This document shows, piece after piece, positions 1 to 64,000 of a stretch of DNA of 64,000 nucleotides (positions are counted from its first letter, which is position 1; each line of letters opens with the position of its first letter). The DNA comes from Knoellia remsis (GTDB lineage Bacteria; Actinomycetota; Actinomycetes; Actinomycetales; Dermatophilaceae), in contig NZ_PVTI01000022.1 in NCBI RefSeq assembly GCF_003002895.1, positions 1-64,000 on the forward strand. The letters are read 5' to 3'. Made by a program: the position numbers and the translations under genes. The notes below the pieces were generated by a model. The model was not told the origin of the DNA. It did no database searches and saw only the letters and a program-made list of their open reading frames with translations.

Positions 1-39
1 CAGCACTCACCCCTGCCCCCATCACCTTCATTTTCTGGA

Positions 40-630
40 TCAGTCAGGCTGCTCGAGACGGAGGAGGAACTCCTTCGCGGCCGGCCCACCGGCATACCCA
101 CCGACACCGACGCGGCCGGTGACCCCGCCGCCCGCGGGCAGCACCCGGTGGCACGGCACGAACAGGCACAGCGGGTTCGCGCCGAGCGCCGTCCCGACCG
201 CCCGGGACGCACGCGGCCGGTCGATCTCACCCGCGAGCGCGCCGTAGGTCGTCGTCTCGCCGTAGCCGACCCGCCCCGCGAGCTGCTCCAGCACCTCTCG
301 CTGGAACGCGCTCGCGAGGGCGAGATCGACGGGGGTCTCGAGGTGCCGCGCGCGACCGTCGAGGTAGGCCGCCAGCTCGCGTCGCGCGGTGTCGAGTGGT
401 CGCGCCTGTCGCAGCACCCGCGGTGACACGACGTCCGAAACCCGTTGCAACCAGTGGGTTTCCGCGTCGTCGTCCGGGACGTACGCCGACGTGACGAGCC
501 GTCCGTCGGCGCGCACCGCCAACAGCAACCGGCCCACGGCGGTCTCCTCCACGGCATACGAGACATCGGTCTCCGGCAGGACCGGAGGTCGCACGGGCGG
601 ATCGAAGTCGCTCCAGGTCGTCGTGGTCAT
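40..630 (-). CDS. ogt: Methylated-DNA--protein-cysteine methyltransferase
   Basis: This protein of 196 residues should remove alkyl groups from O6-alkylguanine (and O4-alkylthymine) by suicidal transfer to its own cysteine. The active-site PCHRV motif is at residues 159-163 with Cys160, preceded by the conserved Asn-Pro turn, and the C-terminus keeps the typical GYAGG...KEFLL helix. The region before residue 95 is the variable N-terminal domain. The ATG overlaps the stop of the upstream sigma-factor gene by 4 nt (ATGA), so translation is coupled. Known of the family: Ogt/MGMT acts alone without cofactor. Inferred: co-expression with the sigma factor and nearness of aidB make an alkylation-damage locus. 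The 39 bases before the stop at the window edge cannot be assigned. Confidence 0.95.
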   Translation of the reverse strand: MTTTTWSDFDPPVRPPVLPETDVSYAVEETAVGRLLLAVRADGRLVTSAYVPDDDAETHWLQRVSDVVSPRVLRQARPLDTARRELAAYLDGRARHLETPVDLALASAFQREVLEQLAGRVGYGETTTYGALAGEIDRPRASRAVGTALGANPLCLFVPCHRVLPAGGGVTGRVGVGGYAGGPAAKEFLLRLEQPD

Positions 631-1106
631 CGCAGCTCCTCGGCGTCGAGTCGGAGGGTCGCCAGCGCGTCCGAGACGAGGCGCCGGCTCATCGCCGGCG
701 TCGTCCCCAGGGAGGCGGCGACGGCGTGGTGGTCGAGGTCGCCGACGTACTTGAGGACGACGGCCTCGCGCTGTCGCTCGGGCAGGGCGGCGACCCGCGC
801 CCAGAGGTCGGCGTCGGGTTCGGTGGGCCCGGCCACGACGGGGGCCTCGGTGAGCGAGGCCGGGTCGTCGTGGGCGACGGTGCGCCGACGCGCCCGGTGG
901 GCGTCCATGGCGCAGCGGTGGGTGATCGTGAGCAGCCAGCCCCGCAGGTTGCGGGCCGACGTGAGCCGCGGATAGGCGGCAAGCGCCTGGGTCCACGCCT
1001 GTTGCGCGACGTCGTCGCCGAGGTCGGGCCCGGCGAGGGCGTGCGCGAGCCGGCCGACGTCGCGCCAGTGGGCGTCGACGAGGCTCTGGAACGGCGGCAG
1101 GCTCAC
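627..1106 (-). CDS. ECF-type RNA polymerase sigma factor
   Basis: About 159 residues if started at the GTG chosen here. Sigma region 2 covers roughly residues 8-75 (helices ending in the segment NLRGWLLTITHRCAMD) and region 4 about residues 105-150 (ALPERQREAVVLKYVGDLDHH then an HTH). No anti-sigma gene is adjacent. The downstream ogt overlaps by 4 nt, so Ogt is made with this sigma factor. An in-frame ATG at 1196 would overlap the PaaX gene and lacks conserved sequence. A TACCGT box (complement of 1116-1121) stands 9 nt before the GTG, which favours the shorter form. The function as a sigma factor is clear from the domains; its target promoters are unknown, with ogt itself the best guess. 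Confidence 0.85.
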   Translation of the reverse strand: MSLPPFQSLVDAHWRDVGRLAHALAGPDLGDDVAQQAWTQALAAYPRLTSARNLRGWLLTITHRCAMDAHRARRRTVAHDDPASLTEAPVVAGPTEPDADLWARVAALPERQREAVVLKYVGDLDHHAVAASLGTTPAMSRRLVSDALATLRLDAEELR

Positions 1107-1161
1107 GATGAGGGAACGGTATGCCGTCTGGTCCTGTGAGTGGGCGTGCGGAATCGACCGC

Positions 1162-1875
1162 TCAGCCGCCGGAGCGCAGCTGGTCGAGCTCGGCACGGTA
1201 GTCGGCGTACACCGTCGTGAGCTCGTCGACCGGCCAGTCCGCAGGCAGGAGCTCGGGCGGGAGCGCGGGGTCGGTGCCGAGATGGCCCACGGCGGCCACC
1301 ATCGTGAAGAAGCGCGTCCCGTCGTCCTGCGCCGCGCGCAGGGCGTCGAGGTAGGCCCGGCAGCGCGCCGCCCATGCCTCGAGATCCCACAGGCGGGCCG
1401 CCAGGGCGGAGGGGTCCTCCTGCGGTTGCGCCCGGAATCGGGTCACCACCTCGTCGAGGGGGCCGTCCGGGTCCTGCTCGAGGTTGGCGGGGCGGGTCCA
1501 CACGCCCTCACGCAGTTCGGCGAGGCGGCGACGGCGCATGTCCGTGCGCAAGGCGCTCCGGTCTGCTGGGCTGCGTCCCGTCGTCGTGACGACCTCCATC
1601 TCCCAGGTCCCGTCCCACGGCCGCTGCTGCGGAGGCTGGGCATCGCGCTGACGCTGGATGAGCCGGGCGGAGAGGGTGTAGACCGCGTCGTCGCGGGTGA
1701 GGTCACCGCTGGCGACCATGCGGGTCAGGGCGACGCGGGTGGTCGCCTCGGAGATCCCGAACAGTCCCATGGCAGTGACGATGTCGCGTCCGCTCAGTGA
1801 GGGTGGGTGGGCGCCCAGGAGCAGGCTGAGCACGGCGGAACGGGCCGTGACGGGCGGGACCAGGGGCGAGGACAT
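1162..1875 (-). CDS. PaaX-family transcriptional regulator
   Basis: A protein of 237 residues with an N-terminal winged helix (residues about 8-75, including LFGISEATTRVALTRMVASG) and a PaaX-type C-terminal domain. PaaX itself represses phenylacetate catabolism in response to phenylacetyl-CoA; no paa genes are present here, so the effector is unknown. It is divergent from aidB across a 73-bp gap, the usual arrangement for a regulator of the neighbouring acyl-CoA dehydrogenase gene, and is followed after 55 bp by the sigma factor-ogt pair. The start was chosen because a TAGGGT box lies exactly 7 nt upstream; a longer reading frame exists but would run through the promoter. Confidence 0.85.
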   Translation of the reverse strand: MSSPLVPPVTARSAVLSLLLGAHPPSLSGRDIVTAMGLFGISEATTRVALTRMVASGDLTRDDAVYTLSARLIQRQRDAQPPQQRPWDGTWEMEVVTTTGRSPADRSALRTDMRRRRLAELREGVWTRPANLEQDPDGPLDEVVTRFRAQPQEDPSALAARLWDLEAWAARCRAYLDALRAAQDDGTRFFTMVAAVGHLGTDPALPPELLPADWPVDELTTVYADYRAELDQLRSGG

Positions 1876-1882
1876 CGCTGGC

Positions 1883-1888
1883 ACCCTA
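1883..1888 (-). promoter_or_regulatory. -10 box of the PaaX-family gene (leaderless)
   Basis: TAGGGT on the minus strand, followed by 7 nt and the ATG at 1875. No Shine-Dalgarno sequence is present, so the transcript probably begins at the start codon. Confidence 0.7.
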
Positions 1889-1935
1889 CCGACGCCAGAC
1901 CTATTACGTTCTTGCGTCGAGTGTTGCTCGGGATG

Positions 1936-1941
1936 TAATGT
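1936..1941 (+). promoter_or_regulatory. -10 box of aidB (leaderless)
   Basis: TAATGT followed by 7 nt and the ATG at 1949. It faces the divergent PaaX-gene promoter, the two -10 boxes being under 50 bp apart, so one bound repressor could cover both. Confidence 0.7.
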
Positions 1942-1948
1942 CCGGGTC

Positions 1949-3607
1949 ATGTCCACGCACGAGGTGACGAACCAGGTCCCGCCGCTCGTCGGCGCCAACC
2001 CCGCCGAGGCCCCGGTCATCGCCGAGACGGTCGCCCGCTCCGGCATGGACGCCAGCGGTGTCGAGGAGATCACCACCCTCGGTGCCCTCGCCGGCACCGC
2101 CGAATCCCTCGAGCTGGGTGACCTCGCCGAGGCCCACCCGCCCGTGCTGAGGACGCACGACCGCTACGGCAACCGCGTCGATGAGGTCGCCTACGACCCG
2201 GCCTACCACCGCCTCATGCAGACCGCCGTCGAGCACGGCCTGCACGCCGCGCCGTGGGCGGACCCGCGTCCGCACGCGCACCTCATCCGCGCCGTGAAGT
2301 TCTCGGTGTGGGGGCACGTCGACGCCGGCCACGGGTGCCCGATCTCGATGACGTATGCCGCGGTGCCGGCGTTGCGTGCGGACGCCGCGCTCGCGGCGGC
2401 ATACGAACCACTACTCACGGCACCGGCATACGACCCCGGACTGCGCGCTCCGCTGACCAAGCGCGGGCTCATCGCCGGCATGTCGATGACCGAGAAGCAG
2501 GGTGGCTCGGACGTGCGCGCCAACACGACGTCGGCCCTGCCGCAGGGTGACGGGACCTACCGGATCACCGGGCACAAGTGGTTCACGTCGGCACCGATGT
2601 CCGACCTGTTCCTCACGCTCGCGCAGGCGCCGGAGGGGCTGACCTGCTTCCTCGTGCCGCGGGTGCTGCCCGACGGGACGCGCAACACCTTCACCCTGCA
2701 GCGGCTCAAGGACAAGCTCGGCAACCACTCCAACGCGAGCAGCGAGGTCGAGTACGACGGCACGCTCGCGTGGCGCGTCGGCGACGAGGGGCGTGGAGTG
2801 CGCACGATCGTCGAGATGGTCAACATGACCCGGCTCGACTGCGTCCTCGGGACGGCGACCCTCATGCGCACGGGCGTCGCGCAGGCAGCCCACCACGCGG
2901 CATACCGCACCGCCTTCGGTCGCCCGCTCAGCGACCAGCCGCTCATGCGCAATGTGCTCGCCGACCTCGCCGTCGAAGCCGAGGCCGCGACGACGGTCGG
3001 CTTGTGGCTCGCCGAGCTGACGGACGCGAGCGCGCGCGGGGATGAGCGGGCGGGGCTGCTGCGGCGGATCGGGCTGGCCGTGACGAAGTACCACGTGTGC
3101 AAGCGCGGCCCCGTCCACGCGGCCGAGGCCCTCGAGTGCCTGGGCGGCAACGGGTATGTCGAGGAGTCGCGGATGCCGCGGCTCTACCGCGAGGCGCCGC
3201 TGATGTCGATCTGGGAGGGGTCCGGCAACGTCGCCGCCCTCGACGCGCTGCGGGCGATGGCGCGCCAGCCGGAGTCGGTCGCGGTGCTGCTCGACGAGCT
3301 GCGGTCGGCGACGGGTGCCGATCCGCGGTACGACGCGGCGGTGGCCGAGCTCGAGCGGACGATGCTGGGGCTCGACCCGGGTGACCAGGACGCGATGCAG
3401 TTCCGGGCGCGGCGCATCGTCGGTGACATGGCGACGCTGCTCCAGGGGTCGCTGCTCGTGCGCCACGGGGACCCGGCCGTCGCGGATGCGTTCTGCGCGA
3501 GCCGGCTCGCGGGGGAGCGCGGTGACGTCTTCGGGACGCTGGGGCCGGGTGTCGACGTCGGCCGCATCGTCGAGCGCGCGACCCCCAAGGTCCCCGAGAC
3601 CGCCTGA
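1949..3607 (+). CDS. aidB: AidB-like acyl-CoA dehydrogenase
   Basis: A flavoprotein of 552 residues, close to the 541 of E. coli AidB and much longer than ordinary acyl-CoA dehydrogenases (about 380). The AidB signature MSMTEKQGGSDVRANTT is at about residues 176-192, with the FAD-binding LxxLKDKLGNHSNASSEVEY segment about 70 residues later. The C-terminal helical extension that lets E. coli AidB bind DNA is present. E. coli AidB is induced by alkylating agents and protects DNA; its natural substrate is uncertain. Closeness to ogt supports a stress role here. The start is set by the leaderless -10 box. The gene is followed by a hairpin at 3721-3784 that may end transcription. Confidence 0.9.
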   Translation: MSTHEVTNQVPPLVGANPAEAPVIAETVARSGMDASGVEEITTLGALAGTAESLELGDLAEAHPPVLRTHDRYGNRVDEVAYDPAYHRLMQTAVEHGLHAAPWADPRPHAHLIRAVKFSVWGHVDAGHGCPISMTYAAVPALRADAALAAAYEPLLTAPAYDPGLRAPLTKRGLIAGMSMTEKQGGSDVRANTTSALPQGDGTYRITGHKWFTSAPMSDLFLTLAQAPEGLTCFLVPRVLPDGTRNTFTLQRLKDKLGNHSNASSEVEYDGTLAWRVGDEGRGVRTIVEMVNMTRLDCVLGTATLMRTGVAQAAHHAAYRTAFGRPLSDQPLMRNVLADLAVEAEAATTVGLWLAELTDASARGDERAGLLRRIGLAVTKYHVCKRGPVHAAEALECLGGNGYVEESRMPRLYREAPLMSIWEGSGNVAALDALRAMARQPESVAVLLDELRSATGADPRYDAAVAELERTMLGLDPGDQDAMQFRARRIVGDMATLLQGSLLVRHGDPAVADAFCASRLAGERGDVFGTLGPGVDVGRIVERATPKVPETA

Positions 3608-3720
3608 GCCGCCCGGCGAGGCACCGATCGGTGAGCCGAGCACCCATGCGTGGTCGGTTGACCAGGTGGTGGCTCGCTCGGTCGTGACGTATGCCGTCCG
3701 CTCGCGACCCGGCGTAGGCG

Positions 3721-3784
3721 CCACTGATTGCGCACGGTTCGCATGCTCGCTGGCGCTCGCGTGCGAACTGTGCGCAATCAGTGG
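3721..3784. repeat. Long palindrome, hairpin family C, copy 1
   Basis: Two 26-nt arms (3721-3746 and 3759-3784) pair with only two mismatches around a 12-nt loop. The outer arm begins CCACTGATTGCGCA. Sister copies with the same outer arm logic but a different inner arm lie at 19383-19452 and 55872-55933. It lies 113 bp after aidB and may serve as a terminator, although no U-tract follows. Confidence 0.75.
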
Positions 3785-3792
3785 GGTATGGG

Positions 3793-3900
3793 GTGCCGGG
3801 AACTGGCAATCAGTGGGGTGTGGGGTGCCGGGAACTGGCAATCAGTGCCGACTTGTTGCTGGTTCCGTGCGGTCGGGGTGAACGGAATCGGCAATCAGTG
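3793..3900. repeat. Intergenic repeat family B, locus 1
   Basis: Three units containing GGCAATCAGTG (3793-3815, 3825-3847, 3878-3900). The second unit forms an imperfect stem-loop, GGAACTGGCAA pairing with TTGCTGGTTCC. The same unit recurs at 33621-33750 and, in variants, at 23664-23690, 55941-55969 and 59044-59106. Confidence 0.7.
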
Positions 3901-3925
3901 GGGGTGCGGGTGCGAGAGTGGGGGC

Positions 3926-4759
3926 GTGCAGGGAAACTCGTCCGGGCGGCCCCTCGTCATCGCCCACCGCGGGGCGAGCGCCGAGCAGCCGGAACACACC
4001 CTCGCGGCCTACACCACCGCGTTCGAGGCGGGCGTCGACGGTGTCGAGTGCGACGTCCGGCTCACCGCCGACCACCACCTCGTCTGCGTCCACGACCGCC
4101 GCGCCAACCGCACCAGTGACGGCACGGGGGTCATCTCCACCCTCGAGCTGGCCCGGCTCAAAGAACTCGACTGGGCGAGCTGGAAGACGCTCGATGACGG
4201 CAGCAGCACCGAGCAGGCCGACCGTGACCCCGAGCGCGGCCGGCTGCTCACCCTGCGCCGCCTGCTCGACGCCCTCACCGACCAGCGCCAGGAGCTGCTC
4301 ACCCTCATCGAGACCAAGCACCCCACCCGCTGGGGCGGTCTCGTCGAGCGCCAGCTCGTCCAGGTGCTGCGCGAGTTCGGCCTGACGACCGGGGACCTCC
4401 CGGGGCTGCCGCACGTGCGCGTCATGTCGTTCTCGCTCATGGCGCTCAAGCGGATGCAGGGCCTCGCGCCGCAGGTGCCGCTCGTCTATCTCATCGACCA
4501 CGCTGCCCCGCGGTTGTCGTTCGACGGGTCGCTGCCCAAGGGGATCGACATCGTCGGCCTCGACATGCGCATCGTCCGCCGCAACCCGGCCGCCGTCGAA
4601 GCGCACCGTCGGCGCGGACACACCGTGTACGTGTGGACGGTCAACACGCCGGAGGACGTCGAGCGCTGCGTCGAGGCGGGCGTCGACGCGCTCATCAGCG
4701 ACCGGCCGCGTGACGTGCTCGCCCAGCTCGGTGGCGACCAGCGCCGGTTGCTCGGCTAG
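3926..4759 (+). CDS. Glycerophosphodiester phosphodiesterase
   Basis: A GDPD-family enzyme of 277 residues that should split glycerophosphodiesters into sn-glycerol 3-phosphate and an alcohol. The N-terminal LVIAHRGASAEQPEHT carries the catalytic HRG, ECDVRLTADHHLVCVHD supplies the metal-binding Glu/Asp and second His, and LLTLIETKHP the third acidic site. The C-terminus VYVWTVNTPEDVERCVEAGVDALISDRP is the typical last strand of the TIM barrel. No signal peptide is visible, so it is probably cytoplasmic. The GTG start has a weak GAGAGT -10 box 6 nt upstream. The next gene starts 33 bp downstream but has its own promoter. Confidence 0.9.
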   Translation: MQGNSSGRPLVIAHRGASAEQPEHTLAAYTTAFEAGVDGVECDVRLTADHHLVCVHDRRANRTSDGTGVISTLELARLKELDWASWKTLDDGSSTEQADRDPERGRLLTLRRLLDALTDQRQELLTLIETKHPTRWGGLVERQLVQVLREFGLTTGDLPGLPHVRVMSFSLMALKRMQGLAPQVPLVYLIDHAAPRLSFDGSLPKGIDIVGLDMRIVRRNPAAVEAHRRRGHTVYVWTVNTPEDVERCVEAGVDALISDRPRDVLAQLGGDQRRLLG

Positions 4760-4779
4760 CGGTCCATCACCGTCTCGCC

Positions 4780-4785
4780 TAGCAT
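4780..4785 (+). promoter_or_regulatory. -10 box of the RsbW-like gene (leaderless)
   Basis: TAGCAT, then 7 nt, then the GTG start at 4793. No ribosome binding site precedes the start. Confidence 0.65.
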
Positions 4786-4792
4786 CCCCGGG

Positions 4793-5290
4793 GTGACTCG
4801 CCCCGCAGCGTCCCGCAAGGCCGCCGATCCCGACCTCCCGGGCCTCGGTGACCTCGACGAGTTCGGCGGCACCGTCGGGCAGGGTCAGGTGCGCACCATC
4901 CGGGTGCCGTGGGGCCCGTCGACCGTTGCCAGGGTCCGCAAGGCCGTCGTCGCCGACCTACGCGCCCGCGACATCGCCGAAGGCACGATCGACGAGTCCG
5001 AGATCGTCGTCTCCGAGCTCATGACCAACGCCATCCGGCACGCCCGCCCGCTCGCCGACGGGTGCCTGCGGGTGCGCTGGAAGGTCCGCGGCGAGGTCGT
5101 CGAGGTCGAGGTCACCGACGGCGGTGGCGACACCGTCCCCAAGCCCGCCCCCGCCTCGCTGTGGGTGACGAGCGGCCGCGGACTGCGCATCATCCGTTCG
5201 CTCGCGCACGAGTGGGGTGTCGGCGAGGACAAGGGCGCCCAGACCGTGTGGGCCGCCATGGGCGGCCCGAGCCGGCGCCGCGCCACCTGA
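4793..5290 (+). CDS. RsbW-like ATP-binding protein (HATPase_c_2)
   Basis: A protein of 165 residues with a stand-alone histidine-kinase-like ATPase fold of the anti-sigma factor/serine kinase kind. The N box is SELMTNAIRHARP (from residue 74), the G1 box VTDGGG (107-112) and the G2 box GRGLRI (128-133). Such actinobacterial proteins usually bind an anti-anti-sigma partner or sigma factor, but no partner gene is adjacent. The first 30 residues are Pro/Gly/Asp-rich and probably disordered. The start is set by the leaderless promoter. Confidence 0.8.
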   Translation: MTRPAASRKAADPDLPGLGDLDEFGGTVGQGQVRTIRVPWGPSTVARVRKAVVADLRARDIAEGTIDESEIVVSELMTNAIRHARPLADGCLRVRWKVRGEVVEVEVTDGGGDTVPKPAPASLWVTSGRGLRIIRSLAHEWGVGEDKGAQTVWAAMGGPSRRRAT

Positions 5291-5352
5291 GGCGACGCCA
5301 CGGCGCGCAGCGCGCACCCGGCATACCGTCGATCGGCGCGGACACGCGCCAG

Positions 5353-5358
5353 TAGGGT
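5353..5358 (+). promoter_or_regulatory. -10 box of the DUF5926 gene (leaderless)
   Basis: TAGGGT, 7 nt, then the ATG at 5366. A GGCATAC heptamer (5320-5326) lies about 30 bp upstream, where a -35 box would be expected. Confidence 0.7.
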
Positions 5359-5365
5359 TGCGGTC

Positions 5366-6259
5366 ATGGGCAAGGCTTCGCGACGACGCAGGACCACCGA
5401 CGACACCGGTGCACCGGCCAAGAGGCGCAGCGCCGCCGTCCCCTACGTGAGCCGTCCCTTCGAGGGGCTGCCCAACGAGACGGACTGGGTCGCGATCCGC
5501 GAGATCTTGCCCGCGGCGACCGCGCCCGTGACCTTCACCGGCGAGCACGCCCCCGAGGGCGTCACCGACGCGACCATCGCCACGGTCCTGCCGATGGCAT
5601 GGCCGGCGCTGCACCGTGCCGACGGCACCGTGCTCATCGGCACCCAGGCCGGCAGCTCGACCGGCGACCCGAGCCGCGACCTCGCCGCGCAGCTGCTCGC
5701 CGGCGCGGCCGCCGAGCCGGGCAGCGCCGTCCAGCACGTGCCCGCCGCGACCGCCGACACCCCGAGGCTGCAGGACCTCATCGACACCACCGCGCCCTTC
5801 GAGGTGACGGTGCACGAGGGCTTCGACTTCTGGGTCGAGGGCCAGGAGCTCGACGACGAGGGCCGGGCCTCCCTCGACAGCGCCAACGAGTCCGTCGTCC
5901 CGACCGTGCGGATGGAGGCGCTGCCGTCGGCCTACTGGGTCCGCATCGGCGAGCGCACCTACATCCGCGTCGTCCTCCCCGAGGACGAGGACACCGCGAC
6001 CGACGCGCTCGCGCGCATGCACGCCGCCGGGGAGTCCTCGCTCGGTGAAGGCACACGCCTCCTCGGCGCCTTCCGGGCGTGCGGCCTGCTCGTCCCCGTC
6101 CTCGAGGTGCCCGCTGACACCGAGGCGGCCGCTCACGAGGACGCGCTCGCGCAGTTCGGCACGCGGTATACCGCCGCGCTGGCTTCCACGGACCAGCTCA
6201 CCGCGGAGGAGCGTCGGGCCCGCAACGGCCTGCTCAGCCGCCAGGTCACACTGCGGTGA
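5366..6259 (+). CDS. DUF5926 family protein
   Basis: A protein of 297 residues recognised as the actinobacterial DUF5926 family of unknown function. A basic N-terminus (GKASRRRR) is followed by a mixed alpha/beta protein with no signal peptide or membrane segment. The conserved feature I recognise is the pattern EGLPNETDWVAIREILPAATA near residues 32-52. It ends with GTGA overlapping the start of the downstream glycosyltransferase gene, so the two are translationally coupled. This gives a hint of a role around that glycosylation step, but no reaction can be assigned. Confidence 0.8.
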   Translation: MGKASRRRRTTDDTGAPAKRRSAAVPYVSRPFEGLPNETDWVAIREILPAATAPVTFTGEHAPEGVTDATIATVLPMAWPALHRADGTVLIGTQAGSSTGDPSRDLAAQLLAGAAAEPGSAVQHVPAATADTPRLQDLIDTTAPFEVTVHEGFDFWVEGQELDDEGRASLDSANESVVPTVRMEALPSAYWVRIGERTYIRVVLPEDEDTATDALARMHAAGESSLGEGTRLLGAFRACGLLVPVLEVPADTEAAAHEDALAQFGTRYTAALASTDQLTAEERRARNGLLSRQVTLR

Positions 6260-7095
6260 CCGCGCCGTCGGGGACAGCCGCCGACGCCCGCTCGGTCGCG
6301 GCGATCATCCCGTGCAAGGACGAGGGTGAGCGCATCGTCGCCACCGTCGAGGCGGTGCTCGGGCTCGAGCACGTCGACCGGGTCGTCGTCGTCGACGACG
6401 GCAGCACCGACGACACTGCGGCGGCCGCGCACGCCGCCGGCGCGGACGTCATCGTGCACGCCCAGAACTTCGGCAAAGCCGCGGCGCTCACGACCGGCGT
6501 CCGTCACCTGCGCGAGCTCGAGTCGGGCGAGGGAGGCGTGGGCGCCGCGGGCGAGGCGGGTGGCGCCGTCGGCGCGGGTGGCACCGGGGCGGGTGGCGCC
6601 GCTGCAGGCCCGCGCCACCTGCTCTTCGTCGACGGTGACCTGGAGGGTTCGGCGAGCAACCTCGGCGTCCTCATCCCACCGGTCCTCGAGGGGCGGGCCG
6701 ACATGACCATTGCGATCCTCCCGCCGCAGCGCACCCCCGGCGGTGGCCGCGGCTTCGTCGTCCGGCTCGCCCGTGACGGGATCGAGGACCTCACCGGCTG
6801 GACCGCCACCCAGCCCCTGTCGGGCATGCGCTGCCTCACCGCCGAGGCGTTCGAGGCGGCGAGCCCCCTCGCCCCGGGCTGGGGTGTCGAGGTCGGCCTC
6901 ACGACCGACGTCCTCGCCGCCGGAATGCGGGTCGTGGAGGTCCCGTGCGACCTCCAGCATCGCGTCTCCGGCTCGGACTGGCGCGGACAGCTGCACCGCG
7001 CCGAGCAGTACCGCGACGTCTGGCGCGCGCTCACCTGGCGCCGCACCCGCAAGGCCCTCACCGAGCTGGCCCCCGGTGTCGCGCGTCGCCTCTGA
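6256..7095 (+). CDS. Family 2 glycosyltransferase
   Basis: A GT-A fold glycosyltransferase of 279 residues. The nucleotide-sugar site shows as AAIIPCKDEGERI (residues 15-27), VVVDDGS (39-45) and the metal-binding DGD at 126-128. Residues 91-118 form a low-complexity Gly/Ala/Glu insertion just before the DxD strand, which is odd for the family. The later segment resembles actinobacterial polyprenol-phosphate or glucosyl-3-phosphoglycerate type transferases, but the acceptor cannot be told. Its start overlaps the DUF5926 stop, and its end overlaps the next membrane glycosyltransferase gene by 20 nt, so a sugar is probably made available to that enzyme. Confidence 0.85.
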   Translation: MTAPSGTAADARSVAAIIPCKDEGERIVATVEAVLGLEHVDRVVVVDDGSTDDTAAAAHAAGADVIVHAQNFGKAAALTTGVRHLRELESGEGGVGAAGEAGGAVGAGGTGAGGAAAGPRHLLFVDGDLEGSASNLGVLIPPVLEGRADMTIAILPPQRTPGGGRGFVVRLARDGIEDLTGWTATQPLSGMRCLTAEAFEAASPLAPGWGVEVGLTTDVLAAGMRVVEVPCDLQHRVSGSDWRGQLHRAEQYRDVWRALTWRRTRKALTELAPGVARRL

Positions 7096-8572
7096 CGCCA
7101 CCCCCGGCGCGGACCGGGCAACGGGTGAGGCAGCCACGCTCACCCGTCGCGGGCTGCTCACCGTCGCGTTCGTGCTGCTGCTCGTCGTCGGTCTCGCCCT
7201 CCCGCACGCCGCCGCCCCCGATCTAGGCCCACGCGGCTGGGCACCGGGCACCATCCTCCCGATCACCCTCACACCGGCAGCGGTCACCGCGACCCTCTGG
7301 ACGGCATACGCGCTCGGCGCCGCAGGCGTCGTCCTCGCGCTGCGCCAGGGGATGCGCGCCCTCTCGACGCCGGTCGTCGGCGGGCTCGCGCTCGCGGCGG
7401 CGCTGACGACACCGTTTGGGTCGGCGGACCACGTCAACTACGCGGCATACGGGCGGATCCTCGCGCTCGGCGACGACCCGTGGCTCGTCTCACCCGTGTC
7501 GTGGCGCGGTGACGCCGACCCCGTCGTCAGCGCCGTCGAGTCGCCGTGGCGCGAGGAACCGAGCGTCTACGGGCCGTTCGCGACCCTGCTCCATGGGCTC
7601 GGCTCGCTGGTCGGCGGGGACAACCTGCGCGAGACCGTGTGGCTGTGGCAGCTCGTCGTCATCGCGTCGTGGCTGGCGGTGCGCTGGTGCCTGCGCCGGC
7701 TGCTGCCGGGCCACGAAGGGCGGGTCGACGCCCTCTGGACGGCCAACCCGCTCGTCTTCGCCACCGGCGTCCTCGGCGCGCACGTCGACATGCTCGCGGC
7801 GGCGTTCGTCGTCGGCGCCGTGTGGGCGGTGCAGCGGTATGCCGGCGTCGGCGGCGCCGTGCTCGCCGGCACCTTCGGGGGGCTCGCGTTGTCGTCGAAG
7901 TTCACGTATGCCGTTGTGCTGCTTGCGATTCTGCTCGCCCTGCGGTCACGGCGGGTCGCCCGCGGTGCCGTCATGATCGGCGTTGCGGCGCTGGTGGCGG
8001 GGGTGCTGCACCTGTGGGCCGGACCGCACGTGTTCGACCAGGTCGGGCGGTCGGCCAAGGCGGTCGCGCTGTCCTCGCCGTGGCGGATGCTGCTCGAGGT
8101 GGGCGGAGGCGGACCCACGGTGCGGTCGGTCATCTCGGTGCTCGCGGCGCTGGCGGCCGTCGGGTTCGCGGTGTGCCTCGCCCGGCTCACGACGCCCCGT
8201 GGTGACGGGGAGGGTGCGCGGGCGCTGCGCTGGGTCGTCGTGCTCGGCGGTGGCTACGCGCTGGCGGCGGCGTACTCGCTGCCCTGGTACGACGTGCTCG
8301 TGTGGTCGGCACTGCCTGCCGTGGTGTCGGGGGTCGGGGTGGCCCGAGTGGGGCTCGTCGAGCTCGCGCTGCTCGCGCGGCTCACGGTGATGTCGTTCGC
8401 CTACACCCCGGGGCGCGTCCTCGGCATGACACCCGGTGTCGAGGCGGTGACGATGACGGTGCGCAAGGAGGTCGCGCCGGTGCTGCTGCTGGCCGTGTGG
8501 GCCGGGGTCGTCGTGGCCGCCTTACGCGCGCGACCGCGGGCTCCCGGCGTCCCGAACCGTCCAATTGGGTGA
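7076..8572 (+). CDS. Polytopic mannosyltransferase-like protein (MptB type)
   Basis: An integral membrane protein of 498 residues with about 12 hydrophobic segments, resembling the MptB-type polyprenol-phosphomannose-dependent alpha-1,6-mannosyltransferases (GT-C fold). The first periplasmic loop has SADHVNYAAYGRILALGDDPW, typical of GT-C enzymes with an acidic residue after TM2. The GTG start lies inside the preceding gene (20-nt overlap); this fits translational coupling. The last codons (encoding NRPIG and the TGA) lie inside a copy of repeat family A, so the original C-terminus was probably altered by the repeat. Inferred: lipoglycan or arabinomannan-like polymer synthesis. Confidence 0.75.
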   Translation: MSRVASDATPGADRATGEAATLTRRGLLTVAFVLLLVVGLALPHAAAPDLGPRGWAPGTILPITLTPAAVTATLWTAYALGAAGVVLALRQGMRALSTPVVGGLALAAALTTPFGSADHVNYAAYGRILALGDDPWLVSPVSWRGDADPVVSAVESPWREEPSVYGPFATLLHGLGSLVGGDNLRETVWLWQLVVIASWLAVRWCLRRLLPGHEGRVDALWTANPLVFATGVLGAHVDMLAAAFVVGAVWAVQRYAGVGGAVLAGTFGGLALSSKFTYAVVLLAILLALRSRRVARGAVMIGVAALVAGVLHLWAGPHVFDQVGRSAKAVALSSPWRMLLEVGGGGPTVRSVISVLAALAAVGFAVCLARLTTPRGDGEGARALRWVVVLGGGYALAAAYSLPWYDVLVWSALPAVVSGVGVARVGLVELALLARLTVMSFAYTPGRVLGMTPGVEAVTMTVRKEVAPVLLLAVWAGVVVAALRARPRAPGVPNRPIG

Positions 8573-8751
8573 GATCGGGACGGGAGGTGAGCGCGCGGCA
8601 TACCGGCGCGGCTGTCCCCAACCGTCCAATTGGGTGAGATCGGGACGGGGTGTCCCCAACTGTCCAATTGGGTGAGATCGGGACGGGGGGTGAGCGGACG
8701 GCATACCGGCGCGGCTGTCCCTAACTGTCCAATTGGGTGAGATCGGGACGG
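8551..8751. repeat. Repeat family A, four tandem copies
   Basis: Four copies (about 8551-8584, 8615-8650, 8653-8688, 8718-8751) of a 33-35-bp unit: a CCAATTGG palindrome core inside outer arms close to CGTCCCGA and TCGGGACG. Two GGCATAC heptamers (8597-8603 and 8699-8705) sit between copies. The first copy contains the stop codon of the upstream gene. The array lies between convergent genes. Other loci: 47895-47929, 49995-50191 and 62641-62757. Confidence 0.85.
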
Positions 8752-8760
8752 CGCCGGGGG

Positions 8761-10965
8761 TCAGGCGCGGCGGGCGCGGCGGGTGGGCGCCACCGCGCGC
8801 AGGTCCTCCTCGAGGTTGCGCACGACGACGCTGACGATGAGCGGCACCGCCACCGTCGCGCCGACGGCCGGGATCGCCGTCCCCGAGTCGTTGATGAGGA
8901 ACCCGACCGTCAGGGTGATGACGACCGCGATGAGTCCCGAGCGCAGCGTCGGCGCCTTCTCGAACGACTTGGCCAGGCCCTTCGACCCCCACGACGTCGG
9001 CCGCGCCAGCACGTAGATCACGAAGATCAGGGCCGCCGGGACGAGCAGGGTGAGGGGAGCGTTGCCGGTGAGGATGTCCCAGTTCTGCTGGGCCTTGCGC
9101 TGCACGATGTCGAGCGCGTTGCCGTCGATGATCGCCTGGATGAAGTTGCCGAGGTGGGTGCGCTCGCTCGGCGCGCGCAGCCAGTCGAGGAACGCGACTC
9201 CGAGGAAGAGCCCGGCTGACCCGAGCCCGATGAGCAGGACCCGCTGCCAGGTCATCGCGATGCCGAGGATGGCGAGCACGAGGTAGGCGATGCCGGGGAT
9301 GAGGGCTGGTGGACCGCCGCCGTCGGCGCCCCAGAAGGGCGCCCCGTCGACGATGACGGTGCCGATGCCGAGGACGAGCACGGCCAGCGCCGCGACCCGT
9401 GGCCGACCCGCCCGGACGAGCACGCTCGAGACGGCAGTCGCGAGGAGCAGTGCCGACGTCGCGAAGAGCGCGAACGTCACGTTGCCCATGCCGTAGAACC
9501 GTCCGGCCACGACGGGCTGCAGGCCCATGAGGGAGGACTGCTGGAGCCGGGATCCGGTGATGACGTCTCCGGCGAGGACGGCCATCGTCACCGCCGCGAC
9601 GAAGGCGAGCGGGCCCAGAGCCGCACCGCCCCACGGGCCGCGCAGCGCGGCATACGCGATGAGGGCGACGAAGACGCCCACTGCGGCGACGATCGAGATC
9701 ATCGGGATCGGGAAGCGCCACCAGGGCAGCAGGTTCGCGAGGAACGTCGAGGCGGGCACGGCCGCGGCGGCGACCGCGACGACGCGCACGACGCCGAGGA
9801 CTCGGCGGCGGGTGTCGTCGGTGCCGATCTTGCCCTTCCAGACGAGCAGGACGAGGAGATAGATGACGAGCTGGCCGTAGGCGAACCCGTTGAAGAACGG
9901 CGGGACGAGGCTGTGCACCTCGTGGCTCGCGAGGTCATAGTCGACGAGGGACTGGAGCCGGTCCGCGGCCCGCTTCTCGGAGTTGTCCGGCGCCGACTCG
10001 CTCGTCATCGCGGCACCGCCGAGGCCGCTCGGCTTCGTGATCCCGGTGATGTCCATGAGGGTGACCGGCAGGTCCTGGGACTGGACGAGGCCGGGCTGGC
10101 GGGTCGAGTGCGACAGCAGCACGCCCGAGCCGAAGTTGGGTCCGCGAGCGACGACGAGCCGGAGGCGCTCGGTCACGCCGGCGTCGGACAGGCTCGCGAC
10201 GATGAAGTCGGCGCCACCCGGTGCGGCCGCGATGACGTCACCGATGCGCTTGTCGACGGTGGCGATCTGCTGCTCGCGCGACTGGGTCGGCACCTGCTCG
10301 CCCTCGGCGACGTCGTCGGGGTCGCGCACACTGCCGACGTCGACGATCGTCACGGGGCAGGTGTTCATGTCGACGAGGAGGTTCTCGTCCGAGTAGGGCG
10401 ACCAGCGGTCGACGGTGCCCTCGGGCATGGCGGCCGCGATGGCGGCGCCCGGACCGACGGGCTTGATGCACACGTCGGACTTCGCCGCAGCCTCACCGAG
10501 CAGGCCGAGCCGGGCGTCGAACTTGCGCGACTGCGCGGACTGCACGTACGTCTCCCAGTTCGCGACCTCGCCACCCTTCGGCTCCGCCACGGGTGGGCAC
10601 GGGCGCTGCTGGGGAGACCCCTTCCCGGTGCGCGGAGCGGAGGCGCGCGTCCCCGCCGAGAGCCCCAGCCAGCCGTCGACGGGACACGTGTTGGTCTCGA
10701 CGGAGCGCACCGACATCGCCGCACTCGAGCCGTCGCGCAGGAGCGTCCAGAGGTTCGGCGTCTTTTCCTTGGACACGTCGGTCCAGGTGATGCCGCCCGT
10801 GCCGATGAGCACGGTGGCCCCGAAGGGGTCCGGGGTGCCGGCTCGATGGGCGGCCGCGGAGCCGGGCACGCTGGCCGTGCTGCCCGAGGCGCCGATGGCC
10901 CATCCCCCGATGCCGAGAACCGCCACGACGGCGACGAACAGCGCAGCCAGGGCTCGACGAGTCAT
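8761..10965 (-). CDS. Large membrane protein with phosphatase-like extracytoplasmic domain
   Basis: A protein of 734 residues. After an N-terminal signal anchor comes a domain of about 330 residues outside the membrane. It opens with TVLIGTGGITWTDV and contains STRQPGLVQSQDLPVTLMD, patterns that recall the alkaline-phosphatase/phosphodiesterase superfamily. Metal ligands are not convincing, so the domain may be non-catalytic. About eleven membrane helices follow from residue 385. I recognise it as a conserved actinobacterial membrane protein of unknown function found near envelope glycosyltransferases. It is convergent with the MptB-like gene and divergent from the GT87 gene, so a role in lipoglycan modification or export is plausible. 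The start is set by a leaderless TAGGAT box. Confidence 0.7.
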   Translation of the reverse strand: MTRRALAALFVAVVAVLGIGGWAIGASGSTASVPGSAAAHRAGTPDPFGATVLIGTGGITWTDVSKEKTPNLWTLLRDGSSAAMSVRSVETNTCPVDGWLGLSAGTRASAPRTGKGSPQQRPCPPVAEPKGGEVANWETYVQSAQSRKFDARLGLLGEAAAKSDVCIKPVGPGAAIAAAMPEGTVDRWSPYSDENLLVDMNTCPVTIVDVGSVRDPDDVAEGEQVPTQSREQQIATVDKRIGDVIAAAPGGADFIVASLSDAGVTERLRLVVARGPNFGSGVLLSHSTRQPGLVQSQDLPVTLMDITGITKPSGLGGAAMTSESAPDNSEKRAADRLQSLVDYDLASHEVHSLVPPFFNGFAYGQLVIYLLVLLVWKGKIGTDDTRRRVLGVVRVVAVAAAAVPASTFLANLLPWWRFPIPMISIVAAVGVFVALIAYAALRGPWGGAALGPLAFVAAVTMAVLAGDVITGSRLQQSSLMGLQPVVAGRFYGMGNVTFALFATSALLLATAVSSVLVRAGRPRVAALAVLVLGIGTVIVDGAPFWGADGGGPPALIPGIAYLVLAILGIAMTWQRVLLIGLGSAGLFLGVAFLDWLRAPSERTHLGNFIQAIIDGNALDIVQRKAQQNWDILTGNAPLTLLVPAALIFVIYVLARPTSWGSKGLAKSFEKAPTLRSGLIAVVITLTVGFLINDSGTAIPAVGATVAVPLIVSVVVRNLEEDLRAVAPTRRARRA

Positions 10966-10972
10966 GGGCTGG

Positions 10973-10978
10973 ATCCTA
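10973..10978 (-). promoter_or_regulatory. -10 box of the large membrane protein gene (leaderless)
   Basis: TAGGAT on the minus strand, 7 nt before the ATG at 10965. Confidence 0.65.
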
Positions 10979-11053
10979 GGCGGGCCACGTGTGGGTGGCC
11001 TGCCGAGGCCGTGGGTGCCGGCTGGAGAAGGTGTGAAGGCCGGCGCCAACCAG

Positions 11054-11143
11054 CCCGGCTGGACACGCGGGCCGGCCCGGCTGGGACACGCGGGCCGGCC
11101 CGGCTGGGACACGCGGGCCGGCCCGGCTGGGACACGCGCGCCG
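11054..11143. repeat. GC-rich 23-bp tandem repeat in a divergent promoter region
   Basis: About four copies of a 22-23-bp unit (CCCGGCTGGGACACG plus a GGCCGG-rich end) at 11054-11075, 11076-11098, 11099-11121 and 11122-11143. The last has a changed end. The array sits between the divergent promoters of the large membrane protein and the GT87 gene. The units are nearly identical, which points to recent slippage. Confidence 0.85.
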
Positions 11144-11172
11144 CCGGGGGAGGCGCGCGGACGGCATACGGG

Positions 11173-11178
11173 GACAAT
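11173..11178 (+). promoter_or_regulatory. Possible -10 box of the GT87 gene (leaderless)
   Basis: GACAAT, 7 nt before the GTG at 11186. The first base departs from TANNNT. The same GACAAT form precedes the TrmH-family gene at 43169. An alternative ATG at 11177 would overlap the box. Confidence 0.45.
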
Positions 11179-11185
11179 GGGCACC

Positions 11186-12508
11186 GTGACCCCGACGAAC
11201 CCGCCGCGTGCCCGCTGGCTGTGGCCGCTCGCCGTCGTCGTCATTGCGCTCGCGGCGACGCCGGTCGTGTTGCGCTATCTCGTCTTCTGGCCGATGGACC
11301 AGTGGCAGGTCGACGTCGAGGTCTACCGCGAGGCGGGGGTGTCGATCCTCACCGGTCGGCCGATCTACTCGGCGATGACCGAGGCGCCGCAGCTGCTGCC
11401 GTTCACGTACCCGCCGTTCGCGGCGCTGCTCGCGCTGCCGCTCGCGTGGGTGCCGTTCGAGGTGGCCGCGTGGCTGTGGACCGCGGCGCAGGTCGCGGCC
11501 ACGACGGCGATCGTCTGGTATGCCGGGTGGCGGCTGTGGACGCGCGCCGGCGGGTGGGCGCCCCTCGCGCTCGCCGTGGTCGTCGCGCCGATGTTGTGGC
11601 TGCACCCGGTGTCGGACGGGATCCGGTTCGGTCAGGTCAACGCGTTCATGGTGCTCGCGTGCCTCATGGACCTGCGTCGCCCGCGGCCGCGGCTGCTCGC
11701 GCGGGTGCCGGCCGGCGTGCTCGTCGGGCTGGCGATGTCGGTCAAGCTGACGCCCGGGGTGTTCGTCATCCACTACCTCGTCAACCGCCGATGGCGCGAG
11801 GCGGCGACGGCGGTCGGGACCGCGGTCGGGGTGACCCTCGGGTCGTGGGTGCTGCTGCCGGAGGCGTCGTTCGCGTTCTGGGGCGGGGCGCTGCAGGACC
11901 CGACGCGGCTCGGGCCGAACTTCGGGACGTCGAACCAGTCGCTGCGCGGGCTGCTGCTGCGGGTCGGGCCGGACGGGACCGCGGGCACGGTGCTGTGGCT
12001 GGTGCTGGCCCTCGGCGTCGCAGTGTTCGGGTATGCCGTGGCGCGGCGGTTCTATCTGCGCGGCGACTCGGTGGGCGAGGTCGCGACCGTCGGGATGCTC
12101 GCGTGCCTCTGCTCTCCGGTCGCGTGGATCCACCACTTCCACTGGATCGTCGTCGTGGTGCTGGCGCTCGTCGGTGGGTGGCCGCTCGTGCGTGGGCGTC
12201 TCGTGGCGGCCGGCGTCGTCATGGCGTGGTTCCTCATGCGGATGCCGTGGTGGGGCATCTCGTGGCTCAACCATCCGGACTGGCCGGAGCTGCCGGGGCG
12301 GCTGCTGCAGAATGCCGACGTCGCCGGTGGGGTCGTCGCGCTCGGCCTGCTCTGGTGGGTGAGCCGCCGCCAGCCCATGGCGAACATGCCAACGGATCGT
12401 CGGTACGTCGTCAACGAGATCATCGAACGAGGGCGCCGTCGTCCCGTCCTTGATGACCGTTCCGAGGACGAGATCTTGGGCTACGACGAGCGCGGGCTCC
12501 CCTCCTGA
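11186..12508 (+). CDS. GT87-type alpha-mannosyltransferase with antitoxin-like tail
   Basis: A polytopic GT-C glycosyltransferase of 440 residues (DUF2029/GT87 family, typified by mycobacterial alpha-1,2-mannosyltransferases). The first outer loop has DVEVYREAGVSILTGRPIY with the expected Asp, then TYPPFAALLALPL, and about nine more helices. The last 43 residues, after WWVSRRQPM, are unrelated to the family. They end in RSEDEILGYDERGLPS, which looks like the C-terminus of a VapB (PSK-type) antitoxin, and the DNA there is less GC-rich than its surroundings. I infer that the gene has captured an antitoxin fragment. Donor is presumably polyprenyl-phosphomannose. It probably works with the membrane glycosyltransferase at 7076-8572. 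Confidence 0.8.
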   Translation: MTPTNPPRARWLWPLAVVVIALAATPVVLRYLVFWPMDQWQVDVEVYREAGVSILTGRPIYSAMTEAPQLLPFTYPPFAALLALPLAWVPFEVAAWLWTAAQVAATTAIVWYAGWRLWTRAGGWAPLALAVVVAPMLWLHPVSDGIRFGQVNAFMVLACLMDLRRPRPRLLARVPAGVLVGLAMSVKLTPGVFVIHYLVNRRWREAATAVGTAVGVTLGSWVLLPEASFAFWGGALQDPTRLGPNFGTSNQSLRGLLLRVGPDGTAGTVLWLVLALGVAVFGYAVARRFYLRGDSVGEVATVGMLACLCSPVAWIHHFHWIVVVVLALVGGWPLVRGRLVAAGVVMAWFLMRMPWWGISWLNHPDWPELPGRLLQNADVAGGVVALGLLWWVSRRQPMANMPTDRRYVVNEIIERGRRRPVLDDRSEDEILGYDERGLPS

Positions 12509-12531
12509 GCGTCGGGGGTGAGCGGACGGCA

Positions 12532-12537
12532 TACGCT
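12532..12537 (+). promoter_or_regulatory. -10 box of the DUF4446 gene (leaderless)
   Basis: TACGCT, 7 nt before the ATG at 12545. It overlaps a GGCATAC heptamer (12528-12534), so the heptamer contributes the first half of the -10 box. Confidence 0.7.
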
Positions 12538-12544
12538 GGCGGGC

Positions 12545-12961
12545 ATGTTCGCGCCGTCGTGGGCCGAGTGGTTGCTGCTCGCCCTCACCGTCCTGCTGCC
12601 GCTGGTGGTGCTCGCCGTGCTGCTCGTCGCCGTGTTGCGGTTGCGGGCGCGGGTGGCCCAGCTCGAGCGGCAGCGGCCTGTCGGGGCGGGGGAGCTCGCG
12701 GCGCTGCGCGCGGACATCGGCCAGGCGCTGCGGCACGTCGCGGTGGTCCGCTATGACGCGTTCGGGGACATGGGCGGCCGGCTGAGCTTCAGCGCGGCGA
12801 TCGTCGACGACCAGGGTGACGGGGTCGTGCTGTCGTCTATCCACGCGCGCGGGGAGTCCCGCACCTATGCCAAGGGGATCACCGACGGCGGCTCGGACGC
12901 GACCCTCACCCCGGAGGAGCAGCAGGCGCTGAGCGCGGCACGGACGGGGCGGCAGCGATGA
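12545..12961 (+). CDS. DUF4446 family membrane-anchored protein
   Basis: A protein of 138 residues with one N-terminal transmembrane helix (about residues 9-30), a short coiled coil (RLRARVAQLERQ), then the DUF4446 domain with VRYDAFGDMGGRLSFSAAIVDD and a GVVLSSIHARGESRTYAKGI strand pair. Function is unknown. In actinobacteria it is commonly found just upstream of pheA, as here, where its TGA overlaps the pheA ATG. The start is fixed by the leaderless promoter. Confidence 0.85.
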   Translation: MFAPSWAEWLLLALTVLLPLVVLAVLLVAVLRLRARVAQLERQRPVGAGELAALRADIGQALRHVAVVRYDAFGDMGGRLSFSAAIVDDQGDGVVLSSIHARGESRTYAKGITDGGSDATLTPEEQQALSAARTGRQR

Positions 12962-13923
12962 CGACGCGGTATGGCTACCTCGGGCCGGAGGGGACCTTCA
13001 CCCAGATGGCGCTGCAGTCATGGGTGACGGCGCACGAGGACGGTCCGGATGCGGCCGGAACCGGTGAGCAGGTGCCGTTCGGGTCGGTCGACCAGGCGCT
13101 GGATGCGTTGCGCCGCAGTGAGATCGACGCCGCGATGGTGCCGATCGAGAACTCCGTCGAGGGTGGCGTGTCCGCGACGCTCGATGCGCTCGCGTCCGGT
13201 GACCCGCTCGTCGTCACCGGCGAGGTCAACGTGCCGATCACGTTCGTGCTGGCTGCCCGCGCCGGTATGCCGCTCGCGGACGTGCGCTCGGTCGGCACCC
13301 ACTCGCACGCGTGGGCGCAGGTCCGCGGCTGGATGGACGCTCACCTTCCAGCGGCGACGTACGTCCCGACGTTGTCCACGGCCGCTGCCGCGGCCGGGCT
13401 GGGAGACGCGGGCGGGAGCGACGGTGGGCGCGCGGCATACGACGCCGCCGTCTGTGCCCCGGTGGCGGCGACGAACCACGGGCTGACGGTCCTCGCGACC
13501 GACATCGGGGACCGGGTCGGGGCGGTGACCCGGTTCGTCCTCGTGGCGCGACCGGGGGCGCTGCCGGAGCGGACCGGGGCGGACAAGACGACGGTCATGC
13601 TCTTCCAGCGCGACGACCGGGCCGGTGGGCTGCTCGAGCTGCTGGAGCAGTTCGCGGTGCGCGGCATCAACATGACGCGCCTGGAGTCGCGGCCGACGAA
13701 GGAGTCGCTCGGGTCCTACTGCTTCTCGATCGACTTCGAGGGGCATGTGTGGGACGAGCGGGTCGGCGAGGCGCTCATGGGGCTGAAGCGGGTGTGTGCG
13801 GAGGTGCGCTTCCTCGGGTCCTACCCGCGCGAGGACGGGGCGCAGGTCGAGGTAGCGCCGCTGACGACCGACGAGGACTTCGCCGGCGCGCGCGCCTGGC
13901 TGACGTCGCTGCGCCGGGGGTAG
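12958..13923 (+). CDS. pheA: Prephenate dehydratase
   Basis: A monofunctional enzyme of 321 residues converting prephenate to phenylpyruvate for phenylalanine synthesis. The catalytic domain opens with RYGYLGPEGTFTQMAL and contains VPIENSVEGGV (61-71), SVGTHSHAWAQ and the catalytic Thr-Arg-Phe at about 191-193. The C-terminal ACT domain has GINMTRLESRPTKESLGSYCF, the phenylalanine-binding ESRP motif. It is translationally coupled to the DUF4446 gene. A degenerate, internally deleted copy of its last 140 bp lies at 15454-15498, 1.5 kb downstream. Confidence 0.95.
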   Translation: MTTRYGYLGPEGTFTQMALQSWVTAHEDGPDAAGTGEQVPFGSVDQALDALRRSEIDAAMVPIENSVEGGVSATLDALASGDPLVVTGEVNVPITFVLAARAGMPLADVRSVGTHSHAWAQVRGWMDAHLPAATYVPTLSTAAAAAGLGDAGGSDGGRAAYDAAVCAPVAATNHGLTVLATDIGDRVGAVTRFVLVARPGALPERTGADKTTVMLFQRDDRAGGLLELLEQFAVRGINMTRLESRPTKESLGSYCFSIDFEGHVWDERVGEALMGLKRVCAEVRFLGSYPREDGAQVEVAPLTTDEDFAGARAWLTSLRRG

Positions 13924-13994
13924 TCCGTCGTTCGGTGTGCTCGGGCGCGATCCGTGTCCGGGAGACGGCGTGCGCAACGTTTCCGCGCCCGGTG

Positions 13995-14063
13995 CTCTGA
14001 TCTTGCGTCGTCCTTTGGGCCACCCTGACTCCGAGTGGCCCAAAGGACGACGCAAGATCAGAG
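13995..14063. terminator. Perfect 29-bp hairpin between convergent genes
   Basis: Arms 13995-14023 and 14035-14063 are perfectly complementary over 29 bp with an 11-nt loop. It lies between pheA and the convergent lysE-like gene and could end transcription in both directions. The stem is unusually long and exact for an intrinsic terminator, and there is no clear U-tract. Confidence 0.75.
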
Positions 14064-14174
14064 TGTTCGACGACGGGCCCAGCGGCCCAGCGGCCAGGCG
14101 GCTCGTCGGCGGGTTCGCTGCGAGGGACGGGGGAGTCGGCGCTCGGTGGGGAACCGGGTGGGGACAGGTCCGGG

Positions 14175-14798
14175 TCACAGGGCGCCGGCCGCGATGACGC
14201 TGGCGAGGACGAGGTAGACGATGCCCGCTGCGTAGTGCAGGACGGAGGCGGATCGCGCCGAGCGCAGGAACCGCGCATGGAAGGCGCCGGCGAGGACGCC
14301 GATGGAGCCGTAGAGCACGACCTCGCTCGCGACGTTGACGGCGCCGAGCATGGCGAGCTGGACGCGGGTGCTCTGGGCCGTGCCCACGAACTGCGGCAGC
14401 ACCGCGAGGAAGAACAGGATCACCTTCGGGTTGGTGAGGCTGACGATGACCCCGCGTCGATAGGGGCTGCCGGGGCGGGGGGCCGCCACCTCGGCGACCG
14501 TCGTGCGCTCATGGGCCTTGCGCAGGGTCACCCACGCGAGCCACGCGAGGTAGGCCGCGCCGACGAGCTTCACCGCGTCGAGGGCCGTCGGGTGGGACTC
14601 GGCGAGCTGGGCAACCCCCATCACGACGGCCAGGGCATACACGCTCATCCCCGTCCCGATGCCGAGAATCGCGGCCACCGCAGGCCGACGACCGCTCTCG
14701 AGCCCCACGGCGATCATGAACGCCATGTCGGGTCCGGGCGGTGCGAGGAACACCAGGATGACCGCCACGAATCCCGGCAGCACGGTGAGGTCAACCAT
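14175..14798 (-). CDS. LysE/RhtB family amino acid exporter
   Basis: A membrane protein of 207 residues with about six helices. The LysE family marks are APPGPDMAFMIAVGLESGRR near residues 19-38, GIGTGMSVYALAVVMGVA, and SLTNPKVILFFLAVLPQFV in the middle. Members export lysine, threonine, homoserine and similar compounds; the substrate cannot be read here. The chosen ATG has a strong AGGAGG upstream. A second in-frame ATG at 14831 sits 7 nt after a TAGACG box inside the palindrome, so the mRNA may begin there. It is divergent from a CGNR-type regulator, and the pair shares two palindromic sites. Confidence 0.85.
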   Translation of the reverse strand: MVDLTVLPGFVAVILVFLAPPGPDMAFMIAVGLESGRRPAVAAILGIGTGMSVYALAVVMGVAQLAESHPTALDAVKLVGAAYLAWLAWVTLRKAHERTTVAEVAAPRPGSPYRRGVIVSLTNPKVILFFLAVLPQFVGTAQSTRVQLAMLGAVNVASEVVLYGSIGVLAGAFHARFLRSARSASVLHYAAGIVYLVLASVIAAGAL

Positions 14799-14834
14799 CG
14801 CCTCCTCCTCTCCAGCATCGTTCCGCGACATGGG

Positions 14835-14853
14835 GAACCGTCTAAGACGGTTC
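14835..14853. promoter_or_regulatory. Palindromic operator 1 between lysE-like and CGNR genes
   Basis: GAACCGTCTAAGACGGTTC is a perfect palindrome with 9-nt arms around one base. It overlaps the probable promoter of the lysE-like gene. A weaker copy lies at 14877-14893. The adjacent CGNR-family protein is the likely binder. Confidence 0.7.
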
Positions 14854-14876
14854 TACATCGGGAGGCGGGAGGGCGC

Positions 14877-14893
14877 AACCGCCTAAGATGGTT
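14877..14893. promoter_or_regulatory. Palindromic operator 2 and -10 box of the CGNR gene
   Basis: AACCGCCTAAGATGGTT is an imperfect copy of the palindrome at 14835-14853. It contains TAAGAT (14884-14889), the -10 box, 6 nt before the ATG at 14896. Binding here would block the leaderless promoter, giving autoregulation. Confidence 0.65.
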
Positions 14894-14895
14894 CC

Positions 14896-15459
14896 ATGAG
14901 CGATGAGCCACCCCCGTTTCGTTCGGGCAACGTGCTCGCGACCACGTTCACCGGCACCCTGTCCGAGCGCCGGGGGGAGCCCGTGGAGCGGATCCCGACT
15001 CCGCAGCGGTTGATGGACTGGTTCGCCGAGCAGGGCCTTGCCGTGTCGTCGTGCTCCGCGGCCGAGCTGCGGCTCGCCCGCGGCCTGCGCGAAGCCATCC
15101 ACCGTGCCGCGACGCAGGTGGCGCAGGGCGCGGCCGTGAGGGCGGCTGACCGCCGGATCATCAATGACCGCGGCGCTGGTGGCCGGGCTCACGCGCGACT
15201 GGCCCCGGACGGCACTCGGCACTGGGTTCTGCCGTCGTCCTCCGTGGACGACGCGCTGGCGGTCATCGCGGCCGACGCCATCAGCCTGCTCACCGGCGAC
15301 CGCGACGGCAGGCTCGCGCTCTGCGCGTCACCGACGTGCCGGGCGGCCTTCCTGGACACGAGCCAGAGCCGCAGCCGCCGCTGGTGCGACATGAACACGT
15401 GCGGCAACCGGGAGAAGAAGGCGCGCTTCCGGGCCAGGCAGCGTGAGGGTCGCGGCTGA
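14896..15459 (+). CDS. CGNR zinc-finger (ABATE) regulator
   Basis: A protein of 187 residues. The N-terminal ABATE domain (residues about 8-125) starts with GNVLATTFTGTLSERRGEP and contains DDALAVIAADAISLLTG. The C-terminal CGNR zinc finger has CASPTC, then CDMNTCGNREKKARFRAR, giving the four cysteines and the CGNR motif that bind DNA. Such proteins are stress-induced regulators in actinobacteria. It is divergent from the lysE-like exporter with two palindromes between, so it probably controls both. Its stop codon lies in a duplicated piece of pheA. Confidence 0.85.
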   Translation: MSDEPPPFRSGNVLATTFTGTLSERRGEPVERIPTPQRLMDWFAEQGLAVSSCSAAELRLARGLREAIHRAATQVAQGAAVRAADRRIINDRGAGGRAHARLAPDGTRHWVLPSSSVDDALAVIAADAISLLTGDRDGRLALCASPTCRAAFLDTSQSRSRRWCDMNTCGNREKKARFRARQREGRG

Positions 15460-15498
15460 AGCGGGTGTGCGCGGAGGTGCGCTGCGCCGGGGATAGTC
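15454..15498 (+). pseudogene. Degenerate copy of the pheA 3' end
   Basis: This stretch matches 13781-13811 and then 13909-13926 of pheA, each with about one mismatch, the 97 bases between being deleted. It includes the last codons and stop of pheA. It is a relic of the duplication that flanks the lysE/CGNR cassette. Confidence 0.75.
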
Positions 15499-15531
15499 CA
15501 GCTGGGCCGCTGGTCGCACGGGCCGGCGCCG

Positions 15532-15537
15532 TAGGCT
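15532..15537 (+). promoter_or_regulatory. -10 box of the small membrane protein gene (leaderless)
   Basis: TAGGCT, 6 nt before the ATG at 15544. Confidence 0.65.
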
Positions 15538-15543
15538 GCGGGC

Positions 15544-15804
15544 ATGGACGCGATGCCACCGATGGAGAATGCGGTCCACCCGCCGCGGGAGGACCCTCCG
15601 ACGTGGTCCGAACGGCACCCTCGCGCGATGGCGTGGCTGAGGTGCCTCCCTCCGCTCGCGTTCATGGTGCTGATGGTGGGACGTCTTGAGGAGGACGGGT
15701 TGGACTGGTGGCCGGTCGCTGGTCTCGTGGCCGCCTCGATGGTTCTGGGCGCCAACCTCACGATGGCGGTGTCGGGCGCCGACCGGGGCGCTGACTCGGC
15801 CTAG
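15544..15804 (+). CDS. Small membrane protein of unknown function
   Basis: A protein of 86 residues with two hydrophobic segments, about residues 34-46 (LPPLAFMVLMVG) and 56-76 (WPVAGLVAASMVLGANLTMAV), and a proline- and charge-rich N-terminus. I do not recognise the family. It stands alone, with its own leaderless promoter and a hairpin terminator downstream. Coding is supported by the promoter position and by codon use like its neighbours. Confidence 0.6.
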   Translation: MDAMPPMENAVHPPREDPPTWSERHPRAMAWLRCLPPLAFMVLMVGRLEEDGLDWWPVAGLVAASMVLGANLTMAVSGADRGADSA

Positions 15805-15874
15805 CGGAGGCCGCCCGCTGAAGACGAAGCGCCCACGGTTCGGCGCTTCGTCGTGCGTGTCCTTCCAGTGCTTG

Positions 15875-15931
15875 GGTCTTGACCCGTACTCTGGAACACC
15901 ACTGGGCCGTTCCACAGTACGGGTCAAGACC
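15875..15931. terminator. 23-bp hairpin between convergent genes
   Basis: Arms 15875-15897 and 15909-15931 pair over 23 bp with a single mismatch around an 11-nt loop. It lies between the small membrane protein gene and the convergent acyltransferase gene, and may terminate both. Confidence 0.75.
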
Positions 15932-15966
15932 TGAGTGTGAACCCGACCGATGCACCGAGCGTCGCC

Positions 15967-17028
15967 TCAGGTGCGAGGGGCCGAGTGCTGAGTGCTCGAC
16001 AAGCCCGTTGCGGGCTCTGGACCGCCTTCGTATGCCGTGACCCAGGCGTCGATGTCGTCCCACCGTTCGTCGATCCACGCCTCGATCCCCGCGGCGTCGT
16101 TCGGCACCTGCGACCCGGCGTACGTCTGCGTGCGCACGAGGAACGGCCGCCCGGTGAACGGGATCGCGTCCCAGATCTCCGCCGGCGTCGTGAGCCGGCC
16201 GAACCCGGCGTGCCCGACGATCATGACGTCGGCATCGGGGCGGGCCTCGAGGCTGGCGATGACGCCCCGGGTCTTCGGGGGCAACGTGTTCCAGAGCTGG
16301 AGCGCGCGGCGCACCCGCAGCTCGTGCCCGGCTTCACGCAGCCGGTCGATGAGGTCGCGGCGCCGGCGCAAGGAGAAGTTCTGGCCTTCCGGGAAGAGCA
16401 GGAGCACGTCGTCGCCGTCGAGACCTTCGGCCAGCGCGCGCACTCCCGCGGTCCGGTCGTCGCCGGCCCCACTGCGTGACGGGACGAAGTAGGAGCGCAT
16501 CCGCGTCAGCAGCGCATCGACGGTCGGGTCCCACCGAAGTGCTTCTGCGAGAACGATCTTCGGCATCCGGCCAGCCGTGTGACCGAGCAACCAGGCCAGC
16601 GCGAGCGAGTCGCCCGGTCCGGCGTGCCGGGCGAACGCGATGAGCGGCGCCCCCTCGGTGCCGAAGTGCATCCGCCCGTCGAGGACGACCTCGAACCCGA
16701 CCCAGCGCTTGGCGAGGATCATCGCCCGGTTGAGCCCGGCGAGGAAGACCTGCTCGTGGTCCTCCTCCCACGTCGGGCTCGCCTCACCGCGCGCCCGGAG
16801 CGAGAGCTTCCAGCACTCCATGAGCATGCGGACGTCGACCCAGACGAGCCCGACCCCGAGGCAGCTCACCCGGAACAGCCGTGCGCGCTTGTCGACGAAC
16901 GAGTGGAACGCGCCCGCGACGATGACCGGTGCCGCGAGGCCGGTGAGCGCCGCCGCCCCGACCGGCCAGGCAACGGCGAGCGCCCGCCGCGCCAGCTTCG
17001 GCGGCTTCGGGATGGCGGCGAGACCCAT
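15967..17028 (-). CDS. Lysophospholipid acyltransferase-like protein
   Basis: A protein of 353 residues with the PlsC-type acyltransferase fold. The first motif reads FARHAGPGDSLALAW, an H-x4-D motif with His after Arg instead of the usual Asn, and the later motif is LFPEGQNFS where FPEGTR is typical. One or two hydrophobic helices lie at residues 18-45. It should move an acyl chain from acyl-CoA or acyl-ACP to a glycerolipid, but the changed motifs leave the acceptor open. It follows the patatin gene on the same strand by 20 bp, with its own leaderless promoter. Confidence 0.8.
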   Translation of the reverse strand: MGLAAIPKPPKLARRALAVAWPVGAAALTGLAAPVIVAGAFHSFVDKRARLFRVSCLGVGLVWVDVRMLMECWKLSLRARGEASPTWEEDHEQVFLAGLNRAMILAKRWVGFEVVLDGRMHFGTEGAPLIAFARHAGPGDSLALAWLLGHTAGRMPKIVLAEALRWDPTVDALLTRMRSYFVPSRSGAGDDRTAGVRALAEGLDGDDVLLLFPEGQNFSLRRRRDLIDRLREAGHELRVRRALQLWNTLPPKTRGVIASLEARPDADVMIVGHAGFGRLTTPAEIWDAIPFTGRPFLVRTQTYAGSQVPNDAAGIEAWIDERWDDIDAWVTAYEGGPEPATGLSSTQHSAPRT

Positions 17029-17034
17029 GGAGCG

Positions 17035-17040
17035 AGCGTA
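17035..17040 (-). promoter_or_regulatory. -10 box of the acyltransferase gene (leaderless)
   Basis: TACGCT on the minus strand, 6 nt before the ATG at 17028, overlapping a GGCATAC heptamer. Confidence 0.65.
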
Positions 17041-17047
17041 TGCCGGT

Positions 17048-17860
17048 CTAGAGGTCGGCGAGGTAGGCCGACGACGCGGCATACGCCTGCTCGGCACGCG
17101 CCGTGAGGCGCGAGGTGCGGCCGTAGCCGATGGCGACAGACGGCGTCTCCGGCGCGCCACTGGGCAGCACGTGCACCTCGACGTCGTCCGGGATCTCGGC
17201 CATCTCGTGGACGAACCGGTGTCGACGCCCGATCTCGAACGCGACGATCCCCACCTCCCACGGGCGACGCGGCGGCGTCAGCGGCTGCTCCACGCGCCCG
17301 ACCTGGAGCACGAAGATCCGGTCCGCCCCGAGCTGGACAGCCCGGCCGACCGGGATCGAGTGCACGAGACCGCCATCGAGGTAGTGCCGACCGTCGATGA
17401 CGACCGGCGGGAACAGCCCCGGCACGGTGCACGAGGCGATGACCGGGTCGACGAGCTCGCCGCTCGAGAACCATTGCGCGTCAGCGGTTTCGATGCACGC
17501 GGCGACGCACTGGAAGTCGACGTCGAGCTCCTCGAACGTGTCGACCGGCAGGTGCTCGTCGATGACCTTGCGCAGTGGCTTGCTCGACAGGATGTGCGTG
17601 CGGAACCGGGCGATCCGCGCGGCCGAGCGCATCGGGTTCTCGAGGAAGATCCCGCTCGACCCCATCGCCCGCCACAGGTCGGCGAGAGCGGTGATGCCCT
17701 CGACCGACGGGTTGGCCGCGACGAAGGCCCCGTTGAGGGCGCCGATGCTCGTGCCGAGGACGACGTCGGGGCGGATCCCCTGCTCGGCAAGGGCGCGCAG
17801 CATGCCGATCTGGGTCGTGCCGAGCACCCCGCCGCCGCCGAGAACGAACGCCGTCGTCAT
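17048..17860 (-). CDS. Patatin-like phospholipase
   Basis: A protein of 270 residues with the Ser-Asp dyad of patatins: oxyanion loop FVLGGGGVLGTTQIG at the N-terminus, nucleophile in GTSIGALNG (Ser about residue 38) and the DGG motif in YLDGGLVHSIPV (about residues 164-166). No signal peptide or membrane helix is visible, so it should act in the cytoplasm on membrane lipids. It lies between two acyltransferase genes, which suggests acyl-chain remodelling. The start follows a leaderless TAGGGT box. Confidence 0.88.
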   Translation of the reverse strand: MTTAFVLGGGGVLGTTQIGMLRALAEQGIRPDVVLGTSIGALNGAFVAANPSVEGITALADLWRAMGSSGIFLENPMRSAARIARFRTHILSSKPLRKVIDEHLPVDTFEELDVDFQCVAACIETADAQWFSSGELVDPVIASCTVPGLFPPVVIDGRHYLDGGLVHSIPVGRAVQLGADRIFVLQVGRVEQPLTPPRRPWEVGIVAFEIGRRHRFVHEMAEIPDDVEVHVLPSGAPETPSVAIGYGRTSRLTARAEQAYAASSAYLADL

Positions 17861-17867
17861 GCCGACC

Positions 17868-17873
17868 ACCCTA
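17868..17873 (-). promoter_or_regulatory. -10 box of the patatin gene (leaderless)
   Basis: TAGGGT on the minus strand, 7 nt before the ATG at 17860. Confidence 0.7.
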
Positions 17874-17953
17874 GAACCCGCCGACCGCTCGCCTCGACCG
17901 GGAAGCCGCGGCGTGGGAAAGGCGAGAGGGGCGCGGGCGGCGAGCGGGCCTCA

Positions 17954-17959
17954 TACAGT
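17954..17959 (+). promoter_or_regulatory. -10 box of the HAD-acyltransferase gene (leaderless)
   Basis: TACAGT, 7 nt before the ATG at 17967. Confidence 0.7.
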
Positions 17960-17966
17960 GAACGCC

Positions 17967-19361
17967 ATGCCCGGCGCCGCGTTCTTCGACCTCGACCGGA
18001 CGATCCTGCGCGGCGGCACCGGGCCGCACCTGTCGCAGGCGATGCTCGACCTCGGCCTCGTGCCCCGCGAGCTGCCCGGCCAGAAGGCGCTCTTCACGAT
18101 CTTCGACGTCCTCGGCGAGACGCTGCCGTCGATCGCGCTCGCCCGGCAGGCCACTGTCGTCGCGCGCGGCAAGGACGCGACGAGCTTCGACCAGGCCGCC
18201 CTCAACGCCGCAGAGGTCATCGCCGAGCTCATCCACCCCTTCGCCCTCGCCCTCATCGAGCAGCACCACGCCGAGGGTCGCCGCGTCGTCATGGCCACGA
18301 CGACCCCGAAGCACCTCATCGCGCCGCTCGCGGACCGGCTCGGCTTCGATGACGTCATCGCGACCCGCTACGGCACCCGCGAGGACGGCCGCTTCGACGG
18401 GTCGATCCGCGGGCCGTTCGTCTGGTCGACGGGCAAGCTCGCCGCCGTCCGCCACTATGCGGAGCGGCACGACATCGACCTCGCCGAGAGCTTCGCCTAC
18501 TCCGACAGCATCTATGACGTGCCGCTCCTCGAGGCGGTGGGCCGTCCCGCGGCGGTCAACCCCGACCCGCGGTTGACCCTGTATGCCGTCGCGCGGCGCT
18601 GGCCGATCGTGCACTTCGACGTGTCGCCGGGTGTGCTCAAGGTGCCGGTCGTCGGGGTGGAGCTCCAGCGGCTCGCGCTCGAGGCGCTGCGCTCGACGTT
18701 CTTCCCGGCGGCGCGCTTCGACATCGCCGGGGTCGAGAACATCCCGCGTCACGGGCCGGCCATCCTCGCCGTGAACCACCGCAGCTACTTCGACCTCGTC
18801 GCCATGGCGCAGGTCGTGCGGCAGTCCGGTCGGTCGGTGCGGTTCCTCGGCAAGAAGGAGCTGTTCGACGTTCCGGTGCTCGGGTCGCTGTTCACCGCGA
18901 TCGGCGGGATCCGGGTGGACCGCGGCGGGGGCGGGCTCGAGTCGTATGACATGGCGGCGCTCGCGCTCGAGGGTGGTGAGGTCGTCGGGGTGACGCCGCA
19001 GGGGACGATCCCGCGCGGTGAGGCCTTCTTCGACCCGGTGCTGCGTGGCAAGACCGGGGCGGCGCGGCTCGCGGCGCTGAGTGGCGCGCCGGTCATCCCT
19101 GTCGGGCTGTGGGGCACGGAGAAGGTGTGGCCGCGCTCGTCTTCGATGCCGAACCTGCTCCGGCTCTGGGACCCGCCGACGGTGCGGGTGCGCGTCGGCG
19201 AGCCGGTGGAGCTGAAGTATCGCTCCGCCACCGCCGACACGAAGCGGATCATGGCCGCGATCGCGGGCCTGCTCCCCGAGGAGGCGCGCACCCGGCATAC
19301 GCCCACCGAGACCGAGCTGCGCACCACCTACCCCGGCGGCAGCCTCCCCAGCCATCCCTGA
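17967..19361 (+). CDS. HAD phosphatase-PlsC acyltransferase fusion
   Basis: A two-domain protein of 464 residues. Residues 1-215 form a HAD-IB hydrolase with FFDLDRT (nucleophile Asp8), TTTPKHLIAPLADRLGFDDVIAT and SDSIYDVPLLEAVG as motif IV. Residues 250-440 form a PlsC-like acyltransferase with AVNHRSYFDLVAM (NH-x4-D) and the TPQGTIPRG motif. Such fusions are known in actinobacteria as putative 1-acylglycerol-3-phosphate acyltransferases with a phosphatase half, able in principle to go from lysophosphatidate to diacylglycerol. It is divergent from the patatin-acyltransferase pair. Confidence 0.9.
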   Translation: MPGAAFFDLDRTILRGGTGPHLSQAMLDLGLVPRELPGQKALFTIFDVLGETLPSIALARQATVVARGKDATSFDQAALNAAEVIAELIHPFALALIEQHHAEGRRVVMATTTPKHLIAPLADRLGFDDVIATRYGTREDGRFDGSIRGPFVWSTGKLAAVRHYAERHDIDLAESFAYSDSIYDVPLLEAVGRPAAVNPDPRLTLYAVARRWPIVHFDVSPGVLKVPVVGVELQRLALEALRSTFFPAARFDIAGVENIPRHGPAILAVNHRSYFDLVAMAQVVRQSGRSVRFLGKKELFDVPVLGSLFTAIGGIRVDRGGGGLESYDMAALALEGGEVVGVTPQGTIPRGEAFFDPVLRGKTGAARLAALSGAPVIPVGLWGTEKVWPRSSSMPNLLRLWDPPTVRVRVGEPVELKYRSATADTKRIMAAIAGLLPEEARTRHTPTETELRTTYPGGSLPSHP

Positions 19362-19382
19362 CGTCTGACCCCGGGCCGCGTC

Positions 19383-19452
19383 CCCCGACTTATTGCGCAT
19401 AGTTCGCATACGAGTGCCAGGGAGCGTGCGAACTGTGCGCAATAAGTCGGGG
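19383..19452. repeat. Long palindrome, hairpin family C, copy 2
   Basis: Arms of about 30 nt, beginning CCCCGACTTATTGCGCA and ending in its complement, pair with a few mismatches. It lies 21 bp after the HAD-acyltransferase gene. The inner arm TTCGCA/TGCGAA is shared with copy 1, whereas the outer arm has changed (ATAAGTC instead of ATCAGTG). Confidence 0.7.
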
Positions 19453-19611
19453 TCGGGGGGTGAGGTGCCGGGCGCTTGTGGATGACGGTGCCGGGAAGTC
19501 GGCGGGACGGCATACCGTTGTCGTTCGTTGGTACGCACGGCAGGCGCGAACGGGAGGTGAGCCGCCATCGTCACCCACGACCCGCAGACGCTGGCGGAGG
19601 TCACCGACCGC

Positions 19612-22600
19612 ATGGTCACGCGTGCGTTCGACAAGGCGACCCGTGTGCGCGGCGCCGACTACGCGCGGGCCGGGCGGGTGACGAGCCTCGTCCTCGCCGA
19701 CGCCGGCCGCCGCGCCGCCGCGAAGGTCATCGGGTCCGGCAGCAGCATCTACCGGACCGAGGTGGCGCTCGAGATCGGTGACGACCTCGCGCCCTACCTC
19801 GACTCCGACTGCACCTGCCCCATCGGTGTCGCGTGCAAGCACGCCGTCGCAGTCGTCCACGCCGTCCGGACACAGCAGCCGTGGCGCGTCGAGGGCGAGG
19901 AGCCGCCGACCGCGAGCGCGCCGGCGTGGCAGAACGCCTTCGACGAGCTGCTCGCCACACCGGCGGCCGGTTCGGCGTCGCGCACGGGAACCGTCGGCAT
20001 CGTCCTCGACGTCGAGCCGGCGACCCGCCGCCCGAAGCCGTGGCAGCACGGCGCCGACCGCGACCGCATCATGCTCCGCCCCGTCGTCCCCGGCGCCCAG
20101 CCCGGTCGCTGGATCAAGACCGGCATCTCGTGGGAGGAGGTGGCGGGTGCCTACTACTCGCCCTACCACCGACCCATCGACGACGACGCTCTCGACGCGT
20201 TGACCGCGATCGCCGACGCCTACCGGCGGGGCAGCCGGATGTCCGGGTATGGCCGCATGCCCGCCTCGCTCGCGCTCGCCCAGGTCGGACGTGGCTGGGT
20301 CACGCTGCTCGCCCGGGCGCGCGGCGCCGGGGTCGCGCTGCTCACCTCCGCGAAGGACGGGGGTGAGGTGCATCTCGACGAGGAGCCGGGGCATTTCGTC
20401 GTGGACCTCACGCCCGCGCCCGAGGGGGGAGTTCGGGTCGAGCCGAGCCTCGACCTGCCGCCGGGTGACGGCCAGGTCGTCGTCGTCGGCGAGCCGCCGA
20501 CGGGCTGGTTCCGACGCGAAGGTGACGACCTGCGGCTTGGCGGCTTCGGCCCGGACGTCGACCTCGCCGCGGCCCGGTTCGTCGAACGCGGTGGTTTCAC
20601 CATCCCCGAGAGCGACTGGCCGGTGTTCGCCATGGAGCGGCTGCCGGCTCTGCAGCGCCGGGCGACCGTGCGGGTCCACGACGGGCTCGACGTCCCCGAG
20701 GTCACCCCGCCGCGACTGCACCTGAACATCCGGTTCGCGGCGAAGCACACCGCGCACCTGGAGTGGTCCTTCCACTACGGACCGACCGGGTCGCCGGTCG
20801 TCGTGCCGGTGCGCCGCGACCCCTATCCGGCGCGCGACCCGCACGCCTACCGCGACCCCGACGCCGAGGCCGAGCTGCTCGAGCTCGTCCCCGACTGGCG
20901 TCGCGTGCCCGCGCTGTGGGAGCTCACCGGCATCGGCTGGGTGCTGCGAGAAGCGGTGTCGCTCAAGGGTTTCGAGACCGTCGCCTTCGCTGCGGCCCTG
21001 CCCGAGCTGGAGGCCCACGACCAGGTGGAGGTTGTGACGCGAGGTGAGCGGCCGGCATACCAGGAGGTCACCGAGGCGCCGCGGATCGCGATCGGGACGA
21101 CGCAGTCCGAGGAGCGCAACGACTGGTTCGACCTGTCGATCACGGTGACCGTCGGCGACCACGAGGTCCCGCTCGCCGACCTCGTCACCGCGCTCGCTCG
21201 CGACGAGAGCCGGCTGCTGCTGCCCGACGGTGCGTGGTTCACCCTCGATCATCCCGAGCTGCACAAGCTGCGTGCCCTCGTCGAAGAAGCGAGATCGTTG
21301 CAGGACAAGGCTTCCGACCCGCTGCGGCTGTCGGTGCTGCACGCCGGACTGTGGGACGAGCTCGTCGAGATCGGCGTCGTCGAGGAGCAGTCCGCAGCGT
21401 GGCAGAGGTCGGTCGACGCCCTGCTCGGCATCGGTACCGACGCCGGATCGGGGCTGCCGCCCGCGGAGGTGCCGAGCGCGCTCAAGGCGACCCTGCGGCC
21501 ATACCAGGAGGACGGGTTCCGGTGGCTGTCGCTGCTGTGGGACCTCGGCCTCGGCGGCGTGCTCGCTGATGACATGGGTCTCGGCAAGACCCTCCAGGTC
21601 ATCGCGACCGCGTTGCGCGCCAAGGATCGAGGCGAGCTCACCGACCCCATGCTCATCGTCGCGCCGACGTCGGTCCTCGCGACCTGGGTCGGCGAGGTCG
21701 AGCGGTTCGCGCCGGATCTGACTGTGGCAGTGCTGGACCGGACGCGCGGCAAGGCGCGGGTGCCGATCGAGGAGGCGATCGCCGGTGCCGACCTCGTCGT
21801 CACGACGTATGCCGTCGCGCGCATCGACGCCGAGGAGTTCCGGTCGGTTCCGTGGTCGGCTGCCGTGCTCGACGAGGCGCAGTTCGTCAAGAACCACCAG
21901 GCCAAGACGTATGCCGCGATGCGGCGCCTCCCCGCGCGGGTCACCTTCGCGCTCACCGGCACGCCGCTCGAGAACTCGCTCATGGACCTGTGGTCGCTGT
22001 TGTCGATCGTCGCGCCGGGGTTGCACCCGAGGCCGCAGCTGTTCAAGGAGCAGTGGGCGCGGCCGATCGAGAAAAGTGGGGACGCGGAGCGGCTCGCCAC
22101 GCTGCGTCGGAGGATCCGGCCGCTCATGCTGCGCCGGACGAAGGAGGCCGTCGCAGCGGACCTGCCGCCGAAGCAGGAGCAGGTGCTGCATGTCGCGCTC
22201 GACCCCAAGCACCGGGCCATCTATGACCGGCACCTGTCACGCGAGCGGCAGCGGCTGCTCGGGCTCATCGACGACGTCGACGGCAACCGCATCCTCATCC
22301 TGCGGGCCCTGACGGTGCTACGGCAGATGGCGCTCGACCCCGCTCTCGTCGACGCCGAGGCGTATGGCGGGATCGCGTCGAGCGCGAAGGTCGAGGCCTT
22401 GGTCGAGCAGGTGAGCGAGCTCGCGGCCGAGGGGCACCGGGCGCTCGTGTTCAGCCAGTTCACCGGGTTCCTGTCGGTGGTGCGCGAGCGGCTCGAGGCC
22501 GAGGGGATCGACTATGCCTACCTCGACGGGCGCACCCGCGGACGCACTGAGGTGGTGCGCTCGTTCCGGGAAGGGGATGCGCCGGTCTTCCTCATCTCCC

Positions 22601-22887
22601 TCAAGGCGGGCGGGTTCGGGCTCACCCTGACCGAGGCGGACTACGTCTTCGTCCTCGACCCGTGGTGGAACCCCGCCGCCGAGAACCAGGCCATCGACCG
22701 GGCCCACCGCATCGGCCAGACGAAGTCGGTCAACGTCTACCGGATGGTGTCGACGGACACGATCGAGGAGAAGGTCGTCGCGCTGCAGGAGCGCAAGCGG
22801 GACCTCTTCGCCAAGGTCGTCGACGAGGGCGCGGCGCTGTCGAGCGCCATCACCGCCGACGACCTGCGCGCCCTCCTCGAGCGGTAG
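19612..22887 (+). CDS. SWIM zinc-finger SNF2-family helicase
   Basis: A protein of at least 1091 residues. The SWIM finger is C67-x-C69-x5-C75-x-H77. After about 500 residues of accessory domain comes the SNF2 ATPase, with DDMGLGKT (about 653-660), DEAQFVKN (about 753) and, in the helicase C domain, YLDGRTRGRTEVV and AIDRAHRIGQTKSVNVYR. It should be an ATP-driven DNA translocase of the bacterial Rad54/HepA-like group; its substrate is unknown. The frame is open back to 19561, and the best Shine-Dalgarno (GGGAGGTGA, 19552-19560) is 6 nt before an ATC at 19567, with no ATG, GTG or TTG there. The ATG at 19612 is the first standard start but cuts off residues that look coding. Confidence 0.88.
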   Translation: MVTRAFDKATRVRGADYARAGRVTSLVLADAGRRAAAKVIGSGSSIYRTEVALEIGDDLAPYLDSDCTCPIGVACKHAVAVVHAVRTQQPWRVEGEEPPTASAPAWQNAFDELLATPAAGSASRTGTVGIVLDVEPATRRPKPWQHGADRDRIMLRPVVPGAQPGRWIKTGISWEEVAGAYYSPYHRPIDDDALDALTAIADAYRRGSRMSGYGRMPASLALAQVGRGWVTLLARARGAGVALLTSAKDGGEVHLDEEPGHFVVDLTPAPEGGVRVEPSLDLPPGDGQVVVVGEPPTGWFRREGDDLRLGGFGPDVDLAAARFVERGGFTIPESDWPVFAMERLPALQRRATVRVHDGLDVPEVTPPRLHLNIRFAAKHTAHLEWSFHYGPTGSPVVVPVRRDPYPARDPHAYRDPDAEAELLELVPDWRRVPALWELTGIGWVLREAVSLKGFETVAFAAALPELEAHDQVEVVTRGERPAYQEVTEAPRIAIGTTQSEERNDWFDLSITVTVGDHEVPLADLVTALARDESRLLLPDGAWFTLDHPELHKLRALVEEARSLQDKASDPLRLSVLHAGLWDELVEIGVVEEQSAAWQRSVDALLGIGTDAGSGLPPAEVPSALKATLRPYQEDGFRWLSLLWDLGLGGVLADDMGLGKTLQVIATALRAKDRGELTDPMLIVAPTSVLATWVGEVERFAPDLTVAVLDRTRGKARVPIEEAIAGADLVVTTYAVARIDAEEFRSVPWSAAVLDEAQFVKNHQAKTYAAMRRLPARVTFALTGTPLENSLMDLWSLLSIVAPGLHPRPQLFKEQWARPIEKSGDAERLATLRRRIRPLMLRRTKEAVAADLPPKQEQVLHVALDPKHRAIYDRHLSRERQRLLGLIDDVDGNRILILRALTVLRQMALDPALVDAEAYGGIASSAKVEALVEQVSELAAEGHRALVFSQFTGFLSVVRERLEAEGIDYAYLDGRTRGRTEVVRSFREGDAPVFLISLKAGGFGLTLTEADYVFVLDPWWNPAAENQAIDRAHRIGQTKSVNVYRMVSTDTIEEKVVALQERKRDLFAKVVDEGAALSSAITADDLRALLER

Positions 22888-22942
22888 TCGCACGGGTGGT
22901 CCCCTGGCCACAGTGAGCGTCCCGTGGACGCCACTACCGCCC

Positions 22943-22948
22943 TAGGCT
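22943..22948 (+). promoter_or_regulatory. -10 box upstream of the membrane protein gene at 22998
   Basis: TAGGCT followed by a leader of about 43 nt with a GGAAGGGAG ribosome binding site just before the ATG. This is one of the few first genes here with a normal leader. Confidence 0.5.
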
Positions 22949-22997
22949 GACGACCGGATTCTGAGCCGTCCTGGTCTGGTGCAAGCGGAAGGGAGAC

Positions 22998-23411
22998 ATG
23001 AGCGAGGCAGCCAAGCCCATGGGGCGCTGGAAAGCCATTGTCGTTGCCGGCGGGGCCGGGCTGGGGGGCCTGCTGCTCCTGTCGTTGAGCGGGTTCCTCA
23101 TGACGACCGTCGATGACGAGCCGCAGAACTCGGTGGGTGTCTTCCTCACTGCAGCTGCCGGTCTGATCGTCCTTGCCCTGGCGGCGGTGATCGGAACCGG
23201 CTTGCGCTACGGGAAGTCGACCCGGGGCCGTCAGGCCCTCACGACGGCCTGGGTCGGGCTGGGGATGACGGGGCTCATCTTCACGATGCTTGGCGTGCTG
23301 TCGGCTCGCCTGCCCTGGACCATCTTTGCGATCATCCCGCTGCTCGTCGTGGTCGCACTCATCAAGGACATTGGTCGAGTGCGTCGGGTCAGCCAGGACG
23401 TCGAAGATTGA
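22998..23411 (+). CDS. Four-helix membrane protein of unknown function
   Basis: A protein of 137 residues with four hydrophobic segments (about 13-36, 45-67, 85-102 and 105-122) and a charged tail ending KDIGRVRRVSQDVED. I do not recognise the family. A good Shine-Dalgarno precedes the ATG by about 3 nt. It stands alone 110 bp after the SNF2 gene. Confidence 0.65.
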   Translation: MSEAAKPMGRWKAIVVAGGAGLGGLLLLSLSGFLMTTVDDEPQNSVGVFLTAAAGLIVLALAAVIGTGLRYGKSTRGRQALTTAWVGLGMTGLIFTMLGVLSARLPWTIFAIIPLLVVVALIKDIGRVRRVSQDVED

Positions 23412-23787
23412 GCCCGAGAGGCTGAGCCCGCCGTCCGGCGGGCTGTGTGGCGCAGCAGGGGAGCCGTTTACGGCTCACCCGGTCACGGCGTGGACCCGGG
23501 CCGTACTGCCGGGGACGGCGGCCAACTTGCCGTCGAGGGTGATCAGCGGGACGTCGAGCTGCCCGGCGAGGGCGAGGTACGCAGCGTCGTACGCCGTCGC
23601 GTTGTGCATCAGCGATCGCATGGCCGGCGCGAGGTTTGCGCGATCGGTCGGGGTGCTGGGTGAATGGAACCGGCAAACATTGCCGGTGGGCGCCTGGGTG
23701 AGCGCAACGAGAGGCGAGCGGACGGCATACCGGCACGCCCGCCGCAGGCGCTGGCGCAGGCGACATGAACGCGCAAGGCTGAGCCTC
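23412..23787. other. Gap with vapC remnant and repeat fragment
   Basis: Apart from the vapC fragment (23475-23642), this gap holds a variant of repeat B (23664-23690) with a CCGGCAA/TTGCCGG palindrome and a GGCATAC heptamer near 23725. No other coding signal was seen. Confidence 0.6.
23475..23642 (-). pseudogene. VapC (PIN-domain toxin) remnant
   Basis: The last 55 residues of a VapC ribonuclease are readable: HNATAYDAAYLALAGQLD with the conserved Asp, then PLITLDGKLA with the last acidic residue region and a normal stop. The first two thirds, including the N-terminal metal-binding Asp, are missing. The break coincides with a copy of repeat B at 23664-23690. There is no vapB beside it. It cannot be a working toxin. 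Confidence 0.75.
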
Positions 23788-25272
23788 ATGAGCGAGCCGA
23801 CCACGGACCCCACGACCGTCATCCTCTTCGGCGCGACGGGCGACCTCGCCAAGCGCAAGCTGCTTCCGGGGATGCTGAACCTGTTCGGGACGCGCCTGCT
23901 CGACGACCTGCGCATCGTCGGCACCTCGCTCGACGAGATGAGCCCCGACGAGTTCCGCACGCTCGCGCACGACGCGATCAAGGAGTTCGGCACCCGCGAG
24001 CTCGACGAGAAGCAGTGGGAGGCATTCGCCAAGCGGCTCGACTACGTGCCGATCTCGGCCGGTCCGCAGGCGCTGCGTGAGGCGGTCGAGCGCTCCGAGG
24101 CCGAGCTGCCCGGCGACACCGAGCTGCGCCTGCACTACCTGTCAGTGCCGCCCAAGGCGGCGCTCTCCGCGATCCGCACCATCGCCGACGCGGGTCTCGT
24201 CGAGCGCAGCCGCGTCGTCATGGAGAAGCCGTTCGGCACCGACTACGCCTCCGCCGTCGAGCTCAACCGGCAGGTGCACGAGGTCTTCCTCGAGGACCAG
24301 GTCTTCCGCATCGACCACTTCCTCGGCAAGGAGCCGGCGCAGAACATCCTCGCGTTCCGGTTCGGCAACGGCCTCTTCGAGCCGATCTGGCACCGCAACA
24401 ACATCGCCCACATCCAGATCGACGTGCCGGAGACACTGGGGTTGGCGACGCGCGGCGACTTCTACGAGGGCACCGGCGCCTACCGCGACATGGTCGTCAC
24501 GCACCTGTTCCAGATCCTCGCGTTCACGGCAATGGAGCCGCCGACCTCACTCGAGCCGCTCGCGATCAGCCGCGAGAAGAACAAGGTCTTCGAGTCGATG
24601 CAGCCGATCAACCCCAGCGACGTCGTGCGCGGGCAGTACCTCGGCTATCTCGACGAGCCCGGCGTCGCTCCCGACTCCGACACCGAGACCTTCGTGGCGC
24701 TCAAGGTGCACATCGACAACTGGCGCTGGGCGGGCGTGCCGTTCTACCTGCGCACCGGCAAGCGCATGGCCGAGGGTGCGCGCATCATCTCGATCGCGTT
24801 CCACGAGCCGCCGCAGTCGATGTTCCCGCCCGGCTCCGGCGTCGGCGACCACGGCCCCGACCACCTCACCTTCGACCTCGCCGACAAGTCGCGAATGTCG
24901 TTGTCGTTCTATGGCAAACGGCCCGGGCCGGGGTTCAAGCTCGACAAGCTGTCGATGCAGTTCGCCATGCAGGAGACGTCGTGGGCGGGGTCGGTTCTCG
25001 AGGCCTACGAGCGCCTCATCTACGACGCCGTCCGCGGCGACCACACCCTCTTCACCTCGGCCGAGGGCATCGAACGCCTCTGGCAGGTGAGCCAGCCGCT
25101 CCTCGACAACCCGCCGGTCGTGCGTCCGTATGCCCCCGGCACGTGGGGCCCGAACCAGATCCACCAGCTCGTCGCACCGCACACCTGGCGACTGCCGTTC
25201 GAGCGGCCGTGGCGGGAGAAGTCGCCGGATCCGGGGCCGATGTCACCGGTCGAGGGCGGCGCCCGCCGCTGA
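23788..25272 (+). CDS. zwf: Glucose-6-phosphate 1-dehydrogenase
   Basis: An enzyme of 494 residues that oxidises glucose 6-phosphate to 6-phosphogluconolactone with NADP+, feeding the oxidative pentose phosphate pathway. ILFGATGDLAKRKLLP near residue 12 is the nucleotide-binding motif and FRIDHFLGKEPAQN (about 172-185) holds the substrate-binding His and Lys. The usual partners (opcA, tal, gnd, pgl) are not adjacent. A weak AAGGCT box is 7 nt before the ATG, consistent with a leaderless transcript. Confidence 0.95.
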   Translation: MSEPTTDPTTVILFGATGDLAKRKLLPGMLNLFGTRLLDDLRIVGTSLDEMSPDEFRTLAHDAIKEFGTRELDEKQWEAFAKRLDYVPISAGPQALREAVERSEAELPGDTELRLHYLSVPPKAALSAIRTIADAGLVERSRVVMEKPFGTDYASAVELNRQVHEVFLEDQVFRIDHFLGKEPAQNILAFRFGNGLFEPIWHRNNIAHIQIDVPETLGLATRGDFYEGTGAYRDMVVTHLFQILAFTAMEPPTSLEPLAISREKNKVFESMQPINPSDVVRGQYLGYLDEPGVAPDSDTETFVALKVHIDNWRWAGVPFYLRTGKRMAEGARIISIAFHEPPQSMFPPGSGVGDHGPDHLTFDLADKSRMSLSFYGKRPGPGFKLDKLSMQFAMQETSWAGSVLEAYERLIYDAVRGDHTLFTSAEGIERLWQVSQPLLDNPPVVRPYAPGTWGPNQIHQLVAPHTWRLPFERPWREKSPDPGPMSPVEGGARR

Positions 25273-25313
25273 CTCGGGGCGCTGGCGCTGCTCGCCACGC
25301 GCCTGCCCAACAT

Positions 25314-25385
25314 GGTTCGCGAACCACGGCGTGGCTCGGAAACCGGATCGATCCGGACTGCGAGTGCGTCGATGGTTCGCGAACC
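25314..25385. terminator. Palindrome cluster between convergent zwf and kinase genes
   Basis: Two copies of the palindrome GGTTCGCGAACC (25314-25325 and 25374-25385) flank a 14-bp perfect palindrome CCGGATCGATCCGG (25343-25356). Between convergent genes this could act as a bidirectional terminator, the two outer palindromes also pairing with each other. Confidence 0.6.
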
Positions 25386-25405
25386 GTTCTGTGCCGGTAT
25401 GCCGG

Positions 25406-26614
25406 TCAGTCGCCGGGCGTGGTCGCGACCGCTGCCGCCTGGGTCGCCGTGGGCGTCCGGATGATGAGAGCCTTGGGACGAACCTCGAACCGCACCTCGC
25501 GGGCCTCGCCGATGACGTCACCGTCGACCTCGACGAGCTGCGGGTGGTCGAGCTCGACGAGCACCGACTGGCAGCGGTAGCGCTCGATGCGCGGGTGGCG
25601 GCGCTCGCGCTTGGCGAGGACGTGCACGGCGACGCCGGCCCAGCCGACGATGCCCTTGGGGGTGATGGCGACGACGTCGAGGATGCCGTCGTCGACCTCG
25701 GCGTCGGGCATGAGCGTGATCCCGCCGGTGAGCCGGCCGACGTTGCCGACGACGACCGAGCGAGCGGTGTGCCGGATCGGCTCGCCGCCGTCGATGCGGA
25801 GCCGGGTCTGGAACCGGGCGCCGAGGATGTTGCGTGCTCCCGCCGCGACGTAGGCACCCCAGCCGATGCGTGCCTTCGCCTCCTCCGACGTCTGGTGCAT
25901 GATGCTCGCGTCGAGGCCGAGCCCGGCCATGACGAGGAACGCGAACTGGTTCTCCGCGGCCGCCGACCCGGTCTCGTCGGAGGCGCCGACATCGGGCTCG
26001 GTCGGACCGTCGTGCGCGGGGTCGAGCTCCTCGGTCGACTCCTGCACCGGGTCCGGGTCGAGCGTCACCCAGCCGACGTCGATGCGCCGGTTGCGGCCGG
26101 TGAGGGCGACGTCGAGGCCCTCGGCGATGTCGAGTGGGACCTCGAGGTTGCGGCCGAGGAGGTTGCCGGTGCCGGCGGCGATGAGGCCCATCGGCGTCGA
26201 CGTGCCGGTGAGGACGTGTGCCACGGCGCGCACCGTGCCGTCGCCGCCGATGGCGCAGACGAGGTCGACGCCCTGCTCGAGCACCGCCCGGGTCTGCCCG
26301 AAGCCGGGGTCCTCCGCGGTCGTCTCGGTGATGATCGGCTCGTCCCACCCGGCGTGCTTCGCGACGGTCGTGCGCACCAGCTCGCGCGTCGCCTCGACGT
26401 CCTCGACCTTCGTCGGGTTGAGAACGACGCCGACCCGCTTGAGCGGCGGCGGCGCATCGTCCTCACCGCCCTTGCGGAAGGAGTCGCGGGCGGGCCGCTT
26501 GGCGGCGGCGTGGCGACCCTTGGACCGCCCCATCCCGGTCGCGAGGAGGACACCGCCACCGAGCACGAGCAGCACGACGAGGATCGCGATGATGACGGGC
26601 AGGGAGTCGGACAC
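25406..26614 (-). CDS. Diacylglycerol/sphingosine kinase-like lipid kinase
   Basis: A protein of 402 residues. An N-terminal membrane helix (residues 6-27) is followed by a DAGK catalytic domain with VGVVLNPTK (61-69), the ATP-binding AIGGDGTVRAVAHVL (121-135) and AAGTGNLLGRNL. The C-terminal part has DGGEPIRHTARSVVVGN and DGILDVVAI. Residues about 186-222 are an acidic, disordered insertion. It should phosphorylate a membrane lipid alcohol such as diacylglycerol at the inner face. The GTG start is set by a leaderless TACGGT box. Confidence 0.85.
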   Translation of the reverse strand: MSDSLPVIIAILVVLLVLGGGVLLATGMGRSKGRHAAAKRPARDSFRKGGEDDAPPPLKRVGVVLNPTKVEDVEATRELVRTTVAKHAGWDEPIITETTAEDPGFGQTRAVLEQGVDLVCAIGGDGTVRAVAHVLTGTSTPMGLIAAGTGNLLGRNLEVPLDIAEGLDVALTGRNRRIDVGWVTLDPDPVQESTEELDPAHDGPTEPDVGASDETGSAAAENQFAFLVMAGLGLDASIMHQTSEEAKARIGWGAYVAAGARNILGARFQTRLRIDGGEPIRHTARSVVVGNVGRLTGGITLMPDAEVDDGILDVVAITPKGIVGWAGVAVHVLAKRERRHPRIERYRCQSVLVELDHPQLVEVDGDVIGEAREVRFEVRPKALIIRTPTATQAAAVATTPGD

Positions 26615-26621
26615 GACAGGG

Positions 26622-26627
26622 ACCGTA
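26622..26627 (-). promoter_or_regulatory. -10 box of the lipid kinase gene (leaderless)
   Basis: TACGGT on the minus strand, 7 nt before the GTG at 26614. Confidence 0.65.
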
Positions 26628-26689
26628 CCCCACAACCGATCAGGGATAACCTCACGCTCACGGCTGTGGCGAGGCCGTCCCCCGCTGCC

Positions 26690-26695
26690 TAGTCT
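26690..26695 (+). promoter_or_regulatory. -10 box of the DinB-type gene (leaderless)
   Basis: TAGTCT, 6 nt before the ATG at 26702. Confidence 0.65.
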
Positions 26696-26701
26696 GGCGC
26701 C

Positions 26702-27262
26702 ATGAGCGACGCGAGCCGCACCGCCCCGGGCGCCCCTGCCCCCGGCGGGATCGTCCCCGACACCAAGGACTGGACCTGGACGCTCGAGCGTCCCTGCCCC
26801 GACTGCGCCTTCGACGCCGGCACCGTCCCGGCAGCCGACATCGCGAGCCGCGTCACGGCATACACGACGCCGTGGACCGAGGTCCTCGCGCGCCCGGACG
26901 TGGCCACGCGGCCGGACCCGGGCACGTGGAGCGCTCTCGAGTACGGCTGCCACGTCCGCGACGTGTGCGACCTCTTCGCCGAGCGCGTCGCCCTCATGCT
27001 CGAGACCGACGGCGCACCCTTCGAGAACTGGGACCAGGACGCGACCGCCGTCGAGAAGGCGTATGCCGACCAGTCGCCGTCCGAGGTCGCCGCGCAGCTC
27101 CCGCTCGCCGCAGCGCGGCTGTCGAGCGCGTATGCCGGCCTGTCGCCCGAGCAGCTCGGGCGCCGCGGGGTGCGGTCGAACGGGTCGGAGTTCACCGTCC
27201 TGACGTTGGGGCAGTACGGGCTGCACGACCTCGCCCACCACCTCTGGGACGTCCGGGCGTGA
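26702..27262 (+). CDS. DinB-fold protein, mycothiol-dependent type
   Basis: A four-helix-bundle protein of 186 residues. The metal triad of the DinB/YfiT fold shows as the His in EYGCHVRDVCDLF (about residue 84) and the two His in LHDLAHHLWDV near the C-terminus. Actinobacterial members often use mycothiol as cofactor for isomerase or thiol-transferase reactions; the substrate is not readable here. It starts WTWTLERPCPDCAFDAG, typical of this subgroup. The stop overlaps the start of the antiporter gene (GTGA), so the two are translationally coupled. Confidence 0.8.
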   Translation: MSDASRTAPGAPAPGGIVPDTKDWTWTLERPCPDCAFDAGTVPAADIASRVTAYTTPWTEVLARPDVATRPDPGTWSALEYGCHVRDVCDLFAERVALMLETDGAPFENWDQDATAVEKAYADQSPSEVAAQLPLAAARLSSAYAGLSPEQLGRRGVRSNGSEFTVLTLGQYGLHDLAHHLWDVRA

Positions 27263-28722
27263 GCGCTGCCGACGCGGCCTACCTCGTCCTCGGGGTGGCC
27301 CTCTTCTTCGCTGTCATCGTCCCGCCGCTGCTCGAGCGGTGGAAGATCAACGCCCCGATCGTCCTCGTGACGCTCGGGCTGCTCATCGGGCTCATCCCCG
27401 GCGTCGGCGACCCGGAGGTCAAGGGCGGGTTCGACCTCGACCCCATGGAGCACGAGACCCTCGTCATGCACGTCACCGAGTTCACCGTGCTCGTCTCGCT
27501 CATGGGTGTCGGGCTCGCGCTCGACCGGCCACTGAGCCTGCGCAACCTGCGGACGTGGAAGTCGTGGTCGCCGACGTGGCGGCTGCTCGGCATCGCCATG
27601 CCGCTGTGCATCGCCGGGGTCGCGTTGCTGGCGTGGGGTCCCTTCGGTGTCGCGCTGCCCGCGGCCGTCCTGCTCGGGGCGGCGTTGGCGCCGACCGACC
27701 CGGTCCTCGCGTCCGACGTGCAGGTGGAGGCGCCGAGCGTCGACGAGGTCGACGCGGACAAGAACGCTGACGCGGACGAGAACACCGGCGCGGACAAGCA
27801 CGAGGCCGACGGCGCCGCGCAGGAATGCGAGGGCGACGACGGATCGCAGAAGCCGGCGAAGCAGCACGGCGACGCCTGCATCGACGAGGAGGACGAGGTC
27901 CGCTTCGCCCTCACGAGCGAAGCCGGGCTCAACGACGGTCTGGCGTTCCCGTTCGTCTACCTGGCCCTGATGCTCGCGACGATGGGTGCCTTCTCGGAGT
28001 GGGGCTGGCGCTGGGTCGCCTGGGAGCTCGTCGGCAAGGTCGTCCTCGGGGTCGGTGCCGGGCTGCTCGTCGGCTGGGCCGTGGCGCGGCTCGCCTTCAC
28101 CGCGCGCAACTCCCAGATCCGGTATGCCGCGACCGGGCAGCCGCTCGTCGCCATCGGTGCGCTGCTCACGTCATACGGTCTCGCGGAGGTCATCGGCGGC
28201 TACGGCTTCCTCGCCGTGTTCACGGCCGCGGTGGCGATCCGCAGCTTCGAGCGCTCGCACAGCTACCACCACGACATGCACGCCGTCATCGAGCGGCTCG
28301 AGCGGTTGCTCACCCTCGTCGTGCTGCTGCTCCTCGGGGCGTCGATGACCAACGGGCTCCTCGCGAACCTCGACCTCGCCGGCGTCGTCGTCTCGCTCGC
28401 CCTGCTGCTCGTCATCCGGCCCCTCGCCGGGATGGTGGCCTTCCTCGGGCACCGCAGCCAGCGCGGGGTCTACGGGCTGGGGTGGCGCGAGCGCGTCGTG
28501 ACGTCGTTCTACGGCGTGCGCGGCGTGGGGTCGCTGTTCTACCTGTCCTATGCGCTCACCGAGGCCGAGTTCGCCGAGGCCCGCTGGATCTGGTCGGTCG
28601 TCGGGCTGACCATCGTCCTGTCGGTCTACCTGCACGGGTTGACCGCGCCGTGGGCGATGCAGTGGCAGGAGCAGGGCGAGCAGGCCCAGCGTCGCGCGAA
28701 GGTTCGGGCCGCCGGCGACTGA
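27259..28722 (+). CDS. CPA1-type Na+/H+ antiporter with acidic loop
   Basis: A membrane protein of 487 residues with about 12 helices. ALAPTDPVLASDVQV (142-156) carries the ion-binding Thr-Asp of the CPA1 group, and FALTSEAGLNDGLAFPFVY (216-234) the partner helix with Asp. Between them residues 157-212 form a highly acidic, Asp/Glu/Lys-rich insertion with two cysteines; other antiporters of this kind have about ten residues here. Similar sequence elsewhere suggests a cytoplasmic loop, so it may sense ions or pH or bind a partner. It is translationally coupled to the DinB-type gene. Confidence 0.85.
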   Translation: MSAADAAYLVLGVALFFAVIVPPLLERWKINAPIVLVTLGLLIGLIPGVGDPEVKGGFDLDPMEHETLVMHVTEFTVLVSLMGVGLALDRPLSLRNLRTWKSWSPTWRLLGIAMPLCIAGVALLAWGPFGVALPAAVLLGAALAPTDPVLASDVQVEAPSVDEVDADKNADADENTGADKHEADGAAQECEGDDGSQKPAKQHGDACIDEEDEVRFALTSEAGLNDGLAFPFVYLALMLATMGAFSEWGWRWVAWELVGKVVLGVGAGLLVGWAVARLAFTARNSQIRYAATGQPLVAIGALLTSYGLAEVIGGYGFLAVFTAAVAIRSFERSHSYHHDMHAVIERLERLLTLVVLLLLGASMTNGLLANLDLAGVVVSLALLLVIRPLAGMVAFLGHRSQRGVYGLGWRERVVTSFYGVRGVGSLFYLSYALTEAEFAEARWIWSVVGLTIVLSVYLHGLTAPWAMQWQEQGEQAQRRAKVRAAGD

Positions 28723-28780
28723 GGCGTCAGTGACCCTCCGTCAGTAACCCCCCCGAGTCGGTGACCCCCGTCGCGACCCG

Positions 28781-29149
28781 TCAGCGCGGCTCCGTCCGCA
28801 GTCGCTGTGCGATCTCGTCGATATCGCGCAGCTCCCCACCGGCGATGTCCATGACCAGAGTGAAGGCTTCGTCGTCACTCAGCGTGACGCGCTGCCCGTT
28901 GAGGTCGAGGAACACAGTGCACGCCAGCCAGGCGAGCCGCTTGTTGCCATCGACGAGTGCATGGTTGCTGGTGATGGAGTGCAGCAGGGCGGCCGCCTTC
29001 TCCACCGTGCTCGGATAGGCGGGCGCCCCGAACACCGTCGAGCGAGGTCGTGCGACAGCGGAGTCGAGCAGGCCGACGTCCCGCACAGGGCCCGCGTCCA
29101 GCAACCGCGTCAGGGTGATGAGGTCGTCCAGATCAAGGAAGGTGGTCAC
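28781..29149 (-). CDS. doc: Doc-type toxin (Fic fold)
   Basis: A toxin of 122 residues. The Fic motif HALVDGNKRLAW (about residues 64-75) matches the Doc form HxFxxGNKR, which phosphorylates elongation factor Tu in the P1 Doc model. The C-terminal helix is complete. Its GTG start overlaps the stop of the upstream ribbon-helix-helix antitoxin by 4 nt, the normal order for a toxin-antitoxin operon. Confidence 0.92.
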   Translation of the reverse strand: MTTFLDLDDLITLTRLLDAGPVRDVGLLDSAVARPRSTVFGAPAYPSTVEKAAALLHSITSNHALVDGNKRLAWLACTVFLDLNGQRVTLSDDEAFTLVMDIAGGELRDIDEIAQRLRTEPR

Positions 29150-29352
29150 ACCGTGCCCAATCGGTCGATGACGTCCTTCCAGCGGTCGAGCTGCCGGGCG
29201 GCGCTGTCCGTGACCTTGGTGGAGTGGTCCATCCGGGCACGGCGCTCCAGGACGGCGGCCCGGATGACCTCCTGCTTCGAGGTCCCCTCGGCTTCGGCCA
29301 GCTCGGTCAGGGCGGCGTCGAGCTCGGCATCGGTACGCAGGGTCATCGCCAT
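29146..29352 (-). CDS. Ribbon-helix-helix antitoxin paired with Doc
   Basis: An antitoxin of 68 residues. The N-terminal ribbon-helix-helix has MTLRTDAELDAALTELAEA and GTSKQEVIRAAV; the charged C-terminus should neutralise the toxin. It is not the Phd-type antitoxin of phage P1 but the CopG-like type often seen with chromosomal doc. The start at 29352 is fixed by a TACCGT box 7 nt upstream; a second ATG lies 6 nt further in. Translation is coupled to doc. Confidence 0.85.
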   Translation of the reverse strand: MAMTLRTDAELDAALTELAEAEGTSKQEVIRAAVLERRARMDHSTKVTDSAARQLDRWKDVIDRLGTV

Positions 29353-29359
29353 ACCCTCG

Positions 29360-29378
29360 ACGGTATCACTCTGATACC
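29360..29378 (-). promoter_or_regulatory. Promoter and operator of the toxin-antitoxin operon
   Basis: The -10 box TACCGT (complement of 29360-29365) is 7 nt before the antitoxin ATG. It overlaps the palindrome GGTATCACTCTGATACC (29362-29378; 7-nt arms, 3-nt centre), a fitting site for the antitoxin dimer to repress its own leaderless promoter. Confidence 0.75.
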
Positions 29379-30085
29379 ACTCGGGTCACGGCCTCGCGAC
29401 GAGCCAGCACCCACACGACTCCACCGAGCAGGAGCGTGGCCGCTCCGGTGAGCAGGAAGAGGCCAACCCGCCACGTGTGACCCACCGCGCCGAAGAACCC
29501 GGCCAGCATCCAGACGCTCGCCGCGGCCCACGTCCACGCCCAGACATCGAGAACGCGCGGTGAACGCGACGGCGCCGCTCCTCCTCTGGGGGCTGTGATC
29601 CCCCACCACGTCTCACGGAAGAGCTGATGGGTGAAGACGACGTGGATCACTGGCACGAACCACGCCACGAGGAGCCAAATCCGGTCACGGTGAAGACGGC
29701 TCGGATCCACGCGCCGCGACCCAGAGAGGAGGTAGGCCCACCCGCCGACGAGGAGGGTTTGTGCGGTCACGCCCGTCATGACCAGCCCGCCGAGGCCATC
29801 GAGGAGCTCGACCGGGAGGCCGCTGAGCCACACGAGTGCCGCCATCGCAAACAGCGCGAACCCGACCAGTCCGGTCACGGCATACAGGGCGTGGGTCATG
29901 GAGCGGAAGGACGGTGGGAGGGCCGGACGGGACGCGGTCAGCGCATCGTGGGTGTGTTCGGTCCAGCGGGTGCCGTCCCACCACCGCAGCTGACCCCGCA
30001 GGCCGGGGTCGGGCGCCCAGTGCGGGGGAAGGGGAGGGGTGGGTGTGGCGAGCGTCGTCGTCTGGGTGCGTGGTGTGGTCGTCAT
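29366..30085 (-). CDS. DUF2510/DUF4328-type membrane protein
   Basis: A protein of 239 residues. Residues 18-48 match the DUF2510 domain ([28 protein letters not shown]). The rest has five to six membrane helices resembling DUF4328, with [30 protein letters not shown]. Such proteins are common in actinobacteria and have no known role. The 3' end reaches into the operator of the toxin-antitoxin operon, whose promoter is thus inside or against this gene. An AACACT box lies 7 nt before the ATG, weaker than elsewhere. Confidence 0.75.
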
Positions 30086-30143
30086 GGCAGCGAGTGTTGC
30101 CGGGATCGCGAAAACCGCCGCGGAGTTTTCCACAGCCCACCAT

Positions 30144-30149
30144 TAGGCT
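30144..30149 (+). promoter_or_regulatory. -10 box of serS (leaderless)
   Basis: TAGGCT, 7 nt before the GTG at 30157. With no leader there is no room for a T-box or attenuator. Confidence 0.7.
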
Positions 30150-30156
30150 GGCGCGC

Positions 30157-31425
30157 GTGATCGATCTCAAGCTGCTCCGTGACGACCCCGACCGAGTCCG
30201 CGCCTCGCAGCGCGCGCGGGGCGAGGACGAGTCCGTCGTCGACGCCGTCCTCGCGGCCGAGGAGAAGCGGCGGGCGAGCCTCACGGCATACGAGCAGGCC
30301 CGCGCCGAGCAGAAGGCGATGGGCAAGCAGGTCGCGCAGGCCCAGGGCGACGAGAAGCAGGCCCTGCTCGCCCGCACCAAGGAGCTCGCCGCGCAGGTCA
30401 AGGCCTACCAGGCCGACGCCGACACCGCGGCCGAGGACCTGCAGCGGCTGAGCCGCGGCATCGGCAACATCATCGAGCCCGGTGTCCCCGTCGGCGGTGA
30501 GGACGACTACGTCGTGCTCGAAACCGTCGGCACCCCAAGGGATTTCGCCGCCGAAGGCTTCGAGCCACGCGACCACCTCACCCTCATGGAGGGCCTCGAC
30601 GCCCTCGACATGGAGCGCGGCGCCAAGGTCAGCGGCTCGCGGTTCTACTTCCTCAAGGGCGTCGGCGCGCGCCTCGAGATGGCGATGCTCCAGCTCGCGA
30701 TGCAGCGCGCCATCGACGCCGGGTTCGTCCCGATGATCACGCCGACCCTCGTCAAGACCGAGGTGATGGCCGGCGCCGGCTTCATCGACCACCACGCCGA
30801 GGAGGTCTACCGCCTCGAGGCCGACGACCTCTACCTCACCGGCACGAGCGAGGTCGCGCTCGCCGGCTACCACGCCGACGAGATCATCGACCTCTCGAAC
30901 GGGCCGATCCGCTATGCCGGCCAGTCGACGTGCTACCGGCGCGAGGCCGGGTCCTACGGCAAGGACACCCGCGGCATCATCCGCGTGCACCAGTTCAACA
31001 AGATCGAGATGTTCGTCTACTGCAAGCCCGAGGACGCCGACGCAGAGCACCAGCGGCTGCTCCAGTGGGAGCGCGAGATGCTCGACCTCATGGAGGTGCC
31101 GTACCGCATCATCGACACCGCGGCCGGAGACCTCGGCGGGCCGGCGGCGCGCAAGTTCGACTGCGAGGCGTGGGTGCCGACGCAGGGCCGCCACCGCGAG
31201 CTGACGTCGACGTCGAACTGCACGACGTTCCAGGCGCGGCGGCTCAAGACCCGGTATCGCGTTGATGGCGGCGGGACCGAGGTCGTCGCCACCCTCAACG
31301 GCACCCTTGCCACGACCCGTTGGCTCGTCGCGATCCTCGAGAACCACCAACAGGCCGACGGCTCGGTCGTCGTCCCCGAGGCGCTGCGCCCCTACCTCGG
31401 GCTCGACGTCCTCTCTCCGGTCTGA
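30157..31425 (+). CDS. serS: Seryl-tRNA synthetase
   Basis: A class II synthetase of 422 residues charging tRNA-Ser with serine. Residues 1-105 form the long coiled-coil arm that contacts the tRNA. Motif 2 is visible as [30 protein letters not shown] and motif 3 as [26 protein letters not shown] near the end. Length is normal. The gene stands alone with its own leaderless promoter. Confidence 0.97.
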
Positions 31426-31488
31426 GGGTCGAGCGGGCCCGTGGTCGCCTCCGCCTCGAGGCGGATCCGTCGCGGGTGGTTCCGTCCC

Positions 31489-31494
31489 TAGGCT
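31489..31494 (+). promoter_or_regulatory. -10 box of the histidine kinase gene (leaderless)
   Basis: TAGGCT, 7 nt before the ATG at 31502. The start codon itself lies inside a GTATGCC heptamer. Confidence 0.7.
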
Positions 31495-31501
31495 GAGTCG
31501 T

Positions 31502-32890
31502 ATGCCGTCCGCTCGCCCCTCGCTGCCCGCGCGCCTCGGCGGTCGGCTGCGTGCGTTCTTCGCCCTCGACGACGAGTGGGTCCGGCCGAGTCCGGGCATC
31601 GGGCAAAGTGATCTGACCTTCGGCCTCGTCATGCTGGGGCTGGGGTTGCGCGCGCTCGAGCTGTCCCGCAGCGCCGGCGGGCTGACCGGCGTGACCGAGC
31701 CGCGATGGGTGCAGATGCTCACCGTGGCAGCGGGTGCCCTGCCCCTCGTGGCGCGTCGGCGCTATCCCGTCGCGGTGGGGGTCTTCCTCGCGCTGCACAT
31801 GTTCGTCGTCGGCGTGACGATGGGCCCGGTCATGGGGCAGCTGGCGATGCAGATCAGCTACTTCATCGCTCTGTTCAGCCTCGTGGCGTGGTCACGCTCG
31901 CGCCGCACGGCGGTCGTCGTCGGTGGCGGCATCATCGCGTTCATGCTGCTCTGGGTCGTGTGGCAGTTCGCCCTCGGATCAGGAGCGAGCGAGTACCTCG
32001 ACGCACGCCCCGAGGATGCCTCGACGGGAATCTTCGCGCCGCTGCCTGCCGCAATCATCCTGTCCTTCGCCGTGAACATCCTCTACTTCCTCGGGGCGCT
32101 CGTCGGTGGGCAGGTCGCCTGGCGGGGAGCACGTCAGCGCGCCGCGCTCGAGGCCCAGGCGGCGACGATCCACGAGCAGGCCGACTCGCTGCGCCGCCGC
32201 GCCGTCGTCGACGAGCGGCTGCGCATCGCCCGCGAGCTGCACGACGTCGTCGGGCACCACGTCGCCGTCATCGGCATCCAGGCCGGTGCTGCCCGTCGGG
32301 TGCTCGACCGTCGGCCGGCAGAGGCAGCCGCTGCGCTCGGACGCATCGAGTCGAGCTCGCGCGACGCCGTGACCCAGATGCGCGGCCTGCTCGGGACTTT
32401 GCGCGACATCGAGGACACCGCCGACGGCACGAATCCCGATGTGTCGCAAGGTTCCCGGGACGGCGACTCCCGCACACCCGAGCCGACGCTCGCGGACCTC
32501 GCCACGCTGGTCGGTGACCACGACTCGGGAAGCCTGCGGACGGCATACCGGCTCGTCGAGAGTCGTGACGGCGCCCACCGGGACGTGCCCGCTCCGGTGG
32601 GGCTGACCCTCTACCGCATCGCGCAGGAGGCGCTCGCGAACGTCTCACGGCACTCGACGGCGACGAGGGTCGACGTGGTCGCGCGGGTCGAGTGCGAGGG
32701 CCGCGCATATGCCGAGGTGGAGGTCGTCGACAACGGGCGCCCGCGGGCCGGCACGTCGGGGTCCGGACTCGGCCAGCTGGGCATGCGGGAACGGGCCGCG
32801 TCTCACAAGGGGATGGTCGACATCGGCCCACGACCTGTCGGGGGCTATCGTGTGCGCGTGCGAATACCGTTGGGGGAGAAGGATGTCTGA
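31502..32890 (+). CDS. Sensor histidine kinase (NarL/DesK type)
   Basis: A kinase of 462 residues. Four to six membrane helices (residues 38-205) form the sensor. The HisKA_3 dimerisation helix has ERLRIARELHDVVGHHVAVI with the phosphorylated His247. The ATPase domain has LYRIAQEALANVSRHS (N box), VVDNG (G1) and GSGLGQLGMRERAA (G2). A poorly conserved stretch of about 60 residues separates the H box from the ATPase. It overlaps the response-regulator gene by 8 nt. The signal is unknown. Confidence 0.92.
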   Translation: MPSARPSLPARLGGRLRAFFALDDEWVRPSPGIGQSDLTFGLVMLGLGLRALELSRSAGGLTGVTEPRWVQMLTVAAGALPLVARRRYPVAVGVFLALHMFVVGVTMGPVMGQLAMQISYFIALFSLVAWSRSRRTAVVVGGGIIAFMLLWVVWQFALGSGASEYLDARPEDASTGIFAPLPAAIILSFAVNILYFLGALVGGQVAWRGARQRAALEAQAATIHEQADSLRRRAVVDERLRIARELHDVVGHHVAVIGIQAGAARRVLDRRPAEAAAALGRIESSSRDAVTQMRGLLGTLRDIEDTADGTNPDVSQGSRDGDSRTPEPTLADLATLVGDHDSGSLRTAYRLVESRDGAHRDVPAPVGLTLYRIAQEALANVSRHSTATRVDVVARVECEGRAYAEVEVVDNGRPRAGTSGSGLGQLGMRERAASHKGMVDIGPRPVGGYRVRVRIPLGEKDV

Positions 32891-33617
32891 CGCCACTGGT
32901 GCGGACGCACCGATCCGCGTACTCATCGTCGACGACCAGGCGCTCGTGCGGTCGGGGTTCTCAATGATGCTGTCCGCCGACGACGACATTGCCGTCGTCG
33001 GCGAGGTCGCGAACGGCGAGCTGGGGGTCGCTGCGGCCCGTGAGCTGCGACCCGACGTCATCCTCATGGACGTGCAGATGCCGGTCATGGACGGCATCGA
33101 GGCGACGCGCGCCGTCGTCGCGGAGGACCTCGGCCGGGTCATCATCCTCACGACGTTCGACCGCGACGACTACCTCTTCGACGCGTTGCGGGCGGGGGCG
33201 AGCGGGTTCCTGCTCAAGAACTCCGAGCCGGAGCAGCTCGTCGAGGCGATCCGGTCGGTCGCCGGCGGCAACGCGTTGCTGGCACCGGAGGTGACGACCC
33301 GGGTCATCGCGGCCATGGTCGACGGTGGCGCGCAGCCGGTCGGTGCCGTCGCCGGGGGAGAGGGCGGGGTCGCTGCTCCGGCGCCCGCCGAGATCGTCGG
33401 CTCCCCGGAGGAGCTGGGGCGGCTCACCGAGCGCGAGCGCGAGGTGCTCGTGCTCATGGGCCAGGGCCGCAGCAACGCCGAGATCGCCGCCGAGCTCTTC
33501 CTCGGCGAGGCGACCGTCAAGACGCACGTGTCGAGCTGCCTGGCCAAGCTGCACCTGCGTGACCGCGTGCAGGCCGTCGTCTTCGCGCACCAGCAGCACC
33601 TCGTCGCCACCCGCTGA
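32883..33617 (+). CDS. NarL/FixJ-family response regulator
   Basis: A protein of 244 residues: receiver domain with VLIVDDQ (Asp17/18), phosphorylated Asp63 in LMDVQMPVMDG, Thr in IILTTFD and Lys in LLKNS; then a Gly/Ala-rich linker (about residues 145-180) and a LuxR-type helix-turn-helix (LTEREREVLVLMGQGRSNAEIA...). Partner of the kinase just upstream, with an overlap of 8 nt and its own GGGGGAGAAGG ribosome binding site. Targets may include the ABC exporter genes that follow, which is an inference from position. Confidence 0.92.
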   Translation: MSDATGADAPIRVLIVDDQALVRSGFSMMLSADDDIAVVGEVANGELGVAAARELRPDVILMDVQMPVMDGIEATRAVVAEDLGRVIILTTFDRDDYLFDALRAGASGFLLKNSEPEQLVEAIRSVAGGNALLAPEVTTRVIAAMVDGGAQPVGAVAGGEGGVAAPAPAEIVGSPEELGRLTEREREVLVLMGQGRSNAEIAAELFLGEATVKTHVSSCLAKLHLRDRVQAVVFAHQQHLVATR

Positions 33618-33620
33618 CCG

Positions 33621-33750
33621 CCGGGAACCGGCAATCAGTGCGACTTCTTGCTGGTTCCGTTCGGGTGGGGGTGAACGGATTCGGCAATCAGTGCGACTTG
33701 TTGCTGGTTCCGTTCGGTGGGGGTGAACGGATTCGGCAATCAGTCGGGGG
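33621..33750. repeat. Intergenic repeat family B, locus 2
   Basis: Three units in tandem. Each has GGCAATCAGTGCGACTT, and the first forms a stem-loop GGAACCGGCAA/TTGCTGGTTCC (11 bp, one mismatch). A second part reads GTGAACGGATTCGGCAATC. It begins 3 bp after the response regulator stop. Confidence 0.8.
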
Positions 33751-33830
33751 AGGGAGATCAGCCGGGAGGGGGAGGTGCGTGGCCGGCGGAGTTCGTCCTT
33801 GCGGCTGATCCGCTCTCGTATGCCGGTCCG

Positions 33831-33836
33831 TAGCGT
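33831..33836 (+). promoter_or_regulatory. -10 box of the small membrane protein/ABC exporter operon
   Basis: TAGCGT, 7 nt before the ATG at 33844 (leaderless). A GTATGCC heptamer lies just upstream (about 33819-33825). Confidence 0.65.
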
Positions 33837-33843
33837 CGTCGTC

Positions 33844-34098
33844 ATGGACACCTCGCAGACGAACCCGACCGGCTCCACCGCCCAGACCACCACGCGCCAG
33901 GCCGACGCACGGATCCTTGCGCTCATGCCCGCTCTCATGCTCATCCCCGTCGGCCTCGTCCTCGCGGTCGTGTTCGGCCCGAAGGTCACCGACACCAGCC
34001 GCGCAGCCTGGGGCGTCGCCGCCATCGTCATCTGCGCCGTCGGCGGCGGCATCATCGCCGGGCTCGTCGCGCGGGCCAAGAAGCAGGGGCGCGCGTGA
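33844..34098 (+). CDS. Small two-helix membrane protein coupled to an ABC exporter
   Basis: A protein of 84 residues with two hydrophobic segments, about 24-44 (ILALMPALMLIPVGLVLAVVF) and 55-76 (WGVAAIVICAVGGGIIAGLVA), and a Thr-rich N-terminus. I do not recognise the family. Its stop overlaps the GTG of the ABC ATPase gene, so it is made together with the transporter and may be a small subunit. Confidence 0.65.
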   Translation: MDTSQTNPTGSTAQTTTRQADARILALMPALMLIPVGLVLAVVFGPKVTDTSRAAWGVAAIVICAVGGGIIAGLVARAKKQGRA

Positions 34099-34976
34099 TC
34101 GCCGTCAAGGGGCTGACCCGCACCTTCGGTGACCTCGTCGCGGTCGACGACGTCACCTTCGACGTCACCGACGGCCTCATGACCGGGTTCGTCGGGGGCA
34201 ACGGCGCCGGCAAGACGACGACGATGCGGATGGTCATGGGCCTGCTCGCCATGCATGGCGGCGAGGTCCTGTGGAACGGCGCGCCCATCACGGCCGCCGA
34301 GCGGCGCCGGGTCGGCTACATGCCGGAGGAGCGTGGCCTCTACCCGAAGCAGAAGGTGCTCGACCAGCTCGTCTACCTCGGTGAGCTCTCCGGCATGACC
34401 GCGTCCGCCGCCCGTGCGTCCGTCACGACCCACCTCGAGCGCTTCGGTCTCGAGGACCGGGCCGGCGAGCGGGTCGAGAAGCTCTCGCTCGGCAACCAGC
34501 AGCGCGTCCAGATCATCGCCGCGCTCATGACCGAGCCCGACGCCCTTATCCTCGACGAGCCGTTCTCCGGCCTCGACCCACAAGCCGTCGACTCGATGGC
34601 CGACCTGCTGCGCGAGCACACCGCTCGCGGGATCCCGGTCCTCTTCTCCAGCCACCAGCTCGACCTCGTCGAGCGGCTCTGCGATCGGCTCGTCGTCCTG
34701 GCCCACGGGCGGGTCGTCGCCACCGGCAGCGTCGACGAGCTTCGCTCCGGAGGGCCCGAGCTCTACCGGCTCACCCTCGATGGCGACGCCGGCTGGGTCC
34801 GGGACCTGGCCGGCATACACGTCCACGACGTCGACGGGACCACGGCGCTCGTCGAGCCGGACGACGCAGGTGCGCGCCGCGCACTTCTCGAGGCTGCCGT
34901 CTCCCGCGGCGACGTCCTCGACTTCGCCAAGCAGGTCCCAGCCCTGTCCGAGATCTACCGAGAGGTGACGGCATGA
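34095..34976 (+). CDS. ABC transporter ATPase (NatA-like)
   Basis: An ATP-binding subunit of 293 residues. Walker A is GGNGAGKTT (34-42), the signature is LSLGNQQR (slightly altered from LSGGQ), and Walker B with switch is LILDEPFSGLDP. The C-terminal extension of about 75 residues is as in NatA/DUF4162 ATPases. It is joined by overlap to the permease gene. Substrate is unknown; relatives export sodium, drugs or peptides. Confidence 0.9.
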   Translation: MIAVKGLTRTFGDLVAVDDVTFDVTDGLMTGFVGGNGAGKTTTMRMVMGLLAMHGGEVLWNGAPITAAERRRVGYMPEERGLYPKQKVLDQLVYLGELSGMTASAARASVTTHLERFGLEDRAGERVEKLSLGNQQRVQIIAALMTEPDALILDEPFSGLDPQAVDSMADLLREHTARGIPVLFSSHQLDLVERLCDRLVVLAHGRVVATGSVDELRSGGPELYRLTLDGDAGWVRDLAGIHVHDVDGTTALVEPDDAGARRALLEAAVSRGDVLDFAKQVPALSEIYREVTA

Positions 34977-36142
34977 CCCGCCACGCCTGGCTCACGGTCG
35001 CGCGCCGCGAGATCATCACCAAGCTGACCGACCGCGCGTTCATCGTCGGAACCCTCGCCCTCATCGGCATCCTCGCCGCCGCGCTCGGCGTCCAGGCGTA
35101 TGTCGGCAGCCGAGCGAGTGAGTATGCCGTGGTCACCAGTTCCGCTGCGGCAGAACGGATGGCGGACGCCGTCAAGGTCGCGGCCGAGGGCGCCGACGAC
35201 AAGACCACCGTCACCCTCGCCACCGCACCCGACGACGCGGCCGCGACCCAGCGGGTCCGCGACGGCGACGCCGACGTGTGGATCCGTGAAGGCACCGACG
35301 GGTGGGTTCTCACCGGCAAGGAGGAGGTGCCCGGCGACCTCGAACGCGTCGCGACGAGCGCCATCCGGGATGCCACCCTCTCCGAGAACGCTTCTGCCGC
35401 AGGCACGTCCGTCGAGGCGCTCGCGCGCGGCTCCGAGGTGACGACGGCCGTGCTCGACGGTGACGCCGACAAGGCGTTCATCGCCCAGGCCGTCGGGTTC
35501 GCTCTGGCGATGCTGTTCTACCTCGCGTCGTTCACGTTCGGGCTCGCCCTCGCCAACAGCGTCGTCGAGGAGAAGGCCAGCCGCATCGTCGAGATCATCA
35601 CGACGAAGATCCCGGTCCGGCAGCTCCTCACCGGCAAGGTCGCGGGCAACCTCGCGCTCGCGTTCGCGCAGATGGCGATCTTCGTGGCCGTCGGCCTGGT
35701 GGGGCTGAGCTTCACCGAGTACGACCGGTTCCTGCCGGCGGTGTCCGGCGCGGTCGGCTGGTTCGTCGCGTTCTTCGTCGTCGGGTTCGGCCTGCTCGCC
35801 TGCCTGTGGGCGGTGGCCGGCGCCCTCGCCAGCCGGACCGAGGACGTGCAGTCCACCTCGACCCCGTTGACCATGCTCACCATGGCGGTCTTCTTCGCGG
35901 CGCTGCTCGCGGAGGGTTCGCTCAAGGTCGTGCTCTCGTTCGTGCCGCCCTTCTCGGCCGTGCTCATGCCGATCCGGGTGCTCGAGGGGTCGGCTCCGTG
36001 GTGGCAGGCGCTGCTCGCGCTCGGCCTGCTCGTCGCGGCGGCAGCCGGTGTCGTCGCGGTGGCGTCGCGGCTCTACCAGCGTTCGCTGCTCCAGACCCAG
36101 GGCAAGCTCTCGCTCCGTCAGGCCTGGTCCACCCCCGAGTGA
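34973..36142 (+). CDS. ABC-2 type permease (NatB-like)
   Basis: A permease of 389 residues. One N-terminal helix (about 22-42) is followed by an extracytoplasmic domain of about 130 residues and five to six helices, including ALANSVVEEKASRIVEIITTKIPVRQLLTGK, the motif typical of NatB/ABC2 exporters. The ATG overlaps the ATPase stop. A strong hairpin at 36261-36299 ends the operon. Confidence 0.9.
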   Translation: MTRHAWLTVARREIITKLTDRAFIVGTLALIGILAAALGVQAYVGSRASEYAVVTSSAAAERMADAVKVAAEGADDKTTVTLATAPDDAAATQRVRDGDADVWIREGTDGWVLTGKEEVPGDLERVATSAIRDATLSENASAAGTSVEALARGSEVTTAVLDGDADKAFIAQAVGFALAMLFYLASFTFGLALANSVVEEKASRIVEIITTKIPVRQLLTGKVAGNLALAFAQMAIFVAVGLVGLSFTEYDRFLPAVSGAVGWFVAFFVVGFGLLACLWAVAGALASRTEDVQSTSTPLTMLTMAVFFAALLAEGSLKVVLSFVPPFSAVLMPIRVLEGSAPWWQALLALGLLVAAAAGVVAVASRLYQRSLLQTQGKLSLRQAWSTPE

Positions 36143-36260
36143 CCCGGGGGCGGAGCGGCGGGCCCTCAAGCGCCGTGGAGGCGGTCATCTCGGACACGTG
36201 ACGCGCGCGGCATACGCAGCGCACCGGCATACGGGCCACGCTGGCTCACCCGAAAGGACA

Positions 36261-36299
36261 TCCACCTCCACCCGAGAAGCCTCCTCGGGTGGAGGTGGA
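36261..36299. terminator. 16-bp hairpin after the ABC exporter operon
   Basis: Perfect arms 36261-36276 and 36284-36299 around a 7-nt loop, GC-rich. No U-tract follows. It separates the exporter operon from the iron-uptake operon. Confidence 0.75.
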
Positions 36300-36301
36300 C
36301 C

Positions 36302-36320
36302 GTATCGGGTCACCCGATAC
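36302..36320. promoter_or_regulatory. 19-bp perfect palindrome upstream of the iron operon
   Basis: GTATCGGGTCACCCGATAC has 9-nt arms around one base, directly after the terminator and 24 bp before the -35 box of the iron-uptake operon. It looks like a repressor or activator site but the binder is unknown. Confidence 0.5.
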
Positions 36321-36343
36321 TGCTGGGAAGGATGAGACGGGAT

Positions 36344-36374
36344 TTGACAAGGTGAGGCTGACCTAACTTAGGGT
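36344..36374 (+). promoter_or_regulatory. IdeR/DtxR-regulated promoter of the siderophore operon
   Basis: A -35 TTGACA (36344-36349) and -10 TAGGGT (36369-36374) stand 19 nt apart, with the ATG 6 nt further (leaderless). Between them, CAAGGTGAGGCTGACCTAA (36348-36366) matches 15 of 19 positions of the IdeR/DtxR iron box TTAGGTTAGGCTAACCTAA. Iron-loaded regulator bound here would block transcription. Confidence 0.8.
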
Positions 36375-36380
36375 CGCCTT

Positions 36381-37436
36381 ATGTTCTCCCGACGCCGACT
36401 TCTTGCGGCGGCCGCCAGCACCGCTGCCGCCCTCGCCCTCACCGCCTGCTCGACCGGCCCGACCTCCGACGCGGGCGCCGACCCGGTCGCGTCGTCGAGC
36501 ACGTCCGTCGACGAGGGCGCCTTCCCCACGACGATCAAGCACGCCTTCGGCGAGACCACGATCACGGCCGAGCCCAAGCGCGTCGCCACGGTCGGCTGGA
36601 ACGACCAGGACGTCGTCGTCTCCCTCGGCGTCATCCCGGTCGGCGCCACGAAGATCACCTGGGGCGGCAACGCCAAGGGCTCGACCGAGTGGTTCGACGC
36701 CGGCGTCGCCAAGCTCAACCCGGAGGCGACCGTCACCCGCTACGACGACAGCGCGGGCATCCCCGTCGAGGAGATCGCGGCCACCAAGCCCGACCTCATC
36801 CTCGGCGTGAACTCCGGCCTCACCAAGGAGGAGTACGACAAGCTCTCGAAGATCGCCCCGACCGTCGCCTACCCGGGGCAGGCCTGGGGCACCTCGTGGG
36901 AGGACAGCCTCAAGATCGTCGGCCAGGCGCTCGGACGGTCCACTCTCGCCACGGAACTCGCCGCCTCGACCAACAAGCAGATCGACGAGGCCGTCGCCAA
37001 GTACCCCCAGATCAAGGGCAAGAAGGCCGCGTGGGCGACGTTCGCCCCGAGCGACCTCTCCGTCATAAGCCTCTACACGACGAACGACCTCCGGCCGCAG
37101 CTGCTCCGCCGGTTCGGCCTCGTCGACTCGCCGGTCGTCACCGCCCTCTCGAAGGGCACGAACCAGTTCAGCGCGAACCTGTCCGCCGAGAAGTCCTCGA
37201 CGCTCGACGCCGACGTCCTCATCTTCTACGTCGAGAAGCCCGATCTCGTCGACACCCTCAAGAAGAACCCGCTGCTGAGCCAGATCCCCGCGCTCAAGAA
37301 CGGCACCTACATCGCGAACGCGGACAACGCCACCGCCCTGACGATGTCGTCGCCGTCGCCGATCTCGATGCCCGTGACGCTCGAGAAGTTCCTGCCCAAG
37401 ATCGCCGCGGCCGTGGACGGGACCCCGCAGCAGTGA
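36381..37436 (+). CDS. Ferric-siderophore ABC transporter, substrate-binding lipoprotein
   Basis: A lipoprotein of 351 residues. The leader MFSRRRLLAAAAS...LALTAC ends at a lipobox with Cys23; the twin Arg before LL may allow Tat export. The mature part is a FepB/CeuE-type periplasmic-binding-like domain (KRVATVGWNDQDVVVSLGVIPVGAT near residues 72-96). It captures ferric siderophore outside the cell and passes it to the two permeases encoded next. It is the first gene of the iron operon. No siderophore synthesis genes are in the window. Confidence 0.93.
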   Translation: MFSRRRLLAAAASTAAALALTACSTGPTSDAGADPVASSSTSVDEGAFPTTIKHAFGETTITAEPKRVATVGWNDQDVVVSLGVIPVGATKITWGGNAKGSTEWFDAGVAKLNPEATVTRYDDSAGIPVEEIAATKPDLILGVNSGLTKEEYDKLSKIAPTVAYPGQAWGTSWEDSLKIVGQALGRSTLATELAASTNKQIDEAVAKYPQIKGKKAAWATFAPSDLSVISLYTTNDLRPQLLRRFGLVDSPVVTALSKGTNQFSANLSAEKSSTLDADVLIFYVEKPDLVDTLKKNPLLSQIPALKNGTYIANADNATALTMSSPSPISMPVTLEKFLPKIAAAVDGTPQQ

Positions 37437-38530
37437 CCGTCCGGGCCACGACCGCGCCCGCCATGCCGGCCCGCGCCGACCGCGGGACCGGCCCCCAGCC
37501 GGCTGCCTCGGCTCACCTGACAGGGGAGGTGAGCCGGGGCGGTCGTGTCCCGGCGCCGGTGATCGTGGGCGTCGGCCTCCTCGGTGTCGCCCTCATCGCA
37601 GTGGTGTCGCTACTCCTCGGCACGCAGTCCGTCGCGCCGGGAGCGATCCTCCGCGCCCTCTCGGGTGGTGAGGCATCCACCGAGGTCCGCGGGATCGTCG
37701 ACTCACGGATCGACCGCACCGTCATCGGGCTCGTCGTCGGCGCCGCCATCGGCGTCTGCGGCGTCGTCCTGCAGGGCCTCACCCGCAACCCCCTCGCCGA
37801 GCCGGGAATCCTCGGCATCAACGCCGGAGCCGCCCTCGCCGTGGTTCTCGGCATCAAGTTCTTCGCCATCTCGACCGTCGGCGGCTACGTCTGGTTCGCC
37901 CTCGCGGGGGCGGTCGTCGCCGCGGTCGTCGTGCAGCTCCTCGCCCTCCTCGCGCCGGTCCGTGCCCAGCCGGTGACGATGGCCCTCGCCGGCGCCGCCA
38001 TCATGGCGACCTCGACGAGCGTCGTCGGAGCGATCGTCGTCTCCGACCAAGGTGCCCTCGACGTCTTCCGCTTCTGGCAGGTCGGGTCGGTCGCCGGCCG
38101 CAACTGGTCGATCGTCACCGAGGTCGCGCCGTTCCTGATCCTCGGCTTCATCCTCTGCTTCGCCTCCGGCCGCACCCTCAACGCGATCGCCCTCGGCGAC
38201 GACCTCGCCCGAGGGCTCGGCCAGCGTGTCGTCCTCCATCGGCTGCTCGCGGCGACGGGCGCCATCCTCCTCGCGGGTTCGGCGACGGCCCTCGCCGGCC
38301 CGATCGCCTTCGTCGGCCTCGTCGTCCCGCACGTCGTGCGCGCCGTCGTCGGTCCCGACCACCGGCGGATCCTGCTCGGCTCGCTCTTCGCCGGGCCAGT
38401 GCTCGTCATCGCCGCGGACACGGTCGGCCGCCTCGTCGCCGCGCCGAGCGAGGTGCAGGCCGGCATCGTCTGCGCCGTCGTCGGAGCGCCGTTCCTCGTT
38501 GCCCTCGTCCGCCGGATGCACGTCTCATGA
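37433..38530 (+). CDS. Ferric-siderophore ABC permease (FecCD family), subunit 1
   Basis: A permease of 365 residues with about ten helices. Family marks are LQGLTRNPLAEPGILGINAGAALAV and the C-terminal GLVVPHVVRAVVGPDHRR, the coupling region. The first 40 residues are an Ala/Pro-rich extension. The GTG start overlaps the stop of the binding protein gene. Confidence 0.92.
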   Translation: MTVRATTAPAMPARADRGTGPQPAASAHLTGEVSRGGRVPAPVIVGVGLLGVALIAVVSLLLGTQSVAPGAILRALSGGEASTEVRGIVDSRIDRTVIGLVVGAAIGVCGVVLQGLTRNPLAEPGILGINAGAALAVVLGIKFFAISTVGGYVWFALAGAVVAAVVVQLLALLAPVRAQPVTMALAGAAIMATSTSVVGAIVVSDQGALDVFRFWQVGSVAGRNWSIVTEVAPFLILGFILCFASGRTLNAIALGDDLARGLGQRVVLHRLLAATGAILLAGSATALAGPIAFVGLVVPHVVRAVVGPDHRRILLGSLFAGPVLVIAADTVGRLVAAPSEVQAGIVCAVVGAPFLVALVRRMHVS

Positions 38531-39627
38531 GCGCCCTCATGGCCGCTGCGCCCCACCTCGCCGACAGCGCTCCCGAACCCCGGGCCGCGAGGCGGGCCGA
38601 CACGATCGCGACGTTGCGCGACGTACGCCGTCGGGTGCGTCGCCGCCGGGTCCTCCTCGTCACCGCCCTCGCGGTGCTCGTCGTCGCTCTCTTCCTCGTC
38701 CGGGCGCTCCTCGGTGACTACCGCATCTCCTTCGTGGACGGCATACGGATGATCTCCGGGACCACGATCCCCGGTGCGTCGTTCATCTTCATGGAGTCCA
38801 CGCTCCCGCGCGCCGTCATGTCGGTCCTCGCGGGGGCGGCGTTCGCGTCGGCGGGTGCGGCCTACCAGTCGATGCTGCGCAACCCGCTTGCGAGTCCCGA
38901 CGTCCTCGGCATCAACCTCGGTGCGAGCGCTGCTGCGGTGTTCGCGGTCGTCCTCCTCGGGTGGTCCGGTATGCCGGTCACGGCCGTGGCGTTCCTGGGT
39001 GCGGTCGCCGTGGCGGTCACCATCCACGGCTTCGCCGGACGCGGTGGAGCGGCCACCGGGCGGATGATCCTCGTCGGTGTGGGGCTCGCGGCCGTGCTGT
39101 CGTCGGTCGTGCACTGGGTGCTGCTGCGCGCCGACGTCTACCGCGCCCAGGACGCGCTCGTCTGGCTCACCGGCAGCCTCGGCTCGGTGACGTGGAGCGA
39201 GATCGCGCGGCTGGGGGCCGTTGTGGCAGTGGGGGTTCCGCTGCTCACCCTCGTCACCGGCCGTCTCGGTGTGCTCGCCCTCGGCGATGACCTCGCGTCC
39301 GGTCTGGGGGAACGTGCGCACCGGCTGCGCGCCCTCGTCACGACCCTCGTCGTCCTGCTCACCGCGTCGGCGACCGCCGTCTGTGGGCCGATCGCGTTCG
39401 TCGGCTTCCTCAGCGGCCCGATTGCGCGCCGCCTCGCCGGGGGCCGGACCTCGATCCCGGCAGCCGCCCTCGTCGGCGCCGCCATGGTGCTCGCCGCCGA
39501 CTACGTCAGCGCGTACGCCGTGCCCGGCACCGCCTACCCCGTCGGCGTCGTCACCGGCCTCGCCGGCGCCCCCGTCCTCATCTGGCTGCTCGTCGCGCAG
39601 CGCCGTTCCACGCAGGAGACCGCATGA
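38527..39627 (+). CDS. Ferric-siderophore ABC permease (FecCD family), subunit 2
   Basis: A permease of 366 residues, homologous to subunit 1, with QSMLRNPLASPDVLGINLGASAAAV and GFLSGPIARRLAGG as the matching motifs. Its N-terminal arm is basic. It overlaps the genes on both sides by 4 nt (ATGA). The two permeases should form the heterodimeric channel. Confidence 0.92.
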   Translation: MSALMAAAPHLADSAPEPRAARRADTIATLRDVRRRVRRRRVLLVTALAVLVVALFLVRALLGDYRISFVDGIRMISGTTIPGASFIFMESTLPRAVMSVLAGAAFASAGAAYQSMLRNPLASPDVLGINLGASAAAVFAVVLLGWSGMPVTAVAFLGAVAVAVTIHGFAGRGGAATGRMILVGVGLAAVLSSVVHWVLLRADVYRAQDALVWLTGSLGSVTWSEIARLGAVVAVGVPLLTLVTGRLGVLALGDDLASGLGERAHRLRALVTTLVVLLTASATAVCGPIAFVGFLSGPIARRLAGGRTSIPAAALVGAAMVLAADYVSAYAVPGTAYPVGVVTGLAGAPVLIWLLVAQRRSTQETA

Positions 39628-40505
39628 CCGCCACTGTTCCCACCACGTCAGGACCGGCCACACCAGGTCCCACCGCCACAGGCGCAGCGGACAGCGCCCG
39701 CCCGGCAGACGCCACCACCCTGAGCGCGGAGTCGCTCAGCCTCGCCTACGACAAGCGCGTTGTCGTCGAGGGCCTCGACCTCACCGTCCCGAGCGGCCGC
39801 GTCACGGCGATCGTCGGACCGAACGGGTGCGGCAAGTCGACCCTGCTGCGCGGCCTCTCACGGCTGCTGCCGCCGGCGTCCGGACGGGTCCTCCTCGACG
39901 GCCAGGTCATCGGGGACCTCCCGACCAAGGAGGTCGCGCGTCGGCTCGGGCTCCTGCCGCAGCAGCCCATCGTGCCCGAGGGCATCACCGTCGCCGAGCT
40001 CGTCGAACGCGGGCGTCACCCCCACCACGGCCTGTTCCGCCAGTGGTCGCGCGAGGACGAGGACGTCGTGGCCGACGCCCTCGAGGCGACCGAGCTCGTC
40101 GACCTCGCCGGGGTCGCCGTCGACAGCCTCTCGGGCGGGCAGCGGCAGCGGGCGTGGATCGCCATGGCCCTCGCGCAGCGCACCCCGGTCCTGCTGCTCG
40201 ACGAGCCGACCTCGTTCCTCGACATCGCGCACCAGATCGACGTGCTCGAGCTCGTGCGCGACCTCAACGCCCGCGAGGGCACGACCGTCGTCATGGTGCT
40301 GCACGACCTCGCCATGGCGGCCCGCTACGCCGACCACCTCGTCGCGATGTGTGAGGGCGAGATCGTCGCTCAGGATGCACCGGCCGAGATCGTCACGCCC
40401 GAGGTCATCGAGTCCGTCTTCGGCATCGCCGCGTCCGTCGTCACCGACCCCACGACGGGCGACCCCGTCGTCATCCCCCACCGCAGGAAGCGAGAGCTGA
40501 CATGA
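39624..40505 (+). CDS. Ferric-siderophore ABC transporter ATPase
   Basis: An ATPase of 293 residues of the FepC/FhuC type: Walker A GPNGCGKST, signature LSGGQRQRAWIAMALAQ, Walker B LLLDEPTSFLDI and switch His in VLHDLAMAARYADH. The first 35 residues are Thr/Pro/Ala-rich and probably disordered. It is translationally coupled to both neighbours. Confidence 0.94.
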   Translation: MTATVPTTSGPATPGPTATGAADSARPADATTLSAESLSLAYDKRVVVEGLDLTVPSGRVTAIVGPNGCGKSTLLRGLSRLLPPASGRVLLDGQVIGDLPTKEVARRLGLLPQQPIVPEGITVAELVERGRHPHHGLFRQWSREDEDVVADALEATELVDLAGVAVDSLSGGQRQRAWIAMALAQRTPVLLLDEPTSFLDIAHQIDVLELVRDLNAREGTTVVMVLHDLAMAARYADHLVAMCEGEIVAQDAPAEIVTPEVIESVFGIAASVVTDPTTGDPVVIPHRRKRELT

Positions 40506-41401
40506 CCGTCGTCGACCGCGTCGCCGCCAGTGCCGCCGGTGCCTCCCGGGCCGCCGGGGGCGCCAGGGCGGCCGCTGCCGCCACCGCGCGGTCCCGGCTC
40601 ACGATGGCCTCGCCGGTCTACCGCGACAGCGACGCCCAGTTCGTCATGACCGTCACCGCGGTGCGCGACCTCGGGCATGGCCTGCGCCGAATCACCTTCT
40701 CTGCCAACGAGTTCGGGGACTTCAGGGTCTGCGGCGCCGACGAGTACTTCGGCTTGGTCTTCCCCCGGGGCGGCGCGGAACTCACCCTGCCCGACCCCGG
40801 CGAGAACGTGCGGGCAGCCATCGCCGAGATGCCCGACGACGTCCGCCCCGGCCTCCGCTGGTACACCGTCCGCTCCCAGGACCCGGCCGCCTCGACGATC
40901 GACGTCGACATCGTCACCCACGGCGACTCCGGCCCCGGATCCGCCTGGGCGTGCACCGCGCGGGTCGGTGACCGCGTCGGCTTCCGTTCCGGCGGCGCGC
41001 TCTACCGCGGTCACGAGTGCGACGGCCGGCTCCTCCTCGTCGCGGACGAGACGGCCCTGCCCGCACTCGCCGCGATCCTCGAGACCCACCCGGCCGACGC
41101 GGACCGGGCCACGATCCACGTGGAGCTTCCCGACGAAGGCATGCTCACGGCATACCCGGTCATCGCCGGCACGGACGTGACGGTGCACCGACGCACGGAC
41201 GGCATCCCGGGATCGGCGCTCCTCCCCGCGCTGCGCGCGGACGCGGCGACGAGAGGGCTGCGCGACGTCGAGTACGCCTGGGCCTGTGGGGAGTCCGGCC
41301 TCGTCACCGAGACCCGGCGACACCTCGTCAAGGCGGTCGGTCTCGACCGCCACAGCGTGCTCTTCTCCGGCTACTGGAAGCTCGGCCAGGAGCGCGGCTG
41401 A
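40502..41401 (+). CDS. Siderophore-interacting protein (ferric reductase)
   Basis: A flavoprotein of 299 residues of the SIP/ViuB family, which reduces siderophore-bound iron(III) to release it in the cytoplasm. The FAD-binding motif is RWYTVR (about residues 121-126), and DEYFGLVFP precedes it. The C-terminal domain has VADETALPALAAILE and the final WACGESGLVTETRRHL...SGYWKLGQ. An Ala-rich N-terminus of about 33 residues may be a start overcall. The last gene of the five-gene iron operon. Confidence 0.92.
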   Translation: MTVVDRVAASAAGASRAAGGARAAAAATARSRLTMASPVYRDSDAQFVMTVTAVRDLGHGLRRITFSANEFGDFRVCGADEYFGLVFPRGGAELTLPDPGENVRAAIAEMPDDVRPGLRWYTVRSQDPAASTIDVDIVTHGDSGPGSAWACTARVGDRVGFRSGGALYRGHECDGRLLLVADETALPALAAILETHPADADRATIHVELPDEGMLTAYPVIAGTDVTVHRRTDGIPGSALLPALRADAATRGLRDVEYAWACGESGLVTETRRHLVKAVGLDRHSVLFSGYWKLGQERG

Positions 41402-41422
41402 CGCGTCGTCAGGACCGCTGGA

Positions 41423-41428
41423 TAGCGT
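41423..41428 (+). promoter_or_regulatory. -10 box of the Cof-type HAD gene (leaderless)
   Basis: TAGCGT, 6 nt before the ATG at 41435. Confidence 0.65.
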
Positions 41429-41434
41429 GGGCCC

Positions 41435-42256
41435 ATGACCGCTCACCTCGTCGCCCTCGACGTCGACGGAACGACGATCAACCACGCCGGCGAGATGTCC
41501 CCAGCGGTGCACGAGGCGGTGCGCGCGGTCGTCGACGCCGGCCACCACGTGACGATCGCGACGGGACGCTCGATCGTCGCGGCGCTGCCGATCCTCGCCA
41601 AGCTCGGCATCGACACCGGCTTCGCCGTCTGCTCCAACGGTGCCGTGACGATCCGCCTCGACCCGCGACTCGACGGCGGCTACGAGGTGACCGAGGCGGT
41701 GACGTTCGACCCGGCGCCCGCGCTCAACCTGCTGCGCGCGGAGTGGCCCGACGCCGTCGTCGCGGTCGAGGAGCTCGGCGTCGGGTTCAAGGTGAGCGGC
41801 TACTTCCCCGACGGCGAGCTCGGCGGCGACCAGCGGATCGTGCCGTGGGAGGAGCTCGTCGCGCACCCCGTCACGCGCGTGACGTTCCGCGACCCGACCG
41901 GCACGGCCGAGGATTTCATGGACCTGGCCGAGCGCATCGGCCTGCACGGCGTGAACTACGCGGTCGGGTTCACGGCCTGGCTCGACATCAACCCCGAGGG
42001 GGTGAGCAAGGGGTCCGCCCTCGAGCTCATCCGGCGACAGCTCGGGGTCGAGCCGGCGCACACCGTCGCGGTCGGCGACCAGCGCAACGACGTCGAGATG
42101 CTGCAGTGGGCCGCGCGCGGCGTCGCCATGGGCAACGCGCCCGACGAGGTCAAGGAGGTCGCCGACGAGGTGACGCTCGACGTCGACGAGGACGGGCTCG
42201 TGCCGGTGCTGCGGTCCCTGCTGCCCGCTGCGAACGAACCGGTCGCGACTGCCTGA
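41435..42256 (+). CDS. Cof-type HAD-IIB phosphatase
   Basis: A hydrolase of 273 residues with ALDVDGTT (nucleophile Asp9) at the N-terminus, SNGAVTIR after the first helices, a C2-type cap in the middle, and the C-terminal KGSALELIRRQLGV...VGDQRNDVEMLQWA carrying the metal-binding Asp. It should dephosphorylate small metabolites such as sugar phosphates or flavin nucleotides; the substrate is not readable. Confidence 0.88.
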   Translation: MTAHLVALDVDGTTINHAGEMSPAVHEAVRAVVDAGHHVTIATGRSIVAALPILAKLGIDTGFAVCSNGAVTIRLDPRLDGGYEVTEAVTFDPAPALNLLRAEWPDAVVAVEELGVGFKVSGYFPDGELGGDQRIVPWEELVAHPVTRVTFRDPTGTAEDFMDLAERIGLHGVNYAVGFTAWLDINPEGVSKGSALELIRRQLGVEPAHTVAVGDQRNDVEMLQWAARGVAMGNAPDEVKEVADEVTLDVDEDGLVPVLRSLLPAANEPVATA

Positions 42257-42293
42257 CCTGCGGTTTCGGCCCCATCGGGGTGGCCCGGCTGCC

Positions 42294-42299
42294 TAGGGT
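42294..42299 (+). promoter_or_regulatory. -10 box of the DUF1206 gene (leaderless)
   Basis: TAGGGT, 7 nt before the ATG at 42307. Confidence 0.7.
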
Positions 42300-42306
42300 G
42301 TCCGCC

Positions 42307-43101
42307 ATGGACACCCCCACCAGTCACCGCGACGCCGCCCACAAGGCGCAGAACTCCTCCGTCGTCGAGGCCGGGGCCCGCACGGGCTTCGCCATCAGCG
42401 GCGTGCTGCACCTCATGATCGCGTGGATCGCGCTCCGCCTCGCCTGGGGCGGAGGCGGCGGGTCCGCGGACCAGTCGGGCGCGCTCGGGACGTTGTCGTC
42501 CTCGCCCGGCGGCACGGTCATCCTCTGGGTTGCCGTGCTCGGGTTCGCGCTGCTCGCGATCTGGCAGCTCGCCGAAGCCGTCGTCGGACGCCACGGAGCC
42601 GAGGCCAAGGACCGCGCCTCCGCCGCCGGCAAGTTCGTCATGTATGCCGCCCTCGCCTTCTCCGCGTCGAAGTTCGCCCGCGGCGGGGGCTCCTCGAGCG
42701 GCGAGCAGTCCGCGGACTTCACCGCGAAGCTCATGGGTGCGACGGGTGGCCGCTTCCTCGTCGGCCTACTCGGCCTGGCCGTCATCGCCGGCGGGATCTA
42801 CCACGTGTACAAGGGCTGGACCTCCGGCTTCCTCGAGGACCTCGAGTCGCACCCCGGGCGCTGGGCCGAGACGTCCGGGCGCATCGGCTACGTCGCCAAG
42901 GGCGTCGCTTTCGTCATCGTCGGCGGGCTCTTCGGCGTCGCGGCGCTGCAGCAGCAGCCGGAGGAGGCGCGCGGTCTCGACGGGGCGCTCAAGACCCTCG
43001 GCGAGCAGCCCTTCGGGTCGGTCCTGCTCACCCTCATCGCCCTCGGGCTCGCCGCGTTCGGCGTGTACTGCTTCGCCCACGCCAAGCACGTCAAGCTCTG
43101 A
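42307..43101 (+). CDS. DUF1206 membrane protein
   Basis: A membrane protein of 264 residues made of three repeats of a two-helix unit, the hallmark of DUF1206. Each unit has a basic stretch, a helix and a Gly-rich loop (for example ARTGFAISGVLHLMIAWIALRL, GKFVMYAALAFSASKFARG and GRIGYVAKGVAFVIVGGLF). Function is unknown. It is an isolated gene with its own leaderless promoter. Confidence 0.88.
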   Translation: MDTPTSHRDAAHKAQNSSVVEAGARTGFAISGVLHLMIAWIALRLAWGGGGGSADQSGALGTLSSSPGGTVILWVAVLGFALLAIWQLAEAVVGRHGAEAKDRASAAGKFVMYAALAFSASKFARGGGSSSGEQSADFTAKLMGATGGRFLVGLLGLAVIAGGIYHVYKGWTSGFLEDLESHPGRWAETSGRIGYVAKGVAFVIVGGLFGVAALQQQPEEARGLDGALKTLGEQPFGSVLLTLIALGLAAFGVYCFAHAKHVKL

Positions 43102-43156
43102 CCGGCCCTCCGGCTTCCGACGCCGCGCGGCGTGGGAGGCCGGTCCGATCGCGGGG

Positions 43157-43162
43157 GACAAT
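43157..43162 (+). promoter_or_regulatory. Possible -10 box of the TrmH-family gene (leaderless)
   Basis: GACAAT, 6 nt before the ATG at 43169. The ATG lies inside a GTATGCC heptamer (43168-43174). Confidence 0.5.
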
Positions 43163-43168
43163 GCCCGT

Positions 43169-43993
43169 ATGCCGTCCCGTCCCGACCTCGAGATCACCTC
43201 ACCGGCGAACCCGCGCCTCAAGCAGGTCGTCGGGCTCCGGCGCCGGCGTGCCCGTGACGACGCCGGGCTCACGGTCGTCGAGGGTTTCGAGGAGCTGACC
43301 CTGGCGATCGGGGCGGGAGTGCGGCCGCGCACCGTCTTCTATGCGCCGGAGCTGATGCTCGACGCCGATGCGCAGCTCGCCCTCGTCGACGACGCGCGCC
43401 GCGACGGCGTCGAGACGATCCGAGTCTCGCGCAGCGCCTTCGGGAAGATGGCCTACCGCGAAGGACCCGACGGGTTCCTCGCCCTCGTCCCCGCGGTGCG
43501 CCGCAGCCTCGCCGACCTCGACCTCCCGGACGCGCCGCTGCTCCTCATCTGCGAGGGACTGGAGAAGCCGGGCAACCTCGGCGCGATGCTGCGCACGGCC
43601 GACGCCGCCGGTGTCGATGCGGTGATCGCGGTCGATCCGGTCACCGACTGGGGCAACCCCAACGTCGTGCGCGGTTCCAAGGGAACGGTTTTCGCCGTCC
43701 CGGTGGCGAGCGCCACGCTCGGTGAGACGGTCGACTGGCTGCGGGAGGGCGGCATACGCCTCGTCGCGACGACACCGGACACCGACGCGCTGCACACCGA
43801 CACCGACCTCACCGGCGGCGTCGCGATCGCCGTCGGGACCGAGAAGTTCGGCCTCACCGACGAGGCGCTCGCGGCCGCGGACGCGCGGGTCCGCATACCG
43901 ATGCACGGCGCCGTGAACTCACTCAACGCGTCGGCCGCCGCGGCGATCGTCGTCTACGAGGCGGTGCGCCAGCGCGGGTCCGCGAATCGCTGA
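43169..43993 (+). CDS. TrmH/SpoU-family RNA 2'-O-methyltransferase
   Basis: A SPOUT methyltransferase of 274 residues. An N-terminal L30e-like RNA-binding domain (RLKQVVGLRRRRARDDAGLTVVEGFEEL) precedes the knot with motif 1 EGLEKPGNLGAMLRTADAAG, motif 2 AVGTEKFGLTD and motif 3 IPMHGAVNSLNASAAAAI. It should methylate a ribose in 23S rRNA or a tRNA using SAM; which nucleotide is unknown. Confidence 0.9.
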   Translation: MPSRPDLEITSPANPRLKQVVGLRRRRARDDAGLTVVEGFEELTLAIGAGVRPRTVFYAPELMLDADAQLALVDDARRDGVETIRVSRSAFGKMAYREGPDGFLALVPAVRRSLADLDLPDAPLLLICEGLEKPGNLGAMLRTADAAGVDAVIAVDPVTDWGNPNVVRGSKGTVFAVPVASATLGETVDWLREGGIRLVATTPDTDALHTDTDLTGGVAIAVGTEKFGLTDEALAAADARVRIPMHGAVNSLNASAAAAIVVYEAVRQRGSANR

Positions 43994-44055
43994 CCTGCGG
44001 AGTCACTGCTTCCCCCTGCGTCACACCCGTGTCAGGAGCACCCCTTCCTGTGTGT

Positions 44056-44061
44056 CACGAT
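44056..44061 (+). promoter_or_regulatory. Weak -10 box of the glyoxalase-like gene
   Basis: CACGAT, 7 nt before the ATG at 44069. The spacing fits the leaderless pattern, but the first base differs from the usual T. Confidence 0.4.
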
Positions 44062-44068
44062 TGTCGGC

Positions 44069-44704
44069 ATGCGAGTTGACCATGTCGTCTATGCCGCAGA
44101 GAACGATGGCGCCCGTGAGACCGCTGCCCGCCTGGCGGAGCGGCTCGGGGTCGAGGCCGTCGACGGGGGTGTGCACCCGCGGTTCGGGACGCGCAACGTC
44201 ATCCTCCCGCTGCGTGAGGACCGCTTCCTCGAGGTCGTCGAGGTGCTCGACCACCCTGCCTCCGACAAGGCGCCGTTCGGCCAGGTCGTCCGCGCCCGCT
44301 CCGAGGCCGGCGGCGGCTGGCTCGGCTGGGTCGTCAGCACCGAGGACATCACCGAGCAGGAGGAGCGGCTCGGTCGCGCCGCGGTCGACGGCAACCGGCA
44401 CCGTCCCGACGGCGTCGAGCTGCGCTGGAAGCAGCTCGGCATCAAGGGCCTGCAGGCCGACCCGCAGCTGCCGTTCTTCATCCAGTGGGCCGACGACGCG
44501 CCGCACCCCTCGTCGGTCGGTGACACCACGGTGGCGCTGACGTCGCTCGAGATCGCCGGCGACCCCGACCGCGTCCGCGAGTGGCTCGGCATCGACGAGG
44601 ACTTCGGCACTGACGGCATCGCGTTCGACTTCGTGTCGCCGCGCGGCACCCCGGGCCTGATGTCGGTGACGTTCGAGACCCCCGAGGGCCCTGTCACCCT
44701 CTGA
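44069..44704 (+). CDS. Glyoxalase-like (VOC fold) protein
   Basis: A protein of 211 residues that begins MRVDHVVYAAEN with the metal-binding His and contains GTRNVILPLREDRFLEVVEVLD with a Glu ligand. It belongs to the Glyoxalase_3-type VOC proteins, whose substrates are mostly unknown. It is followed by a hairpin terminator shared with convergent purB. Confidence 0.8.
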   Translation: MRVDHVVYAAENDGARETAARLAERLGVEAVDGGVHPRFGTRNVILPLREDRFLEVVEVLDHPASDKAPFGQVVRARSEAGGGWLGWVVSTEDITEQEERLGRAAVDGNRHRPDGVELRWKQLGIKGLQADPQLPFFIQWADDAPHPSSVGDTTVALTSLEIAGDPDRVREWLGIDEDFGTDGIAFDFVSPRGTPGLMSVTFETPEGPVTL

Positions 44705-44733
44705 CCCGGTCTGCGGCCTCAGCGGTCGAGACG

Positions 44734-44776
44734 AGAGAAAAGCAGGCATCCAGCCACTGGAAGCCTGCTTTTCTCT
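44734..44776. terminator. Bidirectional hairpin terminator between convergent genes
   Basis: AGAGAAAAGCAGGC (44734-44747) pairs perfectly with its complement at 44763-44776, and inner TCCAG/CTGGA extends the stem. The T-rich flank TTTTCTCT follows the GC part on either strand, as expected of an intrinsic terminator working both ways. Confidence 0.88.
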
Positions 44777-44809
44777 ACTATGGACGGCCTTCGTCCGTAT
44801 GCCGTCCGC

Positions 44810-46219
44810 TCACCCCAGGTGGTCGACGAGCCTTGGTGCGAGGCCGACGTACGTCGCGGGCGTCATCGCCGCGAGCCGCTCCTCGACCTCGGCCGGCAGG
44901 CCCAGGCCCCGCACGAACTCGACGAGCTCGGGCTGACCGATGCGCCGGCCGCGGGTGAGCTCCTTGAGCCGCTCGTAGGGCTCCTCCATGCCGGGCACGC
45001 CCTGCGCGCCGAGGGCCCGCATCGCCGACTGGATCGGCTCGCCGAGCACCTCCCAGTTGGCGTCGAGGTCGCGCGCCATCGCCTCGGGGACGGCGTCGAG
45101 CCCGGCGAGGCCGCGCGTCGCGTTGTCGATGGCGAGGAGCGAATGCCCCAGTGCGACACCGATGTTGCGCTGCATCGAGGAGTCGGTGAGGTCGCGCTGC
45201 AGCCGCGACTGCACGAGCGTGGAGGCGAGGACGTCGAGGAGTGCGTTGGAGACCTCGAGGTTGGCCTCGGCGTTCTCGAAGCGGATCGGGTTGACCTTGT
45301 GCGGCATCGTCGAGGACCCGACGGTGCCCTGCCCGCGAACCTGCGCGAAGTAGCCCATCGAGATGTAGGTCCACACGTCGGTGCACATGTTGTGCAGCAC
45401 CCGGTTGAAGCGGGCGATGTCGGCGTAGAGCTCGGCCTGCCAGTCGTGGCTCTCGATCTGCGTCGTCAGCGGGTTCCACGTCAGCCCGAGGCCCTCGACG
45501 AACGTCTCGCTGATCTCCTCCCAGTCGGCCTCCGGCACCGCGGCGACGTGCGCGCCGTACGTCCCGGTCGCGCCGTTGAGCTTGCCGAGGAACTCGGCGT
45601 CCTCGACGCGGCGGAGCTGGCGCTGCAGCCGCCACGCGAGGACCGCGAGCTCCTTGCCGAGGGTCGACGGGGTCGCGGGCTGGCCGTGGGTGTGCGACAG
45701 CAGCGGCACGTCACGCAGGTCGGAGGCCATCGTCGACAGCGCCTCGACGAGCGCGGTCGCGCGCGGCAGCCATACGTCCTCGACGGCACCCTGGACCATG
45801 AGCGCGTAGGAGAGGTTGTTGATGTCCTCGCTCGTGCAGCAGAAGTGGATGAGCTCGGCGAGGCCGGTGTCGTCGTGGGCGGGGGCGATCTCGGCGAGCC
45901 GCTTCTTGAGGAAGTACTCGACGGCCTTGACGTCGTGCTGGGTGACCTTCTCGGTCTCGGCGAGCTCGGCGATTTCGTCGGGGCCGAAGTCGTCGACGAC
46001 CTGGCGCAGCCGGGCCTGCTCGTCGCCGGTGAGGCGGCGCACGCCGGGGACGACCTCGTTCGACGTGAGGTGGATGAGCCACTCGATCTCGACGTGGATC
46101 CGCTGGCGGTTGAGCGCCGGCTCGGACAGGTGGTCGACGAGCGGGGCGACGGCGCCGCGATACCGGCCGTCGAGGGCGCCGAGCGCGATGGGAGGAGTGA
46201 CGTCAGCGAGGGAACCCAT
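44810..46219 (-). CDS. purB: Adenylosuccinate lyase
   Basis: An enzyme of 469 residues acting twice in purine synthesis: splitting SAICAR to AICAR and adenylosuccinate to AMP, each with release of fumarate. The fumarase/aspartase signature is GSSTMPHKVNPIRFENAEAN, as in the E. coli-type PurB, with TSEDINNLSYALM and SHTHGQPATPSTLGKE as the other active-site regions. The start has a GAGAAT -10 box 7 nt upstream and no Shine-Dalgarno. No other pur genes are near. Confidence 0.96.
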   Translation of the reverse strand: MGSLADVTPPIALGALDGRYRGAVAPLVDHLSEPALNRQRIHVEIEWLIHLTSNEVVPGVRRLTGDEQARLRQVVDDFGPDEIAELAETEKVTQHDVKAVEYFLKKRLAEIAPAHDDTGLAELIHFCCTSEDINNLSYALMVQGAVEDVWLPRATALVEALSTMASDLRDVPLLSHTHGQPATPSTLGKELAVLAWRLQRQLRRVEDAEFLGKLNGATGTYGAHVAAVPEADWEEISETFVEGLGLTWNPLTTQIESHDWQAELYADIARFNRVLHNMCTDVWTYISMGYFAQVRGQGTVGSSTMPHKVNPIRFENAEANLEVSNALLDVLASTLVQSRLQRDLTDSSMQRNIGVALGHSLLAIDNATRGLAGLDAVPEAMARDLDANWEVLGEPIQSAMRALGAQGVPGMEEPYERLKELTRGRRIGQPELVEFVRGLGLPAEVEERLAAMTPATYVGLAPRLVDHLG

Positions 46220-46226
46220 GACCGCC

Positions 46227-46232
46227 ATTCTC
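46227..46232 (-). promoter_or_regulatory. Possible -10 box of purB (leaderless)
   Basis: GAGAAT on the minus strand, 7 nt before the ATG at 46219. Confidence 0.45.
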
Positions 46233-46284
46233 CCATCCGCGCGGGGTGCCTCCGTACGCCGGTGAGGTCGCCCGGAGAACCAGC

Positions 46285-46330
46285 CGTATGCCGTGGCGCG
46301 CGTCCCCGGGAAGGCGCACCACGGCATACG
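46285..46330. repeat. Inverted pair of the GTATGCC heptamer
   Basis: Perfect 12-nt arms CGTATGCCGTGG (46285-46296) and CCACGGCATACG (46319-46330) lie between divergent purB and the DUF1232-like gene. A third heptamer copy is at 46346-46352. The same heptamer forms the terminator stem at 62587-62630. Confidence 0.7.
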
Positions 46331-46372
46331 CCGAAGTCCTGCCGCGGCATACCCAACCGCAGGTGAGGTGCC

Positions 46373-46378
46373 TACACT
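46373..46378 (+). promoter_or_regulatory. -10 box of the DUF1232-like gene (leaderless)
   Basis: TACACT, 7 nt before the GTG at 46386. Confidence 0.65.
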
Positions 46379-46385
46379 CACGGGC

Positions 46386-46829
46386 GTGTCCGCACCCACC
46401 CCGAACCCCCGCAGCGGCCAGCCCCGGCCGGCGTCCGTCACGCGACTGCTGCAGTCGGACGCGTTCGCGCGCTCGCGTCGCACGGCGGCCCGGATGGAGA
46501 GCGACCCGGCCGCGCTCGGCGACCTCATCGCGCTCGTGCGGCTGCGCAAGCTCGACACGGACCCGCACCTCGGTGCGGTGGCCGACCTGGTGCACCGGGC
46601 GACCGAGTGGCTGCTCGCCTCGGGACCGGACTCGACCGTGCCGGACCGGATGTCGACGACGCTCGCGGCTCGTCGGCGGATGGCGGTCGCGGCGCTGTGC
46701 TACCTCGTCGACGTCGGCGACGTCATCCCCGACCACCGGACCGACGGGACACTCGACGATCTCGTCGTGCTCCAGTCGGTGCTGAGCCGGGCCGTCGAGG
46801 TCGACGCCCCGCCGGAGGACGTCGTCTGA
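46386..46829 (+). CDS. DUF1232-like protein
   Basis: A protein of 147 residues. The segment AALCYLVDVGDVIPDHRTDGTLDDLVVL (about residues 102-129) matches the DUF1232/YkvA pattern in which a short helix, an Ile-Pro-Asp turn and a Gly-x-x-Asp-Asp follow each other. The rest is helical and charged, with a Pro-rich start. Function is unknown. Confidence 0.65.
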   Translation: MSAPTPNPRSGQPRPASVTRLLQSDAFARSRRTAARMESDPAALGDLIALVRLRKLDTDPHLGAVADLVHRATEWLLASGPDSTVPDRMSTTLAARRRMAVAALCYLVDVGDVIPDHRTDGTLDDLVVLQSVLSRAVEVDAPPEDVV

Positions 46830-46860
46830 CCGGTCGGTCCGACCGGGGCGCGCGGGCAGC

Positions 46861-47271
46861 TCAGCGCAGGCGCGCCGCGATCTCGTCGAGGGACTGACCC
46901 CACGAGGAGTCGTCGGTCTCGTCCCACAGCTCGGCGAGCTCGGAGTCCTCCGAGCGGACCCGTTCGAGCGCGGCCCGGGCTGCAGCCTTGAGGTCGGCGT
47001 CGGCGGACACCCCGGCCGACCGCACCCAGCCCGCCGCGTCCTCGCCGTAGCCCGACTCGGGGATGCTGCCCGGGTCCGCGAGCCAGCCCACGACGGCAGC
47101 CGCGGCGACGGCCTCGGCACCCTCCGGCGCCTCGACGGCCTCTCCCGGCGCGCCGAGGTCGAGTGCGTCACGCAGCCTCGTCAGGCCGGTCGCGGCGTCG
47201 GCGCCCTCGAAGTCGAAGGCCCAGTCGCCCGCGTCGTCGTTGTCGAACGGTCCAGCACCCCACGTACCCAT
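46861..47271 (-). CDS. DUF4259 family protein
   Basis: A protein of 136 residues opening with MGTWGAGPFDNDDAGDWAFD, the family hallmark, and ending in SSWGQSLDEIAARLR. Highly acidic, no membrane segment. DUF4259 proteins are small and of unknown function. A leaderless TAGGGT box precedes the ATG. Confidence 0.85.
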   Translation of the reverse strand: MGTWGAGPFDNDDAGDWAFDFEGADAATGLTRLRDALDLGAPGEAVEAPEGAEAVAAAAVVGWLADPGSIPESGYGEDAAGWVRSAGVSADADLKAAARAALERVRSEDSELAELWDETDDSSWGQSLDEIAARLR

Positions 47272-47278
47272 GGCGCCG

Positions 47279-47284
47279 ACCCTA
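47279..47284 (-). promoter_or_regulatory. -10 box of the DUF4259 gene (leaderless)
   Basis: TAGGGT on the minus strand, 7 nt before the ATG at 47271. It lies 22 bp downstream of the stop of the phosphatase gene, so the two have separate transcripts. Confidence 0.7.
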
Positions 47285-47305
47285 GCGACGTCGTGGGTCC
47301 CGCGG

Positions 47306-47875
47306 TCAGGAACGCGTCTCGCGGATGTGCTCGATGATGCCGGGCAGGGCGGCGCGGACCTCGTCGTAGGTCTGGTCGAACGCGTCGTCGTCACCCCACC
47401 ACGGGTCGTCCATGTCGAGGTCGCCGGAGTCGGCCGAGTCGGGGTCGAAGGACCGGATGAGCCGGATCTTGTCGCGGTCCTCGTCGGTCGTCGCGAGGCG
47501 ACGCAGCGCGCGCTCGTGCCCGCGGTCGGCGGCGAGGACGAGGTCGAGGTCGGCGAAGTCGTCCGCGTCGAACCGTCGCGCCCGATGGGTGTCCCAGCCG
47601 GCATCGACGTGGCCGCGGCGCTGCAGCACCGCGATGGTGCGTGGGTCCATCGGGTTGCCGCTCTCCTCGGCGGAGGTACCGGCGGAGACGACCTCGACAT
47701 CGGCGACGTCAGCCTCCTCGAGGGCTTCCCGCAGCAGCCACTCGCCCATGGGGGAGCGGCAGATGTTGCCGGTGCACACCACCGCGACCCGGTATGCCGG
47801 CCGCTCGCCGCCGGTGGTCGTGTCGCGCGTGTCCGTGGTGGTCTCGTCCTTCGTGTCGTTGATCCCGTGCGTCAC
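47306..47875 (-). CDS. Low-molecular-weight protein tyrosine phosphatase
   Basis: A phosphatase of about 189 residues. The active-site loop VCTGNICRSPMGEW (about residues 33-46) carries the Cys and Arg of the CxxNxCRSP motif, and the general acid Asp is in DDPWWGDDDAFDQTYDEV. Members dephosphorylate tyrosine kinases for exopolysaccharide, or arsenate in a related group; the target here is unknown. The first 28 residues are a Thr/Asp-rich tail, so the true start may be different, but no better one is seen. Confidence 0.88.
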   Translation of the reverse strand: MTHGINDTKDETTTDTRDTTTGGERPAYRVAVVCTGNICRSPMGEWLLREALEEADVADVEVVSAGTSAEESGNPMDPRTIAVLQRRGHVDAGWDTHRARRFDADDFADLDLVLAADRGHERALRRLATTDEDRDKIRLIRSFDPDSADSGDLDMDDPWWGDDDAFDQTYDEVRAALPGIIEHIRETRS

Positions 47876-47894
47876 CGTCCCAGCCTCGCACCCT

Positions 47895-47929
47895 CGTCCC
47901 GATCTCACCCAATTGGATGGTTCGGGACG
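47895..47929. repeat. Repeat family A, single copy
   Basis: One 35-bp unit in minus orientation with perfect outer arms CGTCCCGA/TCGGGACG and CCAATTGG core. It lies between the phosphatase gene and the M56 peptidase gene. Confidence 0.85.
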
Positions 47930-47943
47930 GGCCCGGCCGCGCG

Positions 47944-48849
47944 TCAGCGCCAGGCGAGCCAGAGGAGGGTGAGCGGGAGCGCGACGACTGCGGCGGCATA
48001 CAGGTACATCAGCGCGACGACGGGCGCGGGCAGCGGGCGGTCGGCGAGGAGGCGCATGCGGGCCGCGGTCGCGCCCTGACCGCCGGCACCGAGCCCGGCG
48101 ACGGGAGTCTGCCCGTGGGCGAGGGTGAGCAGCGCCCGCGCGGTCTCGACCGGACCGGATGCGCGCGAGGCGGCGCGGTCGGCGAGGGCCTCGATGAGGA
48201 GGCGCACCTCGCGCAGGGCCTCGGGGGAGCGGACGGGTCCGGGAACGGAGTGGTGCAGCACCGTGAAGTACTCGAGGAGCAGGTCGTGCCGCCCGCGCAG
48301 GTGCGCCCGTTCGTGCGCGAGGACGGCCGACAGCTCGCCGGTGGGCAGCGCGGTCAACGCGCCTTCGGTGAGGACGACGCGCGACCGCCGTCCGGGCAGG
48401 CAGTACGCCGTCGGGGTCGCGTGGGCGAGCACGCGCAGCTGCGTGCCGTCCTCCTCGCGGGGGTCGCCGAGGACGTCGACGAGCTCGGTATGCCGGGTGC
48501 GCGCTGCGCGCAGCCGCGTCCCGATCCGGTGGCCGGACACGAGGAGCGGGAGCAGGACGGCGAAGGTGACGACGGCCGCGACCACCAGTACGGCCCACCA
48601 TTGAGTCCGCCATGCGGCCACCGCGGAGGGGCACTCCTCGGACGCGCAGGCGATCGTATGCGTGCGCGTGAGGAACGGGATGGCGGCTGGTGCCACTGCC
48701 AACGCCGACAGGACCGCCGCGAGCGACACCGCCTGCCACGCCACGAGGGCGGCTCGCGGTGAACGGCGGAACACCTTGAGCCGGGCCATGATCCGCGGCG
48801 CCACCGCCGCGAGGACGACGGCGATGAGGGCGAGGGCGAGTGCGTACAC
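47944..48849 (-). CDS. M56-family (BlaR1-like) membrane metallopeptidase
   Basis: A protein of 301 residues with an N-terminal helix pair, a third helix near residue 90, the zinc-protease motif AVLAHERAHLRGRHD (HExxH, about residues 180-194) and two C-terminal helices. It has no penicillin-binding sensor domain, unlike BlaR1/MecR1. In that system the protease half cleaves the BlaI repressor. Here it follows a BlaI homologue (gap 33 bp), which in turn follows cydC; it should be the protease that inactivates that repressor. Length is typical of short actinobacterial M56 proteins. Confidence 0.85.
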   Translation of the reverse strand: MYALALALIAVVLAAVAPRIMARLKVFRRSPRAALVAWQAVSLAAVLSALAVAPAAIPFLTRTHTIACASEECPSAVAAWRTQWWAVLVVAAVVTFAVLLPLLVSGHRIGTRLRAARTRHTELVDVLGDPREEDGTQLRVLAHATPTAYCLPGRRSRVVLTEGALTALPTGELSAVLAHERAHLRGRHDLLLEYFTVLHHSVPGPVRSPEALREVRLLIEALADRAASRASGPVETARALLTLAHGQTPVAGLGAGGQGATAARMRLLADRPLPAPVVALMYLYAAAVVALPLTLLWLAWR

Positions 48850-48882
48850 GTCAGGTCTTCGGGGTTGCCATGGCGACTCGGG

Positions 48883-49290
48883 TCAGCCCCGGCGTCGCTC
48901 GACCTCGGCGAGCGCCGCCCGCAGCTCGGCGAGCTCGTCGGGCGAGGCGCCGTCGAGGAAGTGCAGCAGGGCCGCGTGCCGGTCGCTCGCGTCCTCGAGG
49001 CTCGCGCGCATCGTCTCGGCGGTGAGTGACTCCCGGGTGCCGGCAGGGCGGTAGCGCCAGGCCCGGCCGTCGCGCGCTCGGGTGACGAGCTGCTTCTTCG
49101 TGAGCCGGTCGAGGACGGTCATGACGGTCGTGTAGGCGAGGTCGCGACCCGCCGGCAGCCCCTCGAGGACCTCGCGCACGCTCTCGCCCTCTGGGTGCTC
49201 CGCGGCCCTGTCCCAGAGCTGCTCCATGACGGCGCGCTCGAGCTCTCCGAGTCGCGGAGTCGAGGCAGGGCTGGAGGTGGGGGTGGTCAC
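48883..49290 (-). CDS. BlaI/MecI/CopY-family repressor
   Basis: A winged-helix repressor of 135 residues: LGELERAVMEQLWDRAAEHPEGESVREVLEGL, then DLAYTTVMTVLDRLTKKQLVTRARDGRAWRYRP as the recognition helix and wing, and a C-terminal dimerisation helix. The GTG overlaps the stop of cydC (GTGA). Such repressors are inactivated by a partner M56 protease, encoded next. Given the linkage it may control the bd-oxidase genes or respond to the redox or envelope state; this is an inference. Confidence 0.88.
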   Translation of the reverse strand: MTTPTSSPASTPRLGELERAVMEQLWDRAAEHPEGESVREVLEGLPAGRDLAYTTVMTVLDRLTKKQLVTRARDGRAWRYRPAGTRESLTAETMRASLEDASDRHAALLHFLDGASPDELAELRAALAEVERRRG

Positions 49291-51128
49291 GGTCGGTCCT
49301 TCGGGGTGCTGGCTGCGGTGAGCTGCGCAGAGGAGGCAGAGGTGGGGGAGTCGGCGGTGAGGTCGATGACCTCATCGACGCCGTCGAGCCCTTCGGCGCG
49401 ATGGCTCACGAGGACAACGCTACGCCCCTCCGTCGCTGACCAGACGTCCCGCATGACCGCCGTCGCGGTCGCGTGGTCGAGCTGCGCGACGGGCTCGTCG
49501 AGGAGGATGACCGGCCGCCCGGAGAGCACGGCTCGGGCGAGCGCGATGCGGGTGCGCTCGCCGCCGGAGACGCCGCGACCACCCGCGCCGAGACCGGTGT
49601 CAAGACCATCCGGCAGGGTCGCGAACCAGCCGTCGAGACCTGCGACGTGCAGCGCGGCGAGGATGGCGGTGTCGTCCGCATCGGGGGCTGCGAGAACGAG
49701 ATTGGCCCGGACATCGGCGGCGAAGAGGTGCGGCTCGTCGTCGACGACGGCGACGAGGCCGCGCACCTCCTCGAGCCCGAGCCCGGTGGCGTCGGTGCCG
49801 TCGACGAGGTAGCGACCGGCCGACGGGTCGAGGGCGCGCGCGAGGACGGCGAGCAGGGTCGACTTGCCGGAGCCGTTCGCCCCGACGACCGCGACCCGCC
49901 GCCCGGGCGGCAGGTCGAGGTCGACCGGTCCCACGTCGCGGCGTCCGTCCACCCACCCAGCGGTCACGCCCGCCAGCCGCAGGTGCGGCACCCCCGTCCC
50001 GATCTCACCCAATTGAACGGCTCGGGATGCCTTGGGATCGGTCTCCCCCGTGAAAAACTCACCCAATTGGACGGTTGGGGACGTCCCGGGGTGCGCGTCA
50101 GTTGTCCCGATCTCACCCAATTGGACAGTTGGGGACGTCCCGGGGTGCGCGTCAGTTGTCCCGATCTCACCCAAGTGGACGGTTCGGGACGGCTCGCGGG
50201 CAGCGGCGACGGCCGGCTCCTGGTCGAGCAACGCGTCGACGCGAGACTGTGCCTCCTCGGCCCGCGCCTGCGCCCGGGCCGCATCGGCCAGTGGCAGCAA
50301 GGTGTCGGCGAGCGCCGCCGGCACGACGACGAGCAGCGCCATGACCGGTGCTCCGAGGTCGGACCGGACCGCGAGCGCGGCCATCACGACGCAGGCGATG
50401 CCAGTCAGCCCGAGCACTCCGCCGGTGACGAGCGCCCGGCCACGACTCTGCCGACGCAGTGCGCGAGCGAGGTCGTCCTGCGCCCGGTCGAGGCGCGCGA
50501 GCACCTCACCTTCGGCGCCGATCGCCTGCAGCTGTGCCGTATGCCGTGCCACGAGGTCCGCGGCCCGGCCCACCTCCGCGCGGGCTGCGCCCACGACGGG
50601 CTGGGCGCCTCGTTCGAGGCCGAGCCCCCACCGGTGCAACGCCACGGTGACGAGCGCCCACACCGCGATGACGCCACCGGCGACCGGGAGCAACGCCCCC
50701 GCGAGCACCGTCGCGAAGACCAGGGTGAGCGCCGCCGCGAGCACCGGCACCCGCACCCGCACCTGCGACTCGACGACGTCGGTGAGGTCGTTGACCACCC
50801 CGGTGAGGACGGCGCTGCGGGACCGGCGACCGAGGCGAGCCGGCGTCAGCGGGATGAGGGCGGCATACACGTCCGTGCGGTCGCGAGCGAGGTCGTCGAG
50901 CGCGCGGTCGTGCGAACGCAGCCGCTCGAGGTAGCGGAAGAACGGTCGCGCCATCCCGAACGCCCGCACCGACACGATCGCCATGAGCAGCGTGAGGATG
51001 ACCGGGCGTTCAGCGGCGCGGACGATGAGCCAGCCCGAGGTCGCGGTGAGGGCGACCCCGGACGACAGCGCGAGCCCACCCCAGAGTCCGGCGAGCAGGT
51101 CGGTGCGTCCCCGAGCGAGCGTCGTCAT
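49287..51128 (-). CDS. cydC: Thiol reductant ABC exporter subunit CydC, with repeat-derived linker
   Basis: A protein of 613 residues with the membrane domain (residues about 10-290) and ATPase domain (Walker A GANGSGKST at 416-424; signature VSGGERTRIALARAVL; Walker B ILLDEP). CydDC exports glutathione or cysteine equivalents needed for bd-oxidase haem insertion. Residues 313-378, between the two domains, consist of four near-identical units around TVQLGEIGTTDAHPG, encoded by in-frame copies of the genomic repeat family A. The gene overlaps cydD and blaI. Confidence 0.93.
   Translation of the reverse strand: MTTLARGRTDLLAGLWGGLALSSGVALTATSGWLIVRAAERPVILTLLMAIVSVRAFGMARPFFRYLERLRSHDRALDDLARDRTDVYAALIPLTPARLGRRSRSAVLTGVVNDLTDVVESQVRVRVPVLAAALTLVFATVLAGALLPVAGGVIAVWALVTVALHRWGLGLERGAQPVVGAARAEVGRAADLVARHTAQLQAIGAEGEVLARLDRAQDDLARALRRQSRGRALVTGGVLGLTGIACVVMAALAVRSDLGAPVMALLVVVPAALADTLLPLADAARAQARAEEAQSRVDALLDQEPAVAAAREPSRTVHLGEIGTTDAHPGTSPTVQLGEIGTTDAHPGTSPTVQLGEFFTGETDPKASRAVQLGEIGTGVPHLRLAGVTAGWVDGRRDVGPVDLDLPPGRRVAVVGANGSGKSTLLAVLARALDPSAGRYLVDGTDATGLGLEEVRGLVAVVDDEPHLFAADVRANLVLAAPDADDTAILAALHVAGLDGWFATLPDGLDTGLGAGGRGVSGGERTRIALARAVLSGRPVILLDEPVAQLDHATATAVMRDVWSATEGRSVVLVSHRAEGLDGVDEVIDLTADSPTSASSAQLTAASTPKDRP
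49995..50191. repeat. Repeat family A, four copies inside cydC
   Basis: Four copies, at about 49995-50028, 50059-50082, 50104-50137 and 50158-50191, in minus orientation and all in the same frame of cydC. The middle part has an exact 54-bp period (18 codons). The second copy has lost the GATC part and reads TGAAAAACTC. Confidence 0.9.
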
Positions 51129-52687
51129 GCGGGCACCTCCACGCGGGCGCCGAGTCGCACGTGGTCGTCGGCGAGGGCGGCCAGCTGCGGCGAGTGGGTC
51201 GCGGCGATGACGCGGCGGGTTCGGGCGAGATCGACGACGAGGTCGTGGACGAGCGCCGCCGCGTCACCGTCGAGGTGTGCGGTCGGCTCGTCGAGAAGGA
51301 GTACCGGAGCGTCGGAGAGGAGCGCCCGCGCCAGTCCGAGCCGGGTGCGCTGGCCCGCGGACAGCCCGAAGCCGTCGTCGCCGAGCCGGCTCTCGAACCC
51401 GTCGGGCAAGGCCATCACGACGCCGTCGAGCCCGACGCGACGCAGCGCCTCCCACTGGCGCTCGGGCCCCACGTCGCCCGCGCCGAGCGTGAGCACCTCG
51501 GTGACCGACCCGTCGGGCAGGAACGGCTGCTGCGTGACGTAGTGGACGGCGCCGGACCCGAGGTCCGCACTGATGCCGAGCCGATCCGCCGCGGCGGTGA
51601 CCTCGGGCAGACGGTCGGTCCGGCGCACCCCGGCGAGGCGGTCGAGCAGCGTCGTCTTGCCGACCCCGGACGGCCCGGTCACCGCCGTCAGGCCCACGCC
51701 CCACCCCGACGTCCGGTGGGTTGGGGACGGTTCTGGAGCGGTGACGGAGCCCAGACCGTCCCCAGCTCGCACGAAGTCGTCGAGGGCCTGGGCGCCGTCG
51801 GCCGCCGCGTGGAACTCCTGCCCCACCCTGCGGATCGGCCAGTACGCCTCCGGCGCGAGGAGGATCGCGAGCAGCCCGGCCTCGAGCGACATCGAGCCGT
51901 GCGACAGGCGCAGCCCCACCACGACCGCGACGATCGCCACCGAGATCGTGGCCAGCAGCTCCAGCGCCGCCGACGACATGAAGGCCAGCCGCAGCGTCCG
52001 CATCGTCGCCCCACGGTGTCGCTCCGACACGGTCCGCACCACGTCGACCTGCCGCCGCGCTCGCCCGTAGGCGACGAGCGTCGGCAGCCCCCGCATGACG
52101 TCACCGAAGTGCCCCGCCAGCTGCTCCAGCGCCTGCCAGCGCCTCGTCGTGTCGTCGCGGGTCGACGCCCCGATGAGGGCCGCGAAGAGCGGCAGCAGCG
52201 GCAGCGTCAGGACGACGATGAGCGCACTCCAGGGGTCGACGAACAGCAGCGCCACGACCGCGAGGACCGGCACGACCACGGCGGCGACGAGCGCTGGGAG
52301 GTAGCGCGCGGCATACGGCTCGACGGCGCTCGCCCCCTCGGTCGCGAGGACGGACGCGCGTGCCGGATCGGGCCGCTCATCAACCGGCACCGACAGCCAG
52401 CGCGCGAGTAGCCCCCGCCGCAGCGCGCTGCTCACCGTCGCTCCCGCGCTCACCGCCACCCGCTCGGCCGCCACCGCGAGCAGCGCCCGCACGAGGAAGG
52501 CCGCGAGCAGCCATACGCCTCGGGTCCGCCAATCCCCTTGTGTCGCAACGGCGGCCACGAACAGCGCGAGCGACACGGCGACCGCGATCGCGGCAGCGCC
52601 CTGCGCCGCGGCGACGACGGCGAGGGCCGTCACCGGTCGCCGCGCGGCAGGGACCGCCGTGAGCAGTCGCGTGTCGAAGGGCTTCAT
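51125..52687 (-). CDS. cydD: Thiol reductant ABC exporter subunit CydD
   Basis: A protein of 520 residues, with six membrane helices (to about residue 300), Walker A GPSGVGKTT, signature LSAGQRTRLGLARALL (Ala in place of Gly) and Walker B LLLDEPTAHLDG. It pairs with CydC, and the genes overlap by 4 nt. It is 17 bp downstream of cydB. Confidence 0.94.
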   Translation of the reverse strand: MKPFDTRLLTAVPAARRPVTALAVVAAAQGAAAIAVAVSLALFVAAVATQGDWRTRGVWLLAAFLVRALLAVAAERVAVSAGATVSSALRRGLLARWLSVPVDERPDPARASVLATEGASAVEPYAARYLPALVAAVVVPVLAVVALLFVDPWSALIVVLTLPLLPLFAALIGASTRDDTTRRWQALEQLAGHFGDVMRGLPTLVAYGRARRQVDVVRTVSERHRGATMRTLRLAFMSSAALELLATISVAIVAVVVGLRLSHGSMSLEAGLLAILLAPEAYWPIRRVGQEFHAAADGAQALDDFVRAGDGLGSVTAPEPSPTHRTSGWGVGLTAVTGPSGVGKTTLLDRLAGVRRTDRLPEVTAAADRLGISADLGSGAVHYVTQQPFLPDGSVTEVLTLGAGDVGPERQWEALRRVGLDGVVMALPDGFESRLGDDGFGLSAGQRTRLGLARALLSDAPVLLLDEPTAHLDGDAAALVHDLVVDLARTRRVIAATHSPQLAALADDHVRLGARVEVPA

Positions 52688-52703
52688 GCCGTATGCCGTC
52701 CGC

Positions 52704-53768
52704 TCACTTCACCGCGGCGTAGGCCGGGAGGTGGTGGGTCGCCAGGCGCTTGCGGAAGACCCAGTAGGAGAAGGCCGTGTAGGCGAGGACGAGCGGCATG
52801 AAGATGGCCGCGGCCCACGTCATGATCTCGAGGGTCATGGGGCTGCTCGCGGCGGCCGCGGCGGTCAGGGGTGCCCCGCCGTCCAGGGTCGTCGGCAGGA
52901 CGTTCGGCCACAGGGCGACGAAGTAGGCCGCTGCCGTGCCCACCCACGCCAGGGTCGTGCCGACGAAGGCGATGCCCTCGCGGTCGGCGCGGTTCGCGAC
53001 GAGCCCGCCGACGAGGCCCACGACGGCGATGACCGCCAGGACGACCACCATGGGCGAGCCGTTCGAGGAGATGAGCCACAGCAGCAGCGCCCCGCCGAGG
53101 ACGGTCGCCGCGATGCCCGCGCGCTGGGCCACGACCCGCGCGTCCTCACGGATGTCACCGGCGGTACGCAGCCCGAGGAAGTGCCCACCGTGCGTCACGG
53201 ACAGCGCGACGAAGGCGAGGCCGCCCAGCAGACCCGGCAGGCTGATGATCGACGCGAGCGACCCGACGAACTCCGCCTCGGAGTTCAGGGGCACGCCGCG
53301 CACCATCGTCGTGAGGAAGAGCCCGACGAGGAACGGCGTCGCGACCGATCCACCGGTGATGGCGAGATCCCAGCGTCGGCGCCAGGTCTCGTTGTCGCGC
53401 TTGAGTCGGTACTCGAGCCCCATGTTGCGCATGATCAGCGCGACGAGGATGAGCAGCATCACGAGGTAGAACGTCGAGAACGTCGTGGCGTACCAGGCGG
53501 GGAACGCCGCGAACATCGCACCGGCGGCGGTGATGAGCCACACCTCGTTGCCGTCCCAGTGCGGGCCGATGGTGGTGAGCATGACGCGCCGCCGCTTGGC
53601 CGGGTCCTGCTCGTCGTCAGCACCGCCGACGGCCGCCTCGGCCTCCGCCGTGCCGCGCCGACCGAGGACCGGCAGGAGTGCCCCGACGCCGAAGTCGAAG
53701 CCCTCGAGCACGAGGTAGCCGGTCCAGAGGACGGCGATGAGGACGAACCAGATGAGGGGGAGGTCCAT
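52704..53768 (-). CDS. cydB: Cytochrome bd ubiquinol/menaquinol oxidase subunit II
   Basis: A subunit of 354 residues with eight to nine helices, opening MDLPLIWFVLIAVLWTGYLVLEGFDFGVG and containing WDGNEVWLITAAGAMFAAFPAWYAT. It stabilises the haem core of CydA. The gap to cydA is 81 bp, with no hairpin, so the genes are probably cotranscribed. Confidence 0.96.
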   Translation of the reverse strand: MDLPLIWFVLIAVLWTGYLVLEGFDFGVGALLPVLGRRGTAEAEAAVGGADDEQDPAKRRRVMLTTIGPHWDGNEVWLITAAGAMFAAFPAWYATTFSTFYLVMLLILVALIMRNMGLEYRLKRDNETWRRRWDLAITGGSVATPFLVGLFLTTMVRGVPLNSEAEFVGSLASIISLPGLLGGLAFVALSVTHGGHFLGLRTAGDIREDARVVAQRAGIAATVLGGALLLWLISSNGSPMVVVLAVIAVVGLVGGLVANRADREGIAFVGTTLAWVGTAAAYFVALWPNVLPTTLDGGAPLTAAAAASSPMTLEIMTWAAAIFMPLVLAYTAFSYWVFRKRLATHHLPAYAAVK

Positions 53769-53849
53769 GGTGAGCTCGCTTCTCTTCCTTGGCTTTTCGT
53801 ATGCCGGGTGGCTTGCGTGTGCCGGCCGGTGTGGGTCGGGTCCAGTGCG

Positions 53850-55319
53850 TCAGTAGGCGAACTGGAGCGGGGAGTCCTCGGTCTGCTCCTCGTCGGGCTC
53901 GTGGTACTCCTCGGCGCCGTAGCGCACGTAGCGGAGGAAGAGCTTGACCTCGACGACCGCGAGGGCGGCATACAGGAGGGTGAAGATCGTCATCGAGGTG
54001 ATGACCTCGGTGGTCGAGACCGACGGTGAGACACCGAAGTTCGTCGTCATGAGGCCGTAGACGAGCCATGGCTGCCGACCGGTCTCGGTGAAGATCCAGC
54101 CGAAGCTGTTGCCGAAGATCGGCAGGAGCGGGACGGCCGCGGCGACCCACACCCACCACCGTGCGGTCGGGGCGCGACCCTTGCGGGTCATCCAGAGCAG
54201 GAGGGCGGCGACACCGGTGGCGGCCATGCCGACGCCGATCATCAGTCGGAAGGTCCAGTAGGCGAGCGGGATGATCGGCGTGTAGTCCCCGTTGTCGTCG
54301 GCCGCGATGGCCGCGACCTCGGGTCCGTAGGTCTGCTCGATCTGGGCGATCATCTCGGGGTTGCGGGCCTTGACCTGGTTGATGCCCTCGACCGTTCCGT
54401 TGAAGCTGCCGGTCGCGAGGAAGGACAGCAGCTTGGGGACCTTGATGGCGAAGACCTGCTCCTCACCGTCGAGCGAGCCGATGGTGAAGATCGAGAAGCC
54501 GGCACCCTCCTGGGTGTCGTAGAGCGCCTCGGCGGCGGCCATCTTCATCGGCTGCACCTCGGTCATGACCTTGCCCTGGAGGTCGCCGGTGATGGCGACC
54601 CCGAGGCCTGACACGAGCGTCATGACGGCGCCGAACCGGGCGGCCTTGCGGTACATCGGGACGTCACCGGGGGTCTGCGACCCGGGCAGTGCGGAGCGGC
54701 GCCACAGCCAGACCGCGACGCCCATGACGACACCGCCACCGACGAGGTAGGCCGACGTGATGACGTGCGGGAACGCGACGACCTGCACCTTGTTCATGAG
54801 GATCGCCATGAAGTCGGTCATCTCGGCGCGGCCGGTGTCGGGGTTGTAGCGGAAGCCGACGGGGTTCTGCATGAACGAGTTCGCCGCGAGGATGAAGTAG
54901 GCCGAGAGCAGCGTGCCGACGTGGACGACCCACATCGTCGCGGCGTGCAGCTTCTCGGGCAGCCGGCCCCAGCCGAAGATCCACAGCCCGAGGAACGTCG
55001 ACTCGACGAAGAACGCGAGCAGCGCCTCGAGCGCGAGCGGCGCCCCGAAGATGTCGCCGATGAAGCGGGAGAAGTCCGACCAGTTCATCCCGAACTGGAA
55101 CTCCTGGACGAGCCCGGTGACCAGCCCGAGGGCGAAGTTGATCGTGAAGAGCTTGCCGAAGAACTTGGTCAGGCGGTACCACTCGGGGTTCCTCGTCCGG
55201 ATCCACGCGGCGTGGAAGACGGCGACGACGAACGACAGCCCGATCGTCACCGGCACGAAGAGGAAGTGGTAGACGGTCGTGATGGCGAACTGCCACCGGG
55301 CGAGGTCGACGGGGTCCAC
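53850..55319 (-). CDS. cydA: Cytochrome bd oxidase subunit I
   Basis: An oxidase subunit of 489 residues with nine helices, opening ARWQFAITTVYHFLFVPVTIG (His ligand to haem b595 near residue 18), FVESTFLGLWIFGWGRLPEKLHAA in the middle, KMAAAEALYDTQEG near the quinol site and the signature ETGRQPWLVYGLM. It reduces O2 to water with menaquinol, at very high oxygen affinity. A GTG start has AAGGAG 8 nt upstream, and it leads the cydABDC operon on a short leader. Confidence 0.97.
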   Translation of the reverse strand: MDPVDLARWQFAITTVYHFLFVPVTIGLSFVVAVFHAAWIRTRNPEWYRLTKFFGKLFTINFALGLVTGLVQEFQFGMNWSDFSRFIGDIFGAPLALEALLAFFVESTFLGLWIFGWGRLPEKLHAATMWVVHVGTLLSAYFILAANSFMQNPVGFRYNPDTGRAEMTDFMAILMNKVQVVAFPHVITSAYLVGGGVVMGVAVWLWRRSALPGSQTPGDVPMYRKAARFGAVMTLVSGLGVAITGDLQGKVMTEVQPMKMAAAEALYDTQEGAGFSIFTIGSLDGEEQVFAIKVPKLLSFLATGSFNGTVEGINQVKARNPEMIAQIEQTYGPEVAAIAADDNGDYTPIIPLAYWTFRLMIGVGMAATGVAALLLWMTRKGRAPTARWWVWVAAAVPLLPIFGNSFGWIFTETGRQPWLVYGLMTTNFGVSPSVSTTEVITSMTIFTLLYAALAVVEVKLFLRYVRYGAEEYHEPDEEQTEDSPLQFAY

Positions 55320-55358
55320 GTGCCCTGCTCCTTGGGATCGGCGATGCAATCGGACGAG

Positions 55359-55386
55359 ATCTACTACCGTCGATAGTATCTACTAC
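55359..55386 (-). promoter_or_regulatory. cydA promoter region with direct repeats
   Basis: ATCTACTAC occurs at 55359-55367 and 55378-55386, 19 bp apart (about two helix turns). A possible -10 box TACTAT (complement of 55374-55379) lies between, giving a leader of about 45-50 nt before the GTG. The repeats look like binding sites for an oxygen or redox regulator, or for the BlaI homologue. Confidence 0.5.
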
Positions 55387-55463
55387 TTCCCGTCGTAGAC
55401 AACTGGGCGGCGTGGCCGGTCATCTTCCGGGTTTCGGGGGGTATGCCGTGCGAGCATGTTGTC

Positions 55464-55856
55464 GTGCAGAACTTCCTCATTCGACTGGTCAGCAACGCCA
55501 TCGCGCTGTGGGTCGCCGCGTGGCTCATCGACGGCGTCCGCTTCGGCGACCCGGGCGAGGAGTGGACGAAGCAGATCGTCACCGTCGTCCTCGTCGCACT
55601 CCTCTTCGGTCTCGTCAACGCGGTGATCCGGCCGATCGCGAAGGTGCTGTCCTTCCCGGCGATCGTGCTGACGCTGGGGCTGTTCACGTTCGTCGTCAAC
55701 GCGTTCATGCTGCAGATCACCGAGTGGATCTCCCGGCCGCTCGGCCTGTCCTTCGTCATCGACGAGTTCTTCTGGGACGCCGTCCTGGCTGCCGTCGTCA
55801 TCACGATCGTTTCGTGGGCCCTCAGCGTCGTCCTCCCCGACGGCGACGACGACTGA
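55464..55856 (+). CDS. Phage holin 4-type membrane protein (YvlD family)
   Basis: A protein of 130 residues with four helices, opening MQNFLIRLVSNAIALWVAAWLIDGV and containing LLFGLVNAVIRPIAKVLSFPAIVLTLGLFTFVVNAFML, the family pattern. The name is historical, for these are chromosomal envelope proteins and not holins. It is divergent from cydA. A GAGCAT box 6 nt before the GTG supports this start; an in-frame ATG is 21 nt further up. Confidence 0.8.
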   Translation: MQNFLIRLVSNAIALWVAAWLIDGVRFGDPGEEWTKQIVTVVLVALLFGLVNAVIRPIAKVLSFPAIVLTLGLFTFVVNAFMLQITEWISRPLGLSFVIDEFFWDAVLAAVVITIVSWALSVVLPDGDDD

Positions 55857-55871
55857 CCTCTTCTTCCGTCG

Positions 55872-55933
55872 CACTGATTGCGCAGGATGCGCATCCTGGC
55901 TCCGCTGCGGATGCGAATCCTGCGCAATCAGTG
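55872..55933. repeat. Long palindrome, hairpin family C, copy 3
   Basis: Arms CACTGATTGCGCAGGATGCG and its complement pair over about 25 bp with one mismatch around an 11-nt loop. The outer 13 bp equal those of copy 1, but the inner part reads GGAT(G/T)CGCATCC instead of GTTCGCA. It lies 15 bp after the holin-like gene. Confidence 0.7.
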
Positions 55934-55940
55934 GCGGTGT

Positions 55941-55969
55941 GGGTGCACGGATTCGGCAATCGGTCGGGG
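55941..55969. repeat. Intergenic repeat family B, partial copy
   Basis: GGTGCACGGATTCGGCAATC followed by GGTCGGGG, the second half of the B unit, directly after hairpin C3. The C+B order is as at 3721-3900. Confidence 0.6.
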
Positions 55970-56004
55970 AGGTGACCGGGTCTCGTCGGTGACCGAGCGG
56001 GCCA

Positions 56005-56010
56005 TACAGT
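56005..56010 (+). promoter_or_regulatory. -10 box of the aminotransferase gene (leaderless)
   Basis: TACAGT, 7 nt before the ATG at 56018. Confidence 0.7.
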
Positions 56011-56017
56011 GACGCGC

Positions 56018-57187
56018 ATGACCGAGCGCCCCGCCGCCAGCACCGCCGACACTGCGAGCACCGGCACCACCGACAGCACCACCTCCGGCTCCGGCAGCGC
56101 CCCCGCGCGCGAGCCCCGGCCGGTGCGGCTGCGTGGCGCGCTCGACGCCGTCCCGGCATACGTCGCCGGCAAGCCGGCCGCAGCGACACCCGGCGTCACG
56201 GCATACAAGATCTCCTCGAACGAGAACCCCTACCCGCCGCTGCCCAGCGTCCTCGACGTCGTCCGCGAGGGCGCCGCGCAGATGAACCGTTACCCCGACA
56301 TGGGCGTCTCGGCGCTCACCGAGGCCCTCGCCCAGCGGCTCGCCGTCCCGGCGGCGCGCATCGCGACCGGCCCCGGCAGCGTCGGCGTCCTCGGCCAGAT
56401 CATCACCGCGCTCTGCGACCCCGGCGACGAGGTCGTCTTCGCATGGCGCAGCTTCGAGGCCTACCCGATCCTCGTCTCGCTCGCCGGGGCCGCGCCGGTG
56501 CAGGTGCCGCTCACGAGCGAGGCGCGCCACGACCTCGACGCCATGGCCGACGCCGTCACCGAGCGCACCAAGGTCGTCCTCGTCTGCACTCCCAACAACC
56601 CGACCGGCCCGAGCGTGCGCACCGACGAGCTCGAGGCGTTCCTCGACCGGGTGCCGACCGACGTGCTCGTCGTCCTCGACGAGGCCTACCTCGAGTTCGT
56701 CACGAGCGAGGACGCGCCCGACGCCCTCGCGATCCATCGCGCGCGGCCGAATGTCGCTGTGCTGCGGACCTTTTCGAAGGCCTACGGCCTCGCCGGACTG
56801 CGCGTCGGGTACGCCGTCGCGCACGAACCGGTCGCCGAGGCGCTGCGCAAGGCAGCCATCCCGTTCGGCGTGAACTCCCTCGCCCAGGCCGCCGCGATCG
56901 CCTCGCTCGAGGCGTTCGACGAGCTCCAGCAGCGTGTCGACGAGCTCGTCGCCGAGCGCGCCCGCGTCGTCGCCGAGCTGACGAAGCAGGGCTGGGACAT
57001 CCCCGACACGGACGCGAACTTCGTCTGGTTCGGCGTGGGGGAGCGGGCGCCGGAGTTCGCCGCGGCGTGCCAAGCCGCCGGGCTCACGGTCCGCCCCTAC
57101 GGCACCGACGGCGTCCGCGCGACGATCGCCGAGCGCGAGGCCAACGACCGGCTGCTCGAGGTGGCCGCGGCCTTCCCGCGGGACTGA
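56018..57187 (+). CDS. hisC: Histidinol-phosphate/aromatic amino acid aminotransferase
   Basis: A PLP enzyme of 389 residues of the HisC group. The Schiff-base Lys is in [16 protein letters not shown], substrate-phosphate region [11 protein letters not shown], and the [13 protein letters not shown] and [11 protein letters not shown] motifs fit. No his genes are adjacent, so it may be the second actinobacterial HisC-like (Pat) enzyme that transaminates phenylpyruvate and other aromatic keto acids. The first 35 residues are Ser/Thr-rich and poorly conserved. Its 3' end overlaps the convergent EamA gene by 91 bp. Confidence 0.88.
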
Positions 57188-58080
57188 TCGTCCGTATGCC
57201 GTTCGCGCGCCGTCCGTGACGGGCGTCCGGTGGACGTGAGCAGGACTCCCGCGACGACGACGGCGCACCCGACCCACTCGAGGGCGGTCGGCCGCTCGCC
57301 GAGGACGACCCACGCCGCGGTGAGGCCGGTGACGGGGACGAGCATCGAGAAGGGCGCGACCGTCCCCGCGGCGTGACGGGCCATGAGCCAGGCCCAGATC
57401 CCGCCGCCGATGACCGTCGCGATGAAGCTCGTGTAGAGCAGGCCGGCGACGGCCGCCACCCCCGTCGAGTCGCCCAGGCCGGTGAACGAGTCGGCGATCC
57501 GTCCCGGTCCCTCGACGGCCAGGCTGAGCGCCAGCATCGGCAGGGGCGGGACGACACTCATCCACATCGTGAAGTGCACCGGCTTGGGTGCCCGCGCGCG
57601 TCGCGCGGCGAGGTTGCCGATGGCCCAGCCCAGCCCGCCGAGCACGGTGAGCACGAACGGCCACACCGCGGCGACGTCACCGCGCGCCGCCCCGACGACG
57701 CCGAGCCCGGCGACGGCGATCGCGACGCCCAGGGCGGCCCGGCCCGAGATGCGCTCTCCGAGAAGCGCCCCGAGGACGACCGTGAACGGCGCGGAGCTCT
57801 GCAGGACGAGCGAGGCGAGACCGGCCGGCATACCTGCGGCCATGCCCCAGTAGAGGAAGAGGAACTGCAGCGTCCCGAACCCCACGCCGTAGAGGACGAT
57901 CCAGCGCCATGGCACGTCCGGCCTCGGCACGAAGAGGAGGGCCGGCACGGCGAGCAGGGTCCACCTCAGGGCCACGGTGAAGAACGGCGGGAACTGCTCG
58001 AGCGAGGCGTGGATGGCGATGAAGTTCACGCCCCAGAGCACGGCGACGAGGACGGCGAGGAGACGATGACGGGCGGGCAC
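57097..58080 (-). CDS. EamA/DMT-family transporter
   Basis: A transporter of 327 residues with ten helices in two EamA repeats (first [20 protein letters not shown]..., second [11 protein letters not shown]...). Members export amino acids, nucleobases or other metabolites. The last 36 residues lie antisense to the 3' end of hisC and have no hydrophobic character. The divergent LysR regulator is the likely controller. A CAGGCT box is 6 nt before the GTG. Confidence 0.85.
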
Positions 58081-58140
58081 ACGACAAGCCTGCGCGCGGC
58101 ATACCGCTTCGGTCTACTGAAAGATTCTGTATGAACTGCG

Positions 58141-58146
58141 TAGGCT
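58141..58146 (+). promoter_or_regulatory. -10 box of the LysR-type gene (leaderless)
   Basis: TAGGCT, 6 nt before the ATG at 58153. The 60 bp between this and the EamA promoter contain a GGCATAC heptamer (58098-58104) and the GAAAGATTC-rich segment, a likely regulator site. Confidence 0.65.
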
Positions 58147-58152
58147 GGCTAC

Positions 58153-59040
58153 ATGGATGTCCGCCACCTCACGCTGTTGCGCGAGCTCGCGGAACGCGGC
58201 TCCGTCACGGCCGTCGCCGATGCCACTCATCGCACGGGCTCGGCTGTCTCGCAGCAGCTCCGGACCGCCGAGCGCGACCTCGGAGTCCGGTTGGTCGAGC
58301 CGGACGGCCGCGGCATACGACTCACCGACGCCGGTCGGCTGCTCGCCGAGGCGGCCGTCGACGTCGAGACCTCGCTGGCCCGGGTCGAGCGCGCCCTCGA
58401 CGAGTTCCGCGGCAACCCGACCGGGACGGTGCGGATCGTCGGCCTCACGAGCGCCGTCGAGTTCCTCGTGCCGCCCGCCCTCGCGCCACTCGCGGCCGAC
58501 GGCATCGAGATCGAGCTCGTCGACACCGACGTGTCCGAGGAGGACTACGCCCGGCTCGCCGCCGACCACGACATCGTCGTCGGGCACAGCCTGCTCAGCG
58601 CCCACCCCGCCGGCTCCGAGGGCCTCGTCCGCACGACGCTCGTCCGTGAGCCCATCGACGTGGCACTCCCGGCGGCCCACCCCCTGGCCGACCGGGATGT
58701 GCTCACGCCCAGGGACGTCGTCGACGAGACATGGATCGCGGTTCCGCAGGGCTTTCCCTTCGCCGCGATCCTCGACGGGGTCGAGCGGGTCACCGGTCGG
58801 CCGGCTCGCATCGCCCACCGCGTCCGCGACAACCAGGTCGTCGAGGCGCTCGTGGCGGTGGGCGCCGGCGTCGGGTTCCTGCCGCGGTCCACGACCCGGC
58901 CGCGTGACGGGGTCGTCCTCCGCCCGCTCAAGGGTGTCAACGCCCGCCGATGGGTCGTGGCCATGTCGCGTCCGGACCGGGCCGAGCGGGCCGTCGTCCG
59001 CCGTGCCGTCGCCGAGCTGCGACGGGTCGCGCGCACCTGA
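58153..59040 (+). CDS. LysR-type transcriptional regulator
   Basis: A protein of 295 residues. N-terminal helix-turn-helix: MDVRHLTLLRELAERGSVTAVADATHRTGSAVSQQLRTAERDLGVRLVE, then a LysR substrate-binding domain with a typical hinge. It is divergent from the EamA transporter, the usual pairing for a regulator of an exporter. The effector is unknown. A leaderless promoter sets the start. Confidence 0.92.
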   Translation: MDVRHLTLLRELAERGSVTAVADATHRTGSAVSQQLRTAERDLGVRLVEPDGRGIRLTDAGRLLAEAAVDVETSLARVERALDEFRGNPTGTVRIVGLTSAVEFLVPPALAPLAADGIEIELVDTDVSEEDYARLAADHDIVVGHSLLSAHPAGSEGLVRTTLVREPIDVALPAAHPLADRDVLTPRDVVDETWIAVPQGFPFAAILDGVERVTGRPARIAHRVRDNQVVEALVAVGAGVGFLPRSTTRPRDGVVLRPLKGVNARRWVVAMSRPDRAERAVVRRAVAELRRVART

Positions 59041-59043
59041 CGC

Positions 59044-59106
59044 AGTACCGGGAACCGGCAAGAAGTCGGGGTGGGGTACCGGGAACCACCAAGAAGTCGG
59101 GGTGGG
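59044..59106. repeat. Intergenic repeat family B, variant tandem copies
   Basis: Two units of about 32 bp, each with GGGAACC(G/A)(G/C)CAAGAAGTCGGGG, in place of the ATCAGTG form. They follow the LysR gene stop by 3 bp, as the units at 33621 follow the response regulator. Confidence 0.65.
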
Positions 59107-59265
59107 GGTCGGATGCAGAAAAAATTGGGAAATCGGGCCAGTAGTTCGCTTGACCTGTGGTTTTCCTGGCCCGACCGGGTCACACTGTCAGCACCGCCCG
59201 TGACCATCAGGCGGCAGCCGTGTGCGCACGACGAGGTGCGCACCGCAGGAGGAGAGGACAACGAC

Positions 59266-62200
59266 GTGACTCGACGACGCACCGTGCGCCGCGGCTTCAC
59301 GACGGTGGCCGGGATCGCCGCGGCAGCACTCGCCGTGACGGCAGCAGCACCCCCATCAGGGGCCGCACCCGGAGACCGTGAGATCACCGTCGCGAAGGCG
59401 CCCAAGGCGCAGTCGCAGACCGACAAGGTCAAGAAGGCCAAGAGCGGAGACAAGCTCGGCCGCCATGACCGCGACCTGCTCGAGAAGGCCCAGGACGAGG
59501 GCGCCAAGCGCGTCGTCGTCATGCTTGCCACCGAGAAGGGCCGCACCGCAGAGACGGTCAAGGCCATCGAGGCCGCCGGTGGTGTCGCCGCCACCGTCAA
59601 CGACCGGCTCGGCTACATCAGCGCCAGCGTTCCGACCGGCAAGGTCGACGCGCTCGCCAAGCAGAAGTCGATCGTCGCGGTCGACCTCAACGAGAGCATC
59701 CCGCTGCCCAAGCCCGAGGCCGAGGCCCCGGCGGGTGCGCAGGCGGCCGCCGTCCCGGCGCCCGGTCCGTCCACGCCGGACGACAACCCCTACATGCCGA
59801 CGCGTGACATCGGTTCGGTCGCGTTCAAGAAGGCCAACCCGACGTGGGACGGTCGCGGTATCACCATCGGCATCATCGACTCCGGTGTCGACCTCGACCA
59901 CCCCGCCCTGCAGAAGACCACGACCGGCGAGCGCAAGATCGTCGACTGGGTCACCGGCACCGACCCGCTCCTCGAGGGCGACGGCTCGTGGCGCGCCATG
60001 CTGACGCAGGTCACCGGCCCGACCTTCACGTATGCCGGTCAGTCCTGGACCGCACCTGCCGGCACCTACCGGATCAACCGGGTCGCGGAGAGCATCTCGC
60101 TCAACTCCGACGCCAAGGGCGACTTCAACCGTGACGGTGACACCACCGACACGTGGGGCATCCTCTACGACGAGAAGACCAACGACATCTGGGTCGACAT
60201 GAACCAGGACCGCGTCTTCTCCGACTCCGAGAAGATGCGCCCCTACAAGGAGAAGTTCGACATCGGTCGCTTCGGGGTCGACAACCCGGCCACGGCGATC
60301 AACGAGTCGATGCCGTTCACGGTCGAGTTCCGTGAGGACGTCGACCTCACCCCGGCGGGCATGCCCGGCCAGAAGGCCGACTTCGTCAACATCGGCGTCG
60401 TCGAGTCCGCGCACGGCACGCACGTCGCCGGCATCGCGGCGGCCAACGGTCTCTTCGGTGGGCAGATGGACGGTCAGGCGCCCGGCGCCAAGATCGTCTC
60501 GAGCCGCGCCTGCTCGTGGGGCGGCGGCTGCACCGCGGTCGCGCTGACCGACGGCATGGTCGACCTCGTCGCCAACCGCGGCGTCCAGATCGTCAACATG
60601 TCGATCGGTGGCCTCCCGGCCCTCAACGACGGCAACAACGCCCGTGCCCGCCTCTACGACCGGCTCGTCTCCGAGTACGGCGTGCAGCTCGTCATTTCGG
60701 CGGGCAACAGCGGCCCCGGCATCAACACGATCGGTGACCCGTCGGTCGCGACCGACGTCATCTCGGTCGCGTCGTCGATCACCAAGGAGACGTGGAAGTC
60801 GAACTACGGCGCCGACGTCTCCTCGGCAGTGGCCCTGCACAACTACTCCTCGCGCGGTCCGCGTGAGGACGGCGGCTTCAAGCCCAACGTTGCCGCGCCG
60901 GGCTCGGCCATCTCGTCCATCCCGACGTGGCAGCCGGGCGGCCCGGTCCCCGAGGCCGGCTACCCGCTTCCGCCGGGCTACGCGATGTTCAACGGCACGT
61001 CGATGGCCTCGCCGCAGACCGCCGGTGCGGGAGCCCTGCTCCTCTCCGCCGCCAAGGCGAAGGGCATCGCCGTGACGCCGCGTCAGCTGCGTGACTCGAT
61101 CTACAGCTCGGCCGACTACAAGGCCAACATCGAGGCGATCGGTCAGGGCGCCGGCATCGTCGACGTCCCCGGTGCGTGGTCGATCCTCAAGACGTCGCCG
61201 CGCTCGCAGGACTACACGGTGACGGCTCCGGTCTGCACGCCGCTGTCGAGCCTGCTCGCGACGCCGAACCAGGGTCCGGGCCTCTACAACCGCTGTGATG
61301 CCGCGAACGGTGGTGTCGTCGTCGGGCAGCAGAAGGCCTACGACATCAAGGTGACGCGCACGTCGGGCGCGAAGGGCAATGTCAGGCACAACGTTCGTCT
61401 CGTCGGCAACGACGGCACGTTCCGGCTGCCGACGAGCCAGCGCCCGTCGCCGCTGGGTGGCACGACCAACATCCCGCTCAAGGTCAAGGCCACGACGCCG
61501 GGTGTCCACTCGGCGATCCTCGAGATCGACGACCCGTCGACGAACATCGTCGACAAGCGGGTCATGCTCGTGGTCGTCGTGAGCCAGGACCTCAAGGCGC
61601 CGACCTTCACGGTCACGCAGTCGGGCAGCGTGGAGCGCAACCTGTTCAAGCGTCTCTTCGTCACCGTTCCGGCGGGCACGAAGGCCCTCCAGGTCAACCT
61701 CTCCGGCATCGCGTCCGGTTCGCAGGTCCGCTGGATCGCCTACAACCCGTACGGCAACCCGGTCGAGTCGACCTCGTCGATTGTGTGCTTCACCAACTAC
61801 AACAACGGTGGCGGCTGCAAGCCGACCTCGCGCTCCTACAGCAACCCGATCCCGGGCGTCTGGGAGCTCCAGGTCGAGGCGCGCCGCACGACGCCGACCC
61901 TCAACAACCCGTACTCGATCACCGCGAGTGCGCAGGGTGTCGTCGTCGACCCGGCCACCCAGACCATCGCCTCGGCGAAGGTCGGCCAGGCCGTGCCCGT
62001 GTCGTGGAAGGTGACCAACCAGCTCGCCCCCGTGACGATCGCGCCGAAGGGCGGGCCGCTCGGCTCGGCTGTGGCCGGTCGCAAGACGATCGCGAACGGT
62101 GAGCTGCAGAAGTTCACCGTGACGATCCCGGCTGGGGCCAGCTCGTTCGTCGCGAAGATCGGCAACCCGTCCGACAAGGGCGCCGACCTCGACCTCTTCG

Positions 62201-62562
62201 TCCGCAACGCGGCCGGGGCGATCGTGGCGCAGCAGGCGGACGGTGACAGCGAGGAGGCCGTGTCCATCGCGAACCCGGCGGCCGGCACCTACACCGTCGA
62301 GGTCGACGGCTACTCGGTCCCGACCGGGTCGACGCAGTACGACTACCTCGACGTCTTCTACTCGGCCGGTCTCGGCACCCTCACGGTGCCGTCGACGACG
62401 ACCGAGCTCGGCACGGGCGAGTCGACGACGGTGAACGGCACGCTCACCGTCGCGAGCGTCCCCGAGTCGGGGCGCCAGGTGTCCGGCGAGATGCGGGTCC
62501 TCTCCACCGAGGGCGCGCTGCTCGGCACGGGCCAGGTCCTGATCGGTTCGGTCACCCCGTGA
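59266..62562 (+). CDS. Secreted S8 subtilisin-family protease
   Basis: A protease of 1098 residues. A signal peptide (RRTVRRG then a hydrophobic core, cleavage near residue 33) and a pro-region (to about 150) precede the catalytic domain with Asp205 (GIIDSGVDLDHP), His383 (ESAHGTHVAG), oxyanion Asn481 and Ser579 (NGTSMASP). Residues about 210-365 form a long insertion between Asp and His that includes an EF-hand-like NRDGDTTD. The C-terminal part has beta domains, including a PPC-like one (ADLDLFVRNAAGAIV). A GGAGAGG site 8 nt before the GTG supports this start. Confidence 0.93.
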   Translation: MTRRRTVRRGFTTVAGIAAAALAVTAAAPPSGAAPGDREITVAKAPKAQSQTDKVKKAKSGDKLGRHDRDLLEKAQDEGAKRVVVMLATEKGRTAETVKAIEAAGGVAATVNDRLGYISASVPTGKVDALAKQKSIVAVDLNESIPLPKPEAEAPAGAQAAAVPAPGPSTPDDNPYMPTRDIGSVAFKKANPTWDGRGITIGIIDSGVDLDHPALQKTTTGERKIVDWVTGTDPLLEGDGSWRAMLTQVTGPTFTYAGQSWTAPAGTYRINRVAESISLNSDAKGDFNRDGDTTDTWGILYDEKTNDIWVDMNQDRVFSDSEKMRPYKEKFDIGRFGVDNPATAINESMPFTVEFREDVDLTPAGMPGQKADFVNIGVVESAHGTHVAGIAAANGLFGGQMDGQAPGAKIVSSRACSWGGGCTAVALTDGMVDLVANRGVQIVNMSIGGLPALNDGNNARARLYDRLVSEYGVQLVISAGNSGPGINTIGDPSVATDVISVASSITKETWKSNYGADVSSAVALHNYSSRGPREDGGFKPNVAAPGSAISSIPTWQPGGPVPEAGYPLPPGYAMFNGTSMASPQTAGAGALLLSAAKAKGIAVTPRQLRDSIYSSADYKANIEAIGQGAGIVDVPGAWSILKTSPRSQDYTVTAPVCTPLSSLLATPNQGPGLYNRCDAANGGVVVGQQKAYDIKVTRTSGAKGNVRHNVRLVGNDGTFRLPTSQRPSPLGGTTNIPLKVKATTPGVHSAILEIDDPSTNIVDKRVMLVVVVSQDLKAPTFTVTQSGSVERNLFKRLFVTVPAGTKALQVNLSGIASGSQVRWIAYNPYGNPVESTSSIVCFTNYNNGGGCKPTSRSYSNPIPGVWELQVEARRTTPTLNNPYSITASAQGVVVDPATQTIASAKVGQAVPVSWKVTNQLAPVTIAPKGGPLGSAVAGRKTIANGELQKFTVTIPAGASSFVAKIGNPSDKGADLDLFVRNAAGAIVAQQADGDSEEAVSIANPAAGTYTVEVDGYSVPTGSTQYDYLDVFYSAGLGTLTVPSTTTELGTGESTTVNGTLTVASVPESGRQVSGEMRVLSTEGALLGTGQVLIGSVTP

Positions 62563-62586
62563 CCTGACCGTCAGCTCCTGACAGTC

Positions 62587-62630
62587 ACGAGCGCCCCGTA
62601 TGCCGCCCGCGCGGCATACGGGGCGCTCGT
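62587..62630. terminator. 20-bp hairpin terminator built from GTATGCC/GGCATAC
   Basis: Perfect 20-nt arms 62587-62606 and 62611-62630 around CCGC. The heptamer lies in each arm (62598-62604 and 62613-62619). It lies between the protease gene and the convergent lipoprotein gene, together with repeat A. Confidence 0.8.
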
Positions 62631-62640
62631 CTGCGTGCGC

Positions 62641-62757
62641 CGAACCGTCCACTTGGGTGAGCTCGGGACGCGAAGGGGTGTCCCCAACCGTCCACTTGGG
62701 TGAGCTCGGGACGCGAAGGGGTGTCCCCAACCGTCCACTTGGGTGAGCTCGGGACGC
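62641..62757. repeat. Repeat family A, three tandem copies (variant)
   Basis: Three copies with core CCACTTGG and GAGCTC instead of CCAATTGG and GAGATC, spaced by about 43 bp; the variants are shared by all three, which points to local amplification. They end directly at the stop of the lipoprotein gene. Confidence 0.85.
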
Positions 62758-62759
62758 GG

Positions 62760-63440
62760 TCAGCGGGTCTTGCGCGCCGACGTCACCTCGAACGCCGGTC
62801 CCTGCTGGCAGGTCGTCGCCACGTCGTCGCGGCGCACGCCGGTGACCTCGACCTGCCCGTCCGGCACGCTGACCTTGCCGACGAGGACGAAGACGCCCTG
62901 GTCGGAGGTGAGCACACGGCAGCCGTCCTCGACGCCGGCGGCGACGGTGCCGCGCAGGGTCACCGGCACTGCGGCCGGGCCGCCCGACGGCACGGGGGTG
63001 AGGTCCTCGGGGTACTCGGTCATCGTCGCCTTCCTCACTTGGAACGGAAGCGCCTGCGGGCAGTTCGCGTCGGGGGTGTCGATCGTGACGCCTTCGACGG
63101 TGTATGCCGTCCCGGCGCTGAGGCCCTTCGTCTCACCGACGAGGATGTACTGCGTCGCGGTGCGGTCGTCCTTGAACACGGTGCAGCCACCCTCGAGCGA
63201 GACGACCCGGCCGGTCATCGTCATGGGCCGGGCGCGCCCGCTGCCGGGCATCGACGGGCCCGCGGTCGGTGTCCCGGACGCCGTCGGCGCGACACTGTCC
63301 GTGCTCGCCTCCGTCGTCAACGAGCTGGACGGGGTTGCGGGGTCGCCGCTACCGCACGCGGACAGGAGCCCGACCGCGAAGGCCAGCGGGACGGCATACC
63401 GGCTCGTCGACCTCACCGGACCGGACGGGAACGTGCGCAT
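62760..63440 (-). CDS. Lipoprotein with two tandem domains
   Basis: A protein of 226 residues. The leader ends in the lipobox LLSAC (Cys29), followed by a Ser/Thr-rich spacer (about residues 30-72). Then come two related domains (about 73-140 and 160-226), each with a Gly-Cys near the start, a LVG strand and a second Cys before QxxPFxV or QGPAFEV, so each may hold one disulphide. I do not recognise the family. The start is set by a leaderless TAGGTT box. Confidence 0.75.
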   Translation of the reverse strand: MRTFPSGPVRSTSRYAVPLAFAVGLLSACGSGDPATPSSSLTTEASTDSVAPTASGTPTAGPSMPGSGRARPMTMTGRVVSLEGGCTVFKDDRTATQYILVGETKGLSAGTAYTVEGVTIDTPDANCPQALPFQVRKATMTEYPEDLTPVPSGGPAAVPVTLRGTVAAGVEDGCRVLTSDQGVFVLVGKVSVPDGQVEVTGVRRDDVATTCQQGPAFEVTSARKTR

Positions 63441-63447
63441 GCTCATG

Positions 63448-63453
63448 AACCTA
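63448..63453 (-). promoter_or_regulatory. -10 box of the lipoprotein gene (leaderless)
   Basis: TAGGTT on the minus strand, 7 nt before the ATG at 63440. Confidence 0.65.
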
Positions 63454-63692
63454 CGACGCGGCGGGCCGCTGCGGGGTTCCCGCAGGGGCCCGCACGGCCG
63501 CTGAAAAGCGCGTTTGGGAGGTACGCGGGGGGTGAGGGTACGGTGTCGCTCAACAGGCACAAAGGGTCCGTCCACACCGTGGTACGGGCTCCCAGACACC
63601 GCCGTCCGACCGCACGCCCACCCACAGCGTGAGGCACCGGGCGGCCCGACCGGGCGTCGACACCACGGCGCCTCCTGGGAAGAGGAACGCCC

Positions 63693-64000
63693 GTGAGCGA
63701 CACCGAGGTCGCAGCAGACAGCCCCGCCCGCGGCAAGGACCACCACGTGTCCGTCGACCCCGCCGCGGTGAGCGAGCCCCGCTCCGCCGCCGACGGCGGA
63801 CCCGACATGGTCCAGCTCCTCACCCCGGAGGGCGAGCGCGTCCCGCACCCGGAGTACGACGAGATCGTCGACCGGCTCAGCCACGACGAGCTGCGCGAGC
63901 TCTACCGCGACCTCGTGCTCATCCGCCGCGTCGACCAGGAGGCGACCGCCCTGCAGCGTCAGGGCGAGCTCGGGCTGTGGGCCTCGCTCCTCGGGCAGGA
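63693..64000 (+). CDS. Pyruvate (or branched-chain keto acid) dehydrogenase E1 alpha, partial
   Basis: The first 102 codons are in the window; the gene runs off the edge. After a charged N-terminus of about 38 residues comes VQLLTPEGERV...YRDLVLIRRVDQEATALQRQGELGLWASLLGQ, the typical start of the thiamine-diphosphate E1 alpha subunit. GAGG about 7 nt before the GTG is the ribosome binding site. The leader may be long: a TACGGT box lies at 63539-63544, about 150 bp upstream. Confidence 0.85.
   Translation, partial: MSDTEVAADSPARGKDHHVSVDPAAVSEPRSAADGGPDMVQLLTPEGERVPHPEYDEIVDRLSHDELRELYRDLVLIRRVDQEATALQRQGELGLWASLLGQ

Follow-up and report, generated by a model that had tools for sequence, protein, structure and literature searches.

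The heptamer GGCATAC/GTATGCC is over-represented in the window (the entire 64,000-nt stretch of DNA analysed here) and in the genome to which it belongs, and the octamer CGGCATAC that contains it is most likely, in our moderately confident assessment, a DNA-uptake-sequence-like signal acting as a putative self-recognition word. The analogy with uptake sequences is favoured by the asymmetry of the word, its enrichment between genes in this genome, its terminator-like inverted pairs, its absence from a conjugative element, and the existence of genus-specific spellings, or dialects.

An octamer in excess of compositional expectation

The first-pass annotation had counted 43 copies of GGCATAC and 36 of GTATGCC, a total of 79 that proved to be exact, and had foreseen about 6 copies from base frequencies, a value matched by an order-0 model of the window (GC, 71.6%) in which the motif was masked (5.9 copies). 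Masked models of orders 1 to 5 give 1.6, 1.8, 1.3, 2.6 and 1.2 copies, respectively. A fourth- or fifth-order Markov model that predicted the observed count had been named as grounds for rejecting the excess; the masked models fall far short of the heptamer count, and the excess stands. With unmasked models of 861 kb of sequence, in which 785 heptamers are observed, order 5 gives 747, order 4 gives 354 and order 3 gives 83. The fifth-order fit is circular, because the motif itself supplies nearly all of its hexamers (845 GGCATA and 825 GCATAC, as compared with 785 heptamers).

Since C precedes 77 of the 79 heptamers, the true unit is the octamer CGGCATAC. At its flanks, A is favoured upstream and T is almost barred on either side, with little information beyond one base per side. 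The 3.57-Mb genome contains 3,350 heptamers versus 719 copies of a reversed-word control, and 3,277 octamers versus 276. Sequences differing from CGGCATAC by one base total 658 versus 584 expected, and in the motif-free pool 370 versus 380 expected; any recognition of CGGCATAC would thus need to be very strict. A short asymmetric word whose copies far exceed the masked Markov expectation is what would be anticipated of an uptake sequence.

Placement of the word and its spread through the family

Genes in the fetched DNA were called by an in-house codon-usage script rather than a standard caller. The word had been described as occurring within genes in several frames, and the excess in fact extends to all six (observed/expected, 199/4.0, 236/6.6, 41/0.6, 29/3.3, 14/0.6 and 6/0.1); as it is also present in gaps, codon-pair bias fails as an explanation. 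By our gene calls, 25 of the 79 copies in the window lie within 6.9 kb of non-coding DNA, 51 are genic and 3 straddle a boundary. Across the organism's own genome, density is approximately three times greater in non-coding (2.12/kb) than in coding DNA (0.70/kb), and among gap types is 3.14/kb in convergent (41 copies in 13.1 kb), 2.43/kb in tandem and 1.67/kb in divergent gaps. Samples of G024, G028 and G033 exhibit a strong intergenic preference (ratios of 2.5-4.8) and that of G002 a weak one (1.6); no such preference was found in samples of G011, G020 and G027 (0.2-1.2). Within genes, orientation is unbiased (254 sense, 271 antisense), such that the single commoner orientation seen with uptake sequences is lacking here.

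Among 44 neighbouring pairs separated by no more than 40 bp, 18 are GTATGCCG..CGGCATAC hairpins, 9 have the opposite facing and 17 are tandem. Two hairpins proposed from the initial inspection of the window are real, strong folds (Table 1): one is terminator-like and begins 25 bp beyond the stop codon that ends called gene 59284-62562, and the other occupies the gap adjoining the called gene 44810-46228 on the minus strand. In the organism's own genome, therefore, the word displays both the intergenic enrichment and the inverted pairs, formed as terminator-like hairpins, that characterize uptake sequences. The overlaps with start codons noted earlier at 31502 and 43169 agree with our gene calls, and the copy at 12528, suggested to fall in a -10 box, has a called start 17 bp downstream of its first base.

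Table 1. Positions of the word and of selected copies and inverted pairs in the window
Feature	Position	Strand	Detail
Whole window	1..64000	both	79 GGCATAC/GTATGCC; 77 are CGGCATAC/GTATGCCG (42 + 35 octamers)
Inverted pair GTATGCC 2353 / GGCATAC 2398	2353..2404		within called gene 1949-3607
Inverted pair GTATGCC 17038 / GGCATAC 17078	17038..17084		gene junction
Motif copy spanning ATG start of called gene 31502-32890	31500..31506	-	gene calls
Motif copy spanning ATG start of called gene 43169-43993	43167..43173	-	gene calls
Inverted motif pair, 12-bp outer stem	46285..46330		fold -21.6 kcal/mol, z -4.6
Inverted motif pair, perfect 19-bp stem, 4-nt loop	62588..62629		DNA fold -29.2 kcal/mol, z -8.8

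One stretch of 41.5 kb contains 0 copies versus 36.8 expected, and encodes a TrwC relaxase together with a TraG/VirD4-type coupling protein. Under-representation in recently acquired mobile DNA, observed here on one element, is a further property of uptake sequences, and in the Neisseriaceae an atypical distribution of the DNA uptake sequence (DUS) has been used to detect such elements (PMC7371117). The even spread that had been claimed for the word holds only in part: copies are denser between genes and are missing from the 41-kb element and several smaller stretches.

All eight congeners carry the word (1,971-2,982 copies of CGGCATAC, with 2,805 in a single-contig congener), as do 12 of 27 other sampled genera of the family (939-4,724 copies), one of the 12 being rich mainly in CGGCATTC. 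Motif-rich 22-kb loci were found in Terrabacter, Ornithinimicrobium and an uncultured Tetrasphaera. CGGCATAC is confined to the Intrasporangiaceae/Dermatophilaceae, with 0 of 386 members of the class outside the family exceeding 386 copies. The dialect CGGCATCC occurs 3,816 and 3,949 times in two sister genera, CGGCATTC 3,135 times in one genus, and CCGCATAC 1,204 times in another, having been spotted in 12 kb and then borne out genome-wide. G030 probably uses CGGCGTAC, a candidate known from a 72-kb sample (51 copies versus 9.6 expected), and a sample of the same size from G031 yields the candidate CGTACGCC (41 copies, 12 of them within 10.7 kb of non-coding DNA). In G011, CGTCATAC accompanies the main word (20 copies in 50 kb versus 3.0 expected). 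Two further candidates, ACCGGCTCC/ACCGCCTCC in G014 and CGGCATCC in G009, are in excess and were rejected as dialects; they are almost exclusively genic and were thus taken to reflect codon usage. As would be expected of uptake sequences, the dialects follow the phylogeny of the family, here a single-gene tree that joins both CGGCATCC genera as sisters (93/97) and represents each other dialect by one genus.

Individual sites are also retained. Of 84 sites of the organism's own genome, 45 have an identical counterpart in congener G002 (49 of 76 under a stricter blast setting), as compared with 11 of 135 control 8-mers matched to them; the corresponding figures are 12 of 14 versus 6 of 31 in G006 and 10 of 27 versus 3 of 60 in other motif-rich genera. 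For the two CGGCATCC genera, site sharing is no higher than control (3/16 versus 70/386), and dialect sites seldom fall on the genome's own motif sites (0/10 and 1/11).

Uptake machinery and competing explanations

Competence machinery is encoded, in that ComEC was found in 57 of 58 genomes and matches to TadA-type ATPases in all 58, 52 of them above the family cut-off; motif-free genera possess both. A second version of the ComEC alignment left out rows L015, L016 and L022 (16-21% identity, probably misframed). The organism's own genome has two Tad/Flp pilus clusters, the second with an ATPase gene split by an insert, and the motif-rich congener G003 gave no match of this second type. Searches for ComEC, TadA and TadE, the gene order at 20 Tad loci, tblastn of both clusters against 20 and 8 loci, and searches for RecC and two methyltransferase families (PF02384 and PF01555) likewise revealed nothing that divides motif-rich from motif-free genera. 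Motif-free genera, too, have ComEC, TadA and TadE as well as the two Tad clusters, so the machinery tested does not track the motif. Sequence-specific pilin receptors of uptake sequences include ComP, with PpdA/ComN proposed as others. In our receptor search, Tad minor pilins were present with and without the motif, and none tracks CGGCATAC.

The word had been likened to an uptake sequence, a methylation target and a HIP1-like repeat, of which we favour the first. Under the last, methylation- or mismatch-directed repair acting on the core of the word would create and keep it, and the word would play no part in uptake. HIP1 is likewise a very frequent octamer, replaced in some species by alternate HIPs with a matching methyltransferase (PMC4390886), and the small excess of one-off neighbours could mean that these are converted. 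HIPs are palindromes tied to methyltransferases, whereas CGGCATAC differs from its own reverse complement and neither adenine-methyltransferase family searched for is common to the motif-rich genomes: N6_Mtase (PF02384) is absent from the organism's own genome, G003, G006, G015, G020 and G024, and PF01555 from G002-G004, G006, G011-G013, G015, G024, G028, G029 and G033, all rich in the motif or a dialect. A methylation target is thus disfavoured for these two families. Transition neighbours of CGGCATAC exhibit no consistent depletion, and HIP-type models alone do not foresee inverted pairs past stop codons. We consider a HIP1-like origin unlikely.

It is also quite unlikely that the word is the binding site, spread chromosome-wide, of a family-specific chromosome-organising or nucleoid protein. 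Such a protein could account for a word that spans the whole chromosome, is retained at sites between genera and is missing from a conjugative element, and the empty receptor search is in keeping with it. The organising motifs KOPS, parS and matS are strand-biased or regional, unlike CGGCATAC, for which a strand or replichore pattern is absent; moreover, genus-wise one-letter changes in spelling and terminator-like hairpins would be unexpected of such a site.

That a helicase-nuclease reads the word as a Chi-like hotspot of recombination is strongly disfavoured. Chi is also a frequent octamer, and recognition of CGGCATAC is apparently strict, but neither a replichore strand bias nor, within this genus, a cognate RecBCD-type enzyme, searched for as RecC, was found. 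Twenty samples of a complete congener chromosome contain 140 forward and 148 reverse copies (best half-split skew, p = 0.62), and RecC (PF04257) is absent from the organism's own genome and all eight congeners. Among 27 other genera of the family, with G027 and G030 placed among the motif-poor, RecC occurs in 7 of 13 motif-poor genera and in only 3 of 14 rich in CGGCATAC or CGGCATCC/CGGCATTC. Inverted pairs and intergenic preference are likewise a poor fit, and the earlier argument against Chi-like or replication-orienting sites is upheld.

An artefact or compositional accident is refuted. An Illumina adapter, which we take to be P7, does contain CGGCATAC, and 861 kb of sequence hold 20 copies of the adapter's inner 12-mer ACGGCATACGAG. 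Against this, AGACGGCATACGAGAT, a 16-base stretch of the adapter, is absent from the same 861 kb, a single-contig congener carries 2,805 copies of the word, the six-frame excess excludes codon-pair bias, and the scant conservation past one base on each side excludes a dispersed repeat element.

A putative uptake language in a Gram-positive family

If CGGCATAC is an uptake signal, DNA bearing it would have a better chance of uptake or recombination when cells undergo natural transformation. This preference would cause copies to accumulate where they are least harmful, namely gaps, terminator hairpins and permissive Ala-Tyr/Tyr-Ala codons, and would keep them in place, with newly acquired elements remaining without the word. 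The cells would be transformable, uptake or recombination would favour CGGCATAC, and a pilus-associated or membrane DNA-binding protein would read it. In another actinobacterium, Micrococcus luteus, Flp/Tad pili together with comEA/comEC serve transformation (PMC6370729, PMC8467076). Several observations run counter to the uptake reading: the unbiased genic orientation, the three genera whose samples lack an intergenic preference, the control-level site sharing of CGGCATCC and the rare overlap of dialect sites, the machinery of motif-free genera, the split ATPase of the second Tad cluster and the lack of this type in G003, and the strictness of recognition required.

The DUS of the Neisseriaceae is similarly a short asymmetric word with thousands of copies (for kingDUS, 5,918 in 2.4 Mb), inverted pairs at terminators, an atypical distribution in conjugative elements and clade-wise variants of spelling, the copy number and pairing being given in PMC3630211. 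It differs in that its sequence is unrelated, its type IVa pili contrast with the Tad/Flp pili of the Gram-positive, high-GC hosts examined here, and our searches found no ComP-like receptor; sense/antisense bias is also absent here. An orientation bias within genes is reported for all known uptake sequences (PMC2346458); this bias is an empirical trait of those sequences rather than part of their definition. The uptake signal sequence (USS) of the Pasteurellaceae resembles CGGCATAC in having a short core (9 bp in the USS) and family-level types a few bases apart, and has an extended flank (eUSS; PMC12616744), unlike CGGCATAC, with its little information beyond one base per side.

A literature search, conducted mostly outside subscription papers and preprints, returned no description of this word. 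Known uptake words are, to our knowledge, limited to two Gram-negative families. We judge it somewhat more probable than otherwise that a Gram-positive family has its own putative uptake language, an octamer read during transformation by way of a Tad pilus and ComEC, and of sufficient age to have acquired at least four spellings (CGGCATAC, CGGCATCC, CGGCATTC, CCGCATAC and probably CGGCGTAC) and undergone several losses. If so, this would be the third origin of sexual isolation by an uptake word, here within a monoderm phylum and with a different pilus. As a third case, this time in the Actinomycetota and with both dialects and losses in closely related genera, the word would demonstrate that uptake words originate repeatedly and would supply a natural experiment on what reads them; with motif-rich, altered-spelling and motif-free genera side by side, the search for a receptor becomes well-posed. 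The word would also predict which environmental actinobacteria exchange genes, and would provide a handle for their genetics, as it could be added to DNA to render it transformable.

The repeated word and its placement

The over-representation of the heptamer GGCATAC/GTATGCC reported in the first-pass annotation was confirmed: the window holds 43 copies of GGCATAC and 36 of GTATGCC, against 1.2-5.9 expected under Markov models of orders 0-5 with the motif masked. Left unmasked, a fifth-order model does account for 747 of 785 heptamers, but solely because nearly all of the motif's hexamers come from the motif itself. As C precedes 77 of the 79 window copies, the unit is the octamer CGGCATAC (opposite-strand form GTATGCCG). 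Under order-1 models of 860,743 bp of the genome, GGCATA, GGCATAC and CGGCATAC rank first among hexamers, heptamers and octamers, respectively; the octamer occurs there 764 times versus 11.9 expected. Genome-wide (3,573,222 bp in 62 contigs), heptamer and octamer number 3,350 and 3,277, versus 719 and 276 for the reversed words. Across 784 copies in 881 kb, the octamer is preceded by A in 47% of cases and by T in 3%, and followed by T in 2%; little conservation extends beyond one base on each side.

Our gene calls (753 genes, 88% coding) place 525 copies inside genes (0.70/kb) and 224 outside (2.12/kb), with 15 straddling. The excess is present in all six frames (sense, 199, 41 and 14 observed versus 4.0, 0.6 and 0.6 expected; antisense, 236, 29 and 6 versus 6.6, 3.3 and 0.1), which excludes codon-pair bias alone, the explanation that the earlier annotation had named as a possible refutation. 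Orientation inside genes is unbiased (254 sense, 271 antisense); copies in tandem gaps, unlike those in genes, favor the sense orientation, 85 versus 43. Over six bins of increasing codon adaptation, density runs 0.62, 1.08, 0.95, 0.78, 0.55 and 0.33/kb; copies avoid the most constrained genes. Gap density is 3.14/kb between convergent genes, 2.43 between tandem and 1.67 between divergent ones. Pairs of neighboring copies within 40 bp of each other (44 pairs) comprise 18 of the form GTATGCCG...CGGCATAC, 9 of the opposite facing and 17 in tandem, against chance expectations of 11, 11 and 22. There are 24 GTATGCCG...CGGCATAC facing pairs with starts at most 60 bp apart, many forming long perfect stems; the hairpins of two such pairs in the window have folding z-scores of -8.8 and -4.6.

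The window also carries two other intergenic repeats, one around ACTGATTGC, represented by ACTGATTG (62 copies in 861 kb, 4 coding by our gene calls), and a second around GTCCAATTGGGTGAGATCGGGAC, represented by CCAATTGG, of whose 39 occurrences in 861 kb 6 are coding by the same calls.

Locations of features in the window, in contigs C2 and C3 of the same genome, and in genome G053
Feature	Location	Detail
Longest motif gap (L057-L060)	C2:118563-160054	41,491 bp
TrwC relaxase	C2:118563-160054	PF08751 match
TraG-type coupling protein	C2:118563-160054	PF02534 match
M23 peptidase	C2:118563-160054	protein scan
Cluster-2 tadA in two pieces (L065)	C3:49254-57273	~6.7-kb insert
Repeat around ACTGATTGC	window 3723-3892, 33632-33737, 55873-55925	clustered; spacing about 32-53 bp
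Repeat around GTCCAATTGGGTGAGATCGGGAC	window 8561-8729, 47909, 50063-50117	
CCGCATAC array	G053 C1:28082-31265	about 50 copies, roughly every 61 bp

Distribution and dialects among relatives

Among named records, the closest in ComEC belong to Phycicoccus, Janibacter, Intrasporangium, Terrabacter, Humibacillus, Arsenicicoccus and Ornithinimicrobium, whose family is Intrasporangiaceae in NCBI (Phycicoccus entry checked); other schemes place Intrasporangiaceae genera in Dermatophilaceae, according to the abstract of PMC9123174. ComEC loci of 13-23 kb hold 22 copies in P. elongatus, 16 in O. cavernae, 13 in Humibacillus and 12 in Terrabacter, and none in Phycicoccus sp. 4-1443, Janibacter indicus or Intrasporangium flavum. 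All eight congeners carry 1,971-2,982 copies. The 27 other genera sampled from the family divide into 12 with 939-4,724 copies and 15 with 11-293; three further family genera in a class sample comprise two rich (1,192-2,476) and one poor (7). None of the 386 class members (of 394) outside the family exceeds 386 copies, the highest relative excess noticed there being 170 versus 27 reversed (G351). The motif-rich label requires eight changes on the ComEC tree, in which G009 groups with the window's genus and I. flavum in a small clade (91/94) within the Terrabacter/Humibacillus clade. On this single-gene tree, the pattern fits an old word with several losses.

Altered spellings occur in other genera. 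CGGCATCC reaches 3,816 copies in G024 and 3,949 in G033, two genera that the ComEC tree joins as sisters (93/97), and in G033 its six-frame spread, intergenic preference and hairpins resemble those of the main word. CGGCATTC occurs 3,135 times in G020, beside 1,025 copies of the main word; CCGCATAC, first hinted at in 12 kb of G027, was confirmed genome-wide (1,204 versus 107 for the reversed control); and the candidate CGGCGTAC is found 51 times in 72 kb of G030 versus 9.6 expected (non-coding 0.84/kb, 7 copies). G009, with 1,336 copies of CGGCATCC, was counted as motif-free since these are nearly all coding (28 coding, 1 non-coding in a sample). Intergenic preference is not general: sampled DNA of G024, G028 and G033 has intergenic/coding density ratios of 2.5-4.8, that of G002 a ratio of 1.6, and that of G011, G020 and G027 ratios of 0.2-1.2. 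Samples of 60-98 kb from G010, G016, G017, G018, G021, G022, G026 and G035 yielded no comparably outstanding word.

Similar words possibly exist in other families, as CGGCATCC in G055 (1,548 versus 184 for the reversed control) and CGGCGTCC in L123, a locus of Actinomycetes MAG BP5.bin62 (27 in 18 kb versus 4.2 expected). The regularly spaced CCGCATAC copies in G053, also of another family, probably belong to a CRISPR array or to a tandem repeat of another kind.

Site retention, strand symmetry and motif-free DNA

Sites of the window's genome are identical in congener G002 in 45 of 84 cases (alignment at 75% identity), compared with 11 of 135 control 8-mers of the same strong/weak pattern; the figures are 12/14 versus 6/31 in G006 and 10/27 versus 3/60 in other motif-rich genera. 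Motif-free genera give 0/47, a row that, taken alone, tells little since the control is likewise 0/108. A stricter G002 alignment, covering 76 sites of the window's genome and 57 of G002, has 49 in common; all-8-mer conservation in it is 23%. These alignments indicate that motif copies are kept between genomes; the two CGGCATCC genera, with 3/16 sites in common versus 70/386 for the control, count against retention.

The lack of strand bias remarked on earlier also held, and the word is not replication-oriented: 20 stretches of 20 kb, sampled around the single contig of congener G002, contain 140 forward and 148 reverse copies (best half-split p = 0.62), and three contigs of the window's genome contain 127/132, 101/100 and 82/73. 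The longest motif gap, 41,491 bp on contig C2, has no copies versus 36.8 expected. Three of seven proteins scanned from it gave no match, and besides the relaxase, coupling-protein and M23 peptidase genes there is an ORF resembling, by eye, a serine recombinase. This region is a motif-free 41.5-kb integrated conjugative element. Four further motif gaps above 7 kb have GC of 0.60-0.67.

Candidate readers and explanations of the word

ComEC and TadE are each present in 57 of 58 relatives, and TadA-type ATPase matches in all 58 (52 above cut-off). Comparison with 20 and 8 loci showed homologues of Tad clusters 1 (contig C9) and 2 (C3) in motif-rich and motif-free genera alike. In G033, cluster 2 has no recognizable TadE, TadF or Flp, and TadG is absent from the G016 and G017 loci. 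Motif-free G021 and G022 each have a single TadA match, whereas no match in motif-rich G003 is of the cluster-2 type. Because none of ComEC, TadA, TadE and the Tad clusters separates the two classes, no reader of the word was identified among them. The genome's own cluster-2 tadA is interrupted, and five congeners (G001, G002, G004, G006, G007) give a single unbroken match to it; the insert holds two long ORFs resembling recombinases by eye. Passages of PMC6370729 and PMC8467076 state that transformation of M. luteus requires tad clusters and comEA/comEC.

An origin of the word in HIP1-like repair appears unlikely, and a chromosome-binding protein as its reader slightly less likely still. The two adenine-methyltransferase families PF02384 and PF01555 are each absent from several motif-rich genomes. 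The initial argument against chi-like sites holds. RecC is absent from the genus, and the word is thus not a RecBCD Chi here. In the 58 relatives scanned, RecC is patchy within the family, whose motif-free genera carry it more often than the others. Adapter contamination was excluded.

The literature searches made turned up no description of an actinobacterial uptake word. Most genomic traits of uptake sequences that we tested agree with this word; it differs in showing no orientation bias inside genes, and intergenic preference, for the word and its dialects, differs by genus. By this analogy, and as a candidate rather than proven member of that class, the word rather probably works like a DNA uptake sequence.
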